In this document: positions 1 to 64,000 of the stretch, one piece after another
How the letters are laid out: each line of letters begins with the position of its first letter
Numbering within the stretch: position 1 is the stretch's first letter
Assembly (NCBI GenBank): GCA_026874595.1
Contig: CM049322.1
Location: 55,464,386-55,528,385, forward strand
DNA length: 64,000 nt
Source: Sipunculus nudus
Lineage: Eukaryota > Annelida > Sipuncula > Golfingiida > Sipunculidae
Reading direction: 5' to 3'
Translations under genes and position numbers: made by a program
Notes under the pieces: generated by a model
What the model was told of the DNA's origin: nothing
Databases searched by the model: none
The model's input: only the letters and a program-made list of their open reading frames with translations

Positions 1-470
1 CACATCCACATACAAGATGTGTACAATTGGTTTTATAATGAACAATTGTTCCGTACCTGCATATTCTGTTTTTAAATGTACGTCGGTATTGAAGCAATGA
101 AGCACAAGCCCACTATCTATATGTTATCATTATATTAGTTACATAAACAGAGTTCTTTTGCAGACATTCTCTCCTACGCAGCCGCATATGTTTCAAGCCT
201 TGTTGTTGCCGATGGGCGTCTTTCCCAAAGGCTGATTTCACCATTATGAGGGTACATTTAATTAAATGAATATTTGCTGCTGCCATTTCTGAATATTTGT
301 TCATAAATTTCGGAAAATTGTAAAATTAAAATTAAATAACAATTATATATTGTATTGAAAACGGATATCCATGTATACAATCGTACCTCACATTCAGGCA
401 TAACCTTGGCTTTTCTTCATTATATGTTGAATGACTGCTGCAGATCATAAAGGTGAAATGTAACTTTTTA
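1..470 (+). repeat. Array segment A, unit 1
   Basis: Start of the first array unit in the window. Landmarks: CACATCCACATACAAGATG, AACAATTGTTCCGTACCTGC, CTCCTACGCAG, GGGCGTCTTTCCCAAAG, TTGCTGCTGCC. Diverged relatives lie at 18094, 24715, 34900 and 38500; the recent copy is at 46091. The plus-strand hydrophobic frame of this segment is broken here by deletion and stops. Confidence 0.85.
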
Positions 471-1200
471 ATTTGCTTACCGAATTCAGTGTGAAAAGTT
501 ACCCCGGTCTGCCGAATGATAGTTAATTAGACTGAAGGTAACAATCTGAATAAAAAAAATAGCCTATGTCACCGCACAGCTATGACACCGCACGGCGACA
601 CGATCGGCGGGGTGACGTCAGGTGATGTTGGTCACCTAACAAACAAAATAGTGTACATTTCAGTTACCCTTCTGGGATTTAAATTTGTTTGCGTCTATTC
701 TTACTTCACATTTCCGCTTTCCGTGGTCTGTTCGATTTTAATCAAATTGGGTTAAATTGAGAAATCAGTCAAACTAAATACTCGAAAAGCCTATCATAAT
801 ATAATTAAATATACATAACATTTAAGATTTACAGAAGAAGCTTACGTCACAAACACAAGCTTCTGTTTTAAGGCATGTGCCGGTTCAATGCTGCATTGAC
901 CCTGTTGTGCCGTCCAGGTTCCGATGTTTACGTATGTTAATATGAAACAAATTATCCACATATGATATATGATAAATAAAATAAATATGATTTTATGCCA
1001 ATACGCAGAAACCCAAGGCATTCGCTCATTTCAGCTATGGCTAGGAAAAAACCCTTCTATATGAAAATAGTAGTTTATTTTTGGCTTTTAATTTTTATTA
1101 CAGGTCTATATATGTTCAACCGATGTTATAGAAGATATCTATGATATATTGTATGAACAGTAGGTCTATATATGAGCTTGCCTGTACATCCTGTACTAAA
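470..1200 (+). repeat. Array sequence following segment A, unit 1
   Basis: Aligns, diverged, with 18500-20480. Shared landmarks are GTGAAAAGTTACCC, GATGATGTTGGTCACCTAAC, AAGGCATGTGCCGGTTCAAT and TATATATGAGCTT. Unit 2 has about 0.85 kb of extra DNA between positions equivalent to 925 and 940, including the LTR-like piece at 19667. No coding signal recognised. Confidence 0.7.
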
Positions 1201-1620
1201 ACTCGGTGATTTATATATCTCCATTGGACCTGACATTAAAGGCCTACTTCCACCCTCTAGGTGTTTTTGTATATATGAAAGGCATAAACCTACAAATAGA
1301 ATTGATGTAAAATTACTGACATTGGGGAGCTACTATCCGTAATAGGAACGAATATGTGAATATGTGAGTCCTGGCAAGCCCCCTGAAAAAGTTGAGACAG
1401 CCCTTGGGACGTGTGTGACGTCACAAACAGACCTCGGTTGCGCGTCCACGTGGTTTCAGCAAGACCGACGGGTCTATCTTATCAAGTGAGGCGGAGGAAT
1501 CAACGTAAGATGACAATGTCTGAGACACATTAAAGGAGAATAAAGCGGCGAATTTAGATCTGTAGATTTATGGCAACTTCGACATTAGCCTCATGTTATT
1601 TTGGGCCATGTATACGTTGT
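1200..1620. other. Non-coding stretch with a TGACGTCA palindrome
   Basis: No gene recognised. TGTGACGTCACA (1414-1425) is a perfect 12-bp palindrome containing the CRE/ATF-type octamer. The surrounding 1380-1560 is less AT-rich than its neighbours. The sequence is repeated at 47290-47710 through the recent duplication. Confidence 0.4.
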
Positions 1621-1990
1621 TAGAAACAGAAGTCGGTGACACAGACAGCGGCCGCTGCAAGCCAACACGCCAACACTTGTAACAGGTTTGATTCCAATGA
1701 CGAAGTGACAGGCTGTACAAAATCGAAGATGGAATCTGTGGGAATTTTAAGGGATATTCTCAATCTGGTGGTTATTATAAAAATAACGAGATTATTCAGC
1801 AATATAATATTTATAGCAAGAAAATGTAGAGTAGTACAAGATGCCGATGGTGATTCTTGACTTGGTCGAGTTTGTTCAATATCGCTCGCGACGCTTTGCA
1901 ACAAAGTTTGTTGTTGTGATAACATTAACAACTTTGTGACTGGTGCTGTGGTGGCATATTTTGATTCTGCAAAAATCAGCTGATAAGCAA
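1620..1990. other. GC-richer island with open frames on both strands
   Basis: Open frames on the plus strand (1636-1860) and the minus strand (1620-1931) overlap here. The region contains a NotI-type site (GCGGCCGC). Neither frame resembles a known protein, and no clear splice signals bracket it. Both frames are intact in the copy at 47710-48080, but that copy is too recent to count as conservation. Possibly a decayed retroposed fragment. Confidence 0.25.
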
Positions 1991-2363
1991 CTTTGTTTTG
2001 TCGTATGAATAAAGCGCTGGTCCTTTCTTATTTATCATAATTTATACAAACATACTTCATAATCAGAAATGCAAAATTGTTGTTTTGACATTGATAAGCG
2101 CTTTTTTTTGTTTAGCAGTAGTATTACTATATATACTTTTCGTAAAGCGAGTTTTTACTTGGCAGGCCTTACCTCATAAATACATGCAACCTTATAGTAC
2201 CACACACGGGGCTAGTCTTAAATGAAGCTGTATACGTACCACACCCATCCCGATGGAGGATGGTACTAATTTTAAGCACTCCCCCCCCCTCCGGCCCATC
2301 ATCAAATTATACATACATTTGATTATTCATATAATTGACACTAATTCCTTTTATAATTTAATG

Positions 2364-2411
<48 letters not shown>
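2364..2411. repeat. (TA)n-(GA)n compound microsatellite
   Basis: About 11 TA repeats followed directly by about 13 GA repeats. The duplicate at 48454-48499 has a shorter GA part. Confidence 0.95.
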
Positions 2412-3122
2412 TATTTAATAAATTTGAAATATATAATACAGAGCATGAAATTCACATTTTTAGATGAATTATGAAAGAGCCATGTTTCATTATAAAAAAA
2501 ATCACACACACAGTGACATTATAATTTTACACAGTATATATATGTATAATACAGTCCTGTATATAACACTCCACCAAACGGAAAGCCCCATGGCTATTAT
2601 TAATCTGTTTTATATTAGCAATGTTATAGAAAAAGCTCTTGCCATACTGCCTCAGCTAGGCTTTATTGGTGCAAATAAAAATTTACAAGCATGATTTTAA
2701 GAATAATTGCTCTGTTTTTGTTTTGGCTGATGTAAAACCGTTTATCTGGATTTCAGAGGTACTTTGAGTATCTTATAATTTAAGAATTGTGTAATATGAA
2801 GAAAAAATGTGTCCAGAAACCATACATTTCAGCTCTGCATGATAGCAGATTTAATTTCAAGAAAAGTACATTAACAATAAATTATCATTTAAAATTATAC
2901 AAAATTACCTATATGTTGTCTTTGGTTAGGTTGATCAGTATATGTATAGGTATATTTAGACTAAATGCCTGGGTACTAAATGGCCAGTGTATCATCTGAA
3001 GGTTTAAGTGTAACATCTTTGAGTGCAATATGGCAAATCATACTAACAAGGAAGGAGAGTGACTGCTGAAACAGATTTGGAGTTCTCCTTATGACTGACT
3101 TGGTAATTGATTTGATATTTTG

Positions 3123-3123
<1 letters not shown>

Positions 3124-3159
<36 letters not shown>
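3124..3159. repeat. (TA)n microsatellite
   Basis: About 18 repeats here against about 27 in the duplicate at 49209-49262, one of the clearest length differences between the two copies. Confidence 0.95.
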
Positions 3160-3160
<1 letters not shown>

Positions 3161-3879
3161 TACAAGTGTCTATCTTTATATATCTACACACACACATATA
3201 TATATATACCATATTTACATGTATACACGTTATATATTCATATTTCATATACAAGTATTACATACTTAAATTTACATTCTTATTACATTTGAAACACATC
3301 TCTTAAATTATATGTATGCGTGTGTGTGTGTGCTGACTTGGCATGGATTTTTTTTTATATATAAAAAATGGATAAAACATTGCTTATCACATTTTACACA
3401 ACAAATACACATTTTTAAAACAATATAACATTTTATCATTGCAGATACTTTAAAGAAAACTTTAAAAAAATTTCACACGGAGTGAAAATATCCCCAACAC
3501 ATATACAACACTAACGCCATTACGAAGCCTATTTTTTTCATATTATTTGGGCACAGAATTAAAATATGCTGAAACGGATGGTATATATTGTTTATTGTCT
3601 GATATTTCAAAAGATTTGATGAATTATTTTGATTATTGTCAACAATAAGGAGTAACGATTTTTACGTGGGTTTATGTTTTTTTATAATCCTTTTAATTGT
3701 TTCTCCAATGTTAATGCCTTTGCTGAGGCACCTTTACGTGACCCCTTCGGTCATATGTGTCTCGAAACTTGTAAAAAAAGTCCAAAAATAAAAAATAAAG
3801 TTTTTATCATTTACAAGCGTTCAAACACATTTAATAATAAATTGATTGATCAGTTTGATGTTAATAACCTATACGATCA

Positions 3880-4500
3880 ACAAGCAGCTATATGTTGGTT
3901 GTCATATAACACGTCGCTTGAAATCCTGATACGGCGTCAGTGCAGGCTGCGTGGTGCCAGCTCCCAACGTGCCAAGAACGAGTCGGGGAATAACAGGTGC
4001 AAAGTGGAAGACTAAGAGATACAGGAGTCATAAAGATGAAAAGCAGCATCATTTCCTAGTTAGCAGCTCACGCATGTAAGGGATATAGAGTGGCTACAAA
4101 AGTGGCAACAAAGGTGAATAAATGTCAGGAAAAGTCCGTCCGCACCCTCATGTCAGTGGCCAAACCTGGGGAATCCCCTTCCCAGATCATGCCCGGCCGG
4201 GTCAAGTTCGGCCCTTCTGTAAAGGAAATCCAGTCAATTTGGCACGAACCTGTGGCTTATACACTTGTTAGATATGATTAAGCTCACACCATCACCCTTG
4301 GTGTTACTGCTCAACCCGACGACGCAATACTTTGGCATATTTTCCCAAGACCGTGTTATACTCAAGTGATGCAGTTACAATACTGCCCGGTGTGATCTGG
4401 TTGTGACGTCACAATCGCCTTGGTCAGGACGCTTCTGTTTGGCTTGGGGCCCCGGAATGGGCTGGATTACGGGTCTTTCGATTTAAATTCTATGGTTAAG
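3880..4500 (+). other. GC-richer, coding-like stretch of unknown nature
   Basis: Base composition rises sharply compared with neighbours. A plus-strand frame at 4090-4281 reads KCQEKSVRTLMSVAKPGESP, then PGRVKFGPSVKEIQSIWHEP, and ends at TAA. A different frame covers 3900-4015 (RRQCRLRGASSQRAKNESGN). Between the copies a 1-bp indel near 3869 shifts the upstream frame, which argues against the longer upstream reading. TTGTGACGTCACAA (4401-4414) is a 14-bp palindrome with the same core as at 1414. Could be an exon or a retroposed fragment; I do not recognise it. Confidence 0.3.
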
Positions 4501-5080
4501 TGCGCAAAGATTGATTTTATTATACCATAATTTATACATATACATGTAAATGAATAAACCTTCAGTAGTATTTCCTTTTATTTTTTCATGAAAGTAGGCC
4601 TTTAAGTAAACTATATCAAAATAATGATCTATCGCCATATGAGCTAGGTGTAACATATTAAACTAAAAGTATGGCCCTTTGTTTAATTTTATTCACCAGA
4701 TCTCATCAAAATTTACAAAATAATAATATTCAATTTAGAATAGGGAAAGCGTTGTAATTACATTTTTTCTTATCTATCTAGTCAGTTAAGGAATCATGAA
4801 AGCCAACCCTTAATTCAACCATTACTTAGTTCAGGTATTACAATAGCGGCATAAGTGCATGCTAGTTGACTGCACAGGACACATACGGGTGTAAATTTGT
4901 AATTCTAACTGTTATAATACCTGTGCAGATCCAGAAGCAGAACCCTGCGAAATATAATATACCGTTTTCACGCGCATATATATATATTTATATATGTTTA
5001 TATATATGTTTATAAATATTTGTATAAATATTTGTATATATATATATATATATATGTATATAAATATTTGTATATATATT

Positions 5081-5134
<54 letters not shown>

Positions 5135-5640
5135 GAGCCATATTAGATCATTTCTCTCAGAGCAGAGTTATTTGCCATCACTCACGGATTAATATCCAGA
5201 TGTATTTACCGACATGTGAGATTATATAATCACATCTGACAGCAGTAGTTTCATTCACAGTGGAAAATAGTACAACCTGTACCGGTAATAAAATAAACAA
5301 AAATTTTGGTTATGCCGGTAATTGCTAAAAATTATAATATCTTTTTCACGGTGAAAAACTGCCATGCATGTTGTTTTCCACTCAGCATGCTAATACGTGC
5401 ACTTTTCCAGAATAAATCCGCGCAGTGTCTTTCTTCAGTACGGTAACTAAGACGTCATAAATCTGACCAAGTGGCCATGGCCGTGATCTTTGACACTTAT
5501 AAACGCAAAAGGATAATATTGCAAAATTTTCTATGGTGAATTCATCTTGATATCATGAATATTGGTTGGGAAACCCCGTTATGATATCCATTTAAAATTC
5601 ATCAAATTAATGGCAAATAACAAAACTTAATGACATTAAC
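4500..5640. other. AT-rich non-coding region
   Basis: No gene recognised. Contains the long TA-rich microsatellite at 4975-5132 and ordinary AT-rich sequence on both sides. Confidence 0.6.
4975..5132. repeat. Complex TA-rich microsatellite
   Basis: Mixed (TA)n with interspersed TATTTGTATAAA and TGTTTA variants, ending in about 22 pure TA repeats. The duplicate at 51075-51232 has a rearranged interior. Confidence 0.95.
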
Positions 5641-5905
5641 TGATTCAAAAATGAATATGATATGTATCCAGGGAGATTTCGTCCATAGGCGTCCGATGGT
5701 GGTATAATTATGTGCGCAGCCCTCATCTTCCCGCCTCCGTGGTGTCTCCTTTATTGGCTGTTGATTTGCTCCATTGCATGCTGGTACTTGACGTGGAATA
5801 CAAGGTATTACATAGCCATCTGGTTTGATGAAACAAACCATTGGTATCAAGCAACAGATATAGGTAAGCTTGCCTAGGCACACTTTGCTTTGATATTTAT
5901 AGGAG
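5640..5905 (+). repeat. Array segment G, unit 1
   Basis: Relative of 25380-25660, 35580-35935 and 38980-39240. The minus-strand frame shared by the others (…GCPxNYxTI…) is recognisable here as EDEGCAHNYTTIG, but an internal deletion of about 130 bp joins it directly to the distal part. The plus strand is open from ATG 5712 to TAG 5877 (starting MCAALIFPPPW, ending ATDIGKLA). A donor-like ATAG|GTAAGC lies at 5861-5870. Confidence 0.7.
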
Positions 5906-6055
5906 TAAATTGGCATGAATAATAAGTGCAAAGGTCTACTAATCCATCAGTAAATAATTGCACACAGAGACTTTTTCATTGTATCTAAACATATTTACAA
6001 AATACAGTGTATGAGATGTAAAATCTTGATTGTTTTATCTAATATACAACTGACA
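5810..6055 (+). repeat. Left direct repeat bracketing the peptide gene (G-end)
   Basis: This stretch runs from GGTATTACA through CCATTGGTATCAA, GCCTAGGC and AATAAGTGCAA to TCTAATATACA. It recurs in the same order at 8563-8750 on the other side of the peptide gene. Both are relatives of the end of array segment G (compare 35845-35985). The gene therefore sits between two diverged direct copies about 2.75 kb apart. Confidence 0.7.
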
Positions 6056-6143
6056 TATAATTAGGGGAGCAGGTCTCATCAGTCGCTTACAGGCCAAAAC
6101 CCAAACTCGTTAGATCCGGCTACATAGGTACGATTTCTAACAG

Positions 6144-6151
6144 TATAAATA
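6144..6151 (+). promoter_or_regulatory. TATA-like box upstream of the peptide gene
   Basis: TATAAATA lies 113 bp upstream of the ATG at 6265, a workable distance if transcription starts near 6175 with a short leader. The match is good but the region is AT-rich, so chance is a real alternative. The same sequence precedes copy 2 at about 52246. Confidence 0.3.
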
Positions 6152-6264
6152 CATGATGGGATATCTTGAAAACAAATGGAAATGTGTATATTGATTTTCA
6201 TATTATTTTCATATGATATCTCTATCACAGCTGTTTAAGAAACAAAGACCGTGGAGAGTCAAAT

Positions 6265-6346
6265 ATGAGAAGACTCGTCAGTCTATTAGTCGTTCTTGCC
6301 GTCTGTTCATTTTTCATCGAAGGGCAGGAGTGTAAGTTATTCCCGG

Positions 6347-6400
<54 letters not shown>

Positions 6401-7712
6401 ATATATATATATATATATATATGAATCATTATATATACTATGGATACACACACACATATATCTATATCAAAGTGTGTATCATACATATCATATTATATTT
6501 CAAAGATGAGTACAGCCGTTAATTTTATTTCAAAATTGAACTTTCCGGCGCTTTTGCAGTAAAAGGATTCGACCATATATAGTAAGTGTCGTATAAGAAA
6601 TTACTTTTCCTGCTCAACAAGATGAGAGAGTAGAACTCTAAATTTTACGAAGTAATGTTAATTTGCAGTTTGCCCACCGAAATGCCCACCGATTTATGAC
6701 GCCGATAATAACGCCGCACCCTCAGGTTTGAAAATGTTCATGGTCTACAAATTAAACCATTTTATTTAGCTAAAATAACACTAAATTAAATATAATTGCC
6801 TACCCTCATTTTTATTATATGGTGATGGTCTCAGTTTTGTGTGAGACTACCACATTCCGTCCTAACAGTCTCACAGTTAACTTTTCCTCACCGTTTCTCT
6901 CCATCTCTGAAACGCGTTGGTAATCATGCTCCAGAAGAGTTCGAGCGGTTACATGATTAACACACTACACGATAACTTCACGGCTAACTTTACATTTCAT
7001 GTAATATTTCTGCAACATGCGTCTTACAAAAAGATTTGTACGTCGATTTAGAACAAAGAAATCCGGCGCATGTGGTTAAATTATATACTTTGCTTGAATC
7101 CCATATACTTTGCCTCTTTTTTGGTCATTTTTTTAAATATCACTTTAACTAATCAGTTTTATTTTAAATAGCACACGAGTCAGTCGTCCAAAGATCCATC
7201 GACAATCAAAAACAAGGTATGAATTTTTTTTTTTTTTTGCATAGGTGCTTTTTCTTAACTTTTTGGCGGTTTTGGTATGGTGTGTGAGTCATGTCATGCC
7301 TAGCATATGCACCTAATCACGTGATGTAAAATATCTCACTCTGCAATAGCCAATCCTTACATGGCTAATGTTGCTTTTTAAACGCATGGTTTTTTAAACA
7401 AATATTTATATTATAAATACTAAATGACTTATCTTCGAAGTGATATGTATGTGACATGATAAATTAGTATACGACTTTATCTAGTATTAACATATCTTAT
7501 ATGACAATATGTAAGTGGGTTACCTAAAATTATAAAGCACAAATTCAGAATATATTTAAAAGTAACCGATACACATTTAAAGAAATAAGCATTCAATAAA
7601 AGCTATGTAATTGTCATGATGCAATCAATTAAACGTACAGTGGAGGCTTTATCTTATGCCTTGTATTTTACAATACCCAACCTCGTGTATCTCAGAGATA
7701 TGGCATAGAGTC

Positions 7713-7766
<54 letters not shown>

Positions 7767-8386
7767 TATATGGCAATTTCTGAAGATGGTGTTCTTCTTA
7801 TGAGGCTCAAAAGAAAGTTGCCACGTAAAAAAATGGTACGTGGTACTTTTATGCATAATTTGCTTATATAATTTTTTAAAAGTGTTTGCATTTTTGTTGC
7901 GTGCATATATAAATATAAAGGCTACTATGTCTTAGTCATACAGCACATGGCTGAAAACTATAGTTATCTTTTGTTTTAATTTTAGTCGAAACATTAAGAG
8001 TTTTCAAGTTGGTGGATTTGCATATAATTGTTTTTTTTTTTTCCCTGCAGTTTCATTTTTAGGGTTCAGATTTTCGCGCATTGTATTTGTTCTGTATCAC
8101 ATATTTGGCGCTGTTATTATTTCACACATGTTTAGCATTCAGCTATATCTCCGTATTATGGTAATTTCATCCAGTATTACAGCTAACGAGTTTATTTTTA
8201 AGGAGGCAGCGTCTATCAACCAGAAAACACCACAAGCCAGCGGCTACTAATATAAACTCTTTTACAACCCCTACAGCGAGTCTACAGCTACCACCTGAAC
8301 CTCAAAAAAGACGCAAAAGTGAGAGGGAAAACACTAAAGAAGGAGAAATATTACTTGGTTCAACCCACCGTTTGGCGGTAACGTGA
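6265..8386 (+). CDS. Predicted small secreted peptide gene, copy 1 (4 exons)
   Basis: Proposed exons are 6265-6331, 6669-6725, 7172-7216 and 8277-8386. Exon 1 encodes a typical signal peptide (MRRLVSLLVVLAVCSFFIEG) and ends at a strong donor (GTAAGT). Exon 2 has acceptor TTTGCAG and encodes a Cys/Pro piece starting FCPPKCPPIYD. Exon 3 encodes HESVVQRSIDNQKQ and ends at GTATGA. Exon 4 follows TACTAAT and a pyrimidine tract ending CTACAG; it encodes a basic tail with QKRRKSER and stops at TGA 8384-8386. All three introns are phase 1, so exons join without frame breaks, giving a protein of about 93 residues. TATAAATA lies at 6144-6151, and an acceptor-like CTATCACAG ends at 6230, so a 5' untranslated exon is also possible. 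An alternative last exon at 8203-8255 (TAA stop) also fits phase 1. No family recognised; function unknown. Confidence 0.6.
6349..6421. repeat. (TA)n microsatellite in intron 1 of the peptide gene
   Basis: Two (TA)n blocks separated by GAAAA, directly downstream of the exon 1 donor. Shorter in copy 2 (52451-52510). Confidence 0.95.
7717..7771. repeat. (TA)n microsatellite in intron 3 of the peptide gene
   Basis: About 22 TA repeats with one CA interruption near the right end. The duplicate is at 53807-53861. Confidence 0.95.
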
Positions 8387-8562
8387 TCCCAAAAATTAAC
8401 AACAAAAATATGAAGCTTCTCGACAAATGCTTCCACGTGGGCACTAACTCCGCAAACTACTGAATAAAAATACTGTAAAGCTGATGTTATTTCTTTTTTG
8501 TTTGTGTTTATTACTTTCAGTAGACGCGGTTGGATTGCCAGTAAGTAGGCTTTGAAATTCAT

Positions 8563-8750
8563 ATGGTATTACACATGGAGCCGGTCTAATCAGAGAAAAC
8601 CATTGGTATCAAACAACATATAAAGGGAAGCAAGCCTAGGCCTGACAATAAGCAAGATTAATAAGTGCAATGACAAACAAAGACTACAAAGCGTACGAAA
8701 CTTGTCAAACACACCTAATATACACACACCTAATCTAATATACACCGTGT
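8563..8750 (+). repeat. Right direct repeat bracketing the peptide gene (G-end)
   Basis: Diverged copy of 5810-6055, with GGTATTACA, ACCATTGGTATCAAACAACA, AAGCCTAGGC, AATAAGTGCAA and TCTAATATACA in the same order. The GGTAAGC donor-like site of the left copy is changed here to GGGAAGC. It is followed by segment V. The recent duplicate lies at 54651-54835. Confidence 0.7.
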
Positions 8751-9060
8751 TTCGAATTAATGCGTTCAGAGGAAAATATTATTCCATTAGGTGGCAGCAA
8801 AACAGTCCGTGTATTGAAAAGAAAAACAAATTAAGAAAAAAAAATTGCAAAGCAGGTTGGAATAGGGTTGTCCTCTGACTTCTCTTGGCAATAGATGCAT
8901 AAAGAGGTTTATGGAAAAATCGTGCTTTTAAATAAATGTCAATTGACCGTCAAATGTGGGCTGGCAGTTTTGTAAAAAAGAAACAATTGACCCTCCATCG
9001 ATGTCGCCTGCTTGGTCTTACGCTATTCGTGTGTTTGAGCAAGGGTGATAAGTGATAAAC
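8640..9060 (+). repeat. Array segment V, unit 1
   Basis: Shares TCTAATATACACC, CAGTCC.TGTATTG, CTCT.TGACTTCTCTT.ACAAT, AATGTCAATTGAC.GT and GGGCTGGC with 16610-16970. Shorter matches are at 30130-30270, 37550-37700 and 44800-44970. No coding signal. Confidence 0.7.
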
Positions 9061-9061
9061 A

Positions 9062-9063
<2 letters not shown>

Positions 9064-9114
<51 letters not shown>
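9064..9114. repeat. (TA)n microsatellite
   Basis: About 25 repeats, followed by three short GAAGGTAGT repeats. Shorter in the duplicate (55153-55193). Confidence 0.95.
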
Positions 9115-9117
<3 letters not shown>

Positions 9118-9469
9118 GGTAGTGGAAGGTAGTAGAAGGTAGTGTTACCCTCCGATGTAAAGTGCTCTATGGCCTTTGTATTAATTATAAACATTAAACC
9201 ACAATAAACCTCTGTGCCTTGTTATGTTCCAGTATCGCACGTGTACCCCGCCCAATCCTATTGTGCCCCCGAGGACAATAGGATCAGTGCCAGTCATTAA
9301 AATGTCCCCCCCCCCCCCCAATACGCACAAAGCATAATCTCCTAATCTCGTAAAGTCTCGGCTTTTCAAACCACGCCTATAGCTTCATTCTAACAACATT
9401 CACCTGATGATCGGGTCGCATCCCGTGAAACAGACTGTAGTGAATTTACAGTGTTTTTTTTCTCCAGAG

Positions 9470-9470
<1 letters not shown>
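9115..9470. other. Non-coding stretch with poly-C run and small inverted repeat
   Basis: Contains CCAATCCTATTGTGCC...GGACAATAGGAT (9251-9285), a hairpin with a perfect 8-bp stem, and a run of about 14 C at 9306-9319. No gene seen. Confidence 0.5.

Positions 9471-9528
<58 letters not shown>
9471..9528. repeat. (TA)n microsatellite at the R-segment edge
   Basis: About 29 repeats; about 20 in the duplicate at 55549-55588. Other array units carry a (TA)n or TA-rich tract at the same relative place (29222-29250, 36905-36949, 38165-38223). Confidence 0.95.
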
Positions 9529-9529
<1 letters not shown>

Positions 9530-9532
<3 letters not shown>

Positions 9533-10260
9533 TTATCATAAATAAAGCATAGAGTCTTCATGAAATAAATCTATATATATATTTTTTTAAATTTATATAT
9601 GCCGTGCTCTAATACGGGGTAAACTGGGATGACTAGAGCGCCATCAGGATCTGTTGCACACTAATCTCAGCCAAATCTTCTCTGCGTCGTTAGTCATCAG
9701 TTGATCACAAGCCGAACAAACCCCTCCCCCACCCAAGAAGATTATAATATCTAGGATGGTTGGCCTGTTCCTATGATAAGGGTTAAGTAGTTATTTCTGC
9801 TAATCCTGCTAAAACAAAAGACTTAAAGCCCCCAGATCAAACAGTATGAGTTAAATTGGGCCTTCCTTGAGGTAATAACCTGTCCAATGTACAGTGCCGC
9901 CCATTATAATAAAATTTGACTGCACAATACGAGTAGACTATGGCTCCTTGAAAGTGCCCAGCCTTGGGAGGAAATCCTGTTAAAATACTCATTAACGCCT
10001 CAATTCGAGTAGCGTATTTGTTGCAAACTGCTTAGAATGATCATGTTCCAGTACTAAACTACTCAAGTTGAGTAGCTTTTGGTATATACTACTCGATGAG
10101 AGCATCATCAGTTTGGATAGTTTTAATTCATCAGGATAGTGTGTTTATGTTTTTTTTTTTCAAGATGTCTCAGAATATTTTCTTTACCAGTTTGTTTATT
10201 TATTATCTTTTTCATCATCGACATTTCCCGAAACTTAGAATACAAACATTTACATGCATA
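9530..10260 (+). repeat. Array segment R, unit 1
   Basis: Begins with CATAGAGTCTTCATGAAATAA and ATGCCGTGCTCTAATACGGG. Relatives are at 29305-29900 and 36960-37400. The alignment with 29.8 kb continues to about 10260, through TTCATC.GGAT.ATCGGTTTATGTT, and then the LINE intervenes. CTACTC/GAGTAG half-sites recur (10011, 10068, 10090). No coding signal. Confidence 0.8.
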
Positions 10261-10465
10261 AGAGAGCAACAATGTTATACCGTAAATGTAAGAGTATTTC
10301 ATTTAACTTTTTGAATTATCAAAAATGTATAAAGATAACAATATACGTTTCCACTTTTGCAGATGTATTTCTGACTTTTTGTGTTTTTCGGCAACATTAC
10401 GTTCCAATCTTTCTAACCTAATCAAATATTTCATAAATATATGAATAGATGGCGGATTTATCTAA

Positions 10466-13400
10466 TCACGATAGGAAAAACAGAACAAACTTAAAAATCA
10501 ACAATAAAATATCTACAATGATCTTATAGGGGAAATTTTTATAACACTCCATATAAATTAAACCTGGACTCAACCGTGGCATATTAATTCCAGCACTCTT
10601 TGCCCATGTTTTAAGCTGATTATAAAAGGTTTTACTCACATGACACTCGCAGAATATATGTACTACTGACTCATCTTCAATAAAACAATATGAACATCTT
10701 TTACCATCCATTATTCGCCAGTTGTACAGTTGTTCATTCACCCATAAAATATTAATAGTACCCTATACTGAAATTGCCGCAGATACATGTCTAAGGTCGT
10801 ACAATATACATGACTAACTGCCTGATCCCATTTAAAATGGTCACCTAACAGATTATGTAACCTTTCTTTACAAATTGGTTCATATAGCTTTTTATTAATT
10901 ACCATCGAATAAATAGTCTTAAACTTCACATTTTCCAAATCAATTTTCTTTTCGTTTACCATCACAATGTTACTCTTCACTTCAAAGGATTCTATTTCAT
11001 CTGGAATATTATTTAAAAATATTTCTTGTTTCCATTTCGCGGGTATCGCTTTCTGTACTGATAGCCATGGTAAAAACGTTTTAATATACATGGGATTATC
11101 TATTGGAACCAAATCTTTTAAATCTTTAACCCTACCATTTTTGTTAAACATCTGAAAGACGTACTTTATACCTAGGTTAGCTATATGTATATTAAAAATT
11201 GGTCTTTTGTCGACTCTGATACATTGATTGTTCCATACTTGTTGTAAACAAATATTAGCAATTGATTCAGGATTACACATTGTATATGACGCCCATGACT
11301 GCAAACAGTGAAAATAAAAGGTAGGCAAATTTTTGTCAATATTAGACGGATCAAAATTTGTATCAACATATCTTAAACCACCAATGCCTCTCAGATATAA
11401 GTTTGGTCTGACTGTATACTTTGTTTCTAATAAATTCTTTAATCTTACTATCCACATTACTCTTTGACTTTAAATGATAGAAGCTGTATCCGGCAATCCT
11501 ATGCCGCCACTTTCTGTCTTACCAATCAATACTTCATACTTGATTTTAGGCCTTCTGCCGTACCATATAAAATCAACAACACAACTTTTTATTCGCTTAA
11601 CAAACTCTCTCGGTGGTTCAATTATATTAACGACATATAATAATTTTGAAATACACATGCATTTCAAGAGAATATTTCTACGAAAAATCGTTAGAGATCT
11701 AATGTTACACATACTGAGTGTCATTTTCATTTTGTCGTAAATACACTCAAAATTAAATGAATCGGATAACTTCAGGTTATATGTGTGCCATATTCCTAAT
11801 ATTTTTATGCCATTTTTATATAAATTAACCCATTTAAAATCTTTGGTGCCAAGTGTATATTCTTTGTTTTTTCCCATATAGGCAGCTTCGCATTTATCAT
11901 AATTAATCTCTACTAATGAGACTTTCCCAAATTTTTCCAATATATCTATAACCGATTGAATAGACTGAAAATCTTTAAGAAAATATGTTGTGTCGTCAGC
12001 GAATAGACATTGTTTAATCTCATAGCCGTTGATATCTATGCCTCTAACCGAACTGGAATGACGAACAAGTATTGCCAAAATTTCAATGACAAACAGGAAT
12101 AAATAAAGGGCCAAAGGATCCCCCTGCCGGGTTCCCCGTTCTAATTTAAAATAGCCAGTAGTGTATCCATTGTTTATCACACAGCTTTCCACGTCAAAGT
12201 GTAACAAACGAACCCAGGTTAGAAAATCATGTCCAAAACCAAATCTCTCCAGTGTGGCGAAAAGAAAATTTTAATCGATGGAGTCAAAGGCCGCTGCGAA
12301 GTCCACAGCAAAAATAATAGTGTTTCTGTCTTGTAATTTACAGTATTCTAAAATATCAGAAATAAGACGATTAGTGTCAGATATTCTCCTGCCTTTTATA
12401 AATGCGCTCTGATCTTCATGAATTAGTTTTGGAAGAATTGTCTGTATTCGTTTAACTAATACTTTACTTAATATTTTGACATCAACATTTAATAAACTTA
12501 TTGGCCGCCAAGATGACAGGTGTCTATTGTCCTTGCCTGGTTTCTCTATCAAAGTTATAACGGCTTGTTTTTGACTTGGAGTTAAAGCTCCATCTCTGAA
12601 ACACTCATTAAGACAATTAAACAAATCGTCACAAATTATATCAAAAAAGGTTACATAAAATTCTTTCGGCAGACCGTCGTTCCCCGGGGTTTTATTATTT
12701 TTCATATATTTAATGCTATCAATATATCATTCTTTGTAAGTGTACCTTCTCAGCTTAAAATGTCATTTTCAGACAAACGGGGAACATTGACTTTAGAAAG
12801 AAAATCAGAGCATTCACTCTCACTGGTATCTGTCTTTCTGGAATACTTTTGTTTGTAAAACAATCTTAATTCTTCCATAATTTCTTTGGAGCTTGTTAAC
12901 TCTTTATCCGACTTAATTAATTTCTTAACGGTTGTTCTCGTTTTGTTTTTCCTTGCCATATTTAAAAAAAAAACTTAGTATTTCGTTCCCCTTCTTCAAA
13001 CCATTCAACACGTGATCTTACTATTTGTCCTGCATTTAAGTTTTCATAATATTCCTCAATTTTCTTTTTAATTTCATTATATATTGTTTGACTTAATTTT
13101 TTGTTTCTTGATAGATTTAACTCTGCATTATACAAAGCCTTTTCAAGGTTTGACAGCTCCTCCCTCTCTTTCTTCCGCTTTTCTTTAGAGAATTTAATAG
13201 CAAATTCTCGTATTCTAAACTTTAAATATTCCCACCATTGTTTTGCCCCCATATCATTTCTATCCTTGTTCCTCAAACTATTTACGTACTCCTTAAATTT
13301 ACTTTTTAACAGAGGGTCCTTTAATAATTATATATTAAGTTTCCAATGTGAAGGCCCATATTCTCGTTCTGGTATCGAGTTAAAGTGACAAACAACAGGT

Positions 13401-14096
13401 GAATGATCTGTCAGAATAGCCGGAGCAATCTTTATATTTTAACATGGGCATTCAGCTCACTATTTAAGAATATGTAATTAAGTCTGCGCTGCCCTAAAGG
13501 GGTTTTTGATCTCCAAGTGTATAGACGTTCATCTGGGTTCCTTATCCAAAACAAGTCAATTAATTCAAACGCTGACATCATATTGTTAATCAGTTTTACA
13601 GATTTAACTTTGGTTTTAAAGCTTGTCTCGTCTGCATCAAGCTCATTCAGACAAACATTAAAATCACCTCCCCATATTACCTTCATTGCAGAGTCAACTT
13701 GCAATGAATTAATTTTTCTCATATATGTTGGTAAAAACGAACTTGCTCTGGCTCTGTATTAGGTGCATACGTATTTATAAATAAAAAACCATGGCCCTCA
13801 ACAAGAGCTTTTAGTATTATGTATCTACCATTAATATCAACGTGTTTACTTATTCCTTTAAATTCTAAATTCTTTCCAATCAGGGTTATTACACCACGAG
13901 ATAAATTCGTCCCGTGAGAGAAAAAACTAACTCCCTTCCACTGTTTTGTCCATGTTGTTATAACACTTTCTGTACTGTGAGTCTCCTGAAGAAAAATAAC
14001 ACTGTTGTTTCCTCCTTTATCCAATAACCAGTTGTACATTTCTTGTCTTTTTTCAGTCTCCCTATTCCCCAGACATTTAACGTTAATACTGAAAAA
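10466..14096 (-). pseudogene. LINE ORF2 (endonuclease-reverse transcriptase), broken, copy 1
   Basis: In order on the minus strand: an AP endonuclease beginning near INVKCLGNRETEKRQ (from 14090), with FLQETHS, then WGGDFNV and QRRLNYIF, and ending in LTDHSPV near 13410; a linker with EEGERNTKFF; then reverse transcriptase with NKTPGNDGLPKEFY, WRPISLLN, FAVDFAAAFDSID, GTRQGDPLALYLF and the catalytic FADD (about 12000). Last comes a Cys/His end, CSYCF...HIFCECH. Breaks: a frameshift at about 13722, another near 13430, a stop near 13330, a slipped poly-T run at 12961-12973 (10 bases), stops near 12740, a TAA after FDSID at about 12268, and a frameshift near 10780. Nearly all are shared with copy 2. 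Confidence 0.88.
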
Positions 14097-14617
14097 TTAA
14101 ACATAAAGATTCGGCTTCAGTTATCTTGGATATTTTCATGGCCCGCCAACATATATTACGTACAAAATCACACACATAAGTATTCGGTTTGTTAACAATA
14201 TCTATCCCCTTGACCAGGTACATCTGAGATAATCTCAAAATATGAACTTTTGTCGTGATAATACAGCAACTGAAGAATATATCCATGCTTATAGTAATAA
14301 CAAAATTATATATCAGCATATATAGCACTTGGCGCTATTCGATAAAAATTAGATAATGATGATTATTTTAAAAAAATAAATCAGTGAATAAAGAATGCGG
14401 GAGGTAAAGGTTCAGTGAGAATCAAATGTCACCCGCATCCCTTAAAGAATAGATATAAATACACTGATGTTTTATTACCGAAATGTGTGGATATAATATG
14501 TTGAGACCGGCTCCGTTTTTTTTATATATATGATTACTCCTCACAATAGCAATACGGGAATATTGAATACAAAATGCAATATGATACAGGCAGGCACAAA
14601 TATTCACGGAGAACGAC

Positions 14618-15538
14618 CTAACTTTCTTGTCCTGGTGTCGACGTTAGTTGTGGATTGGTCTGCATGGCCTCTGAAAATAGCTTTGGCGGATTTTGTTGTA
14701 ACACCTGCACCCATGAATAAAATTTACCGCTGCTGTTGAATTTATGAACTTTTGACCCGTGATCCCTAACACACACCTTTCCATCATGTGTCCAACAGTC
14801 TGTTATAAGTTGCTCTCTTTTCATTCCGAGAGCAGTGTGTAGCATTCCTACTCTGGCTCGAGTGAGGTCTTCGTTGATGTAAATCCCCCTAGACTCCTCA
14901 CCTGCCATTTTCAGATGGGATTTCCTTTTAAGTAGAGCTACCTTTGTTTTGTGAGACAAAAACTTTACAAGTATTGGTCTGTATTTACCTTGTGGTGCAG
15001 GTTTGCCAACTCTGTGAGAGATATCAATATCGTTGGGCTGAATGTCAACATTTAACAGTTCTCTGGCCATGTTTATAACAAGTTTAATCTTCCTCTGTTT
15101 TTTCTGCCATGTGTTTGTGATTCTGAGAGAAGTGCGTCTTGAGTATTGTTGTTGTCGGTCCAGGCCATCTTGCATTTCACTCAGTTAATTTTCTAAATTG
15201 TCCACCTTTCTTGTTAGCTCCTGTATATGGTGTCCATAACATTTCATTCTTTCCTCCACTGCTGCATCTATAATACCTATCAAAGCTGATTTAGTAGTTT
15301 CTGACTGTAAAGCTGTTTCTAAAAGATGTGTAAATTTCTGAGCCTCATCAATAACTAGTATAGGTTCTGTATCTGATTTCTTTTCCTTAGTATTTAAGCT
15401 AGTCAACAGGTATTCCTCTGATGAATCTAAATTATCCATATTGTAACGTTTTCTTTCCTGAAAACTTACAGAGCTACCTCCTGAAGAGTCACTAAGACCT
15501 CTTTTCTTTTGGGATATTTTCTGAGACAGACCATACAT
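14618..15538 (-). pseudogene. LINE ORF1 (L1-type RNA-binding protein), one internal stop, copy 1
   Basis: The frame starts at ATG 15538 (MYGLSQKISQ) and stays open except for one TAA at 15185-15187, which separates KVDNLEN from LSEMQDGLDRQQQ in the same frame. The N-terminal third is polar. A heptad-like, charged stretch follows around the stop, as expected for the ORF1 coiled coil. The C-terminal part has ISHRVGKP and RPILVKFLSHKTKVALL, typical of the L1/Tx1 ORF1 RNA-recognition and C-terminal domains. In live elements this protein coats the LINE RNA as a trimer. The identical stop is present in copy 2, so it is older than the duplication. Confidence 0.8.
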
Positions 15539-15795
15539 TTATCCTTGACCTTTTTACGTCTTTTTACATATAAACCGATTCTCGAGACCAAATATTACAA
15601 TAATAAACATATGAAAGTTCGTCCCATCCAGATTTTTACCTTCCCAACAATCTATACTTCCTATCTTAACCATAATGAGTAAGTTTAGACAAACAGTAAG
15701 GAATATTTACCTCAAATTAGATGTTTTTCTACGGAGCCGGTCTAAAGTGTGTGTTAATCAAATAGCGCCATCTAGTGCCACCTTGTGTGTTTATG

Positions 15796-15812
15796 TATAT
15801 ATATATATATAT
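15796..15812. repeat. Short (TA)n, greatly longer in copy 2
   Basis: Only about 8 repeats here; about 26 at 61855-61908. Confidence 0.9.
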
Positions 15813-16140
15813 GAGCGTTTTAGCCACGAAGCTGTGCACGTACACGGTCAAGGATCACAATAATGACGGAGACCAGTATATAAGACACACCTTTTTATTT
15901 ATTGTGTTTATGCTCTGTAACACAATCCTATCCGATCCCTTGCACTCTGAAGTAAGCAAGGTATTTTGTGCAACCTCGTGCTCCTTGGACGAATCACGTT
16001 CACCAGCCGGTCAAAATCGAGCACCCCCTCGCAGCCAAGTGAAAAATATGAGATGCATCGTCAAAATATTTGACAGTAAAGGGAAGCCTGAAAATAGTAT
16101 GGTCATATATTTTTTTCCGCAGGTGTCTACGTGATCGTAA
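15812..16140 (+). repeat. Array segment Q, unit 1
   Basis: Starts GAGCGTTTTAGCCACG; includes ACCAGTATATAAGACACA, CTTGCACTCTGA and CCTCGCAGCCAA. Relatives lie at 32500-32770 and 42030-42330. On the minus strand the frame SYILVSVIIV (15840-15890) is shared with 42.1 kb, and a similar hydrophobic stretch is present at 32.5 kb. The plus-strand frame to 16134 is not conserved between relatives. Confidence 0.75.
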
Positions 16141-16600
16141 TTAATACTATTTTTTTTATTATTTTTTATTCAATAATCTTTTATAAATCCATATAACTGG
16201 TAAATGATTATATTTTTGATAAACAAATACAAATAAACACGTTGAGTGTGTATGTGCATTTCGTGTGTTAATTATTTATGAGAATGCTATCCAAAATAAT
16301 TAAAAGAGACACGCTATATATTATGAATAAACATAAAGGGTTTACCATTTAGATTACCTTTTCACACTGATAAGTAACATGACCAGTACAGGTATAAGTG
16401 GTATTTAAGTCATTAATCTTACTCATCTTACTCATTCAGCACTTGAATTATGTCTTGATATAATTAAATGTATACAAAATGCTCAGTTTCTTGACAAAAT
16501 TATGCCTGCTACCTATATAGTAATTGCGCAAATGGTTAATTAGACATTGAAGCATTCTTAAGTATTTCATTTTACCGAGATATTCATTTACTCTAAAAGA
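16140..16600. other. AT-rich non-coding region
   Basis: No gene or clear repeat recognised apart from partial similarity to 42340-42560 (CACGTTGAGTGTGTATGTGCATT against CAACGTGTTTATGTGCATT), which continues segment Q. Confidence 0.5.
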
Positions 16601-16609
16601 ACAAATCCA

Positions 16610-18093
16610 AGTTAGCCCAAATCGGTATCAACATCAAAGATAAGCTGATGCGTTTGATGAAAATATGTTTGTATCAGGTTTCAGAAAACCAGTCCATGTA
16701 TTGCAAAAAAAAATAATAAAAACCGATTCAAAGCAGATCCGTCTGGGACGGAATAGGAATGCTCTATGACTTCTCTTAACAATACATGTAGATATATAAT
16801 GAGGTTAATGGACATATCGTGTTTTAAGGGCAAATGTCAATTGACAGTTAACTGCAGGCTGGCTCTTTTGAAAAAAATATATTCCCTTCATGTCGGCATC
16901 TAGGTCAAAATATATTCATGTGGCTGAGCCAGAAAGGTAATCCCTGTGACTGATAACAGTATGTGCCGACAACTGTTGTTAGCAAATTCACTGTAGCTGC
17001 TTTCTTAACAAACATCAGGTTTCCACATATACATGATGATAACGCAACGTTAAAGCATGATGACTAAGCAATAACTTTCTATGAATGGATTACTGCTTTG
17101 GGTAAAACATGTTTGCTAAGAATAAGCAAGAAGCACTAACTGTACAGTAAATGGAATACACTACGTTATGCAAGAGCTCCTGTTTTGAGAGAAAGATTTT
17201 CTGAGATTTCCTTTTATTACAAGTTCCCAGAGTCCTCTATCTGTGATGTTCTGAGAGGTATTTACTTGAATTTTTTTTTTTTTGATATCTGGGGCAGAAT
17301 TAAGACTACGCTACATGAGTAGGACTTCACTACGAGTTTGTGTGTCCCTTGAGCTTCACCTGTATTGATTGCAAAACCCATATTTGAAGAAAATACGTAA
17401 ACGTTCCCTTTTTCCGGCAAGCTTTCGTTCCCTTTAACGCTCGATCAACCATATCCGACAGTGAAGAGGTTTCTAGAATCTATGGTAGGACTTTGAGCAC
17501 CAAAGGTTTGTTTATATGATTTCGGTGGAAAAATAACAAATAAGAACTGTAGGTGTTCTAGCCAAATAAAAACGGCTACAAACCTCAAAAACTAAACCAT
17601 AAACCTGGTTGAAAACACTTTACATTCATAATGGAAATACTACATCTGTTTTGTACGGGGGTCATGATTACGAATTTATTGTTTCATATTCTTTAATATA
17701 TTTTTTTTTTGATAAAATGCGATCTCTTGCTTACATGAGTTGGAGATGTCTCAATGCGTTTCAAGAGGATATAAAATTGACTGCGCAGTGAACCGTTAAA
17801 ATAATCACTATAATTTGAGGCGTAAATTTACATAGACCGGTTGTAAAATGAATATTTAAAATGCTTTACAGTAATTTCAATTATGTACAGAATAATGGCT
17901 TTTTGTTTGCAATAGACTGTTGCGGTCGTCACTGTTGCACATTCTCCAGTCTTCTCTTTCTATTATGTTCGGAATTAATGACACATATACACACACATAT
18001 ACATTGCATTATCATGATTAAACCGGACGGATGGTCTGTATGTCATTGAAAAAAAAAGTAACAATAAAAAACAAATGATTGGTAAAATAGAAG
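16610..18093 (+). repeat. Array segments V and P, end of unit 1
   Basis: Runs from the V landmarks into P: TGACTGATAACAG, CATCAGGTTTCCACATATAC, AACTGTACAGTAAATGGAATACAC, TGTGATGTTCTGAGAGGTATTTACT, GATCAACCATATCCGACAGTG, GATGTCTCAATGCGTTTC, GGATATAAAA. The same succession is at 44800-46090, and partly at 20900-21900, 30130-31440 and 38270-38490. It ends where segment A of unit 2 begins. No coding signal. Confidence 0.8.
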
Positions 18094-18480
18094 CACACAT
18101 CCACTTACCAGATGTGTACAGTTGGTTTTCAACTCAACAATTGTTCCGTACCTGCATATTCTGTTCTAAAACGCACCTTACTATTGATGCAATGAAGCAT
18201 CAGCCCGTAATCTATATGTTTTCATTATATTAGTAACATAAACAGTGTTTTTTGCATACATTATATCCTACGCAGGCGCATATGTACCAAGTTAGAATTG
18301 TCATGTTGTTGCTGGTGGGCGTCTTTCCCAACGCTGATATCACAATTATGAGGGTACATAAAATTGAAAGAGTATTTTGCTGCTGCCAGTTCTGAATAAT
18401 AACAATTATAGACCTTATTGAAAAGTAAAATCAGAGCAAGCAATCGTACCTCACATTCAGACATAACCGTGGCTTTACTT
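18094..18480 (+). repeat. Array segment A, unit 2
   Basis: Diverged relative of 1-470: CACATCCACTTACCAGATG, TTGTTCCGTACCTGC, GGGCGTCTTTCCCAACG, TTGCTGCTGCCAG. It carries a short plus-strand frame at 18286-18399 starting ATGTACCAAGTTAG. This reads as a hydrophobic, signal-like start (MYQVRIVMLLLVGVF), then about 23 residues ending CCCQF and a TGA. The equivalent frame is broken in some other copies, so I do not call it a gene. Confidence 0.8.
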
Positions 18481-18499
18481 CATGATATATTGATTAACA

Positions 18500-20480
18500 G
18501 CCCCAGATAATAAATGTGAAATGCAACTTTTCTATGTTCGCTTGCCAAATTAAATGTGAAAAGTTACCCTTGTAGGCCGAATGATAGTTTATTAGAATGA
18601 AGGTAACTATATGAATTAAACAAAATTAGCCTATATGAATATAAGCCTATGACAGGCTATGTCACCGCATGGCTATGACACGGCAAGGCAACACCATCAG
18701 CACCATACGCGGGGTGAAGTCAGATGATGTTGGTCACCTAACAAACAAAATACTGTACATTTCAGTGTCTCTACTCAGAATTTATTTCGTTTGTGTCTAT
18801 TCTTACTTCAAACTTCCGCTCTCCGTGGTCTGTTTGATTTTTAATGATGTTAGTTTAAAAATCATGCATAAGTGTGACGAATGAAAGCGACGTAAACATA
18901 AATTACAATAAAACATTTCGATAAACACGGAAACGATTGTTGGATAAAGAGAAAAATTGTATCAGGTTTAGCCTAATCGAAAAAGGTTTACAACGCCTAT
19001 ACAAACTACTGATACCGATAGTTATAAAAATAAAAATAATCTGATTATTGAACACATTTAGCATCAGAATGTAAAAAAATCACAATTCGCACATTAAGGC
19101 ATACGTAAGAAAGCCGATATGCCGAATGGTTTTCGAAATGTTGTCGTGTCATTAGCCATGATAAGGCCTATTAGTAAACTAGTATAGCTGGCATCACAAG
19201 ACACACGACTGGATCTGTCTACGTTTTATCGGATTGGGTTGAGTTTGGTCAAAATAAATACTCAATAGGCCTATCAATAATATAATTACATATGCATAAA
19301 ATGTAAGGTTTACAGAAGAAGCCTACATCACAAACACAGGCTTGTGTTTCAAGGCATGTGCCGGTTCAATGCTGCATTGACCCTGTCGCATCGTCCTACA
19401 GTCGATGCTGACGTTGCTACAGATGTCTCTTTTATTGTATGCACCAGTCTTACATGTGTATGTTCAGTGCTAGCATTCTCTGTTGATATGGCGGCATAGC
19501 CCGGCCCACGCGTGGGGTCTGACGTGTAAACAGCGTTCATGCTAGTCTGGGGTCTTCTCGCCTGGCCGAGCCGGGCCGGCCCACGTGTGAACCCTGATAA
19601 GTAGAAATACAGCGTTCTTTGTTCATGATGTTTCCTGTAACGTGTGTATTGTTTGGTTCTTCAGATTGTTAGGGAAATGGAAAGTTCTCGGCTTGAGGTG
19701 AAAAGTTATAAATAAGGAAAAATACTCCTGCGGACACGGAAGAGTGTTGGTCAGTTTGTGGGACCTTTTCCGATACATGCATCAGTTATAGATCTTCTTC
19801 AAAATTTATAACGGTTTTTATATAGTCTTCAGTTTGTCTTTCGGATCACTGCCAGGATATCACTTTTGGATATTACTTTTACAGTAGATTGATTTTGTGA
19901 TTACGTCGGACTGTTATTCTCTGAGAAGATTTGTGTGAACTGTTTATCCGACGTATACATTTTAAAGGGCTATTAGCCGTGACAGTGGTGGTATCCAGGT
20001 ACTGTACACTTTGTTTATTATAATGTGAAACTGTATTGATTTTCTGTTGTACTGTCGTTATAATGTGTAATTCTATTGATTTAGTGTATCGCAATATAAG
20101 GGTTGTTATAAGAATAGATTATAATTATTTGTTGACAAAAAACACCGACTTCTGTATTCATTCCCCTAGACATTTCACGCTGCCTAGTGTTAGAGAATCT
20201 GATTTTTATCTCCATAACAAAATATAGGCTCGTAACGAATACGTGATCTGGGTTCCGTAACAACTTAAGTTTATATGAAACATCTAATGCAAATACACAG
20301 AAACCCAAGTTATTCGTTCAATTCAGTGATGGCTAGATAAACACCCTTTTATATAAAAAGAGTAGTTTTATTATTATTATTTTTTGTTTTTGCTTTTAAA
20401 TTTTTATTACAGGTCTATATATGTTCCACCTGTGTTATAGAAGATATCTAGGATATATTGGATGAACAGCAGGCTTATAT
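18500..20480 (+). repeat. Array sequence following segment A, unit 2, with inserted DNA
   Basis: Diverged copy of 470-1200 with about 0.85 kb of extra DNA (about 19397-20262). The insert contains a GC-rich patch (19495-19595) with GCCGGGCCGGCCC and two CCGGCCCACG motifs, then the LTR-like piece. No gene recognised. Confidence 0.65.
19667..20262 (+). mobile_element. Possible solo LTR
   Basis: A ~596-bp piece within unit-2-specific DNA. It starts TGTTAGGG and ends CCGTAACA, so it has 5-bp TGTTA/TAACA inverted ends. TATAAATAAG lies at about 19707. The right end falls close to where alignment with unit 1 resumes. I could not find a matching target-site duplication, so the call is weak. Confidence 0.3.
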
Positions 20481-20516
20481 ATGAGCTTTCCCGTACATCC
20501 CGTACTAAAGCTCTTT

Positions 20517-20529
20517 GTATATATATATT

Positions 20530-20580
<51 letters not shown>
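20517..20580. repeat. (TA)n microsatellite
   Basis: Interrupted TA repeats with TTTA and CA interruptions. It lies just after the unit-2 equivalent of position 1200. Confidence 0.95.
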
Positions 20581-20582
<2 letters not shown>

Positions 20583-20880
20583 TACAGAAAGGGTTTGATT
20601 GCCATTCCAGGATCAAAGTGCTTGATACATAAAGTAGAGCTGCTATAAGTTCATAAAAATGCATCAATGTAATAATGTCATCAGGTGACTGAATGGGGTT
20701 GGTTTGTGTTTGTTCATGTATGGGTGCGTGTGCGAGATTATTTACGGTTGGCTGGTTTTTGCTGTATGATGCCTGCAAGTGTTAAGGTATTCACTTCGTT
20801 TATTAAGGAGTGGCGTTCTTTTGTACGTTATGATTTGTAGCTTTTCTTTTTCGCATAGGTTACACCTGTTATTCATTGTT
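20580..20880. other. Non-coding, unit-2-specific sequence
   Basis: I see no gene, repeat or splice signal worth reporting here. Confidence 0.5.
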
Positions 20881-21900
20881 GTTGTAGTTGGCTGAGCTAT
20901 AATAGACCATGTGATACAGTGTGTTTGAGCAAGGGTGATTAACGCTGTGACTGATATTAAGTAGGTTCAGTCAGTGAACTGTTTTTTTAGTGTTTTTTTC
21001 GACAATTCACTGTAGCTGTTGTCCTGCACACAGCGGGTATCAATATACACAACGCAGCTTTAACGAGTGGTAGACTTAGTAATAACGTTCAATGAACAAG
21101 TGGATTGTCGCTTTGTGTAACACATGTCTGCTATGAAAGAACACTAACCACCAAATGTACAGTATACACATAACACTAGGTTATGTTTTGGTTTCTGTAT
21201 CGCGAAGAAAAATGCCTGGGATTTTCGTTTCATCTCAACGTGGGTGTCCTCAACCTCAAACGGTTGAGAGGTGTTTGACAGAAATAAAATTGTAGAAAAG
21301 CAGGATTATAGCGTCGATTGTAAGTCGGACTTCTACGCTAGTTTGTTTGTTCCCTGGGCTTAACCTGCCTTGTTTGCAAAACAGATATTTTCCGAAAATG
21401 AATAGACGCTCCCTTTCCCGACTGACTAGCGTTTATGTCATCGTGGGATCTTCCACATTCGACATTGGTGAAGATTTTAGATTATCAGATAGACCTTCGA
21501 TCAGCGTGAATTTGTATTATATTCCGGATGAAACATATCAAACGCTAAGTGTAGGTGTCATAGAAAAATAATAAAATTATAAACCTAAGGAACCCAAACA
21601 TAGGACCATGTGGATGAATTGAAAACATTAAATTTGTATGGAATATTAACATCTGTTTTATAAGATGGTCATGGTTATGGACTTGCTGTTTATATTATTC
21701 CGTTTTTATTAATATACCTATTTTTGTTAAAAATCTGATCTCTATGTGTTTACATGAGATAGTGATGTCTCAATGCGTTTCAGAAGTGTATAAAACATCG
21801 AGATCGCGAAGGAAAGAGGTATGGCAGTCATCATAAATTTAAGCATAAACTTGTATTAAACAGAGGTTATTAACTACTGAGTTACAAAAAAGTCTGGTTG
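20880..21900 (+). repeat. Array segments V (partial) and P, unit 2
   Basis: Landmarks shared with 44.9-46.0 kb and 16.9-18.0 kb: GTGTTTGAGCAAGGGTGAT (also at 9032), CTGTAGCTGTTGTCC, CACCAAATGTACAGTA, GGTTGAGAGGTGTTTGAC, GGGCTTAACCTG, GATGTCTCAATGCGTTTC. The single-copy form of the 45-bp unit amplified at 30.5 kb is seen at 21294-21340. The open frame at 21347-21571 is not preserved in other units. Confidence 0.75.
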
Positions 21901-22880
21901 CGGGTGGTATAACAAAATATTACACGGACTAACATGTGACAATATGTAGGATGTAGGTCATACAGTACACATTCAGAAACAAGAGAAGCAAAGAAGAAAG
22001 AGCTCTTGAGTTGTGTAATAGTCCCGAAATTGATATAATCCATTCAATAATTTAAATAATAAAAAAATATTATTGTTTAAAGGGGTAAAATGACAAGAAA
22101 ACAATTGTATCATTATTCCTGTAATGTGAAATATATGAAATAGTCATTTGTAACAGAACCAAAGAATGTTCGTCATAGAATATTTATGCATATGGCAACA
22201 TACACATTAGCAGAAGCAAGTACTTTCATTGTAAATTTAGTATAAGTATTTTGTCTATTGCTTTACTTGTATAATGATGAAAAATATTATGTGTATGATG
22301 CCAATGATGCAAAATTAATAAATATATGACATTTCAGTTCTAAGTCAGGAACAAAAAAAAACGCTCTTGAAATGGAAAAGAATAAACTTATTAGTAATCT
22401 CACTGTGCATAAAGCAATTAGGAACAACTTAATATAAAATTAAATGAAATACACCACATACAAGCATAGAGATATGTTTTGCTTTCGCGATTTACACGGC
22501 ATGTAGAAGGAGAAAGGGGCATACGACTTTTCTATATTTAGAAAAAAAATAACTTAAGACGAACACCACATTAAAACACAGGGAAATGAATTTATGGAGA
22601 AGAAAATTTAAATGATTGCAACAACTACATTTGATTTTTCTACAGTCATGCAATCTCAAATGTATAAATAGGGATAAACTGGCTATGATTTCCTAAAATT
22701 TCGAAAAATTTAAAATTTACAGGAAAATAGCTCGAGCCAATTTTTTTTTTCAAGGAGCGTTTCAAAGCACTAATAGACCCAATGGAGATGTATTTAACGA
22801 ATATAGACCAGTCCTATGAAAAGAAACGTTCTTTCTCATGAGACTGGTCTATGTGTAAAAAGACTCGCAGTATTTACGCC
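21900..22880. other. Non-coding region with a hairpin
   Basis: Partly alignable to 31440-31560 (GGGTGGTATAACAA against GGGTGGTACAACAA). Otherwise unassigned AT-rich DNA. Holds the hairpin at 22804-22852. Confidence 0.5.
22804..22852. repeat. Near-perfect inverted repeat (hairpin)
   Basis: ATAGACCAGTC pairs perfectly with GACTGGTCTAT, and the inner TATGAAAAGAA pairs with TTCTTTCTCATGA with one bulge. This gives a stem of about 23 bp around a 3-base loop. The loop is too small for a usual microRNA precursor. Confidence 0.7.
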
Positions 22881-23480
22881 ACTTAAAAAAGAAATATCAA
22901 ATACAACCTCTTATAGTAACAAACCTCTTGTTAAACGGCCCAATTCACATTGACCAATCTGGTTTTGTCCCGGAAACTTATTTAGGTAAAACCCCCGTAA
23001 AATAGGGATGTTCTAAATATAACAATATTAAATAAATCATTAAATAACTATTTTTACAGAAAACATTGGAAATGGTTTAAATAAATATATTTTTAACGAT
23101 TTAAAATGTTTTATAGTGATTTAATTTGTATGGAGAAGAATGTGTATGTGTTTACAAGCGAACGTGGGGGTCATCAAGATTTCACATGCTTCCTTATGTG
23201 TTTATATCTTATGGGAGGAATAAAGGAGCTTGCTTCTGGATTTACATGATGTATAAACGTTATAAATGACGAAAACATACCACTTTACTACATGGTATGA
23301 CATTAAAAACAGAACACTTTATTTAGATTATCATTATGACACATTTCTCTCCATGTTTTTTAATAGAACACAATTGATTTATATAGAACATACCAAGCCA
23401 ATAGAAATCTCTCCTCTTACTGCAGAGTACTATGGCTTGTTAAATATAAACCTATTGAAATAAAAGATATTTTTTTTACG
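22880..23480 (+). repeat. Array segment U, first occurrence
   Basis: Two parts match separated places downstream. 22890-22990 matches 31580-31680 (AACAAACCTC.TTTTAAACGG). 23120-23470 matches 34340-34680 (GGGGTCATCAA, CATTCACGACGAAA/AAATGACGAAAAC, ACTGCAGAGTACTATG). The frame open here at 23266-23463 has stops in the 34.4 kb relative, so it is not a gene. Confidence 0.75.
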
Positions 23481-24715
23481 AATTATATTTTCTTACACAT
23501 AATTATATAAAATATAAGATGGCTACTATAATGATCGAATACGCTCATACAAAAAAACTGGCAAGTTCATTTATAAACATAAAAAAAACTACTGCCTTTT
23601 CTGAGCAAACCATCTTTCACAAACAAATCTTGTCAAGGCAACGGAAAAAAGCTACAAACCAAGCTATGCTTTTCGGAATAGGCATACATTCTTTACTTAC
23701 CGAATCGTTACAGCACATTATGTACATGCAAAACATGTAAAATAAGGATTTCGTGTTTAAAATATTTCAACGGTTATTAATATGAATCGTATATGGGTGT
23801 TATGTATTTTATGTAGGCGTGGCCTTCTATCACAAAATTTGTATGGTGTGGCCAAAGAACATGTTAAGTGATACCAACACCCGGCGTGAAGGGGTGAGTG
23901 GAGATCATAAAGTACTTGGGTCTAGACAACCAGTGAGTGCAGTTGGTTTGTTGAACATCTTAATCACAAAAAAAAACACTCAGCTACAGGCTGGATGAAC
24001 AGTGGTTCGTAGCAATGGGAATTTGCGATGGTGACAGTACATGTATATGCGTTAATGGCTTTGTCTTTATTTCATATTAAAGCATATTATTTAGAACTAT
24101 TTGTACCCCTATTTACATAAAGGTGCATGGATGCATATAAGCTTGTGTAATGATGCGTATACATTTGTGTATAAATGAGTGATGCGGTTTAACCGACTGT
24201 TCCCCAATATACCATGACAATGCCCTGTATACTGAGACAGAGTGTTTGCAAGTGTTGCTGTAAAGACACATCGAGGCGTAACATAAAAAAAAGAAATAAG
24301 AAATGAGCAAGTAAACGAGTCACGTTGAGGCGAACCTTTTCATAATGTCATAAATAGTTTCACTGCATCGTGCTTTCATGAATTTAAGTTTTATTGTGTC
24401 CTAAGAGAAGGACCGTTGATAACAATTCTAGAAGCATGTTGTAGCTATGAAACAAACCTATTGTAGGGGCAGGAGTTTGTTAATTGAATTAGGCAAACCA
24501 AGACTGGTAACCCTGTTAGAACTATTTTCCAAAGACACCGGACCTAAGTACCCTATGGTCCCTATATATAAATTGTATTTGTGTATAATAAAATAAACAG
24601 GTGTATTTTCTGTAGGTTTGTTTTGTTGTATTTTTTGCGTAACGTCTGAACTGGCAAATTAAGCCAGAAACGTGTACCAAGGAACGTAGGTTTTAAGAAC
24701 TGATGGGTCACATCA
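23480..24715. other. Non-coding region of unit 2
   Basis: No gene recognised. 24300-24420 resembles 34770-34830 (TGCATCGTGCTTTCATGAA against CGCATCGTGCATTCATGAA). The rest appears unique in the window. Confidence 0.5.
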
Positions 24716-25120
24716 AAACATAAAACCACAAACTATATGCACAGAGTTGGTTTTGAAAACAATAATTATTGTGTGCCTTCATGGTCTGTACTAAAAACAG
24801 AAATAATTATTGACAAAACGGCACCGCGAAAGCACCAACCCACATACCATATGTTCTTAAAATATTTGGAACACAAACAGTGTTGTTTTGCACACGATCT
24901 CTCCCACACAGGCCCATATGCTCCTAGTTATTACTGTCATAACATTGCTAGTGGGCGTCTTTTCAAAACGCTGGAATCACAATTATGAGGGCTCATACAA
25001 TTCAAAAGTATTGAGCTGCTGCCAGCTCTGAGTGTTTTGTTTAGAGATTTATGTATATGATGAAAATAAAATGAAGCATATATTATATGGAAACCAAACA
25101 TCCGAGTATGCATTCCAGCC
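24715..25120 (+). repeat. Array segment A, unit 3
   Basis: Relative of the other A segments: CATACCATATGTTCT, CTCTCCCACACAGGC, GTGGGCGTCTTTTCAAAACG, GAGCTGCTGCCAGCTCTGA. An ATG at 24919 opens a 37-codon frame with a hydrophobic start (LLVITVITLLVGVF), followed by KRWNHNYEGSYNS. It is preceded by an acceptor-like CACACAG. Confidence 0.8.
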
Positions 25121-25379
25121 TTACTTCAAACTCTGGAATAACTTGGGGTTTACTTAATGATTTATCGATAGACATATCCAATATTACACCAGAAAAATGA
25201 CTGTATTCAACAAACTTTAAATCGAATGTAACCTGAGACATCTTACCATTAAAGAATAATATTGCGAGGATAACGTTACAGAAAGAATCATTATATATCA
25301 CGAATACTGCTTGAGAAATAACGTTATAATATCGATTATATCTCATCATATTAATGCCACATAACATAACTTAATTCAA

Positions 25380-25660
25380 TAAAGTAAGAGAGAAATGAAT
25401 ATATTATGTGCTTCAGGGTTTTATCCTTGAGCACCGTGTACACCGACACAGAGTTTGGTTAAATACATCTCTAATGTCAGTAGATTAATGAGATTTAACG
25501 GTATTTTCAACATGATGTGTTCAACGATTTGTAAGCTGATAGTTTCACAATTATAAGGGCAGCCCTTGTCTTCCGAGGCACGTGGTATCTCATTTTCCTC
25601 TCTGGTAATGGGATTTATTTCATGATGGTATAATAAGTGGTTCACAGGCTTTTACCTTGG
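25380..25660 (-). repeat. Array segment G, unit 3, with conserved minus-strand frame
   Basis: The minus strand is open from 25645 to a TAA at 25421. It includes EDKGCPYNCETISLQIVEHI, then MLKIPLNLINLL and VGVHGAQG. The same peptide pattern appears at 35.6-35.8 kb and 39.0-39.2 kb with many synonymous changes. No acceptor with a pyrimidine tract was found. It may be a relic exon or a retained domain of an unrecognised element. Confidence 0.6.
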
Positions 25661-26040
25661 TGAAACATTATCTTTTTTTTATCCTACTTCCCCTGGTAGT
25701 CATTCTAGGACTGTTTAATGCCTCCCGCCAAAAGCGTGAGTGTATACAGAATATATAATTGAGCAACTATACTGGTTATTATAAAGTTACGAGACATGAG
25801 AGAACCAGTATTTTGTTAGGAAGCGCGCACTCTCACTATTAAGTAACTATATGCAATCAATGGCTAAAAACCTCAAACATATGCTGAAATTTGTCATTAT
25901 GCTTTTATCATTTTTAACAATATTTTGTTTCTTTAAAGCTTCCCCTGTGTCTACCCTGTAATGTGGTGTCAACAAACTTTAGAACACAGAAAAACAGTAC
26001 ACCGAAAGGTAATATTGGATATAATAAAACAAAGCATAGT
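25660..26040. other. Non-coding sequence before the foldback element
   Basis: TGTGGTGTCAACAAA at 25962 matches TGCGGTGTCAACAAA at 39880, so this is shared array sequence. No gene. Confidence 0.5.
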
Positions 26041-26850
26041 CGCTATTTTGCCGGTACAGGTAAAATAGCCTATTACACATAAATGTCAATTTTGCCAATA
26101 CAATAAAGACAGAAACTGTAACTTTGATATTTTCATACATCTAATTGCTTACATTGGGCCACTCATTTATTAAGAGGAGGTGTATAAGCAAGTGTTCCTG
26201 CTATTATGGTCACATCATAAAAGTGAGAACTGACTTAATTAGGTGGATTGTTTGAGTTGTTTCATAGTGGTTACACCTTCAAAGAGGACTCTGCAGAGAG
26301 AAAGGCAATGAAAAATAAAATGTTTTAACGCTAATTACCTTTTGTTCTTTTTATATTCATAGTCTACAACATATTTTATGGTTTGCATAACCGGTTATAT
26401 AGCCTACTGGGCTATGGTTATGGATAGTCTATATGAATATAGTTTCGTGTATTCTCATATGCAAAAAAAAATGATTATAAATACGCTTATTACGTCCTGT
26501 GTTTATACAGAATCTACAACATTGGTCACAGATTTATCACATAACACCAACTGAGACTCAAACAGCCCGCCTAATTAAGTCAGTACACTCTTTCATGATG
26601 TGACCACAGTAGCAAAAACTCTTAAGTGTCTTAGAAATCTTATTTTCTTAATATGAACTCACGTTTAAGGTCGTGCAAAGGTCTTAATAATGCAAGGCAT
26701 CCTGACATGTTAGCTTTTTTTAAAATTAATGATACAATCAAAGTTATTGTGGGTGTCTCTATTCTACAGAAAAAATAGACATTTGTATGTAATAGGCCAT
26801 TTTACCCGTACCGGCAATACAGCCTGCTGGACGGCAAAATAGCCTCTGCC
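26041..26850. mobile_element. Foldback (long inverted-repeat) element
   Basis: The left arm (26041-26274) is an imperfect inverted repeat of the right arm (26523-26850). Matching stretches include GCCGGTACAGGTAAAATAGC against its complement at 26795-26825, and TGGTCACATCAT...GACTTAATTAGG against its complement near 26565-26620. The middle (about 250 bp) has no coding frame. It interrupts the array between segments G and T: units 4 and 5 lack it. It looks like a non-autonomous DNA transposon with long terminal inverted repeats. Confidence 0.75.
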
Positions 26851-27230
26851 TAAAAAAGAATTAAAGCGAAGAAAAGTTTTCTTATAATATAATAGCAGAC
26901 TCATTTAAACTATCTAAATTCGTATGTGTAGGCATTTGTATGTGTATATATATATGTGTGGGTGTATATAGATATATGTATGTATTTATATGCATATGTG
27001 GGTTTAAGGGTATACAGGAAAAATATGCGAATACAGAATAATGACAAATAAGGATTTTTTTCTATGACTTTTATGTCTTATGTGTTATGTGGAAATTACG
27101 TTTTTGATGCTTTATGTATATGTGTTTGTGAAATAAAAAAATTTATAACGTAATAACAAATGCCAGCTGGTAAAAATTGGCCAAAACATAAAAGTAGTAT
27201 CAGATATAAAAATTTCCCTAAAATATTAAT
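26850..27230. other. Non-coding sequence with TA/TG-rich run
   Basis: A mixed TGTATATA-type simple repeat lies at 26928-27005. Nothing else recognised. Confidence 0.5.
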
Positions 27231-27690
27231 AGCAGCAGGTAAGAAAATATAAGCCATAATATAAAAGCAGTTACTAAAGGAAAGCTTCGCAGGCACTTTT
27301 TTTTTTATCTAAAACCAAGTAGTCTTGTTAACGGAGTGCTGGTATTAGCCAAATATGGCAACTCATAAACTACTCTACAGGGACTTACATTACCTAACAA
27401 AAACAATGTACTGGACCTTGCATAGAGGCATTGGTCATGACAGCAAATTTATGTGCCCTAAAGTATTTCCTTGCATTCCCATACGAGACTTGATCAGGAT
27501 GGGGTTGTGAATACTGTTAAGGACAAATATGAACTATGTCTCTGGAAATATAATCCCAAGATAAAATCAATCAATGACACAATAATACAGACTGTAACGC
27601 ATACATTTAGGCCACAGTAACCTCGATTCACATTAAGAAAGAGGGCTCATCAGACTTTTCTCAAAATAAATGTGATCGACCCAAACAATT
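27230..27690 (+). repeat. Array segment T, unit 3
   Basis: Matches 36050-36390 (GCAGGTAAGAAAA.ATAAGCCATAATAT, GAAAGCTTCGCAG, AAGTATTTCCTTG, AAGATAAAATCAATCAATGA, CTCAAAATAAATGTGAT) and, for its first part, 40230-40400. No protein-like conservation seen. Confidence 0.8.
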
Positions 27691-28080
27691 GAAAACTAAT
27701 TGCGCCCTGCTATGTACCACAGTAACTGCTGGAGTCTGCCATGATTAAAAGGGCAAAGAAGTTGCATTTTCACAGCAATGCCGTTAAGGTAGCTAGATTA
27801 TACATCACAGCAATCACGTTTTATGGAAACGTTTCGAGCTTTCCCGAAATGCATTACTCAGAACTTTCAATTCCCTCGCAAAAGCTAGATCTCTCTCATT
27901 TATAACGCTCACGTTGACTGAAAAAACAAAGACTTTTTTTGCATATACATATTTCCATTATTATCATTATCCGGGTGTCCCATATATCATAATATTTAGA
28001 TTAATTAACTCTCTTTTCAGACTCAACTAACAGAATGGCATAAATGGCATTAAACAATGGCATATTACTCTCTCTCTAAT
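27690..28080. other. Non-coding, unit-3-specific
   Basis: No gene or repeat recognised; includes short CTCTCT runs near 28070. Confidence 0.5.
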
Positions 28081-28110
28081 AATATATGTATATATAAAGA
28101 TATATATATC

Positions 28111-28162
<52 letters not shown>
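28079..28162. repeat. (TA)n microsatellite
   Basis: Long TA tract with minor interruptions, at the position equivalent to 36531-36620 in unit 4. Confidence 0.95.
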
Positions 28163-28166
<4 letters not shown>

Positions 28167-28219
28167 CTGTTTACCAGTAGAATGTATTTGACTATAGGTA
28201 CACACTCTCATATATCATA

Positions 28220-28790
28220 CTGTTATTTACGGGAATCTGTTTGTCTGTCTGTCCGGATTCATTCGCACGCTAGGGATCGCACGGTCGTCAAACTTCGTGG
28301 GAGGGTGCATCTTGGTCCGGGGAAGAACGAGTTTATATTTTAGCCGTTTAGTCAAGAAATGGCCTTAAAATCGATAAAAATCTTATGGGTTTAATACCTG
28401 CGGTGTGCCATGGCCATTCTCACATATGCGCCCACGTCGTCCTGGGTCTCCTCTCGCTAACCAATCAAATCAAACCTGACATAGTCTGCCAAACATTCAC
28501 TACGCATCGGCCTTTTGTAAGCAGTCCGCTAAAGTCAACACAAATGAATGTTGTTGTGGGTTGACCGCTGGGACGAATTTAGACCGGGAACATCTTACCA
28601 CTGCCCATATCGGCAATATGTCCCCCAATTTTGGCAAAAGTGAATCATCTTGAGGGTTAATCGTTGTGACGATTTTTTGACGCGGAACATCTCACCCCTC
28701 GCCAAATCGGCAACATGTCCCGCAATTTGTGTCTGTGTATTTCAAACGCGCACGCCATGTCAGTGCTTACTCATAATTTAAGAAAAGTGT
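28220..28790. mobile_element. GC-richer interspersed-repeat-like insert with an internal duplication
   Basis: Absent from the equivalent place in unit 4 (between the TA tract and CGGTTCACTGCC). Contains GTTTGTCTGTCTGTCCGG and CATTCGCACGCT, a sequence style common in animal interspersed repeats. Two direct copies of about 75 bp, at 28557-28632 and 28654-28728, share GGGTT, GAC.CGGAACATCT, ATCGGCAA.ATGTCCC and CAATTT. No coding frame. Element class not recognised. Confidence 0.45.
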
Positions 28791-28832
28791 GGATGCAGGT
28801 ACTGATATGGGTACATTCTAGTATATAGAAAG

Positions 28833-28833
28833 T

Positions 28834-28860
<27 letters not shown>
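28833..28860. repeat. (GA)n microsatellite
   Basis: About 14 repeats at the left edge of segment S, which carries CT repeats on its right side. Confidence 0.95.
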
Positions 28861-28864
<4 letters not shown>

Positions 28865-28865
<1 letters not shown>

Positions 28866-29222
28866 TAGAATATACAGAAAAGTCGGTTCACTGCCAATTG
28901 GAATTCCTGTTTATACTAGTTTAATTTCTATATTCAATGAACCAGCATTCCTATTCATACACCTCTTTCTTTCCCTCTTATTCTCTCTCTCTTTCTCTCT
29001 CTCTCTCTTTCTATATATATTATACACATGTTTATGTATATATACGTATACTTATATGTAAATTTCTTTGAAATAAGTTTTTAAAACTGGTGTTATTTGT
29101 TTGTGTTGTGGACCTTCAATGTAAGCTCCTGCCTGTAAGTAGGTTCCGAATTCAAAACCTCGCTACTGACTACACCTTAAAATGTTTGGTGCCATTAGTG
29201 TCCGTAATTGTGAGCTTCTACA
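28865..29222 (+). repeat. Array segment S, unit 3
   Basis: CGGTTCACTGCCAATTGG, ATATTCAATGAACCAGCAT, a CT-rich run (28980-29010), GTGTTATTTGTTTGTG and CCTTCAATGTAAGCTC match 36620-36870. A shorter version is at 37738-37905. Ends in a TA-rich tract. Confidence 0.8.
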
Positions 29223-29299
29223 ATATATCTATATATTTATATTTATATATCATCAATAATGAAGCACACGGTCGACGGGAAAAAAATCATTTTTTTTAT

Positions 29300-29900
29300 T
29301 AAATTTGTATATGCCGTGCTCCGATATGAAGTAAACAAGGATGCCTATAGCGCTAATGTCGACACACTATTGTCAGCCGAATCTTCTGTTCGTCCTTAGA
29401 CCTCAGCTGATCACTAACCGAACCAACCCCCCCCCCCCGAGTATTACAATATCTAGGATGGTAAGCCTGTTCCTCTGATATGGGTTAAGTAGTTATTTTT
29501 GCTAGTCCTGCGCAAAAAAAATCGGAAAGCTAACGGATAAACAGATATGAGTTAAATTTGACATTCCCTGAGGTTATAATCTGTCCAATTTTCAGTGCCA
29601 CCCATTAAATAATATTAAAACTGCGTAATATGAGTAGAACAAAATGTCCAATCTGAGTCGGAAATCATGTTAAACTACTCATAATTCTCTCAATCCGTGT
29701 AGCTTATTTGATGCAAACTGCTCACATTGGTCATTTTCAAGTTTTCAGTATATACTTCTCACTGAGAGCATCATCATTTTGAGCAGTTTTTATTCATCGG
29801 GATCATCGGTTTATGTTAACAGTGTATATCTGCAAGATATGTCATTATATCGTCATTTTCTATAAAAGTGAACTTAGAACTTACATTTTTATTTTATTTC
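29300..29900 (+). repeat. Array segment R, unit 3
   Basis: ATGCCGTGCTCCGATATG, ATATCTAGGATGGTAAGCCTG, GGGTTAAGTAGTTATTTTTGC, GAGAGCATCATCATTTTGAG. Relative of 9598-10260, where the LINE follows; here no LINE is present, so this acts as the uninserted comparison. Confidence 0.8.
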
Positions 29901-30129
29901 TGAGCCATCCCATATTTTTTTCTTAAAAATGGGATGTATTTTTTTCAGTTGTTTTAAAACAACAATTATTACGGCATATTACGAGGATAAATGAACGAAT
30001 GTTTCTGAAAAATTACAGTGTGTTGACCACGTGTCTTCCTTAGAACATATCTGTGATGCCTTTTATTGTGTACACATGCACTCTTTTGGGTGCACACTGT
30101 TTTGATCATATTTTCGGTAGACGCGTTAT

Positions 30130-30530
30130 AATTGTGACGGACCTATCGTGCGTAAAAAAGCAATTGACTATCAACCGCGGGTTGGCATTGTTGGAAAACA
30201 AAATTATTGTTATAACTCTATTTCTGTGGTCGGGCCAGAGTGGTAATTCTAGTGACACATAGTACGCAGGATCAGCATTGTCAGCTGCTGTTAGATGTTG
30301 ATATATACCCACAACAGGTATTCATATACACATCGCAACTATAACGTATGGCGGATTATATGCTTTAAACAAGAACATTACCGTTTGTGCCAAACAGGTC
30401 TGCTACGAACGAACAACAACCACCTGTACAGTAAAGACATAACACGAGGTCATGCTGTATAATCAGGTTGTCGGAGTGTCCTTAACTTGTAACTCTCTGA
30501 GAGGTGTTTACTAGAGAAAAAAAACTAATT
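30130..30530 (+). repeat. Array segments V and P (first part), unit 3
   Basis: CAATTGACTATCAACCGCGGG, GGCCAGAGTGGTAATTC and CAACAGGTATTCATATAC match 37580-37740 and 44860-45030. GGTCTGCTACGAACGAACAA matches 38308-38335. No gene. Confidence 0.75.
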
Positions 30531-31032
30531 TGTGGAGGCGGGATTATAACGCCGCTCTGTGAGTTGTGGTAACTTGAGGCAGAATTATAACGCCGCGTTG
30601 TAAGTGCGTTGTGGATACCTGAGGATCGATTATAACGACGCTTTGTAAGTAGGACTTAACTGTGGATACTTGAGTCGGGATAATAACTCCGCATTTTTAG
30701 TGAGTTGTGGATACCTGAGGCAGCATTATAATATCATTTTTAAGTGAATTGTGGTTTCTCGAGGCAGGATTATATCGCTGCTTTGTAAGTGAGTTGTGGA
30801 TACTTGAGGCAGAATTATAATGCCGCTTTGTGAGTAAGTTAAGACAGGTGTATAACATCGCTTTCTAAGTAAATTGTGGATAATTGAGGCAGGATAATAA
30901 CGCAGCTTTGTATGTGAGATGTGAATGACTGAGGCGGGATTATAACGCCGCTCAATAAGTAAGTTGGGGTTACTTGAGGCAGGGCTATAGCGCCGCTTTG
31001 TAAGTACGTTTTGGATTCTTGAGGCGGGATTA
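30531..31032. repeat. 45-bp minisatellite, about 12 diverged copies
   Basis: Tandem units start near 30531, 30565, 30610, 30661, 30706, 30750, 30795, 30841, 30875, 30920, 30965 and 31010. The consensus begins TGTGGATACTTGAGGCAG, then GATTATAACGCCGCTTTGTA and AGTGAGT. The first and eighth copies are truncated. Other P segments (21294, 38440, 45270, 17285) hold only one recognisable unit. Since 45 is divisible by 3, parts of the minus strand stay open with a 15-residue periodicity, which I regard as a by-product. Confidence 0.92.
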
Positions 31033-31580
31033 AAAATAGGCCCTTGATCAGCATATTTTTTTTATATTTTGAATAAAATATAACACACGATACCTGTAGG
31101 CTTTTGGAAATATAAAACGACTATAAAGGAACTCAATTATAGGACCATGTCGACCCTGTTTAAAAAAAAATTTACTTTTTCATGGAACAACTGCATCTGC
31201 TTGATCAGGTGGTCATGATTACAAATTGACTGTAAGTATTATTCCATATTCATTTGCATACATATATTTGTTTAAAACGTGATTTCTCTAATTTATCTGT
31301 GTTACTAGAGTTGGGACTTTCTCAATGAAGACAGATTTTAGAAGGATATTAAATTAACACCGAGAATCGTGCCAGAAAGGCATATGACAGTCACTATAAT
31401 TTGAATCATAATTAAATATAAAAACAGAAATAAGATAAATAAAAATCACAAGAATCCCTACTTCCGGGTGGTACAACAAGACGTGACATAGAGTGGGACA
31501 TGATCATATATAGAATATTGGTCACACAATAATACAATAAAAAAATCGACTACTATCCATATCACTTGTTGACTTTAAAA
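31033..31580 (+). repeat. Array segment P (second part), unit 3
   Basis: GGACCATGT..AC and GGTCATGATTACAAATTGACTG, then CTCAATG...TTTTAGAAGGATAT match 45560-45760 and 21600-21830. No coding signal. Confidence 0.7.
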
Positions 31581-31870
31581 CAATTTCAGATGCAACCTCT
31601 ATTTACAACAAACCTCGTTTTAAACGGGATGATTCATACTGGTCAATCTAGTCTAAGCCATGGAATATATTTAAGTGATAACCTAAATCAAATAGCGGAT
31701 TTTCTCTACCTAACAAAAGTAAAAAATTCATCAGATATATTGCTTTTAACAATTTTAAAACAGCATTACAAAGCCCAAAAGTTTATGATAAATATATCAC
31801 AAAATGAATAAAAATGTTATACAGTGATTTAGTCTGTGTAAATAAGAACGGGTAGGTGTTTAAAACTGAG
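31580..31870 (+). repeat. Array segment U, partial
   Basis: AACAAACCTCGTTTTAAACGG and ATACAGTGATTTAGTCTGTG match 22920-23130. In unit 2 the following sequence is contiguous; here the continuation is found 2.5 kb away at 34330, after inserted DNA. Confidence 0.7.
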
Positions 31871-32500
31871 CGTATTAATGAAGAAACTTATCACTCCACC
31901 ACCAAACATCGTACAAAAATGTAAAATTTGAAAGAGTGGAGTCGCATAGGGGAAACAAAAAATATGACAGTAAATATATATTATATTTACACAGTTAGTT
32001 TTCAATACAAAATATCTAATAGTGCATCTTAATTTGTAATTATAAAGTGAACAGACTTAAAAGAACCATGATATTGTTACGAAAATACATTCACAAAATG
32101 CGCAATGTCACTATTAAATAACATTATGTTATCAATATATCGACTAGAGCTGTTACTGCAGATGTAATTTTTTTTATTTTTAAGAGAGAATTTTTACTTA
32201 ATTTACACTTATCTGAATAAATTCACACTGATGAGATAAGATTGTGTGAATAGACATCAATGATTGGGAGAAAACGAAACATACTAAAAGCAATGTTATT
32301 ACGGGGGGGGGGGGGGTTAACATTAAATATTACTATAAAATCTGAATGGCTTACCTTAGGCATATTTCGTATGGAGTATTCGAATGAGGTAGTGTAGAGA
32401 TAAATCCGGCCCATAATTCAAACAGTCTGCATTCAAAATGACACACAGTGTGTGTGTGAGTATGACGTCTCTATCTCTTTCTGTTTGTACCACGCGGCCG
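31870..32500. other. Non-coding AT-rich region
   Basis: Contains a poly-G run at 32304-32317. No gene recognised. Confidence 0.5.
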
Positions 32501-32770
32501 TGAACACAAACGCGTAACGCTAACATTAGCGACAGGACCACTATATAAGCCAAACCTACTTTTAATGTGTTTATGCTCTATAATACAATCCCATTCAACC
32601 TGTTATACTCTGATTTCAGCAGTGTATTTATTTTTGCAACCTTGTGCGCTGTCAGGCGAATCATACTCACATGACGGCCCCGCTCGAGCACCCTCATGGG
32701 CGAACCATCTGATGATGGTCCTTGTCGCACCAACAAAATTTCAATTAAGGGTAAAATAAAATGCATTTTT
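32500..32770 (+). repeat. Array segment Q, unit 3
   Basis: CACTATATAAGCCAA, TGTGTTTATGCTCTATAA and TGCAACCTTGTGCGCTGTC match 15875-16000 and 42095-42210. The minus strand reads AYIVVLSLMLALRVCVHG, a hydrophobic, signal-like run aligned with SYILVSVIIVTLSCVCA at 42.1 kb. Confidence 0.65.
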
Positions 32771-33435
32771 TCATATGTGTGTGTGTGTTTTCTAATCCGT
32801 TAATTTAATTGTAAATGTAAAGTGATTGCTTTAATAATAACATTTAAATTAACTATTTAAGCTGCACGAAAGTGACATATTCTTTCATGTGTTCGTTCTT
32901 CTATGAAGGAAGTTTCCTGGCGAACAGCCTTTTTCTCAAATGATTGGTATCTATTTCTCAGTAACACTAAACAGTTAAAGTGATGTTTCGCATCGATCGC
33001 AATGAGATGCCCCCCCCCCCCGCAATTTTGGAAAAGATCCCTTCCTCTTGTGGCTCTGTGGTCTTAGCACGCACATGGGTGTCTGCATCGAGTGATCTAA
33101 ACTCATGGAGTAATCTTGACCATTATCCTTCCCGCAAAATATGCATAACGGAACATCTAGTGACGAGCGTTTCCTGGGACGCTTCCATTCTCCAGTCTCA
33201 CGCAACTTTTTTTGCTTTAAAAAGTTTCGCTTGGTTGTACTTTAAATGACAGGACTTGTGCCACTGGGCAAGGTGGCAAGCAAAAGTAACAGCGTTTTCA
33301 TCTGCTCCAAACAGTAATTGGACTGGCGGGGCGTTAATGGATTCAAATGACGCTACATTTTGTAGAAACGTCCTTTAAATAGCTTTCTTTTAATCAGTGT
33401 TACCTGCGGTACTGTTCATTGGATATCTTAATGGT
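32770..33435. other. Non-coding region
   Basis: Open frames lie on both strands at 32975-33249 around a poly-C run (33011-33020), with no recognisable protein. CGCATCGATCGCAATGAGATGC is partly self-complementary. Confidence 0.4.
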
Positions 33436-33743
33436 TCAGCAGTTACCTGTTGGCAAATTATACAACAGGTCCCGTCTAAAGCCATATCTTCCAATCTCAG
33501 TTTTACATAATGTCAGCAAAACGAGATTCGCCTCGGTCACCCATAGCCCAGCGATAGTTTCAGGGGGTTTGACGCTCTGGCTTTGCTGATAATCATCCAT
33601 TGGTTAGTATATTGCACATTCTTGTTCTTGATGTTTCGAATATGTTCACTTAGTGTCTTGGAATTTCGTCTGTATTCGTTTCTGACACACGATGCGTGGG
33701 CCGTGAAACGTGTGTTAAATGTGTTTTATATACGCCCGAAATA
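33436..33743 (-). pseudogene. GIY-YIG nuclease-type fragment of a retroelement
   Basis: The minus strand carries YFGRI at 33743 in the position of the family's YIG motif, followed by FNTRFTAH, then RNEYRRNSKTLSEHIRNIK and NKNVQYTNQWMIISKA. After a frame change comes VTEANLVLL. This spacing (Y-x-G, R-F-x-x-H, S-K-x-L-S-x-x-I, K-x-x-N-x-x-Y, W) is that of the GIY-YIG-like C-terminal domain found in Penelope-type and related retroelements. There is an in-frame TAA soon after YFGRI and one frameshift near 33560. It lies in DNA inserted between two parts of segment U. Read from sequence patterns only. Confidence 0.55.
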
Positions 33744-33988
33744 GGTCTCTTCTATCGGATTTTCTATTCGTATTATGATGGCCTTGTACACTATGTTTGT
33801 TGTTAAATAATTACCCTCTGATGGGTAATTGTTTTTTTCTCTACAGTTTCATTTCTACTGTTCAGTTAAGCGACTAAGATGTAAATTTGACATCCCATCT
33901 AGGCTGGATACAGTTATATATTTGTGATTGGCGTCAGTATGCTAAAATCGATATAGCAACATCCACAGATACCCTTTAAACTTTTCTT

Positions 33989-34226
33989 GTGCCACAATGA
34001 TCAGTACTTGGGCCGATGAGCGATTGCATGTTTACTCGAGCAGTAGAAGAAATCGATAGGCAACACAATAATAATTGCCACTATTATGCTGACGACATGC
34101 GGGCCTAAACATCCTTTAAACCATCTGCCTATTCGGAAACAGAACCTACTATCCAGGAATCCGTAGCTGACAGCAGTGAGTAGACGAGAAATAACAGACT
34201 GAATCTGGATCAGTACAAGACTGAAT
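33989..34226 (+). pseudogene. Non-LTR reverse transcriptase fragment with YADD
   Basis: The frame starts V-P-Q-stop-S-V-L-G-P at 33989, continues to AVEEIDRQHNNNCHYYADDM (YADD at about 34082-34093), then TSFKPSAYSETEPTI and NRLNLDQYKTELF. The VPQGSVLGP and YADD blocks with the following NxLNLxxxKTE are typical of L2/CR1/Jockey-like reverse transcriptases. Stops interrupt it (TGA at 33998, TAA and TAG after YADD). Only the palm fragment remains. Different clade and strand from the LINE at 10-15 kb. Confidence 0.75.
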
Positions 34227-34329
34227 TATTTTTGTACCAAAATGTCAAGGAAGGATTTTTTCTATTTTTTTTTTCTTTAAATGTAGGCTCTATTAAAATA
34301 AGAACTATCACAGATGAAGAATCTAGGTG

Positions 34330-34690
34330 TTTTATAGTCAATTAAATGGAAAAGCAGATATGGGTATGTGCTTAATATCGAACCTAGGGGTCATCAAAGT
34401 TACACATTATTCCTGAGCTTTATATATTATGTGAGGAAATAAGGAACTTGCTCCTGGATGTAAAATTACATTCACGACGAAAGTATACCACTACACCACA
34501 AAATAAGACACCAAAATCTGAACACTGTAACTAGATTGTCATAATAACCCATGTTTTTCCATGAGTAAACTTGTTGAACACTGTGGATTTATCTAGTGCA
34601 TACTAACCAAACCAATGGAACTCCATACAATCACTGCAGAGTACTATGACTTGTTAAATATAAGCCTATTAAAATATAAGATAAAACATA
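34330..34690 (+). repeat. Array segment U, remainder
   Basis: Continuation of U as known from 23130-23470: GGGGTCATCAAAGTTACAC, GGAGGAAT/GAGGAAATAAGGA, TCACTGCAGAGTACTATG, GTTAAATATAAGCCTATT. The reading frame open in unit 2 has stops here. Confidence 0.75.
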
Positions 34691-34899
34691 ATTAAAAATT
34701 ATATTTCTAGGAATTGTGACTGATCCATCTATCAAAGAAACATTGACAACTTATAGAAGTGAGAAATAGTTTTCCGCATCGTGCATTCATGAAGTTGGTT
34801 AAGAGTGTTTAAGAGAAGGTCTGTCTTGTTGCGTGTCTTGCGTCCCGTCTGAACCTGGGACATTTAGTCGGAAAGGTGTAGCAATGGAAATCGGTTTTA

Positions 34900-35330
34900 G
34901 GAAATGATGGGTCACATCATTACACAAAGCTACATACCATATGGGCAGAGATGTTTTCAAAACAATAATTGTTGTGTGCCCACATTTTTTGTCCAGCAAA
35001 CACACATAAGTATTGAGAGAAGGGTCATATAAAAGCACCAACAGACTTGCCATATGTTCTCATTAATTCAGAACACAAAGAGTTTTCTTCTGCACATGGT
35101 CTCTCCCACACAGGCGAGCAGGTTCCTAGTAATAATTATCATGACATTGCTGGTAGGCGTCTTACACAAACGCTTAAATAACAATTATGACGGTTCATTC
35201 AATTCCAGCAGTATTTTGCTGCAGACAAGCCTGAATGTTTTGATTAGAGATTTATATATATATTGAAAATAAAATATATCGTATATTGTATTTACACCAA
35301 ACATCCGAGTATGCAATCCAACCATACTTC
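34900..35330 (+). repeat. Array segment A, unit 4
   Basis: Closest to the unit 3 copy: GATGGGTCACATCA, CATATGTTCTCATTAAT, CTCTCCCACACAGGC, GTAGGCGTCTTACACAAACG, TTTTGCTGCAG. Its plus-strand frame reads RFLVIIIMTLLVGVLHKR, then NNNYDGSFNS, clearly the same protein-like sequence as at 24919 although many codons differ. Confidence 0.8.
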
Positions 35331-35579
35331 AAACTTTGAATAACTTTGGGTTTACTTTGTGATATATCGACAGACATATCTTAAATGACACAAGAAAAAT
35401 TACTGTTTTCAACAAATTTTAAATGGAATGTGACCTGAGGCAATTTACCGTTAATATAATATTTTGAGAATAACTTTGCAAAATGTATCATTATATATGA
35501 TGAATACTGCTTGGGAAACAACGTTACGATTTCGATTATTACTCATCAACTTAATGCCACATAACTTAACTTAATTGCT

Positions 35580-35935
35580 TTGAGTAAGCTGACATTGAAT
35601 ATGCCATGTGCTCCAGGGAGATTTTGTCTTTGGGCACCACGCACACGGACAGAGAGTTCGCTATACTGCATCTGTAATGTCAGTAGATTAATCAGATTTA
35701 ACGGAATTTTCAACATGATCTGATCAATTATTTGTAAGCTTATTGTCGCATAATTATCTGGACAACCTGACCTTCCCAGCCACGTGGTATCTTATGTTAT
35801 TTATCTGTCTGGTAATGGGCTTTATTTATGCTGGTATTAGAAGTGGTATACAAGGTATTACATTTGAAGCAGGTTGGATGAAAGCAAAATATTGGTATAC
35901 AAGCACAAAGATAGGTAAGCTGGCTTAGGCATGTT
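35580..35935 (-). repeat. Array segment G, unit 4
   Basis: The minus strand reads GCPDNYATISLQIIDQIMLK, then IPLNLINLLTL and VRVRGAQ; upstream of GCPD the frame meets stops. The plus strand is open from 35743 to a TAG at 35926 (ending KYWYTSTKIGKLA), parallel to ATDIGKLA at 5877. ATAG|GTAAGC resembles a donor. Confidence 0.6.
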
Positions 35936-36049
35936 GTCATAAACACCTTTTATCGATGTTTATAGGCATCGATAAGTGCAAAAGACAACCATCCCATAAG
36001 TACACACACAGGTATTTTATGGTAACGAAACATTTTCAAAATAAATTGT

Positions 36050-36390
36050 TAATATGAACAACAACAGGTAAGAAAACATAAGCCATAATATTTATGCAGT
36101 TACTACAAGAAAGCTTCGCAGACACTACTTTTTTGCTGTCATGACAGGAAGAGTTATGTGCCCTTAAGTATTTCCTTGTATTATCATAAGAGTCTTGTTC
36201 AGGGTGGGGTTGGGAATACTATTAATGACAAATATGAAATATGTCTTTGGAAATAAATCCTAAGATAAAATCAATCAATGATACATTAGTATAGACCGTA
36301 ACAAAGACATTTCGGCCACAGTAGGCTCGGTTTCACATTTAGATACAGGGTTTATCAGACTTTCCTCAAAATAAATGTGATGGACAAAAT
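36050..36390 (+). repeat. Array segment T, unit 4
   Basis: Compact form of 27230-27690, missing about 110 bp. It directly follows segment G, without the foldback element or any gene. Confidence 0.8.
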
Positions 36391-36530
36391 TATTTTGCAG
36401 ACTATTTGCGCCAACAGAGGTTTGGCTCTATCATGTGAATCATGTAGGTGGGGTCGTGAAGGTAAGGTTTCGGTCTATAAAGCACACAGCCGCCATGAAA
36501 ACAAAGGAATATTACTCTCTCCCTATCTCT

Positions 36531-36899
36531 CTCTCTATATATATAAAGATATATATATATATATATATATATATGAGTACATTCATACACACACATATAT
36601 ATATTAATATATATATATATTCGGTTCACTGCCTATTGGTATTCCTGTTTCCTGGTATTTTAGTTTCATTTATATATTCAATGAACCACATACCTATTCA
36701 TACATCTCTCTCTTCACCATCCCTCCATTTCTTTTTCGTTATAATATATACAGGTTTAAGTAGCATATATATGAATTTATATTATATATTCTTAAATATA
36801 TATGTATATTTTTTTAAAACGAGCTGGTGTTATTTGTTTGTGCTGATGACCTTCAATGTAAGCTCGGTGCCATCAATGTCCGTAATAAGAATGTTCTAC

Positions 36900-36900
<1 letters not shown>
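36531..36900 (+). repeat. (TA)n tract and array segment S, unit 4
   Basis: TA/CA-rich microsatellite (36531-36620), then CGGTTCACTGCCTATTGG, TCAATGAACC and GTGTTATTTGTTTGTGCTG as in unit 3. The S segment is repeated in part at 37738-37905. Confidence 0.85.
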
Positions 36901-36904
<4 letters not shown>

Positions 36905-36939
<35 letters not shown>

Positions 36940-36949
36940 TATATACATT
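36905..36949. repeat. (TA)n microsatellite
   Basis: Between segments S and R, the same relative place as 9471-9528. Confidence 0.95.
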
Positions 36950-36959
36950 ATAATCAAAC

Positions 36960-37400
36960 ATAGGGTCTTTATGAAATAATTCTATAATTTTTTTTAAAAT
37001 ATATATGCCGTGCTCTAATACGGGGTAAACAAGATTGCATAGAGCGCCAACAGGATGTGTTGCACACTAATGCAGCCAATTCCTCTCTTCCTCGTTAGTC
37101 CTTAGTTCATCATAAGCTTAACCAACTAAAGAATGGTTAGCCTGTTCCTATGATATGGGTTAAGTAGTTATTTTATGCTTATCCTGCTAAAAGAAAAAAA
37201 AAAAACTTAAAGCCAACAGATCAAAGAGTATGAGTGAAATTGGGCCTTCCTTGAGATTATGACCTGTCCAATATACACTGCCGCCCATTATAATACAATT
37301 TAACTATGCAATAGGAGTAGACCATGGCTCCTTTAAAGTGCTCAGTCTTGGTAAGAAATCCTGTTAAAATACTCATCAATTTAGTGCAGATGTATGCTTT
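36960..37400 (+). repeat. Array segment R, unit 4
   Basis: ATGCCGTGCTCTAATACGGGG, TGGTTAGCCTGTTCCTATGA, TTGGGCCTTCCTTGAGATTA and CTGCCGCCCATTATAATA match 9598-10000 closely. It breaks off before the CTACTC motifs. Confidence 0.8.
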
Positions 37401-37549
37401 AAATTAATGTTGCTCCTGCCCATTATTATCTTCTGTTATTGACTTTATGCGCATTGACTACACTGAGCATAAACCTTTTAAACATGCATCAAGGTTAACT
37501 TTGATACGGAAAGAAATTGGGTACCCTGTGACATATATTAATAATAGAC

Positions 37550-37735
37550 CCATAATTAGTTTGAAGGACAGATCGTGCTTTAATTGCAATCAACTATCAA
37601 CCGCGGGCTGGCACTGTAGGAAAAAAATTGATCGGGTGAACTCTATATCTGAGGCTGAGCCAGAGTGGTAATTCCCGTGACTCGTGGTACATGATGACAT
37701 ATAGACACAGCAGGTATCCACATACACATGGCAAC
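37550..37735 (+). repeat. Array segment V, unit 4
   Basis: ATCAACTATCAACCGCGGGC, GAGCCAGAGTGGTAATTC and CAGCAGGTATCCACATACAC match 30150-30340 and 44870-45040. Confidence 0.75.
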
Positions 37736-37737
37736 TT

Positions 37738-37905
37738 TCAATGAACCAGCATACCTATTCATACATCTCTCTCTTTCCCTCCCCCTCTCTCTTTCTCTAT
37801 ATAATATATACATGTTTATAACTACATATATATCCATACATATTATATATACTGATTACACCTCTTAATTGTGCGCAAAATGCTCGGTGCCATCAGTTTC
37901 CGTCA
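37738..37905 (+). repeat. Array segment S, second partial copy in unit 4
   Basis: CAATGAACCAGCATACCTATTCATACATCTC, a CT run and GCTCGGTGCCATCAGT.TCCGT repeat the S segment after V, outside the usual order. A (TA)n tract and AGAGTCTTCATGAA follow the SINE, so S and the start of R were locally duplicated. Confidence 0.75.
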
Positions 37906-37939
37906 TATTATATTATTTTACATGGATTGTACAAATAGT

Positions 37940-38146
37940 TATAATAACTAATCCAGGCACTCTCAATGGCTCCGGTGATGGCGTTCGGTAGTCTGCAGAG
38001 TTGGAGGAAACCGGAGTACCCGGAGAAACCACCGGCCTTAGACGGGCAACTACAACCCACTCTCATAGCAACGCCGGGGATCGAACCCGGGTCGCCAGCG
38101 GACAGAGCCAAGCGTTTTACCACTCAGCTGTCCAGGCCACAGGCGT
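37940..38146 (-). mobile_element. tRNA-derived SINE
   Basis: On the minus strand the head reads TGGCCTGGACAGCTGAGTGG, with an A-box-like sequence, and GGGTTCGATCCC (about 38081-38092), a perfect pol III B box about 35 bp downstream. A conserved-looking body follows, with GGTTTCTCCGGGTACTCCGG. The tail near 37906-37945 is AT-rich. Two other S segments (29190-29215, 36862-36895) run from TCCGTAAT to TTCTAC without this insert, giving empty-site comparisons. A short, imperfect CGTAATT-type repeat flanks it. Confidence 0.85.
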
Positions 38147-38163
38147 AATTGGGAGGTTCTACG

Positions 38164-38164
<1 letters not shown>

Positions 38165-38223
<59 letters not shown>
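38165..38223. repeat. (TA)n microsatellite
   Basis: About 29 repeats, followed by AAAGAGTCTTCATGAA as at the start of segment R. Confidence 0.95.
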
Positions 38224-38226
<3 letters not shown>

Positions 38227-38269
38227 CATATTCAAAGCAAAGAGTCTTCATGAAAAAATTCTATATTTA

Positions 38270-38490
38270 AGCAATAACGTTCTGTGGACAAGAGTACGCT
38301 GCTCTGTGTCAAACAGGTCTGCTACGAACAACAACCACCAACTGTAATGACATACCACGAGGAAATGCTGTATCATCCGATAGTCCGAGTGTAATCAGCC
38401 TGTAAGACCCTGAGAGGTGTACACTAAAATGTAAAAAAAAATGGATATGTGAGGCTGGATTTGACGCTTCATAAGTCGGGCTAGTGCAGA
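38270..38490 (+). repeat. Array segment P (short), unit 4
   Basis: CAATAACGTTCT, GGTCTGCTACGAACAACAACC, CTGAGAGGTGTACACT and one diverged 45-bp unit match 30370-30560. The remainder of P is missing, which makes unit 4 the shortest. Confidence 0.7.
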
Positions 38491-38499
38491 GTAATTAAA

Positions 38500-38840
38500 A
38501 CACATTGTGTCATATAAAGACACAAAACTATGGAAAGCAGGGCCACAATAATGCACCAGCCCACATGTCATAAGTTCCCACTATATTAGGAACACACTAT
38601 TCTTTTTCACACGGGCTCTCCCACACGAGCGCATATATTCCAAGTTATAATAGTCATGGTGTTGCCGGTGGGCGTCTTTCTAAAACACTGGTATCACAAT
38701 TAGGATGGCCCATTCAATTTCAATATTAATTTGCTGCTGATCCAGCTGAATGATTAATGACCCATTTCTGGATATTTTGAAAGTACGGTGATTCACACAT
38801 TGTATTGACAAGGAACATACGAGTATGCAATCAAATCATA
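38500..38840 (+). repeat. Array segment A, unit 5
   Basis: Shorter, more diverged A segment: CACCAGCCCACATG, GGGCTCTCCCACACGAGCG, GGTGGGCGTCTTTCTAAAAC, TTTGCTGCTGATCCAGCTG. The hydrophobic frame (IFQVIIVMVLPVGVFLKHWYHN) is kept but ends in a TAG where units 3 and 4 have a tyrosine. Confidence 0.75.
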
Positions 38841-38979
38841 TATGTAAAAAGCAGAAAATAACATACAGAATGGATCATTATATATCATGAATACTCCATA
38901 CATCAATTTATAATCCTTCAAATAACAAACGTTATGGACAATACGTGAGCCAACCACGAATGTGTTGAAGTGTCAAAGG

Positions 38980-39240
38980 GAAATGTCTTCAGTATGCACC
39001 GTCCACTCTGGCTTTGAGTTGGCACGACTGCCTCTCACTACTGAGTATATTAAACAGATCCAACGGAATTTTCAACAGTATCTGTTCAATTAACTGTAAG
39101 GTGATGGTTGTATAATTATGAGGGCAGCCCTCATCTCCCTTGCCACGTTGTGTCTCATTTTTTATTTTGTCCGGTGATTGTTTTCCGTGCATGCTGACAT
39201 TAGACGTGGTATACCAGCAAAAGGGATAGGCAATCTGCTA
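38980..39240 (-). repeat. Array segment G, unit 5, with conserved minus-strand frame
   Basis: Minus strand open from ATG 39192 to TGA 38989: GDEGCPHNYTTITLQLIEQI, then LLKIPLDLFNIL. It aligns with units 3 and 4. Most early differences fall in third codon positions (for example GGC/GGT, TGC/TGT, ACA/ACT/GCG at matched codons). No known family. Confidence 0.6.
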
Positions 39241-39356
39241 TACACTGCACATCGTCTATTGACAGATAAAGACACGATATTAAACCATGAGGAACCTACT
39301 AGGTGAGAATATTGTAGGTAAGAGGTCCCTGCCTTCCAAAGTTATGTAGGCTCTCT

Positions 39357-39411
<55 letters not shown>

Positions 39412-40230
39412 TAGATAGATAGATATTCAATTTTGGTCAGAGTGAACACATGGATGAATTGGAAAATGAACAGAGAACAAAAAAAATAACACGAAAACCG
39501 TCATTTTCCTATAAATTATATTCCAAACTAGATTGAAATGTACAAAGGTTAGTTATTCCAGGTCCTTTGAATGCAGTGATGTGAAAATATGGAAGGTCCA
39601 TGATGACTACTTTATATGAACAAATAAAAGAATCACTTTTATAGGTATAACTACATCATGTTTTATGTGAAGTTCTCTGATTGCATCGTGTCAAATGTAT
39701 GTTGATGAGCCTCAAGATTTTGTAATGACAAATATATTAAATTACACATGATGCGCACTTTCATTACTGCTTAGTAGATTGGTGTAATCATTGGTTAACG
39801 TACCTCAAAAACGTTGTAATAAGTCATTCTAGTAGGATGAGTTTTCAACAATATTTTATTATAGTTCCATGTCCCCCATTTTGCGGTGTCAACAAAATCC
39901 AGGACAGGTAAGAAAAGTTTACTAATGACATAAACCTCGTGTTAAAGAAATAGATGTAACGTTTTATCAGTGCCAGGTTAGACAACATTTCCTATAATAT
40001 TAAATAATCTTGTGTAAGTAAACATTTGATGTAACAGTATAAGATTGCCTGGTACGAAAACATTTCTTATAATGGTAAGGCAGTCTCTTGTTAATAAGCA
40101 TTGCCTAACGGCAGTGCCAGCCAGGAAATCATTGGTTAAAACATAACAGCAGTGCAAGATCATAATATATTGCTCAGAAGAACTTCTATAATAGCCACAA
40201 CAGTTATACCTGTAATCCTGTATCAATAAA
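39240..40230. other. Non-coding region of unit 5
   Basis: (TA)n-(GATA)n microsatellite at 39361-39424. 39800-39900 matches 25900-25990 (CAATATTTT, GTGTCAACAAA). 39970-40120 contains two imperfect copies of a ~75-bp sequence with ACATTTC.TATAAT. No gene. Confidence 0.55.
39361..39424. repeat. (TA)n-(GATA)n microsatellite
   Basis: About 24 TA repeats followed by about 4 GATA repeats. Confidence 0.95.
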
Positions 40231-40400
40231 TATGTACAAATCAATATAAAGCAGTGAAAGTTCAGAAAACATAAATTATAATATAAAAGCGGTAACTGCA
40301 TATAAGCCTTGTCGACGTATATATTTTTCCTGAAAACAAGCGGTCTGGTAAAAAGACATTTTGTTAGTCAAATATGGCAAATCATAAAATATTTGTATAC
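40230..40400 (+). repeat. Array segment T (first part), unit 5
   Basis: CATAAATTATAATATAAAAGC and GTCAAATATGGCAAATCATAAA match 27245-27370 (GCCAAATATGGCAACTCATAAA). The later part of T is not recognisable. Confidence 0.65.
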
Positions 40401-41625
40401 TCAACCGGGAAACGAAGGAAATTACAGGTGGTAATACAGCAAGCCTGGTCCAGTCATTTATTTGGGTCTACAACCACTGTTATCATGATCAGCAAACGTA
40501 ATGAGATGTTCGCGTTTGATCACTTCTTTATCCACATTGAGTTTATTACTGTTTATGGTGAAAAGTAATTGTATTTTTAGGTGAGACTCGTGTGATCAAC
40601 AGGTCCGTTGTTGCCGAAGGTGTGTGTTATTGAATATAAAAAAAAATAAAATTATTAACTTCTTATTCACTTGTGCACGCAGTTACCGGAAGTCTTTCAT
40701 AACTGTAAACACTTGGTAGTCTGAAGACAAAAAGTGTGGCCACAAATGGTTTTCTAAATTAGAATGAGATGTGATAAAACCATATTAGCTACCCTTGTGA
40801 GTTGCCTACAAACCAAAATAAAACTATACTTATACATTACATTATCATGATATTTTTGTTGATATTATTATTATCAAACTGCATATCGTGTCGCAGTTTG
40901 CATAAGGGTTTTAGAATAACAAATTTAAGTTCTGAAATTTAAAAATCATTTTGGAATATTCCTCTTTTTTTTCGAAATGCATAAAACTTTTTCCTACTCT
41001 ACACTTCTTATTAAAAACTCACTGCAGACATAAGAGTAAATATTGTATCATCGTGTTATTAACATATTTACTATTCTCCCATTTAATGGTCCTTTTATAC
41101 ATATATACGCATACATATATATTACTAATATGTAAATAAATATATATATTTAATTTACATTTCAGAGTAGAACAAGCAACTAAATCCAATAATTTTGATA
41201 GAACTTTGTTCAATACGTATTACAGCTGAACTAGGACGTGGAAAGTGCATTGTGTGTAATGTAATAAAGCTATTGGTTCAAGAAAAATGCTTTATCATTT
41301 GTATAATTCACCATTCTTTTAAAAACGTTGGATATGTTGGCACATCATTGGCGGGGCCTACCCTAGTTACTTCATAAAAAAGAAAGGGTTTATTTGCTTA
41401 CTATTTTAATATATGTAACATAATCACGTTGTGCCTAATCATCACTTGCAACTTTAAGTTGGTTCCGTTTGCTTATAAACCATTGTTAAAATATGCAAAC
41501 ATTGATTCCAAATATACACTCTTGATCTAGCAGGGTCCCAGTGGATGCAACCATGATCATTCATTTGATATCACTTTTTTTCTATAAAACATAAATCTAG
41601 AACATTTGTGAAGGATAGATTACAG
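40400..41625. other. Non-coding region of unit 5
   Basis: I see no gene or repeat of note other than short TA tracts at 41098-41155. Confidence 0.45.
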
Positions 41626-41860
41626 CAATAATATGCAATATATCTCTAGAACACTAAAACGCAGGAGCCAATCCAGCATCCTTACATTCAGGGGATATGT
41701 CAAGCACTCGGTCTACATATTTTCCTTACGCGCATTCTCAATGGCGCCGACGAATAGCAGACCGTTAAGATATAGTTTAGAACAGAGGCTGAGGATAGGT
41801 CCATTCTGTCATCGAATGCTGAACCGGGAACAATATTATTTAACGTGCCTCATGTAGTCA
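41625..41860 (+). other. GC-richer open frame of unknown nature
   Basis: Plus-strand frame 41633-41857 contains RRSQSSILTFRGYVKHSVYI and PTNSRPLRYSLEQRLRIGPF, with a composition unlike its AT-rich neighbours. No flanking splice signals I trust and no family match from memory. Could be a relic exon. Confidence 0.2.
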
Positions 41861-41867
41861 TTAAAAA

Positions 41868-42021
41868 CATATATATGTATATATATGCATATGTATATGT
41901 ATATGTATATGTATATATATATGTATACATATATATTATATATATTTATATGCCTATATATATATGTATTTATTTATATAGATATATAAATTATATATAA
42001 ATATATATATATATATATATA
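41868..42021. repeat. Complex TA-rich microsatellite
   Basis: Mixed TATATG/TATA repeats directly before segment Q, as (TA)n also precedes Q at 15796 and 61855. Confidence 0.95.
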
Positions 42022-42029
42022 CACCAACA

Positions 42030-42560
42030 CACACACGAACCTGTTTTAGCCACGCTTTTGTGCACACACACACGAAAGGGTCACAATAATGACAGAGACC
42101 AGTATATAAGACACAGCTATATTTATTTTGTTTTTGCTTAATAACACAATATCATCCGATCTCTTGCACTCTGATCTAAGCAAGGTATTGTGTGCAGCCT
42201 CGTGCCCCTCCGACGAATCGCGCCTACCCGCCGGTCCCAATCGAGCATCTCTCGCAGCCAAATGGAACATGTGAGGTGCATCGTGAAAATATGAGTCAGT
42301 AAAGAGAAGTCGAAAACTCTTATATATTAATTGCGCATGTGTCTACGCGGTCGTAGTTAACAGCTTATTATATACTATTATTTTCTTTTCAATTAGATAA
42401 TCGTTAATAAATTTATATGACTCATAAATTATTATATTTTTGATTAACAGATCCAAAACACACTCAACGTGTTTATGTGCATTACGTATGTTAATTATTT
42501 ATAAGTATTTGGCTCATCAATTTTACTCATTCAGTCATTATGTCATGAAAAAATTAAATT
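42030..42560 (+). repeat. Array segment Q, unit 5
   Basis: GTTTTAGCCACGCTTTTGTG, CAATAATGACAGAGACCAGT, ATCATCCGATCTCTTGCACT and CTCGCAGCCAAATGG match 15815-16060; the similarity goes on to about 42560. The minus strand is open over 42046-42270, including SYILVSVIIVTLSCVCAQKR. In the 15.8 kb copy this frame meets a stop just upstream. Confidence 0.75.
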
Positions 42561-43820
42561 TATACAAAATGCACAGTTATCTCGGCATAATTCTGCTATT
42601 ATGTTTTCCATTTTTTTTTTAACATTTCATTTCCTTGAATACGTCGCGACATTGCAGCAGAGGGAGGAATAAACACCAATGTCATTACGTTTTAGCAACA
42701 ATCTAATGCACTTCTTTTTAGAGATAAGGAAATAAAATAGGTAGGTAGTTACTTATGTTACTTCACTAAACTTCGTAATTCTTCCACTCACGCTCTTTTT
42801 CAAACAATTTTGTGGCATTTGTGGCAGACAGCCACGACAGGCAAATCCATCAAATTAGGTAACCATTTTTTTCTTCATTACCATGCAATATAAAACAAAA
42901 TGTCCATACATAGAGCAGAGGCGCCAAGAAGGGATTCCAGTACATAATAATACCCTCACTTTTTGTTCTCCCATTCATTGAAATAGAACACATAACGTCG
43001 ACCCATTTGACGCCTCCAATACTGGCCAATAAAAAAAAATCGTTGATTTTTCTTCTCACAAATGTAAGGTTAAAATTCACATACAATTAATTATACACTA
43101 TTGTGATATTACCGTGCATGTTTTTGGCTGACCAAACATCACGGGTACCCAATAAGCGTTTACAGTGATGAGATTAACACATTTACCCTGATGAGATTTA
43201 CAAAGAGCCTAGTGACTATGGCTAGTAGATTATGCAATTAGTATTGGGCCCGTAAGAACAAAGGCTTTAAGGTACACAAAGATCCAGGGTAATGCAGATG
43301 AGTGAATGTTTGAAAGATTACATAAAAAAACAGTTAAATTATAATAATAAATTAAATATTCTTGTTATTGTGAACAGTTGTAAATCAGAGAGAAGCCTAT
43401 TGAAGTCTTTTAGTTTAATATGAAATAACAAGAATGTTCAAATTATCATGCCAAATCTTACACTTTTGATGTGGTCACATTATTTTTAACTGTCCTGACA
43501 ATTGGTAGTAGAGGGTATCAGGTACTGCCTTTAACATTTTAAAGATTTGTTGTGCATTAAAATACTGATGATCACGCTTCTAAAAATCAAAGAAAGAGAA
43601 GTAAATGTTTTTTTTTTTTCTAATGAATTTAACTGTTACTCTATTTGTAACACGACAGCATGTGCGGTTATTTTATCACAAAAGGACTTCTGCAAGTTTA
43701 ATGACTAACGGCACACATACCCCCCCCCCCCCCACCCCCACTCCTTATGCGTAGCCTTTTGACGTGAGGATGAAGCATGGACTGTCAAATATTCAAAAGT
43801 AACTCAAGACATTGTTCCGT
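42560..43820. other. Non-coding region of unit 5
   Basis: No gene recognised. Poly-C run at 43720-43736, with a further CCCC. The minus-strand frame at 42850-43086 has no recognisable features. Confidence 0.45.
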
Positions 43821-44200
43821 TCTCCGTGTTTCGCCTGGGCTTGCAGGGCTCATTTATGACAGTTTCTTTAGTAGCAACGGGTTGTATTCCTCATGTGCGG
43901 AATGCAGAATTATTGTTTAGAGATTTTAAATGGACCTACACGGCGGTTTGCGTTCTTTCTATGTGTTGCCCCTGGGTACCAACAGAAAAATTGTTACATA
44001 TGGCGATCGTTTTGCCGCGACTACGCCTTCCGCATGCCAGATCCGCGCATGAGGAATCTTACCTTCTTGATTTACAAAATACGTATGCCGATTTTATACG
44101 CATTCCGCATCCTGCACATAGGAAATCTTAGCTTTATTATGCAAACATGTTCGACTTTACTTATTAAATACATCCGATAAGCGGAAGTGATTATGTTTTT
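43820..44200 (+). other. GC-richer stretch with two overlapping open frames
   Basis: Two plus-strand frames (43826-44131 and 43893-44180) overlap for most of their length. CCTCATGTGCGG (43889) and CCGCGCATGAGG (44043) are near-inverted, and CATTCCGCATCC/CTTCCGCATGCC recur. Overlapping equal-length frames with repeats suggest an inserted repeat rather than a gene. Not recognised. Confidence 0.25.
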
Positions 44201-44790
44201 GCTGGCGTTGGTTTTGTCTATCCCTTAGCAACATAAGCTTGACAGTTATTTGCGGATTTTTATGAAAAATCAGATAGCTCGTCAATGGTCGAAGGAAAAA
44301 TGATAAATTTTGATACGGATAATATTCTTGATCCAGGAATATTTTTCATAGTTACTTATAGTTACATATGAGGGTAATGAGCTGCCTTGTCGGAATTCTG
44401 CGTTTCTTAGGGCTTTTCTAGTAAATACGGTCGTGCAAACCGCTCGACATTTCTATGACTAGCCATGTCCAATGTCTAACCTTATGATTCAGGACAATAC
44501 ACATAAATCATAACATATAGTGCCACTAGAGGTCATTATTGATTATTGGATATCTCCTCTTGCTGACAAAGGAAAGTCACTGCCTCAGAAATTATTTAAG
44601 TTTATATCCAGAATTACCACAGACTCTGCTGTTAATGTAGTAATTGTTCCTTTTCATCATTTATTCGTTACTTCTATCAAAATATCAACAATGGCAGTAA
44701 TACATCTATTAGAATCCGTATGGTATTTTATAACGTTGTTTTGTCTAGCATGTCAGCTGCTACTTTGCATTGGTGTTTATAGGCACAGGT
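44200..44790. other. Non-coding region
   Basis: The frame at 44520-44807 runs into segment V sequence that is non-coding elsewhere, so I do not call it a gene. Confidence 0.4.
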
Positions 44791-46090
44791 CTGTTTGTTT
44801 TATCTAATATACACCCTGTGCCGTTCCTTAAGGGCTTTTGTCAATTAACAGTAGATTGCGGGCTGGCTCTGTTGAAAATAATGACACTCCATCCATGTCG
44901 CCTTCTTAGTCATAATATATTTCTGTGGTTGAGCCAGAATGCTAATCCTTGTGACTGATAATACGCTTTTGCAGCCAACTGTTGTTATCGAATTAACTCC
45001 AGCTATATCCTATACAAACAACAGGTATCCATAAACACATCTCAATAGTAAAGCATGATAGACTAAGTAATTACGTTCTTTGAACAAGAAGAATAATGTT
45101 TTATGTAAAACATGTCTGCTAAGAATAAACAATAACCACTAACTGTACAGTAAGTACAAATCACTTGGTAATGCTTGAGTTTCTCTTTTGCCAAGAAAGA
45201 TTCCCTGAGTTTTCCTTTTATTATATGTCTCAAGTGTCCTCATTCTGTAATGCTCTGAGAGGCATTTACTGGGAAAAAAATTGTGGATAACTGAGGCAGG
45301 ATCATGACCCCGCTTCATTAGTAGGACTTCATTGCGAGTTTGTGTGTCTCCTTGGCTTCACCTGTCTAACCTGATCAACCATATCCGACAGTGAGAAAGT
45401 TTTTTGAATCTTGTGTATACCTTTGATCATCAAAGGTTTGTATTATATTTGGATGAAAAATAACTCCTAATAAATAGGTGTTCTAACCAAATAAAACCGC
45501 TACAGACCTTACAAACTAAATCGTTGACCTCGTTGAAAATACTTTATAATTTCTTATGGAATTTCTGCATATGCTTTAGAAAAAGGTTCATGAGTACGGA
45601 CTGACTGTTAGTATTGTTCCATATTCATTAGTATTCTGTTTTGTTATAAAACGCGATCTCTTTGATCCCTGTGTGCTTACATCAATTGTTGATGTCTCAA
45701 TGCGTTTCAAAAGGATATAAAACGTATATAGTGAAACGATATAAAAATCACTATTATCTGAGGCATAAAATTATATGGACCGATCGTAAAATAGATATTT
45801 AAAATGATTTACAGTAATTTCCATATGTACAGAAGAATAGCTTTGTTGTTTAAAATAAATTGTTGGGGTCATCACGGTTTCACATTCCTCAATATTTTCT
45901 GTGTATTATGTCCGGAATTATTGACACTTACACAAACTCATATATATTGCATTTGTTTATAATAATTTAACCGGGTGGATAGTCTGTAGGTCTTTGTGTT
46001 CGTGTATGTTGCTACCGTTTGAACCCGGTACGTTAAGACAAAAAAGTAACAATGGTGAACTCTGTGTGAATGATTGGTAAAATAAAAGCA
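44790..46090 (+). repeat. Array segments V and P, end of unit 5
   Basis: Diverged counterpart of 16610-18093, ending directly at the recent copy of segment A. Landmarks: TCTAATATACACCCTGTG, TTGCGGGCTGGCTCT, GATCAACCATATCCGACAGTG, GATGTCTCAATGCGTTTC, GGATATAAAACG, AATGATTGGTAAAATAAAAGC. The divergence from 16.6-18.1 kb (many substitutions and indels) contrasts sharply with the near-identity that starts at 46091. Confidence 0.8.
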
Positions 46091-46560
46091 CACATCCACA
46101 TACAAGATGTGTACAATTGGTTTTATAATGAACAATTGTTCCGTACCTGCATATTCTGTTTTTAAATGTACGTCGGTATTGAAGCAATGAAGCACAAGCC
46201 CACTATCTATATGTTATCATTATATTAGTTACATAAACAGAGTTCTTTTGCAGACATTCTCTCCTACGCAGCCGCATATGTTTCAAGCCTTGTTGTTGCC
46301 GATGGGCGTCTTTCCCAAAGGCTGATTTCACCATTATGAGGGTACATTTAATTAAATGAATATTTGCTGCTGCCATTTCTGAATATTTGTTCATAAATTT
46401 CGGAAAATTGTAAAATTAAAATTAAATAACAATTATATATTGTATTGAAAACGGATATCCATGTATACAATCGTACCTCACATTCAGGCATAACCTTGGC
46501 TTTTCTTCATTATATGTTGAATGACTGCTGCAGATCATAAAGGTGAAATGTAACTTTTTT
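46091..46560 (+). repeat. Array segment A, recent copy of unit 1
   Basis: Near-identical to 1-470, which marks the left edge of the recent duplication as seen in this window. The DNA just before it (45.4-46.09 kb) is segment P. Confidence 0.9.
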
Positions 46561-48454
46561 ATTTGCTTACCGAATTCAGTGTGAAAAGTTACCCCGGTCG
46601 GCCGAATGATAGTTAATTAGACTGAAGGTAACAATCTGAATAAAAAAAATAGCCTATGTCACCGCACAGCTATGACACCGCACGGCGACACGATCGGCGG
46701 GGTGACGTCAGGTGATGTTGGTCACCTAACAAACAAAATAGTGTACATTTCAGTTACCCTTCTGGGATTTAAATTTGTTTGCGTCTATTCTTACTTCACA
46801 TTTCCGCTTTCCGTGGTCTGTTCGATTTTAATCAAATTGGGTTAAATTGAGAAATCAGTCAAACTAAATACTCGAAAAGCCTATCATAATATAATTAAAT
46901 ATACATAACATTTAAGATTTACAGAAGAAGCTTACGTCACAAACACAAGCTTCTGTTTTAAGGCATGTGCCGGTTCAATGCTGCATTGACCCTGTTGTGC
47001 CGTCCAGGTTCCGATGTTTACGTATGTTAATATGAAACAAATTATCCACATATGATATATGATAAATAAAATAAATATGATTTTATGCCAATACGCAGAA
47101 ACCCAAGGCATTCGCTCATTTCAGCTATGGCTAGGAAAAAACCCTTCTATATGAAAAGAGTAGTTTATTTTTGGCTTTTAATTTTTATTACAGGTCTATA
47201 TATGTTCAACCGATGTTATAGAATATATCTATGATATATTGTATGAACAGTAGGTCTATATATGAGCTTGCCTGTACATCCTGTACTAAAACTCGGTGAT
47301 TTATATATCTCCATTGGACCTGACATTAAAGGCCTACTTCCACCCTCTAGGTGTTTTTGTATATATGAAAGGCATAAACCTACAAATAGAATTGATGTAA
47401 AATTACTGACATTGGGGAGCTACTATCCGTATTAGGAACGAATATGTGAATATGTGAGTCCTGGCAAGCCCCCTGAAAAAGTTGAGACAGCCCTTGGGAC
47501 GTGTGTGACGTCACAAACAGACCTCGGTTGCGCGTCCACGTGGTTTCAGCAAGACCGACGGGTCTATCTTATCAAGTGAGGCGGAGGAATCAACGTAAGA
47601 TGACAATGTCTGAGACACATTAAAGGAGAATAAAGCGGCGAATTTAGATCTGTAGATTTATGGCAACTTCGACATTAGCCTCATGTTATTTTGGGCCATG
47701 TATACGTTGTTAGAAACAGAAGTCGGTGACACAGACAGCGGCCGCTGCAAGCCAACACGCCAACACTTGTAACAGGTTTGATTCCAATGACGAAGTGACA
47801 GGCTGTACAAAATCGAAGATGGAATCTGTGGGAATTTTAAGGGATATTCTCAATCTGGTGGTTATTATAAAAATAACGAGATTATTCAGCAATATAATAT
47901 TTATAGCAAGAAAATGTAGAGTAGTACAAGATGCCGATGGTGATTCTTGACTTGGTCGAGTTTGTTCAATATCGCTCGCGACGCTTTGCAACAAAGTTTG
48001 TTGTTGTGATAACATTAACAACTTTGTGACTGGTGCTGTGGTGGCATATTTTGATTCTGCAAAAATCAGCTGATAAGCAACTTTGTTTTGTCGTATGAAT
48101 AAAGCGCTGGTCCTTTCTTATTTATCATAATTTATACAAACATACTTCATAATCAGAAATGCAAAATTGTTGTTTTGACATTGATAAGCGCTTTTTTTTG
48201 TTTAGCAGTAGTATTACTATATATACTTTTCGTAAAGCGAGTTTTTACTTGGCAGGCCTTACCTCATAAATACATGCAACCTTATAGTACCACACACGGG
48301 GCTAGTCTTAAATGAAGCTGTATACGTACCACACCCATCCCGATGGAGGATGGTACTAATTTTAAGCACTCCCCCCCCCCTCCGGCCCATCATCAAATTA
48401 TACATACATTTGATTATTCATATAATTGACACTAATTCCTTTTATAATTTAATG

Positions 48455-48499
<45 letters not shown>

Positions 48500-49208
48500 A
48501 TTTAATAAATTTGAAATATATAATACAGAGCATGAAATTCACATTTTTAGATGAATTATGAAAGAGCCATGTTTCATTATAAAAAAATCACACACACAGT
48601 GACATTATAATTTTACACAGTATATATATGTATAATGCAGTCCTGTATATAACACTCCACCAAACGGAAAGCCCCATGGCTATTATTAATCTGTTTTATA
48701 TTAGCAATGTTATAGAAAAAGCTCTTGCCATACTGCCTCAGCTAGGCTTTATTGGTGCAAATAAAAATTTACAAGCATGATTTTAAGAATAATTGCTCTG
48801 TTTTTGTTTTGGCTGATGTAAAACCGTTTATCTGGATTTCAGAGGTACTTTGAGTATCTTATAATTTAAGAATTGTGTAATATGAAAAAAAAATGTGTCC
48901 AGAAACCATACATTTCAGCTCTGCATGATAGCAGATTTAATTTCAAGAAAAGTACATTAACAATAAATTATCATTTAAAATTATACAAAATTACATATAT
49001 GTTGTCTTTGGTTAGGTTGATCAGTATATGTATAGGTATATTTAGACTAAATGCCTGGGTACTAAATGGCCAGTGTATCATCTGAAGGTTTAAGTGTAAC
49101 ATCTTTGAGTGCAATATGGCAAATCATACTAACAAGGAAGGAGAGTGACTGCTGAAACAGATTTGGAGTTCTCCTTATGACTGACTTGGTAATTGATTTG
49201 ATATTTTG

Positions 49209-49262
<54 letters not shown>
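49209..49262. repeat. (TA)n microsatellite, expanded relative to copy 1
   Basis: About 27 repeats against about 18 at 3124-3159. Confidence 0.95.
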
Positions 49263-49264
<2 letters not shown>

Positions 49265-51074
49265 TACAAGTGTCTATCTTTATATATCTACACACACACA
49301 TATATATATACCATATTTACATGTATACACGTTATATATTCATATTTCATATACAAGTATTACATACTTAAATTTACATTCTTATTACATTTTAAACACA
49401 TCTCTTAAATTATATGTATGCGTGTGTGTGTGTGCTGACTTGGCATGGATTTTTTTTATATATAAAAAATGGATAAAACATTGCTTATCACATTTTACAC
49501 AACAAATACACATTTTTAAAACAATATAACATTTTATCATTGCAGATACTTTAAAGAAAACTTTAAAAAAATTTCACACGGAGTGAAAATATCCCCAACA
49601 CATATACAACACTAACGCCATTACGAAGCCTATTTTTTTCATATTATTTGGGCACAGAATTAAAATATGCTGAAACGGATGGTATATATTGTTTATTGTC
49701 TGATATTTCAAAAGATTTGATGAATTATTTTGATTATTGTCAACAATAAGGAGTAACGATTTTTACGTGGGTTTATGTTTTTTTATAATCCTTTTAATTG
49801 TTTCTCCAATGTTTATGCCTTTGCTGAGGCACCTTTACGTGACCCCTTCGGTCATATGTGTCTCGAAACTTGTAAAAAAAGTCCAAAAATAAAAAATAAA
49901 GTTTTTATCATTTACAAGCGTTCAAACACATTTAATAATAAATTGATTGATCAGTTTGATGTTAATAAACCTATACGATCAACAAGCAGCTATATGTTGG
50001 TTGTCATATAACACGTCGCTTGAAATCCTGATACGGCGTCAGTGCAGGCTGCGTGGTGCCAGCTCCCAACGTGCCAAGAACGAGTCGGGGAATAACAGGT
50101 GCAAAGTGGAAGACTAAGAGATACAGGAGTCATAAAGATGAAAAGCAGCATCATTTCCTAGTTAGCAGCTCACGCATGTAAGGGATATAGAGTGGCTACA
50201 AAAGTGGCAACAAAGGTGAATAAATGTCAGGAAAAGTCCGTCCGCACCCTCATTTCAGTGGCCAAACCTGGGGAATCCCCTTCCCAGATCATGCCCGGCC
50301 GGGTCAAGTTCGGCCCTTCTGTAAAGGAAATCCAGTCAATTTGGCACGAACCTGTGGCTTATACACTTGTTAGATATGATTAAGCTCACACCATCACCCT
50401 TGGTGTTACTGCTCAACCCGACGACGCAATACTTTGGCATATTTTCCCAAGACCGTGTTATACTCAAGTGATGCCATTACAATACCGCCCGGTGTGATCT
50501 GGTTGTGACGTCACAATCGCCTTGGTCAGGACGCTTCTGTTTGGCTTGGGGCCCCGGAATGGGCTGGATTACGGGTCTTTCGATTTAAATTCTATGGTTA
50601 AGTGCGCAAAGATTGATTTTATTATACCATAATTTATACATATACATGTAAATGAATAAACCTTCAGTAGTATTTCCTTTTATTTTTTCATGAAAGTAGG
50701 CCTTTAGGTAAACTATATCAAAATAATGATCTATCGCCATATGAGCTAGGTGTAACATATTAAACTAAAAGTATGGCCCTTTGTTTAATTTTATTCACCA
50801 GATCTCATCAAAATTTACAAAATAATAATATTCAATTTAGAATAGGGAAAGCGTTGTAATTACATTTTTTCTTATCTATCTAGTCAGTTAAGGAATCATG
50901 AAAGCCAACCCTTAATTCAACCATTACTTAGTTCAGGTATTACAATAGCGGCATAAGTGCATGCTAGTTGACTGCACAGGACACATACGGGTGTAAATTT
51001 GTAATTCTAACTGTTATAATACCTGTGCAGATCCAGAAGCAGAACCCTGCGAAATATAATATACCGTTTTCACG

Positions 51075-51176
51075 CGCATATATATATATTTATATATGTT
51101 TATAAATATTTGTATAAATATTTGTATATATATTTGTATATATATATATATGTATATAAATATTTGTATATATATT

Positions 51177-51232
<56 letters not shown>
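51075..51232. repeat. Complex TA-rich microsatellite, copy 2
   Basis: Counterpart of 4975-5132 with a different internal order of TTTGTATA variants. Confidence 0.95.
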
Positions 51233-51236
<4 letters not shown>

Positions 51237-51741
51237 GAGCCATATTAGATCATTTCTCTCAGAGCAGAGTTATTTGCCATCACTCACGGATTAATATCCA
51301 GATGTATTTACCGACATGTGAGATTATATAATCACATCTGACAGCAGTAGTTTCATTCACAGTGGAAAATAGTACAACCTGTACCGGTAATAAAATAAAC
51401 AAAAATTTTGGTTATGCCGGTAATTGCTAAAAATTATAATATCTTTTTCACGGTGAAAAACTGCCATGCATGTTGTTTTCCACTCAGCATGCTAATACGT
51501 GCACTTTTCCAGAATAAATCCGCGCAGTGTCTTTCTTCAGTACGGTAACTAAGACGTCATAAATCTGACCAAGTGGCCATGACCGTGATCTTTGACACTT
51601 ATAAACGCAAAAGGATAATATTGCAAAATTTTCTATGGTGAATTCATCTTGATATCATGAATATTGGTTGGGAAACCCCGTTATGATATCCATTTAAAAT
51701 TCATCAAATTAATGGCAAATAACAAAACTTAATGACATTAA

Positions 51742-52007
51742 CTGATTCAAAAATGAATATGATATGTATCCAGGGAGATTTCGTCCATAGGCGTCCGATG
51801 GTGGTATAATTATGTGCGCAGCCCTCATCTTCCCGCCTCCAAGGTGTCTCCTTTATTGGCTGTTGATTTGCTCCATTGCATGCTGGTACTTGACGTGGAA
51901 TACAAGGTATTACATAGCCATCTGGTTTGATGAAACAAACCATTGGTATCAAGCAACAGATATAGGTAAGCTTGCCTAGGCACACTTTGCTTTGATATTT
52001 ATAGGAG
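51742..52007 (+). repeat. Array segment G, recent copy of unit 1
   Basis: Near-identical to 5640-5905, with the same internal deletion in the minus-strand frame. One change gives PWRRED instead of PRRRED. Confidence 0.85.
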
Positions 52008-52366
52008 TAAATTGGCATGAATAATAAGTGCAAAGGTCTACTAATCCATCAGTAAATAATTGCACACAGAGACTTTTTCATGGTATCTAAACATATTTAC
52101 AAAATACAGTGTATGAGATGTAAAATCTTGATTGTTTTATCTAATATACAACTGACATATAATTAGGGGAGCAGGTCTCATCAGTCGCTTACAGGCCAAA
52201 ACCCAAACTCGTTAGATCCGGCTACATAGGTACGATTTCTAACAGTATAAATACATGATGGGATATCTTGAAAACAAATGGAAATGTGTATATTGATTTT
52301 CATATTATTTTCATATGATATCTCTATCACAGCTGTTTAAGAAACAAAGACCGTGGAGAGTCAAAT

Positions 52367-52448
52367 ATGAGAAGACTCGTCAGTCTATTAGTCGTTCTTG
52401 CCGTCTGTTCATTTTTCATCGAAGGGCAGGAGTGTAAGTTATTCCCGG

Positions 52449-52492
<44 letters not shown>

Positions 52493-53803
52493 ATATATAT
52501 ATATATATATGAATCATTATATATACTATGGATACACACACACATATATCTATATCAAAGTGTGTATCATACATATCATATTATATTTCAAAGATGAGTA
52601 CAGCCGTTAATTTTATTTCAAAATTGAACTTTCCGGCGCTTTTGCAGTAAAAGGATTCGACCATATATAGTAAGTGTCGTATAAGAAATTACTTTTCCTG
52701 CTCAACAAGATGAGAGAGTAGAACTCTAAATTTTACGAAGTAATGTTAATTTGCAGTTTGCCCACCGAAATGCCCACCGATTTATGACGCCGATAATAAC
52801 GCCGCACCCTCAGGTTTGAAAATGTTCATGGTCTACAAATTAAACCATTTTATTTAGCTAAAATAACACTAAATTAAATATAATTGCCTACCCTCATTTT
52901 TATTATATGGTGATGGTCTCAGTTTTGTGTGAGACTACCACATTCCGTCCTAACAGTCTCACAGTTAACTTTTCCTCACCGTTTCTCTCCATCTCTGAAA
53001 CGCGTTGGTAATCATGCTCCAGAAGAGTTCGAGCGGTTACATGATTAACACACTACACGATAACTTCACGGCTAACTTTACATTTCATGTAATATTTCTG
53101 CAACATGCGTCTTACAAAAAGATTTGTACGTCGATTTAGAACAAAGAAATCCGGCGCATGTGGTTAAATTATATACTTTGCTTGAATCCCATATACTTTG
53201 CCTCTTTTTTGGTCATTTTTTTAAATATCACTTTAACTAATCAGTTTTATTTTAAATAGCACACGAGTCAGTCGTCCAAAGATCCATCGACAATCAAAAA
53301 CAAGGTATGAATGTTTTTTTTTTTTTTTTGCATAGGTGCTTTTTCTTAACTTTTTGGCGGTTTTGGTATGGTGTGTGAGTCATGTCATGCCTAGCATATG
53401 CACCTAATCACGTGATGTAAAATATCTCACTCTGCAATAGCCAATCCTTACATGGCTAATGTTGCTTTTTAAACGCATGGTTTTTTAAACAAATATTTAT
53501 ATTATAAATACTAAATGACTTATCTTCGAAGTGATATGTATGTGACATGATAAATTAGTATACGACTTTATCTAGTATTAACATATCTTATATGACAATA
53601 TGTAAGTGGGTTACCTAAAATTATAAAGCACAAATTCAGAATATATTTAAAAGTAACCGATACACATTTAAAGAAATAAGCATTCCATAAAAGCTATGTA
53701 ATTGTCATGATGCAATCAATTAAACGTACAGTGGAGGCTTTATCTTATGCCTTGTATTTTACAATACCCAACCTCGTGTATCTCAGAGATATGGCATAGA
53801 GTC

Positions 53804-53857
<54 letters not shown>

Positions 53858-54474
53858 TATATGGCAATTTCTGAAGATGGTGTTCTTCTTATGAGGCTCA
53901 AAAGAAAGTTGCCACGTAAAAAAATGGTACGTGGTACTTTTATGCATAATTTGCTTATATAATTTTTTAAAAGTGTTTGCATTTTTGTTGCGTGCATATA
54001 TAAATATAAAGGCTACTATGTCTTAGTCATACAGCACATGGCTGAAAACTATAGTTATCTTTTGTTTTAATTTTAGTCGAAACATTAAGAGTTTTCAAGT
54101 TGGTGGATTTGCATATAATTGTTTTTTTTTCTCTGCAGTTTCATTTTTAGGGTTCAGATTTTCGTGCATTGTATTTGTTCTGTATCACATATTTGGCGCT
54201 GTTATTATTTCACACATGTTTAGCATTCAGCTATATCTCCGTATTATGGTAATTTCATCCAGTATTACAGCTAACGAGTTTATTTTTGAGGAGGCAGCGT
54301 CTATCAACCAGAAAACACCACAAGCCAGCGGCTACTAATATAAACTCTTTTACAACCCCTACAGCGAGTCTACAGCTACCACCTGAACCTCAAAAAAGAC
54401 GCAAAAGTGAGAGGGAAAACACTAAAGAAGGAGAAATATTACTTGGTTCAACCCACCGTTTGGCGGTAACGTGA
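52367..54474 (+). CDS. Predicted small secreted peptide gene, copy 2 (4 exons)
   Basis: Identical gene model to that at 6265-8386, with exons 52367-52433, 52757-52813, 53260-53304 and 54365-54474. Every exon base I compared is unchanged between copies, while the first intron differs by a (TA)n length change of 14 bp. The intron before exon 4 carries small differences near 54130-54175 and one A-to-G change just before the alternative acceptor at 54290, which remains an AG. The signal peptide, the CPPKCPP motif and the KRRK basic cluster are all present. As in copy 1, the product would be secreted if the gene is transcribed. No recognised family. Confidence 0.58.
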
Positions 54475-55150
54475 TCCCAAAAATTAACAACAAAAATATG
54501 AAGCTTCTCGACAAATGCTTCCACGTGGGCACTAACTCCGCAAACTACTGAATAAAAATACTGTAAAGCTGATGTTATTTCTTTTTTGTTTGTGTTTATT
54601 ACTTTCACTAGACGCGGTTGGATTGCCAGTAAGTAGGCTTTGAAATTCATATGGTATTACACATGGAGCCGGTCTAATCAAAGAGAACCATTGGTATCAA
54701 ACAATATATAAAGGGAAGCAAGCCTAGGCCTGACAATAAGCAAGATTAATAAGTGCAATGACAAACAAAGACTACAAAGCGTACGAAACTTGTCAAACAC
54801 ACCTAATATACACACACCTAATCTAATATACACCGTGTTTCGAATTAATGCGTTCAGAGGAAAATATTATTCCATTAGGTGGCAGCAAAACAGTCCGTGT
54901 ATTGAAAAGAAAAACAAATTAAGAAAAAAAAAATTGCAAAGCAGGTTGGAATAGGGTTGTCCTCTGACTTCTCTTGGCAATAGATGCATAAAGAGGTTTA
55001 TGGAAAAATCGTGCTTTTAAATAAATGTCAATTGACCGTCAAATGTGGGCTGGCAGTTTTGTAAAAAAGAAACAATTGACCCTCCATCGATGTCGCCTGC
55101 TTGGTCTTACGCTATTCGTGTGTTTGAGCAAGGGTGATAAGTGATAAACA

Positions 55151-55196
<46 letters not shown>

Positions 55197-55549
55197 AGGA
55201 GTGGAAGGTAGTAGAAGGTAGTGTTACCCTCCGATGTAAAGTGCTCTATGGCCTTTGTATTAATTATAAACATTAAACCACAATAAACCTCTGTGCCTTG
55301 TTATGTTCCAGTATCGCACGTGTACCCCGCCCAATCCTATTGTGCCCCCGAGGACAATAGGATCAGTGCCAGTCATTAAAATGTCCCCCCCCCCCCCCAA
55401 TACGCACAAAACATAATCTCCTAATCTCGTAAAGTCTCGGCTTTTCAAACCACGCCTATAGCTTCATTCTAACAACATTCACCTGATGATCGGGTCGCAT
55501 CCCGTGAAACAGACTGTAGTGAATTTACAGTGTTTTTTTTTCTCCAGAG

Positions 55550-55592
<43 letters not shown>

Positions 55593-55654
55593 TTATCATA
55601 AATAAAGCATAGAGTCTTCATGAAATAAATCTATATATATATATTTTTTTAAAT

Positions 55655-56322
55655 TTATATATGCCGTGCTCTAATACGGGGTAAACTGGGATGACTAGAG
55701 CGCCATCAGGATCTGTTGCACACTAATCTCAGCCAAATCTTCTCTGCGTCGTTAGTCATCAGTTGATCACAAGCCGAACAAACCCCTCCCCCACCCAAGA
55801 AGATTATAATATCTAGGATGGTTGGCCTGTTCCTATGATAAGGGTTAAGTAGTTATTTCTGCTAATCCTGCTAAAACAAAAGACTTAAAGCCCCCAGATC
55901 AAACAGTATGAGTTAAATTGGGCCTTCCTTGAGGTAATAACCTGTCCAATGTACAGTGCCGCCCATTATAATAAAATTTGACTGCACAATACGAGTAGAC
56001 TATGGCTCCTTGAAAGTGCCCAGCCTTGGGAGGAAATCCTGTTAAAATACTCATTAACGCCTCAATTCGAGTAGCGTATTTGTTGCAAACTGCTTAGAAT
56101 GATCATGTTCCAGTACTAAACTACTCAAGTTGAGTAGCTTTTGGTATATACTACTCGATGAGAGCATCGTCAGTTTGGATAGTTTTAATTCATCAGGATA
56201 GTGTGTTTATGTTTTTTTTTTTCAAGATGTCTCAGAATATTTTCTTTACCAGTTTGTTTATTTATTATCTTTTTCATCATCGACATCTCCCGAAACTTAG
56301 AATACAAACATTTACATGCATA
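55655..56322 (+). repeat. Array segment R, recent copy of unit 1
   Basis: Copy of 9595-10260, followed by the LINE as in copy 1. Confidence 0.85.
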
Positions 56323-56527
56323 AGAGAGCAACAATGTTATACCGTAAATGTAAGAGTATTTCATTTAACTTTTTGAATTATCAAAAATGTATAAAGATAA
56401 CAATATACGTTTCCACTTTTGCAGATGTATTTCTGACTTTTTGTGTTTTTCGGCAACATTACGTTCCAATCTTTCTAACCTAATCAAATATTTCATAAAT
56501 ATATGAATAGATGGCGGATTTATCTAA

Positions 56528-59500
56528 TCACGATAGGAAAAACAGAACAAACTTAAAAATCAACAATAAAATATCTACAATGATCTTATAGGGGAAATTT
56601 TTATAACACTCCATATAAATTAAACCTGGACTCAACCGTGGCATATTAATTCCAGCACTCTTTGCCCATGTTTTAAGCTGATTATAAAAGGTTTTACTCA
56701 CATGACACTCGCAGAATATATGTACTTCTGACTCATCTTCAATAAAACAATATGAACATCTTTTACCATCCATTATTCGCCAGTTGTACAGTTGTTCATT
56801 CACCCATAAAATATTAATAGTACCCTTTACTGAAATTGCCGCAGATACATGTCTAAGGTCGTACAATATACATGACTAACTGCCTCATCCCATTTAAAAT
56901 GGTCACCTAACAGATTATGTAACCTTTCTTTACAAATTGGTTCATATAGCTTTTTATTAATTACCATCGAATAAATAGTCTTAAACTTCACATTTTCCAA
57001 ATCAATTTTCTTTTCGTTTACCATCACAATGTTACTCTTCACTTCAAAGGATTCTATTTCATCTGGAATATTATTTAAAAATATTTCTTGTTTCCATTTC
57101 GCGGGTATCGCTTTCTGTACTGATAGCCATGGTAAAAACGTTTTAATATACATGGGATTATCTATTGGAACCAAATCTTTTAAATCTTTAACCCTACCAT
57201 TTTTGTTAAACATCTGAAAGACGTACTTTATACCTAGGTTAGCTATATGTATATTAAAAATTGGTCTTTTGTCGACTCTGATACATTTATTGTTCCATAC
57301 TTGTTGTAAACAAATATTAGCAATTGATTCAGGATTACACATTGTATATGACGCCCATGACTGCAAACAGTGAAAATAAAAGGTAGGCAAATTTTTGTCA
57401 ATATTAGACGGATCAAAATTTGTATCAACATATCTTAAACCACCAATGCCTCTCAGATATAAGTTTGGTCTGACTGTATACTTTGTTTCTAATAAATTCT
57501 TTAATCTTACTATCCACATTACTCTTTGACTTTAAATGATAGAAGCTGTATCCGGCAATCCTATGCCGCCACTTTCTGTCTTACCAATCAATACTTCATA
57601 CTTGATTTTAGGCCTTCTGCCGTACCATATAAAATCAACAACACAACTTTTTATTCGCTTAACAAACTCTCTCGGTGGTTCAATTATATTAACGACATAT
57701 AATAATTTTGAAATACACATGGATTTCAAGAGAATATTTCTACGAAAAATCGTTAGAGATCTAATGTTACACATACTGAGTGTCATTTTCATTTTGTCGT
57801 AAATACACTCAAAATTAAATGAATCGGATAACTTCAGGTTATATGTGTGCCATATTCCTAATATTTTTATGCCATTTTTATATAAATTAACCCATTTAAA
57901 ATCTTTGGTGCCAAGTGTATATTCTTTGTTTTTTCCCATATAGGCAGCTTCGCATTTATCATAATTAATCTCTACTAATGAGACTTTCCCAAATTTTTCC
58001 AATATATCTATAACCGATTGAATAGACTGAAAATCTTTAAGAAAATATGTTGTGTCGTCAGCGAATAGACATTGTTTAATCTCAAAGCCGTTGATATCTA
58101 TGCCTCTAACCGAACTGGAATGACGAACAAGTATTGCCAAAATTTCAATGACAAACAGGAATAAATAAAGGGCCAAAGGATCCCCCTGCCGGGTTCCCCG
58201 TTCTAATTTAAAATAGCCAGTAGTGTATCCATTGTTTATCACACAGCTTTCCACGTCAAAGTGTAACAAACGAACCCAGGTTAGAAAATCATGTCCAAAA
58301 CCAAATCTCTCCAGTGTGGCGAAAAGAAAATTTTAATCGATGGAGTCAAAGGCCGCTGCGAAGTCCACAGCAAAAATAATAGTGTTTCTGTCTTGTAATT
58401 TACAGTATTCTAAAATATCAGAAATAAGACGATTAGTGTCAGATATTCTCCTGCCTTTTATAAATGCGCTCTGATCTTCATGAATTAGTTTTGGAAGAAT
58501 TGTCTGTATTCGTTTAACTAATACTTTACTTAATATTTTGACATCAACATTTAATAAACTTATTGGCCGCCAAGATGACAGGTGTCTATTGTCCTTGCCT
58601 GGTTTCTCTATCAAAGTTATAACGGCTTGTTTTTGACTTGGAGTTAAAGCTCCATCTCTGAAACACTCATTAAGACAATTAAACAAATCGTCACAAATTA
58701 TATCAAAAAAGGTTACATAAAATTCTTTCGGCAGACCGTCGTTCCCCGGGGTTTTATTATTTTTCATATATTTAATGCTATCAATATATCATTCTTTGTA
58801 AGTGTACCTTCTCAGCTTAAAATGTCATTTTCAGACAAACGGGGAACATTGACTTTAGAAAGAAAATCAGAGCATTCACTCTCACTGGTATCTGTCTTTC
58901 TGGAATACTTTTGTTTGTAAAACAATCTTAATTCTTCCATAATTTCTTTGGAGCTTGTTAACTCTTTATCCGACTTAATTAATTTCTTAACGGTTGTTCT
59001 CGTTTTGTTTTTCCTTGCCATATTTAAAAAAAAACTTAGTATTTCGTTCCCCTTCTTCAAACCATTCAACACGTGATCTTACTATTTGTCCTGCATTTAA
59101 GTTTTCATAATATTCCTCAATTTTCTTTTTAATTTCATTATATATTGTTTGACTTAATTTTTTGTTTCTTGATAGATTTAACTCTGCATTATACAAAGCC
59201 TTTTCAAGGTTTGACAGCTCCTCCCTCTCTTTCTTCCGCTTTTCTTTAGGGAATTTAATAGCAAATTCTCGTATTCTTAACTTTAAATATTCCCACCATT
59301 GTTTTGCCCCCATATCATTTCTATCCTTGTTCCTCAAACTATTTACGTACTCCTTAAATTTACTTATAAACAGAGGGTCCTTTAATAATTATATATTAAG
59401 TTTCCAATGTGAAGGCCCATATTCTCGTTCTGGTATCGAGTTAAAGTGACAAACAACAGGTGAATGATCTGTCAGAATAGCCGAGGCAATCTTTATATTT

Positions 59501-60157
59501 TAACATGGGCATTCAGCTCACTATTTAAGAATATGTAATTAAGTCTGCGCTGCCACAAAGGGGTTTTTGATCTCCAAGTGTATAGACGTTCATCTGGGTT
59601 CCTTATCCTAAACAAGTCAATTAATTCAAACGCTGACATCATATTGTTAATCAGTTTTACAGATTTAACTTTGGTTTTAAAGCTTGTCTCGTCTGCATCA
59701 AGCTCATTCAGACAAACATTAAAATCACCTCCCCATATTACCTTCATTGCAGAGTCAACTTGCAATGAATTAATTTTTCTCATATATGTTGGTAAAAACG
59801 AACTTGCTCTGGCTCTGTATTAGGTGCATACGTATTTATAAATAAAAAACCATGGCCCTCAACAAGAGCTTTTAGTATTATGTATCTACCATTAATATCA
59901 ACGTGTTTACTTATTCCTTTAAATTCTAAATTCTTTCCAATCAGGGTTATTACACCACGAGATAAATTCGTCCCGTGAGAGAAAAAACTAACTCCCTTCC
60001 ACTGTTTTGTCCATGTTGTTATAACACTTTCTGTACTGTGAGTCTCCTGAAGAAAAATAACACTGTTGTTTCCTCCTTTATCCAATAACCAGTTGTACAT
60101 TTCTTGTCTTTTTTCAGTCTCCCTATTCCCCAGACATTTAACGTTAATACTGAAAAA
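56528..60157 (-). pseudogene. LINE ORF2, broken, copy 2
   Basis: Equivalent of 10466-14096, with the same order of endonuclease, reverse transcriptase (FADD near 58062) and Cys/His end. The TAA after FDSID and the endonuclease frameshift are shared with copy 1. Specific to this copy: the poly-T run is one base shorter, so the linker frames overlap differently around 59026-59072; the endonuclease reads DLFRIRN and PLWQRRLN instead of DLFWIRN and PLGQRRLN; and the TDH motif is preceded by a serine (IASAIL) where copy 1 has a proline (IAPAIL). Confidence 0.87.
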
Positions 60158-60679
60158 TTAAACATAAAGATTCGGCTTCAGTTATCTTGGATATTTTCAT
60201 GGCCCGCCAACATATATTACGTACAAAATCACACACATAAGTATTCGGTTTGTTAACAATATCTATCCCCTTGACCAGGTACATCTGAGATAATCTCAAA
60301 ATATCAACTTTTGTCGTGATAATACAGCAACTGAAGAATATATCCATGCTTATGGTAATAACAAAATTATATATCAGCATATATAGCACTTGGCGCTATT
60401 CGATAAAAATTAGATAATGATGATTATTTTAAAAAAATAAATCAGTGAATAAAGAATGCGGGAGGTAAAGGTTCAGTGAGAATTAAATGTCACCCGCATC
60501 CCTTAAAGAATAGATATAAATACACTGATGTTTTATTACCGAAATGTGTGGATATAATATGTTGAGACCGGCTCCGTTTTTTTTTATATATATGATTACT
60601 CCTCACAATAGCAATACGGGAATATTGAATACAAAATGCAATATGATACAGGCAGGCACAAATATTCACGGAGAACGAC

Positions 60680-61600
60680 CTAACTTTCTTGTCCTGGTGT
60701 CGACGTTAGTTGTGGATTGGTCTGCATGGCCTCTGAAAATAGCTTTGGCGGATTTTGTTGTAACACCTGCACCCATGAATAAAATTTACCGCTGCTGTTG
60801 AATTTATGAACTTTTGACCCGTGATCCCTAACACACACCTTTCCATCATGTGTCCAACAGTCTGTTATAAGTTGCTCTCTTTTCATTCCGAGAGCAGTGT
60901 GTAGCATTCCTACTCTGGCTCGAGTGAGGTCTTCGTTGATGTAAATCCCCCTAGACTCCTCACCTGCCATTTTCAGATGGGATTTCCTTTTAAGTAGAGC
61001 TACCTTTGTTTTGTGAGACAAAAACTTTACAAGTATTGGTCTGTATTTACCTTGTGGTGCAGGTTTGCCAACTCTGTGAGAGATATCAATATCGTTGGGC
61101 TGAATGTCAACATTTAACAGTTCTCTGGCCATGTTTATAACAAGTTTAATCTTCCTCTTTTTTTTCTGCCATGTGTTTGTGATTCTGAGAGAAGTGCGTC
61201 TTGAGTATTGTTGTTGTCGGTCCAGGCCATCTTGCATTTCACTCAGTTAATTTTCTAAATTGTCCACCTTTCTTGTTAGCTCCTGTATATGGTGTCCATA
61301 ACATTTCATTCTTTCCTCCACTGCTGCATCTATAATACCTATCAAAGCTGATTTAGTAGTTTCTGACTGTAAAGCTGTTTCTAAAAGATGTGTAAATTTC
61401 TGAGCCTCATCAATAACTAGTATAGGTTCTGTATCTGATTGCTTTTCCTTAGTATTTAAGCTAGTCAACAGGTATTCCTCTGATGAATCTAAATTATCCA
61501 TATTGTAACGTTTTCTTTCCTGAAAACTTACAGAGCTACCTCCTGAAGAGTCACTAAGACCTCTTTTCTTTTGGGATATTTTCTGAGACAGACCATACAT
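60680..61600 (-). pseudogene. LINE ORF1, one internal stop, copy 2
   Basis: Equivalent of 14618-15538. The internal TAA is at 61247-61249, between KVDNLEN and LSEMQDG. Two coding differences from copy 1 are visible: KEKQSD instead of KEKKSD, and WQKKKRK instead of WQKKQRK. The ISHRVGKP motif and the C-terminal basic region are intact. Confidence 0.8.
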
Positions 61601-61853
61601 TTATCCTTGACCTTTTTACGTCTTTTTACATATAAACCGATTCTCGAGACCAAATATTACAATAATAAACATATGAAAGTTCGTCCCATCCAGATTTTTA
61701 CCTTCCCAACAATCTATACTTCCTATCTTAACCATAATGAGTAAGTTTAGACAAACAGTAAGGAATATTTACCTCAAATTAGATGTTTTTCTACGGAGCC
61801 GGTCTAAAGTGTGTGTTAATCAAATAGCGCCATCTAGTGCCACCTTGTGTGTT

Positions 61854-61854
<1 letters not shown>

Positions 61855-61908
<54 letters not shown>
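61855..61908. repeat. (TA)n microsatellite, strongly expanded relative to copy 1
   Basis: About 26 repeats against about 8 at 15796-15812, the largest relative difference between the two copies. Confidence 0.95.
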
Positions 61909-61911
<3 letters not shown>

Positions 61912-62230
61912 CGTTTTAGCCACGAAGCTGTGCACGTACACGGTCAAGGATCACAATAATGACGGAGACCAGTATATAAGACACACCTTTTTATTTATTG
62001 TGTTTATGCTCTGTAACACAATCCTATCCGATCCCTTGCACTCTGAAGTAAGCAAGGTATTTTGTGCAACCTCGTGCTCCTTGGACGAATCACGTTCACC
62101 AGCCGGTCAAAATCGAGCACCCCCTCGCAGCCAAGTGAAAAATATGAGATGCATCGTCAAAATATTTGACAGTAAAGGGAAGCCTGAAAATAGTATGGTC
62201 ATATATTTTTTTCCGCAGGTGTCTACGTGA
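61909..62230 (+). repeat. Array segment Q, recent copy of unit 1
   Basis: Near-identical to 15812-16134, including the frame ending at TGA 62230, which is unconserved in the older relatives. Confidence 0.85.
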
Positions 62231-62679
62231 TCGTAATTAATACTATTTTTTTTATTATTTTTTATTCAATAATCTTTTATAAATCCATATAACTGGTAAA
62301 TGATTATATTTTTGATAAACAAATACAAATAAACACGTTGAGTGTGTATGTGCATTTCGTGTGTTAATTATTTATGAGAATGCTATCCAAAATAATTAAA
62401 AGAGACACGCTATATATTATGAATAAACATAAAGGGTTTACCATTTAGATTACCTTTTCACACTGATAAGTAACATGACCAGTACAGGTATAAGTGGTAT
62501 TTAAGTCATTAATCTTACTCATCTTACTCATTCAGCACTTGAATTATGTCTTGATATAATTAAATGTATACAAATGCTCAGTTTCTTGACAAAATTATGC
62601 CTGCTACCTATATAGTAATTGCGCAAATGGTTAATTAGACATTGAAGCATTCTTAAGTATTTCATTTTACCGAGATATT

Positions 62680-64000
62680 CATTTACTCTAAAAGAACAAA
62701 TCCAAGTTAGCCCAAATCGGTATCAACATCAAAGATAAGCTGATGCGTTTGATGAAAATATGTTTGTATCAGGTTTCAGAAAACCAGTCCATGTATTGCA
62801 AAAAAAAATAATAAAAACCGATTCAAAGCAGATCCGTCTGGGACGGAATAGGAATGCTCTATGACTTCTCTTAACAATACATGTAGATATATAATGAGGT
62901 TAATGGACATATCGTGTTTTAAGGGCAAATGTCAATTGACAGTTAACTGCAGGCTGGCTCTTTTGAAAAAAATATATTCCCTCCATGTCGGCATCTAGGT
63001 CAAAATCTATTTATGTGGCTGAGCCAGAAAGGTAATCCCTGTGACTGATAACAGTATGTGCCGACAACTGTTGTTAGCAAATTCACTGTAGCTGCTTTCT
63101 AAACAAACATCAGGTTTCCACATATACATGATGATAACGCAACGTTAAAGCATGATGACTAAGCAATAACTTTCTATGAATGGATTACTGCTTTGGGTAA
63201 AACATGTTTGCTAAGAATAAGCAAGAAGCACTAACTGTACAGTAAATGGAATACACTACGTTATGCAAGAGCTCCTGTTTTGAGAGAAAGATTTTCTGAG
63301 ATTTCCTTTTATTACAAGTTCCCAGAGTCCTCTATCTGTGATGCTCTGAGAGGTATTTACTTGAATTTTTTTTTTTTTTTTTTGATATCTGGGGCAGAAT
63401 TAAGACTACGCTACATGAGTAGGACTTCACTACGAGTTTGTGTGTCCCTTGAGCTTCACCTGTATTGATTGCAAAACCCATATTTGAAGAAAATACGTAA
63501 ACGTTCCCTTTTTCCGGCAAGCTTTCGTTCCCTTTAACGCTCGATCAACCATATCCGACAGTGAAGAGGTTTCCAGAATCTATGGTAGGACTTTGAGCAC
63601 CAAAGGTTTGTTTATATGATTTCGGTGGAAAAATAACAAATAAGAACTGTAGGTGTTCTAGCCAAATAAAAACGGCTACAAACCTCAAAAACTAAACCAT
63701 AAACCTGGTTGAAAACACTTTACATTCATAATGGAAATACTACATCTGTTTTGTACGGGGGTCATGATTACGAATTTATTGTTCCATATTCTTTAATATA
63801 TTTTTTTTGGATAAAATGCGATCTCTTGCTTACATGAGTTGGAGATGTCTCAATGCGTTTCAAGAGGATATAAAATTGACTGCGCAGTGAACCGTTAAAA
63901 TAATCACTATAATTTGAGGCGTAAATTTACATAGACCGGTTGTAAAATGAATATTTAAAATGCTTTACAGTAATTTCAATTATGTACAGAATAATGGCTT
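62680..64000 (+). repeat. Array segments V and P, recent copy of unit 1 end (cut by window)
   Basis: Counterpart of 16610-17901. The window ends inside segment P, about 190 bp before a further segment A would be expected if the array continues as after 17901. Confidence 0.85.

What the first reader, a model, noticed from the sequence alone, without database searches (positions are those of the whole stretch)
1..64000. Window begins and ends in the same 17.9 kb: fresh tandem duplication or joined haplotypes
1-17901 and 46091-64000 are near-identical, with both outer ends cut by the window. Differences are scattered single-base changes and large (TA)n length changes, the pattern expected between two alleles as well as between young paralogues. 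The spacer 17.9-46.09 kb has no second near-identical copy here, so the repeat period is at least 46.1 kb. If real, each period carries another copy of the secreted-peptide gene.
Basis: partly seen in the sequence, partly recalled or inferred. Interest (0 to 1): 0.75.

Follow-up and report, generated by a model that had tools for sequence, protein, structure and literature searches.

The report
Six-copy 46-kb tandem DNA array
A 46-kilobase stretch of this chromosome is repeated six times head to tail in the assembly, most likely through a recent duplication at a five-letter match, so the repeat is probably real and of a known, ordinary kind.

Summary
Window 1-17901 and 46091-64000 are collinear at offset 46,090, with 67 substitutions and 23 indels. 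The "17.9 kb repeat with a spacer" is a window effect. In the host assembly (C17 of a 1.43-Gb genome) everything, spacer included, lies in a tandem array of six ~46-48-kb copies, C17:55344951-55625444 (280,494 bp). Two queries found six near-identical places each, all on C17. The repeat boundary is at window 20919-20923, not 1/46091. All five internal junctions are the same fusion with 5 bp of shared sequence (GTGTG), and both parent sites survive at the array ends. Six different copies and the repeated novel junction argue against joined haplotypes. Best reading: one microhomology-mediated tandem duplication inside an older, diverged array, then amplification by unequal exchange. Copies are mosaic, with a 6-kb block of two types about 2-4% apart, against roughly 0.4% over most of the rest. 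No conserved secreted-peptide gene was found, though short exons are not excluded. It is a well-resolved member of a known kind. Copy number needs reads.

The parts
1..20918 (+). Distal part of tandem copy K3 (C17:55437591-55485303)
   Evidence: junctions at C17:55437591 and 55485304; the window starts inside K3.
20919..64000 (+). Tandem copy K4 (C17:55485304-55531390), its last ~3.0 kb cut by the window end
20919..20923 (.). Recurrent junction between copies: 5-bp shared sequence GTGTG joining the end of one copy to the start of the next
   Evidence: 110 of 110 bases identical at 4 of 4 fetched junctions; both parents visible at the array ends; 5 of 5 internal junctions: four at 100%, one at 99%, plus half-matches at both array ends.
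1..17901 (+). First half of the reported pair (K3 sequence)
46091..64000 (+). Second half of the reported pair (K4 sequence)
20787..20923 (+). Cut-off part of a dispersed repeat. In the right flank of the array the repeat runs on uncut across the breakpoint, as in many copies on other contigs. The start given is approximate and minimal.
   Evidence: 42 of 44 matches cover the breakpoint, one of them the locus itself.
22900..29000 (.). Block with two diverged types. C0 and C1 (alpha) differ from C2, C3 and C4 (beta) by about 2-4%; the window's copy is beta. C5 is also 95% to C3 here, but its letters were not read, so calling it alpha is inferred.
29400..33730 (.). Block where the window's copy (C3) sides with C0 and C1 while C2 and C4 share their own changes, i.e. 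C3 is a mosaic
33570..33572 (.). Site of a 1287-column stretch (1,284 bases in C2) present in C2 and C4, absent from C0, C1 and C3
34752..34753 (.). Site of a 293-bp stretch missing only in C3 (the window's copy) among C0-C4
10738..15538 (-). Broken L1-like LINE: the reverse transcriptase (11470-12726) is recognised, the rest is inferred from neighbouring ORFs. No gap of 60 bp or more there in the five copies C1-C5, so inserted before the amplification.
56528..61600 (-). Same LINE in the next copy
1..435 (+). Older sub-unit marker R1, unit U1
18073..18431 (+). Older sub-unit marker R1, unit U2
24695..25031 (+). Older sub-unit marker R1, unit U3
34902..35275 (+). Older sub-unit marker R1, unit U4
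38500..38840 (+). Older sub-unit marker R1, unit U5

Best explanation
The window lies inside a young tandem array of six head-to-tail copies of a ~46-kb segment (46.1-47.7 kb each) on one 61-Mb contig. The 46-kb segment was itself part of an older, much more diverged local array (sub-units 62-89% alike). Founder step (inferred from the junction): a single tandem duplication joined a site inside a dispersed repeat on the right to a site inside an older sub-unit on the left through a 5-bp match, by microhomology-mediated end joining or replication template switching. Amplification step (inferred from identical junctions, constant phase and mosaic copies): unequal crossing over and conversion between the near-identical copies raised the number to six and partly homogenised them. 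No function beyond copy-number change is shown.
For: Six near-identical places for each of two queries, all on C17, at 46-48 kb spacing. The first copy begins at window-equivalent 20919 and the last ends at 20923, so six copies are in exact phase. Five of five internal junctions match at 99-100%, with half-matches at the two ends. 5-bp GTGTG overlap at the junction and otherwise unlike parents. The left parent continues older sub-unit homology through the breakpoint (C17:55344813-55345884 to P16789-17829), and a related block at window ~9020 reads the same way across the same point. The right parent is a dispersed repeat, and 42 of 44 listed matches, one of them the locus itself, run across the breakpoint. 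So the flanks look ancestral and the internal junction derived. Mosaic copies: incompatible informative site pairs 108 of 496 (left; 48 of 231 without TA-run sites) and 2927 of 19701 (right), with block switches at about P22.9, 29 and 34 kb. The right end copy is less homogenised: C6 differs from the others by 0.56-0.65%, the others among themselves by 0.16-0.40%, over P15.5-20.9 kb.
Against: No reads were available, so depth and spanning reads are untested. The exact number six could be off if the assembler collapsed or expanded copies. C17:55578386-55620064 (most of the last copy) was seen only through search matches, not read. A 5-bp match can arise by chance at a blunt join (my hand estimate is under 1%, from no call). 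The left end copy C0 is more distant only in its first kb (0.8-1.1% against 0.1-0.5%), not in the second, so the end effect is clear only on the right. A search meant to show the left parent site elsewhere in the genome did not complete. The 2-4% block is not explained uniquely.
Confidence: 0.87

Rival explanations
1. Joined haplotypes (heterotype false duplication): the assembler placed two alleles end to end, so the second copy in the window is an allele of the first.
For: 0.34-0.37% divergence with evenly scattered SNVs and TA-length changes is within what alleles can show. Read depth could not be tested.
Against: There are six copies, not two. The same fused junction, absent from the flanks, recurs five times, and an assembler would not be expected to make such a join at a 5-bp match. 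No N in the window or in the 34 fetched loci. If two three-copy haplotypes were strung together, copies three apart should be nearest. They are not: in the left part C1-C4 (0.40%) is in the middle and C2-C5 (0.54%) the most distant of ten pairs; in the right part C0-C3 and C1-C4 (both 1.09%) are in the distant group.
Confidence: 0.05
2. Real array, wrong number: true tandem copies exist in each haplotype, but the assembled path mixes both haplotypes or drops copies, so six is not the count of either.
For: C0 and C1 against C2 and C4 form two types in one block and C3 is mosaic, as haplotype switching inside an array would also give. No reads could be checked.
Against: Each copy carries its own private changes (left part: C5 40, C2 37, C4 26, C3 23, C1 23) and both array ends are intact and in phase.
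Confidence: 0.3
3. The junction arose by homologous recombination between older diverged sub-units rather than by a microhomology-mediated join.
For: The locus is full of older sub-units that could mispair.
Against: The two parents at the breakpoint share only GTGTG and come from different kinds of sequence: a dispersed repeat on one side, an R5-type block on the other.
Confidence: 0.04
4. Circular or extrachromosomal 46-kb molecule read as a linear repeat.
For: Constant phase of all copies.
Against: Both ends of the array join flanks made of older sub-units of the same locus, and the copies differ by 0.26-1.18%.
Confidence: 0.01

Closest known systems
Yeast CUP1 tandem arrays (PMC4232551; passages read)
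   Same: A founder tandem duplication with almost no homology at the join; the paper treats later change of copy number by unequal crossing over.
   Different: The paper's type 2-5 junctions show 3 bp or less of homology and the unit holds a known gene; here the unit is ~46 kb, the match is 5 bp, and no gene or selection is shown.
Microhomology/microsatellite-induced replication (MMIR) segmental duplications in yeast (PMC2518615; passages read)
   Same: Segmental duplications initiated at 5-10 bp of microhomology.
   Different: Shown genetically in yeast; here only the junction sequence is available, so end joining and template switching cannot be told apart.
Heterotype false duplication in assemblies (PMC9516828; passages read)
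   Same: Near-identical pair on one contig, SNV-level divergence.
   Different: Six copies instead of two, no assembly gap in what was read, recurrent novel junction.
Higher-order repeats of satellite arrays (recalled, from no call)
   Same: A multi-subunit block is amplified as a unit; subunits differ much more than blocks.
   Different: Sub-units here are several kb long, irregular and carry a LINE; there are only six blocks.

Membership tests
True tandem segmental duplication (amplified array) | Head-to-tail copies in constant phase on one chromosome | tested here: met
   Six copies in phase, C17:55344951-55625444; 55578386-55620064 seen by matches only
True tandem segmental duplication (amplified array) | Novel junction present between copies and absent at the outer flanks | tested here: met
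   5 of 5 internal junctions; ends show the two parents
True tandem segmental duplication (amplified array) | Read depth proportional to copy number, reads spanning the junction | not testable with these tools
   No reads held
Microhomology-founded array | Short (about 2-10 bp) match at the founder join and no longer homology | tested here: met
   5 bp GTGTG
Microhomology-founded array | Dependence on a particular repair pathway | not testable with these tools
   Needs genetics
Heterotype false duplication | Only two versions of the sequence, one per haplotype | tested here: not met
   Six near-identical places; C0-C5 differ from each other
Heterotype false duplication | Gap between the duplicated pair | tested here: not met
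   No N in the window or in any of 34 fetched loci; 55578386-55620064 not read
Heterotype false duplication | Half read depth and single-copy k-mers | not testable with these tools
   No reads held
Tandem secreted-peptide gene cluster | Signal-peptide-like ORF kept open between older units | tested here: not met
   31 ORFs; 16 with older relatives, of which 13 open in none and 3 in a minority; 15 untestable (strict single-exon test)
Tandem secreted-peptide gene cluster | Codon-position bias of substitutions in older paralogues | tested here: inconclusive
   Best p 0.012 among 317 stretches of 25 codons or more, no more than chance; shorter exons not covered

The most novel reading that the evidence does not exclude
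The array is an actively changing copy-number locus in which two old versions of a 6-11-kb segment (alpha and beta, about 2-4% apart) have been kept side by side while recombination homogenised the remaining ~35 kb of each copy, either because the amplification combined two old alleles or because something in that segment resists homogenisation.
Probability: 0.2. Interest if true: 0.45.

Novelty: new member of a known kind. Interest (0 to 1): 0.3.

Why it matters
It shows how a pair of near-identical window ends can largely be settled without reads, by finding the founder junction and both parent sites. An older diverged array, a microhomology founder and later exchange between copies can be read from one locus. 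No gene or phenotype is attached, so the wider importance is modest.

Tried and rejected
Joined haplotypes: rejected on copy number, junctions and pattern of nearest copies.

Junction at the exact end of a transposon: I first suspected this because the dispersed matches to the junction query end at the breakpoint. The right flank and one search showed that the dispersed repeat simply continues past the breakpoint and that the query changes there, so the idea was dropped.

Homologous recombination between old sub-units as founder: rejected at base level.

Secreted-peptide gene. Pfam on six frames with X at stops covered window 1-9992 and 15601-45592 (8-base seams aside) in 8 calls and found 0 families at E 0.05 or less. 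In the LINE region only ORFs were tested (reverse transcriptase in two ORFs, plus weak matches below the curated cut-offs that I take as chance). 45593-46090 was not scanned. Rfam gave 0 matches at gathering scores, ARAGORN 0 genes. A first look at hydrophobic-start ORFs listed 54 rows with nested starts and both window copies. I compared five by hand (which also held two stretches read in an uninformative frame) and then all 31 distinct ones in 1-46090. Left open: the best-conserved piece between two old sub-units, 768-905 against 19248-19386 (89%), has more than one open frame, so a short exon there is possible but unproven.

LINE: one scan of viral contigs with a piece of it found no relative.

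Organism: not identified; a search meant to help did not complete.

Alpha/beta polarity: at sites that tell C0/C1 from C2/C3/C4, left-flank relatives agree with the beta base 45 times and the alpha base 21 times (my sum over the left-flank rows, which shows only rows with five or more such sites). The rows overlap and were aligned with a beta copy, so this does not decide the origin of the block.
Full report
OBSERVATION. The two ends of the window are indeed near-identical: 1-15812 with 46091-61874 and 15792-17901 with 61888-64000. A global alignment gives 67 substitutions (29 transitions, 38 transversions) and 23 indels; 9 of the 23 are TA/AT changes, including all 7 of 6 bp or more. Outside simple repeats there are 58 SNVs in 17,089 sites (0.34%), evenly spread (dispersion 0.76, p 0.74 on 51 merged events). 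Because a 64,000-base window can only compare positions 1 to ~17,900 with positions 46,090 further on, and all of that stretch matches, 17.9 kb is a lower limit set by the window and not a repeat length.

WHERE IT LIES. The window is C17:55464386-55528385 of a 1,426,538,692-base assembly in 153 contigs. A 1.5-kb piece (window 17000-18500) has six matches of 98-100%, all on C17, starting at 55387480, 55433677, 55481385, 55527480, 55575238 and 55621565; the next best is 78%. A 4-kb piece of the 'spacer' (23001-27000) also has six near-identical places, at 95-100%, one of them in two parts; the next ranked matches are sub-unit relatives of 76-83%. That tool scores only the best candidates (40 of 47 and 40 of 277), so diverged relatives are undercounted.

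ANATOMY OF THE ARRAY. I read C17:55320001-55578385 and 55620065-55634000. Taking window 1-46090 as a ruler (P), copies start (P1) at 55370441 (C1), 55416639 (C2), 55464386 (C3, the window), 55510476 (C4) and 55558167 (C5). A partial C0 begins at P20919 at C17:55344951. At the other end the match stops at P20923 at C17:55625444. The repeat therefore runs from P20919 to P20923 of the next turn: six copies K1-K6 in exact phase, 280,494 bp. From the junction places, K1-K4 are 46,432, 46,208, 47,713 and 46,087 bp, K5 and K6 about 47.7 and 46.3 kb. The window holds the last 20,918 bases of K3 and most of K4.

THE JUNCTION. At window 20919-20923 the end of one copy meets the start of the next. The left parent at the array start reads ...CTATTT-GTGTG-TTTGAGC, the right parent at the array end ...GATACA-GTGTG-AGGTGCC, and the internal junction ...GATACA-GTGTG-TTTGAGC. 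The 110-bp junction is identical at four of four fetched sites. The genome search finds five of five internal sites (four at 100%, one at 99%) and half-matches at both array ends. The flanks look ancestral. On the left, older sub-unit homology runs through the breakpoint, and a related block at window ~9020 reads on in the same way. On the right, the sequence is a dispersed repeat; 42 of 44 listed matches, one of them the locus itself and one by a few bases only, run across the breakpoint. So the internal junction is the new join, made once and then copied. The two parents share nothing longer than GTGTG at the join, which points to microhomology-mediated end joining or template switching (inferred), as in the yeast cases of PMC4232551 and PMC2518615 (passages read).

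TWO AGES OF REPEAT. Inside the 46 kb there are five older sub-units, marked by R1 at 1, 18073, 24695, 34902 and 38500, 62-89% alike, with R2-R5 blocks (my names) in the same order but partly missing. Similar old sub-units form both flanks (62-87% left, 67-82% right), and a second cluster lies near C17:48.67-48.69 Mb (72-87%). The 46-kb amplification is far younger.

COPY HISTORY. In P1-20918 copies C1-C5 differ by 0.26-0.54%. In P20919-46090 C0-C1 and C2-C4 differ by 0.44 and 0.41%, C3 from C2 and C4 by 0.56-0.63%, but C0/C1 from C2/C3/C4 by 1.0-1.2%. The excess sits in P22.9-29 kb, where about 2-4% separates C0 and C1 from C2, C3 and C4 (143 C0C1 sites in all). C5 is also 95% to C3 there, but its letters were not read, so whether it shares the C0/C1 bases is not known. 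From P29.4 to 33.7 kb C3 instead sides with C0 and C1, while C2 and C4 share most of their 35 common sites and a stretch of 1287 columns. C3 is thus a mosaic. Informative sites conflict in 108 of 496 pairs on the left, or 48 of 231 without the 10 sites in TA runs, and in 2927 of 19701 on the right. The right end copy C6 is more distant from all (0.56-0.65%) than the others are from each other (0.16-0.40%) over P15.5-20.9 kb; the left end copy C0 shows this only in its first kb. I read this as exchange between copies. The origin of the two types in P22.9-29 kb is open.

ALLELES OR PARALOGUES. False duplications show half depth, gaps between the pair and single-copy k-mers (PMC9516828, passages). 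Depth and k-mers could not be tested. No N occurs in the window or in the 34 fetched loci. Six distinct copies cannot be two alleles. If two three-copy haplotypes had been strung together, copies three apart should be nearest. They are not: in the left part C1-C4 is 0.40% (middle of ten pairs) and C2-C5 0.54% (most distant); in the right part C0-C3 and C1-C4 are both 1.09%. The two nearest left-part pairs are two apart (C1-C3 0.26, C2-C4 0.33%), as is the nearest right-part pair (C2-C4), but other pairs two apart are not near (C3-C5 0.42; right C1-C3 1.02, C0-C2 1.15%). A mixture of haplotypes within a real array, and hence a wrong count, is not excluded.

GENE CONTENT. The only recognised coding remains are an L1-like reverse transcriptase in pieces on the minus strand (11470-12726), with neighbouring ORFs that I take for the same LINE, shared by the five copies read there. 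Pfam found nothing in six frames with X at stops over the stretches scanned; Rfam and ARAGORN found nothing. Of 31 distinct ORFs with a signal-peptide-like start in 1-46090, 16 have older relatives: 13 are open in none of them, and 3 in 3 of 22, 6 of 18 and 7 of 64 (the last a TA run). The other 15 have none to test against. Several are broken even in sister copies, such as that at 25851-25961, open in 3 of 5. Codon-position bias in older-paralogue alignments is no better than chance (best p 0.012 of 317). Against this stands one piece, 768-905 against 19248-19386, 89% alike and open in more than one frame; a short exon there is not excluded.

CHANGES ON CHECKING. One search extended the ORF test from five to 31 and the N count to all fetched letters. 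The statement that C5 is of alpha type was weakened, and the confidence in the best explanation was lowered by 0.01 for the unanswered left-parent search.

VERDICT. Most likely a real, recent, six-copy tandem segmental duplication with a 5-bp microhomology founder junction inside the window, on top of an older array.

Noticed in passing
window 22900-29000 and matching parts of C0, C1, C2, C4: Two types of this block about 2-4% apart (C0, C1 against C2, C3, C4) inside copies that are roughly 0.4% apart over most of the rest; C5 is also 95% to C3 there.
   Followed up: partly
window 768-905 and 19248-19386: Best-conserved piece between two old sub-units (89% over 139 bp), open in more than one frame; a possible short exon or other conserved element.
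   Followed up: partly
C17:48668815-48694864 (L007 holds 48680446-48684970): A second, older cluster of related sub-units about 7 Mb away, 72-87% alike, not near-identical.
   Followed up: no
C17:55450320-55451603 (C2) and the matching place in C4: A 1,284-base stretch present in C2 and C4, absent from C0, C1 and C3; its part 1007-1248 resembles other parts of the array at 68-90%.
   Followed up: partly
window 20787-20923: Part of a dispersed repeat with about 40 listed copies at 87-97% on many contigs and an inverted partner ~220 bp away in the right flank.
   Followed up: partly
window 23796-24018 and 26032-26621: Two more dispersed repeat families with copies on many contigs, 88-92% and 74-82%.
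   Followed up: no
window 30535-31032: Minisatellite with a ~45-bp unit, about 11 diverged copies.
   Followed up: no
window 11470-12726: L1-like reverse transcriptase split by a stop between adjacent ORFs in both window copies.
   Followed up: partly
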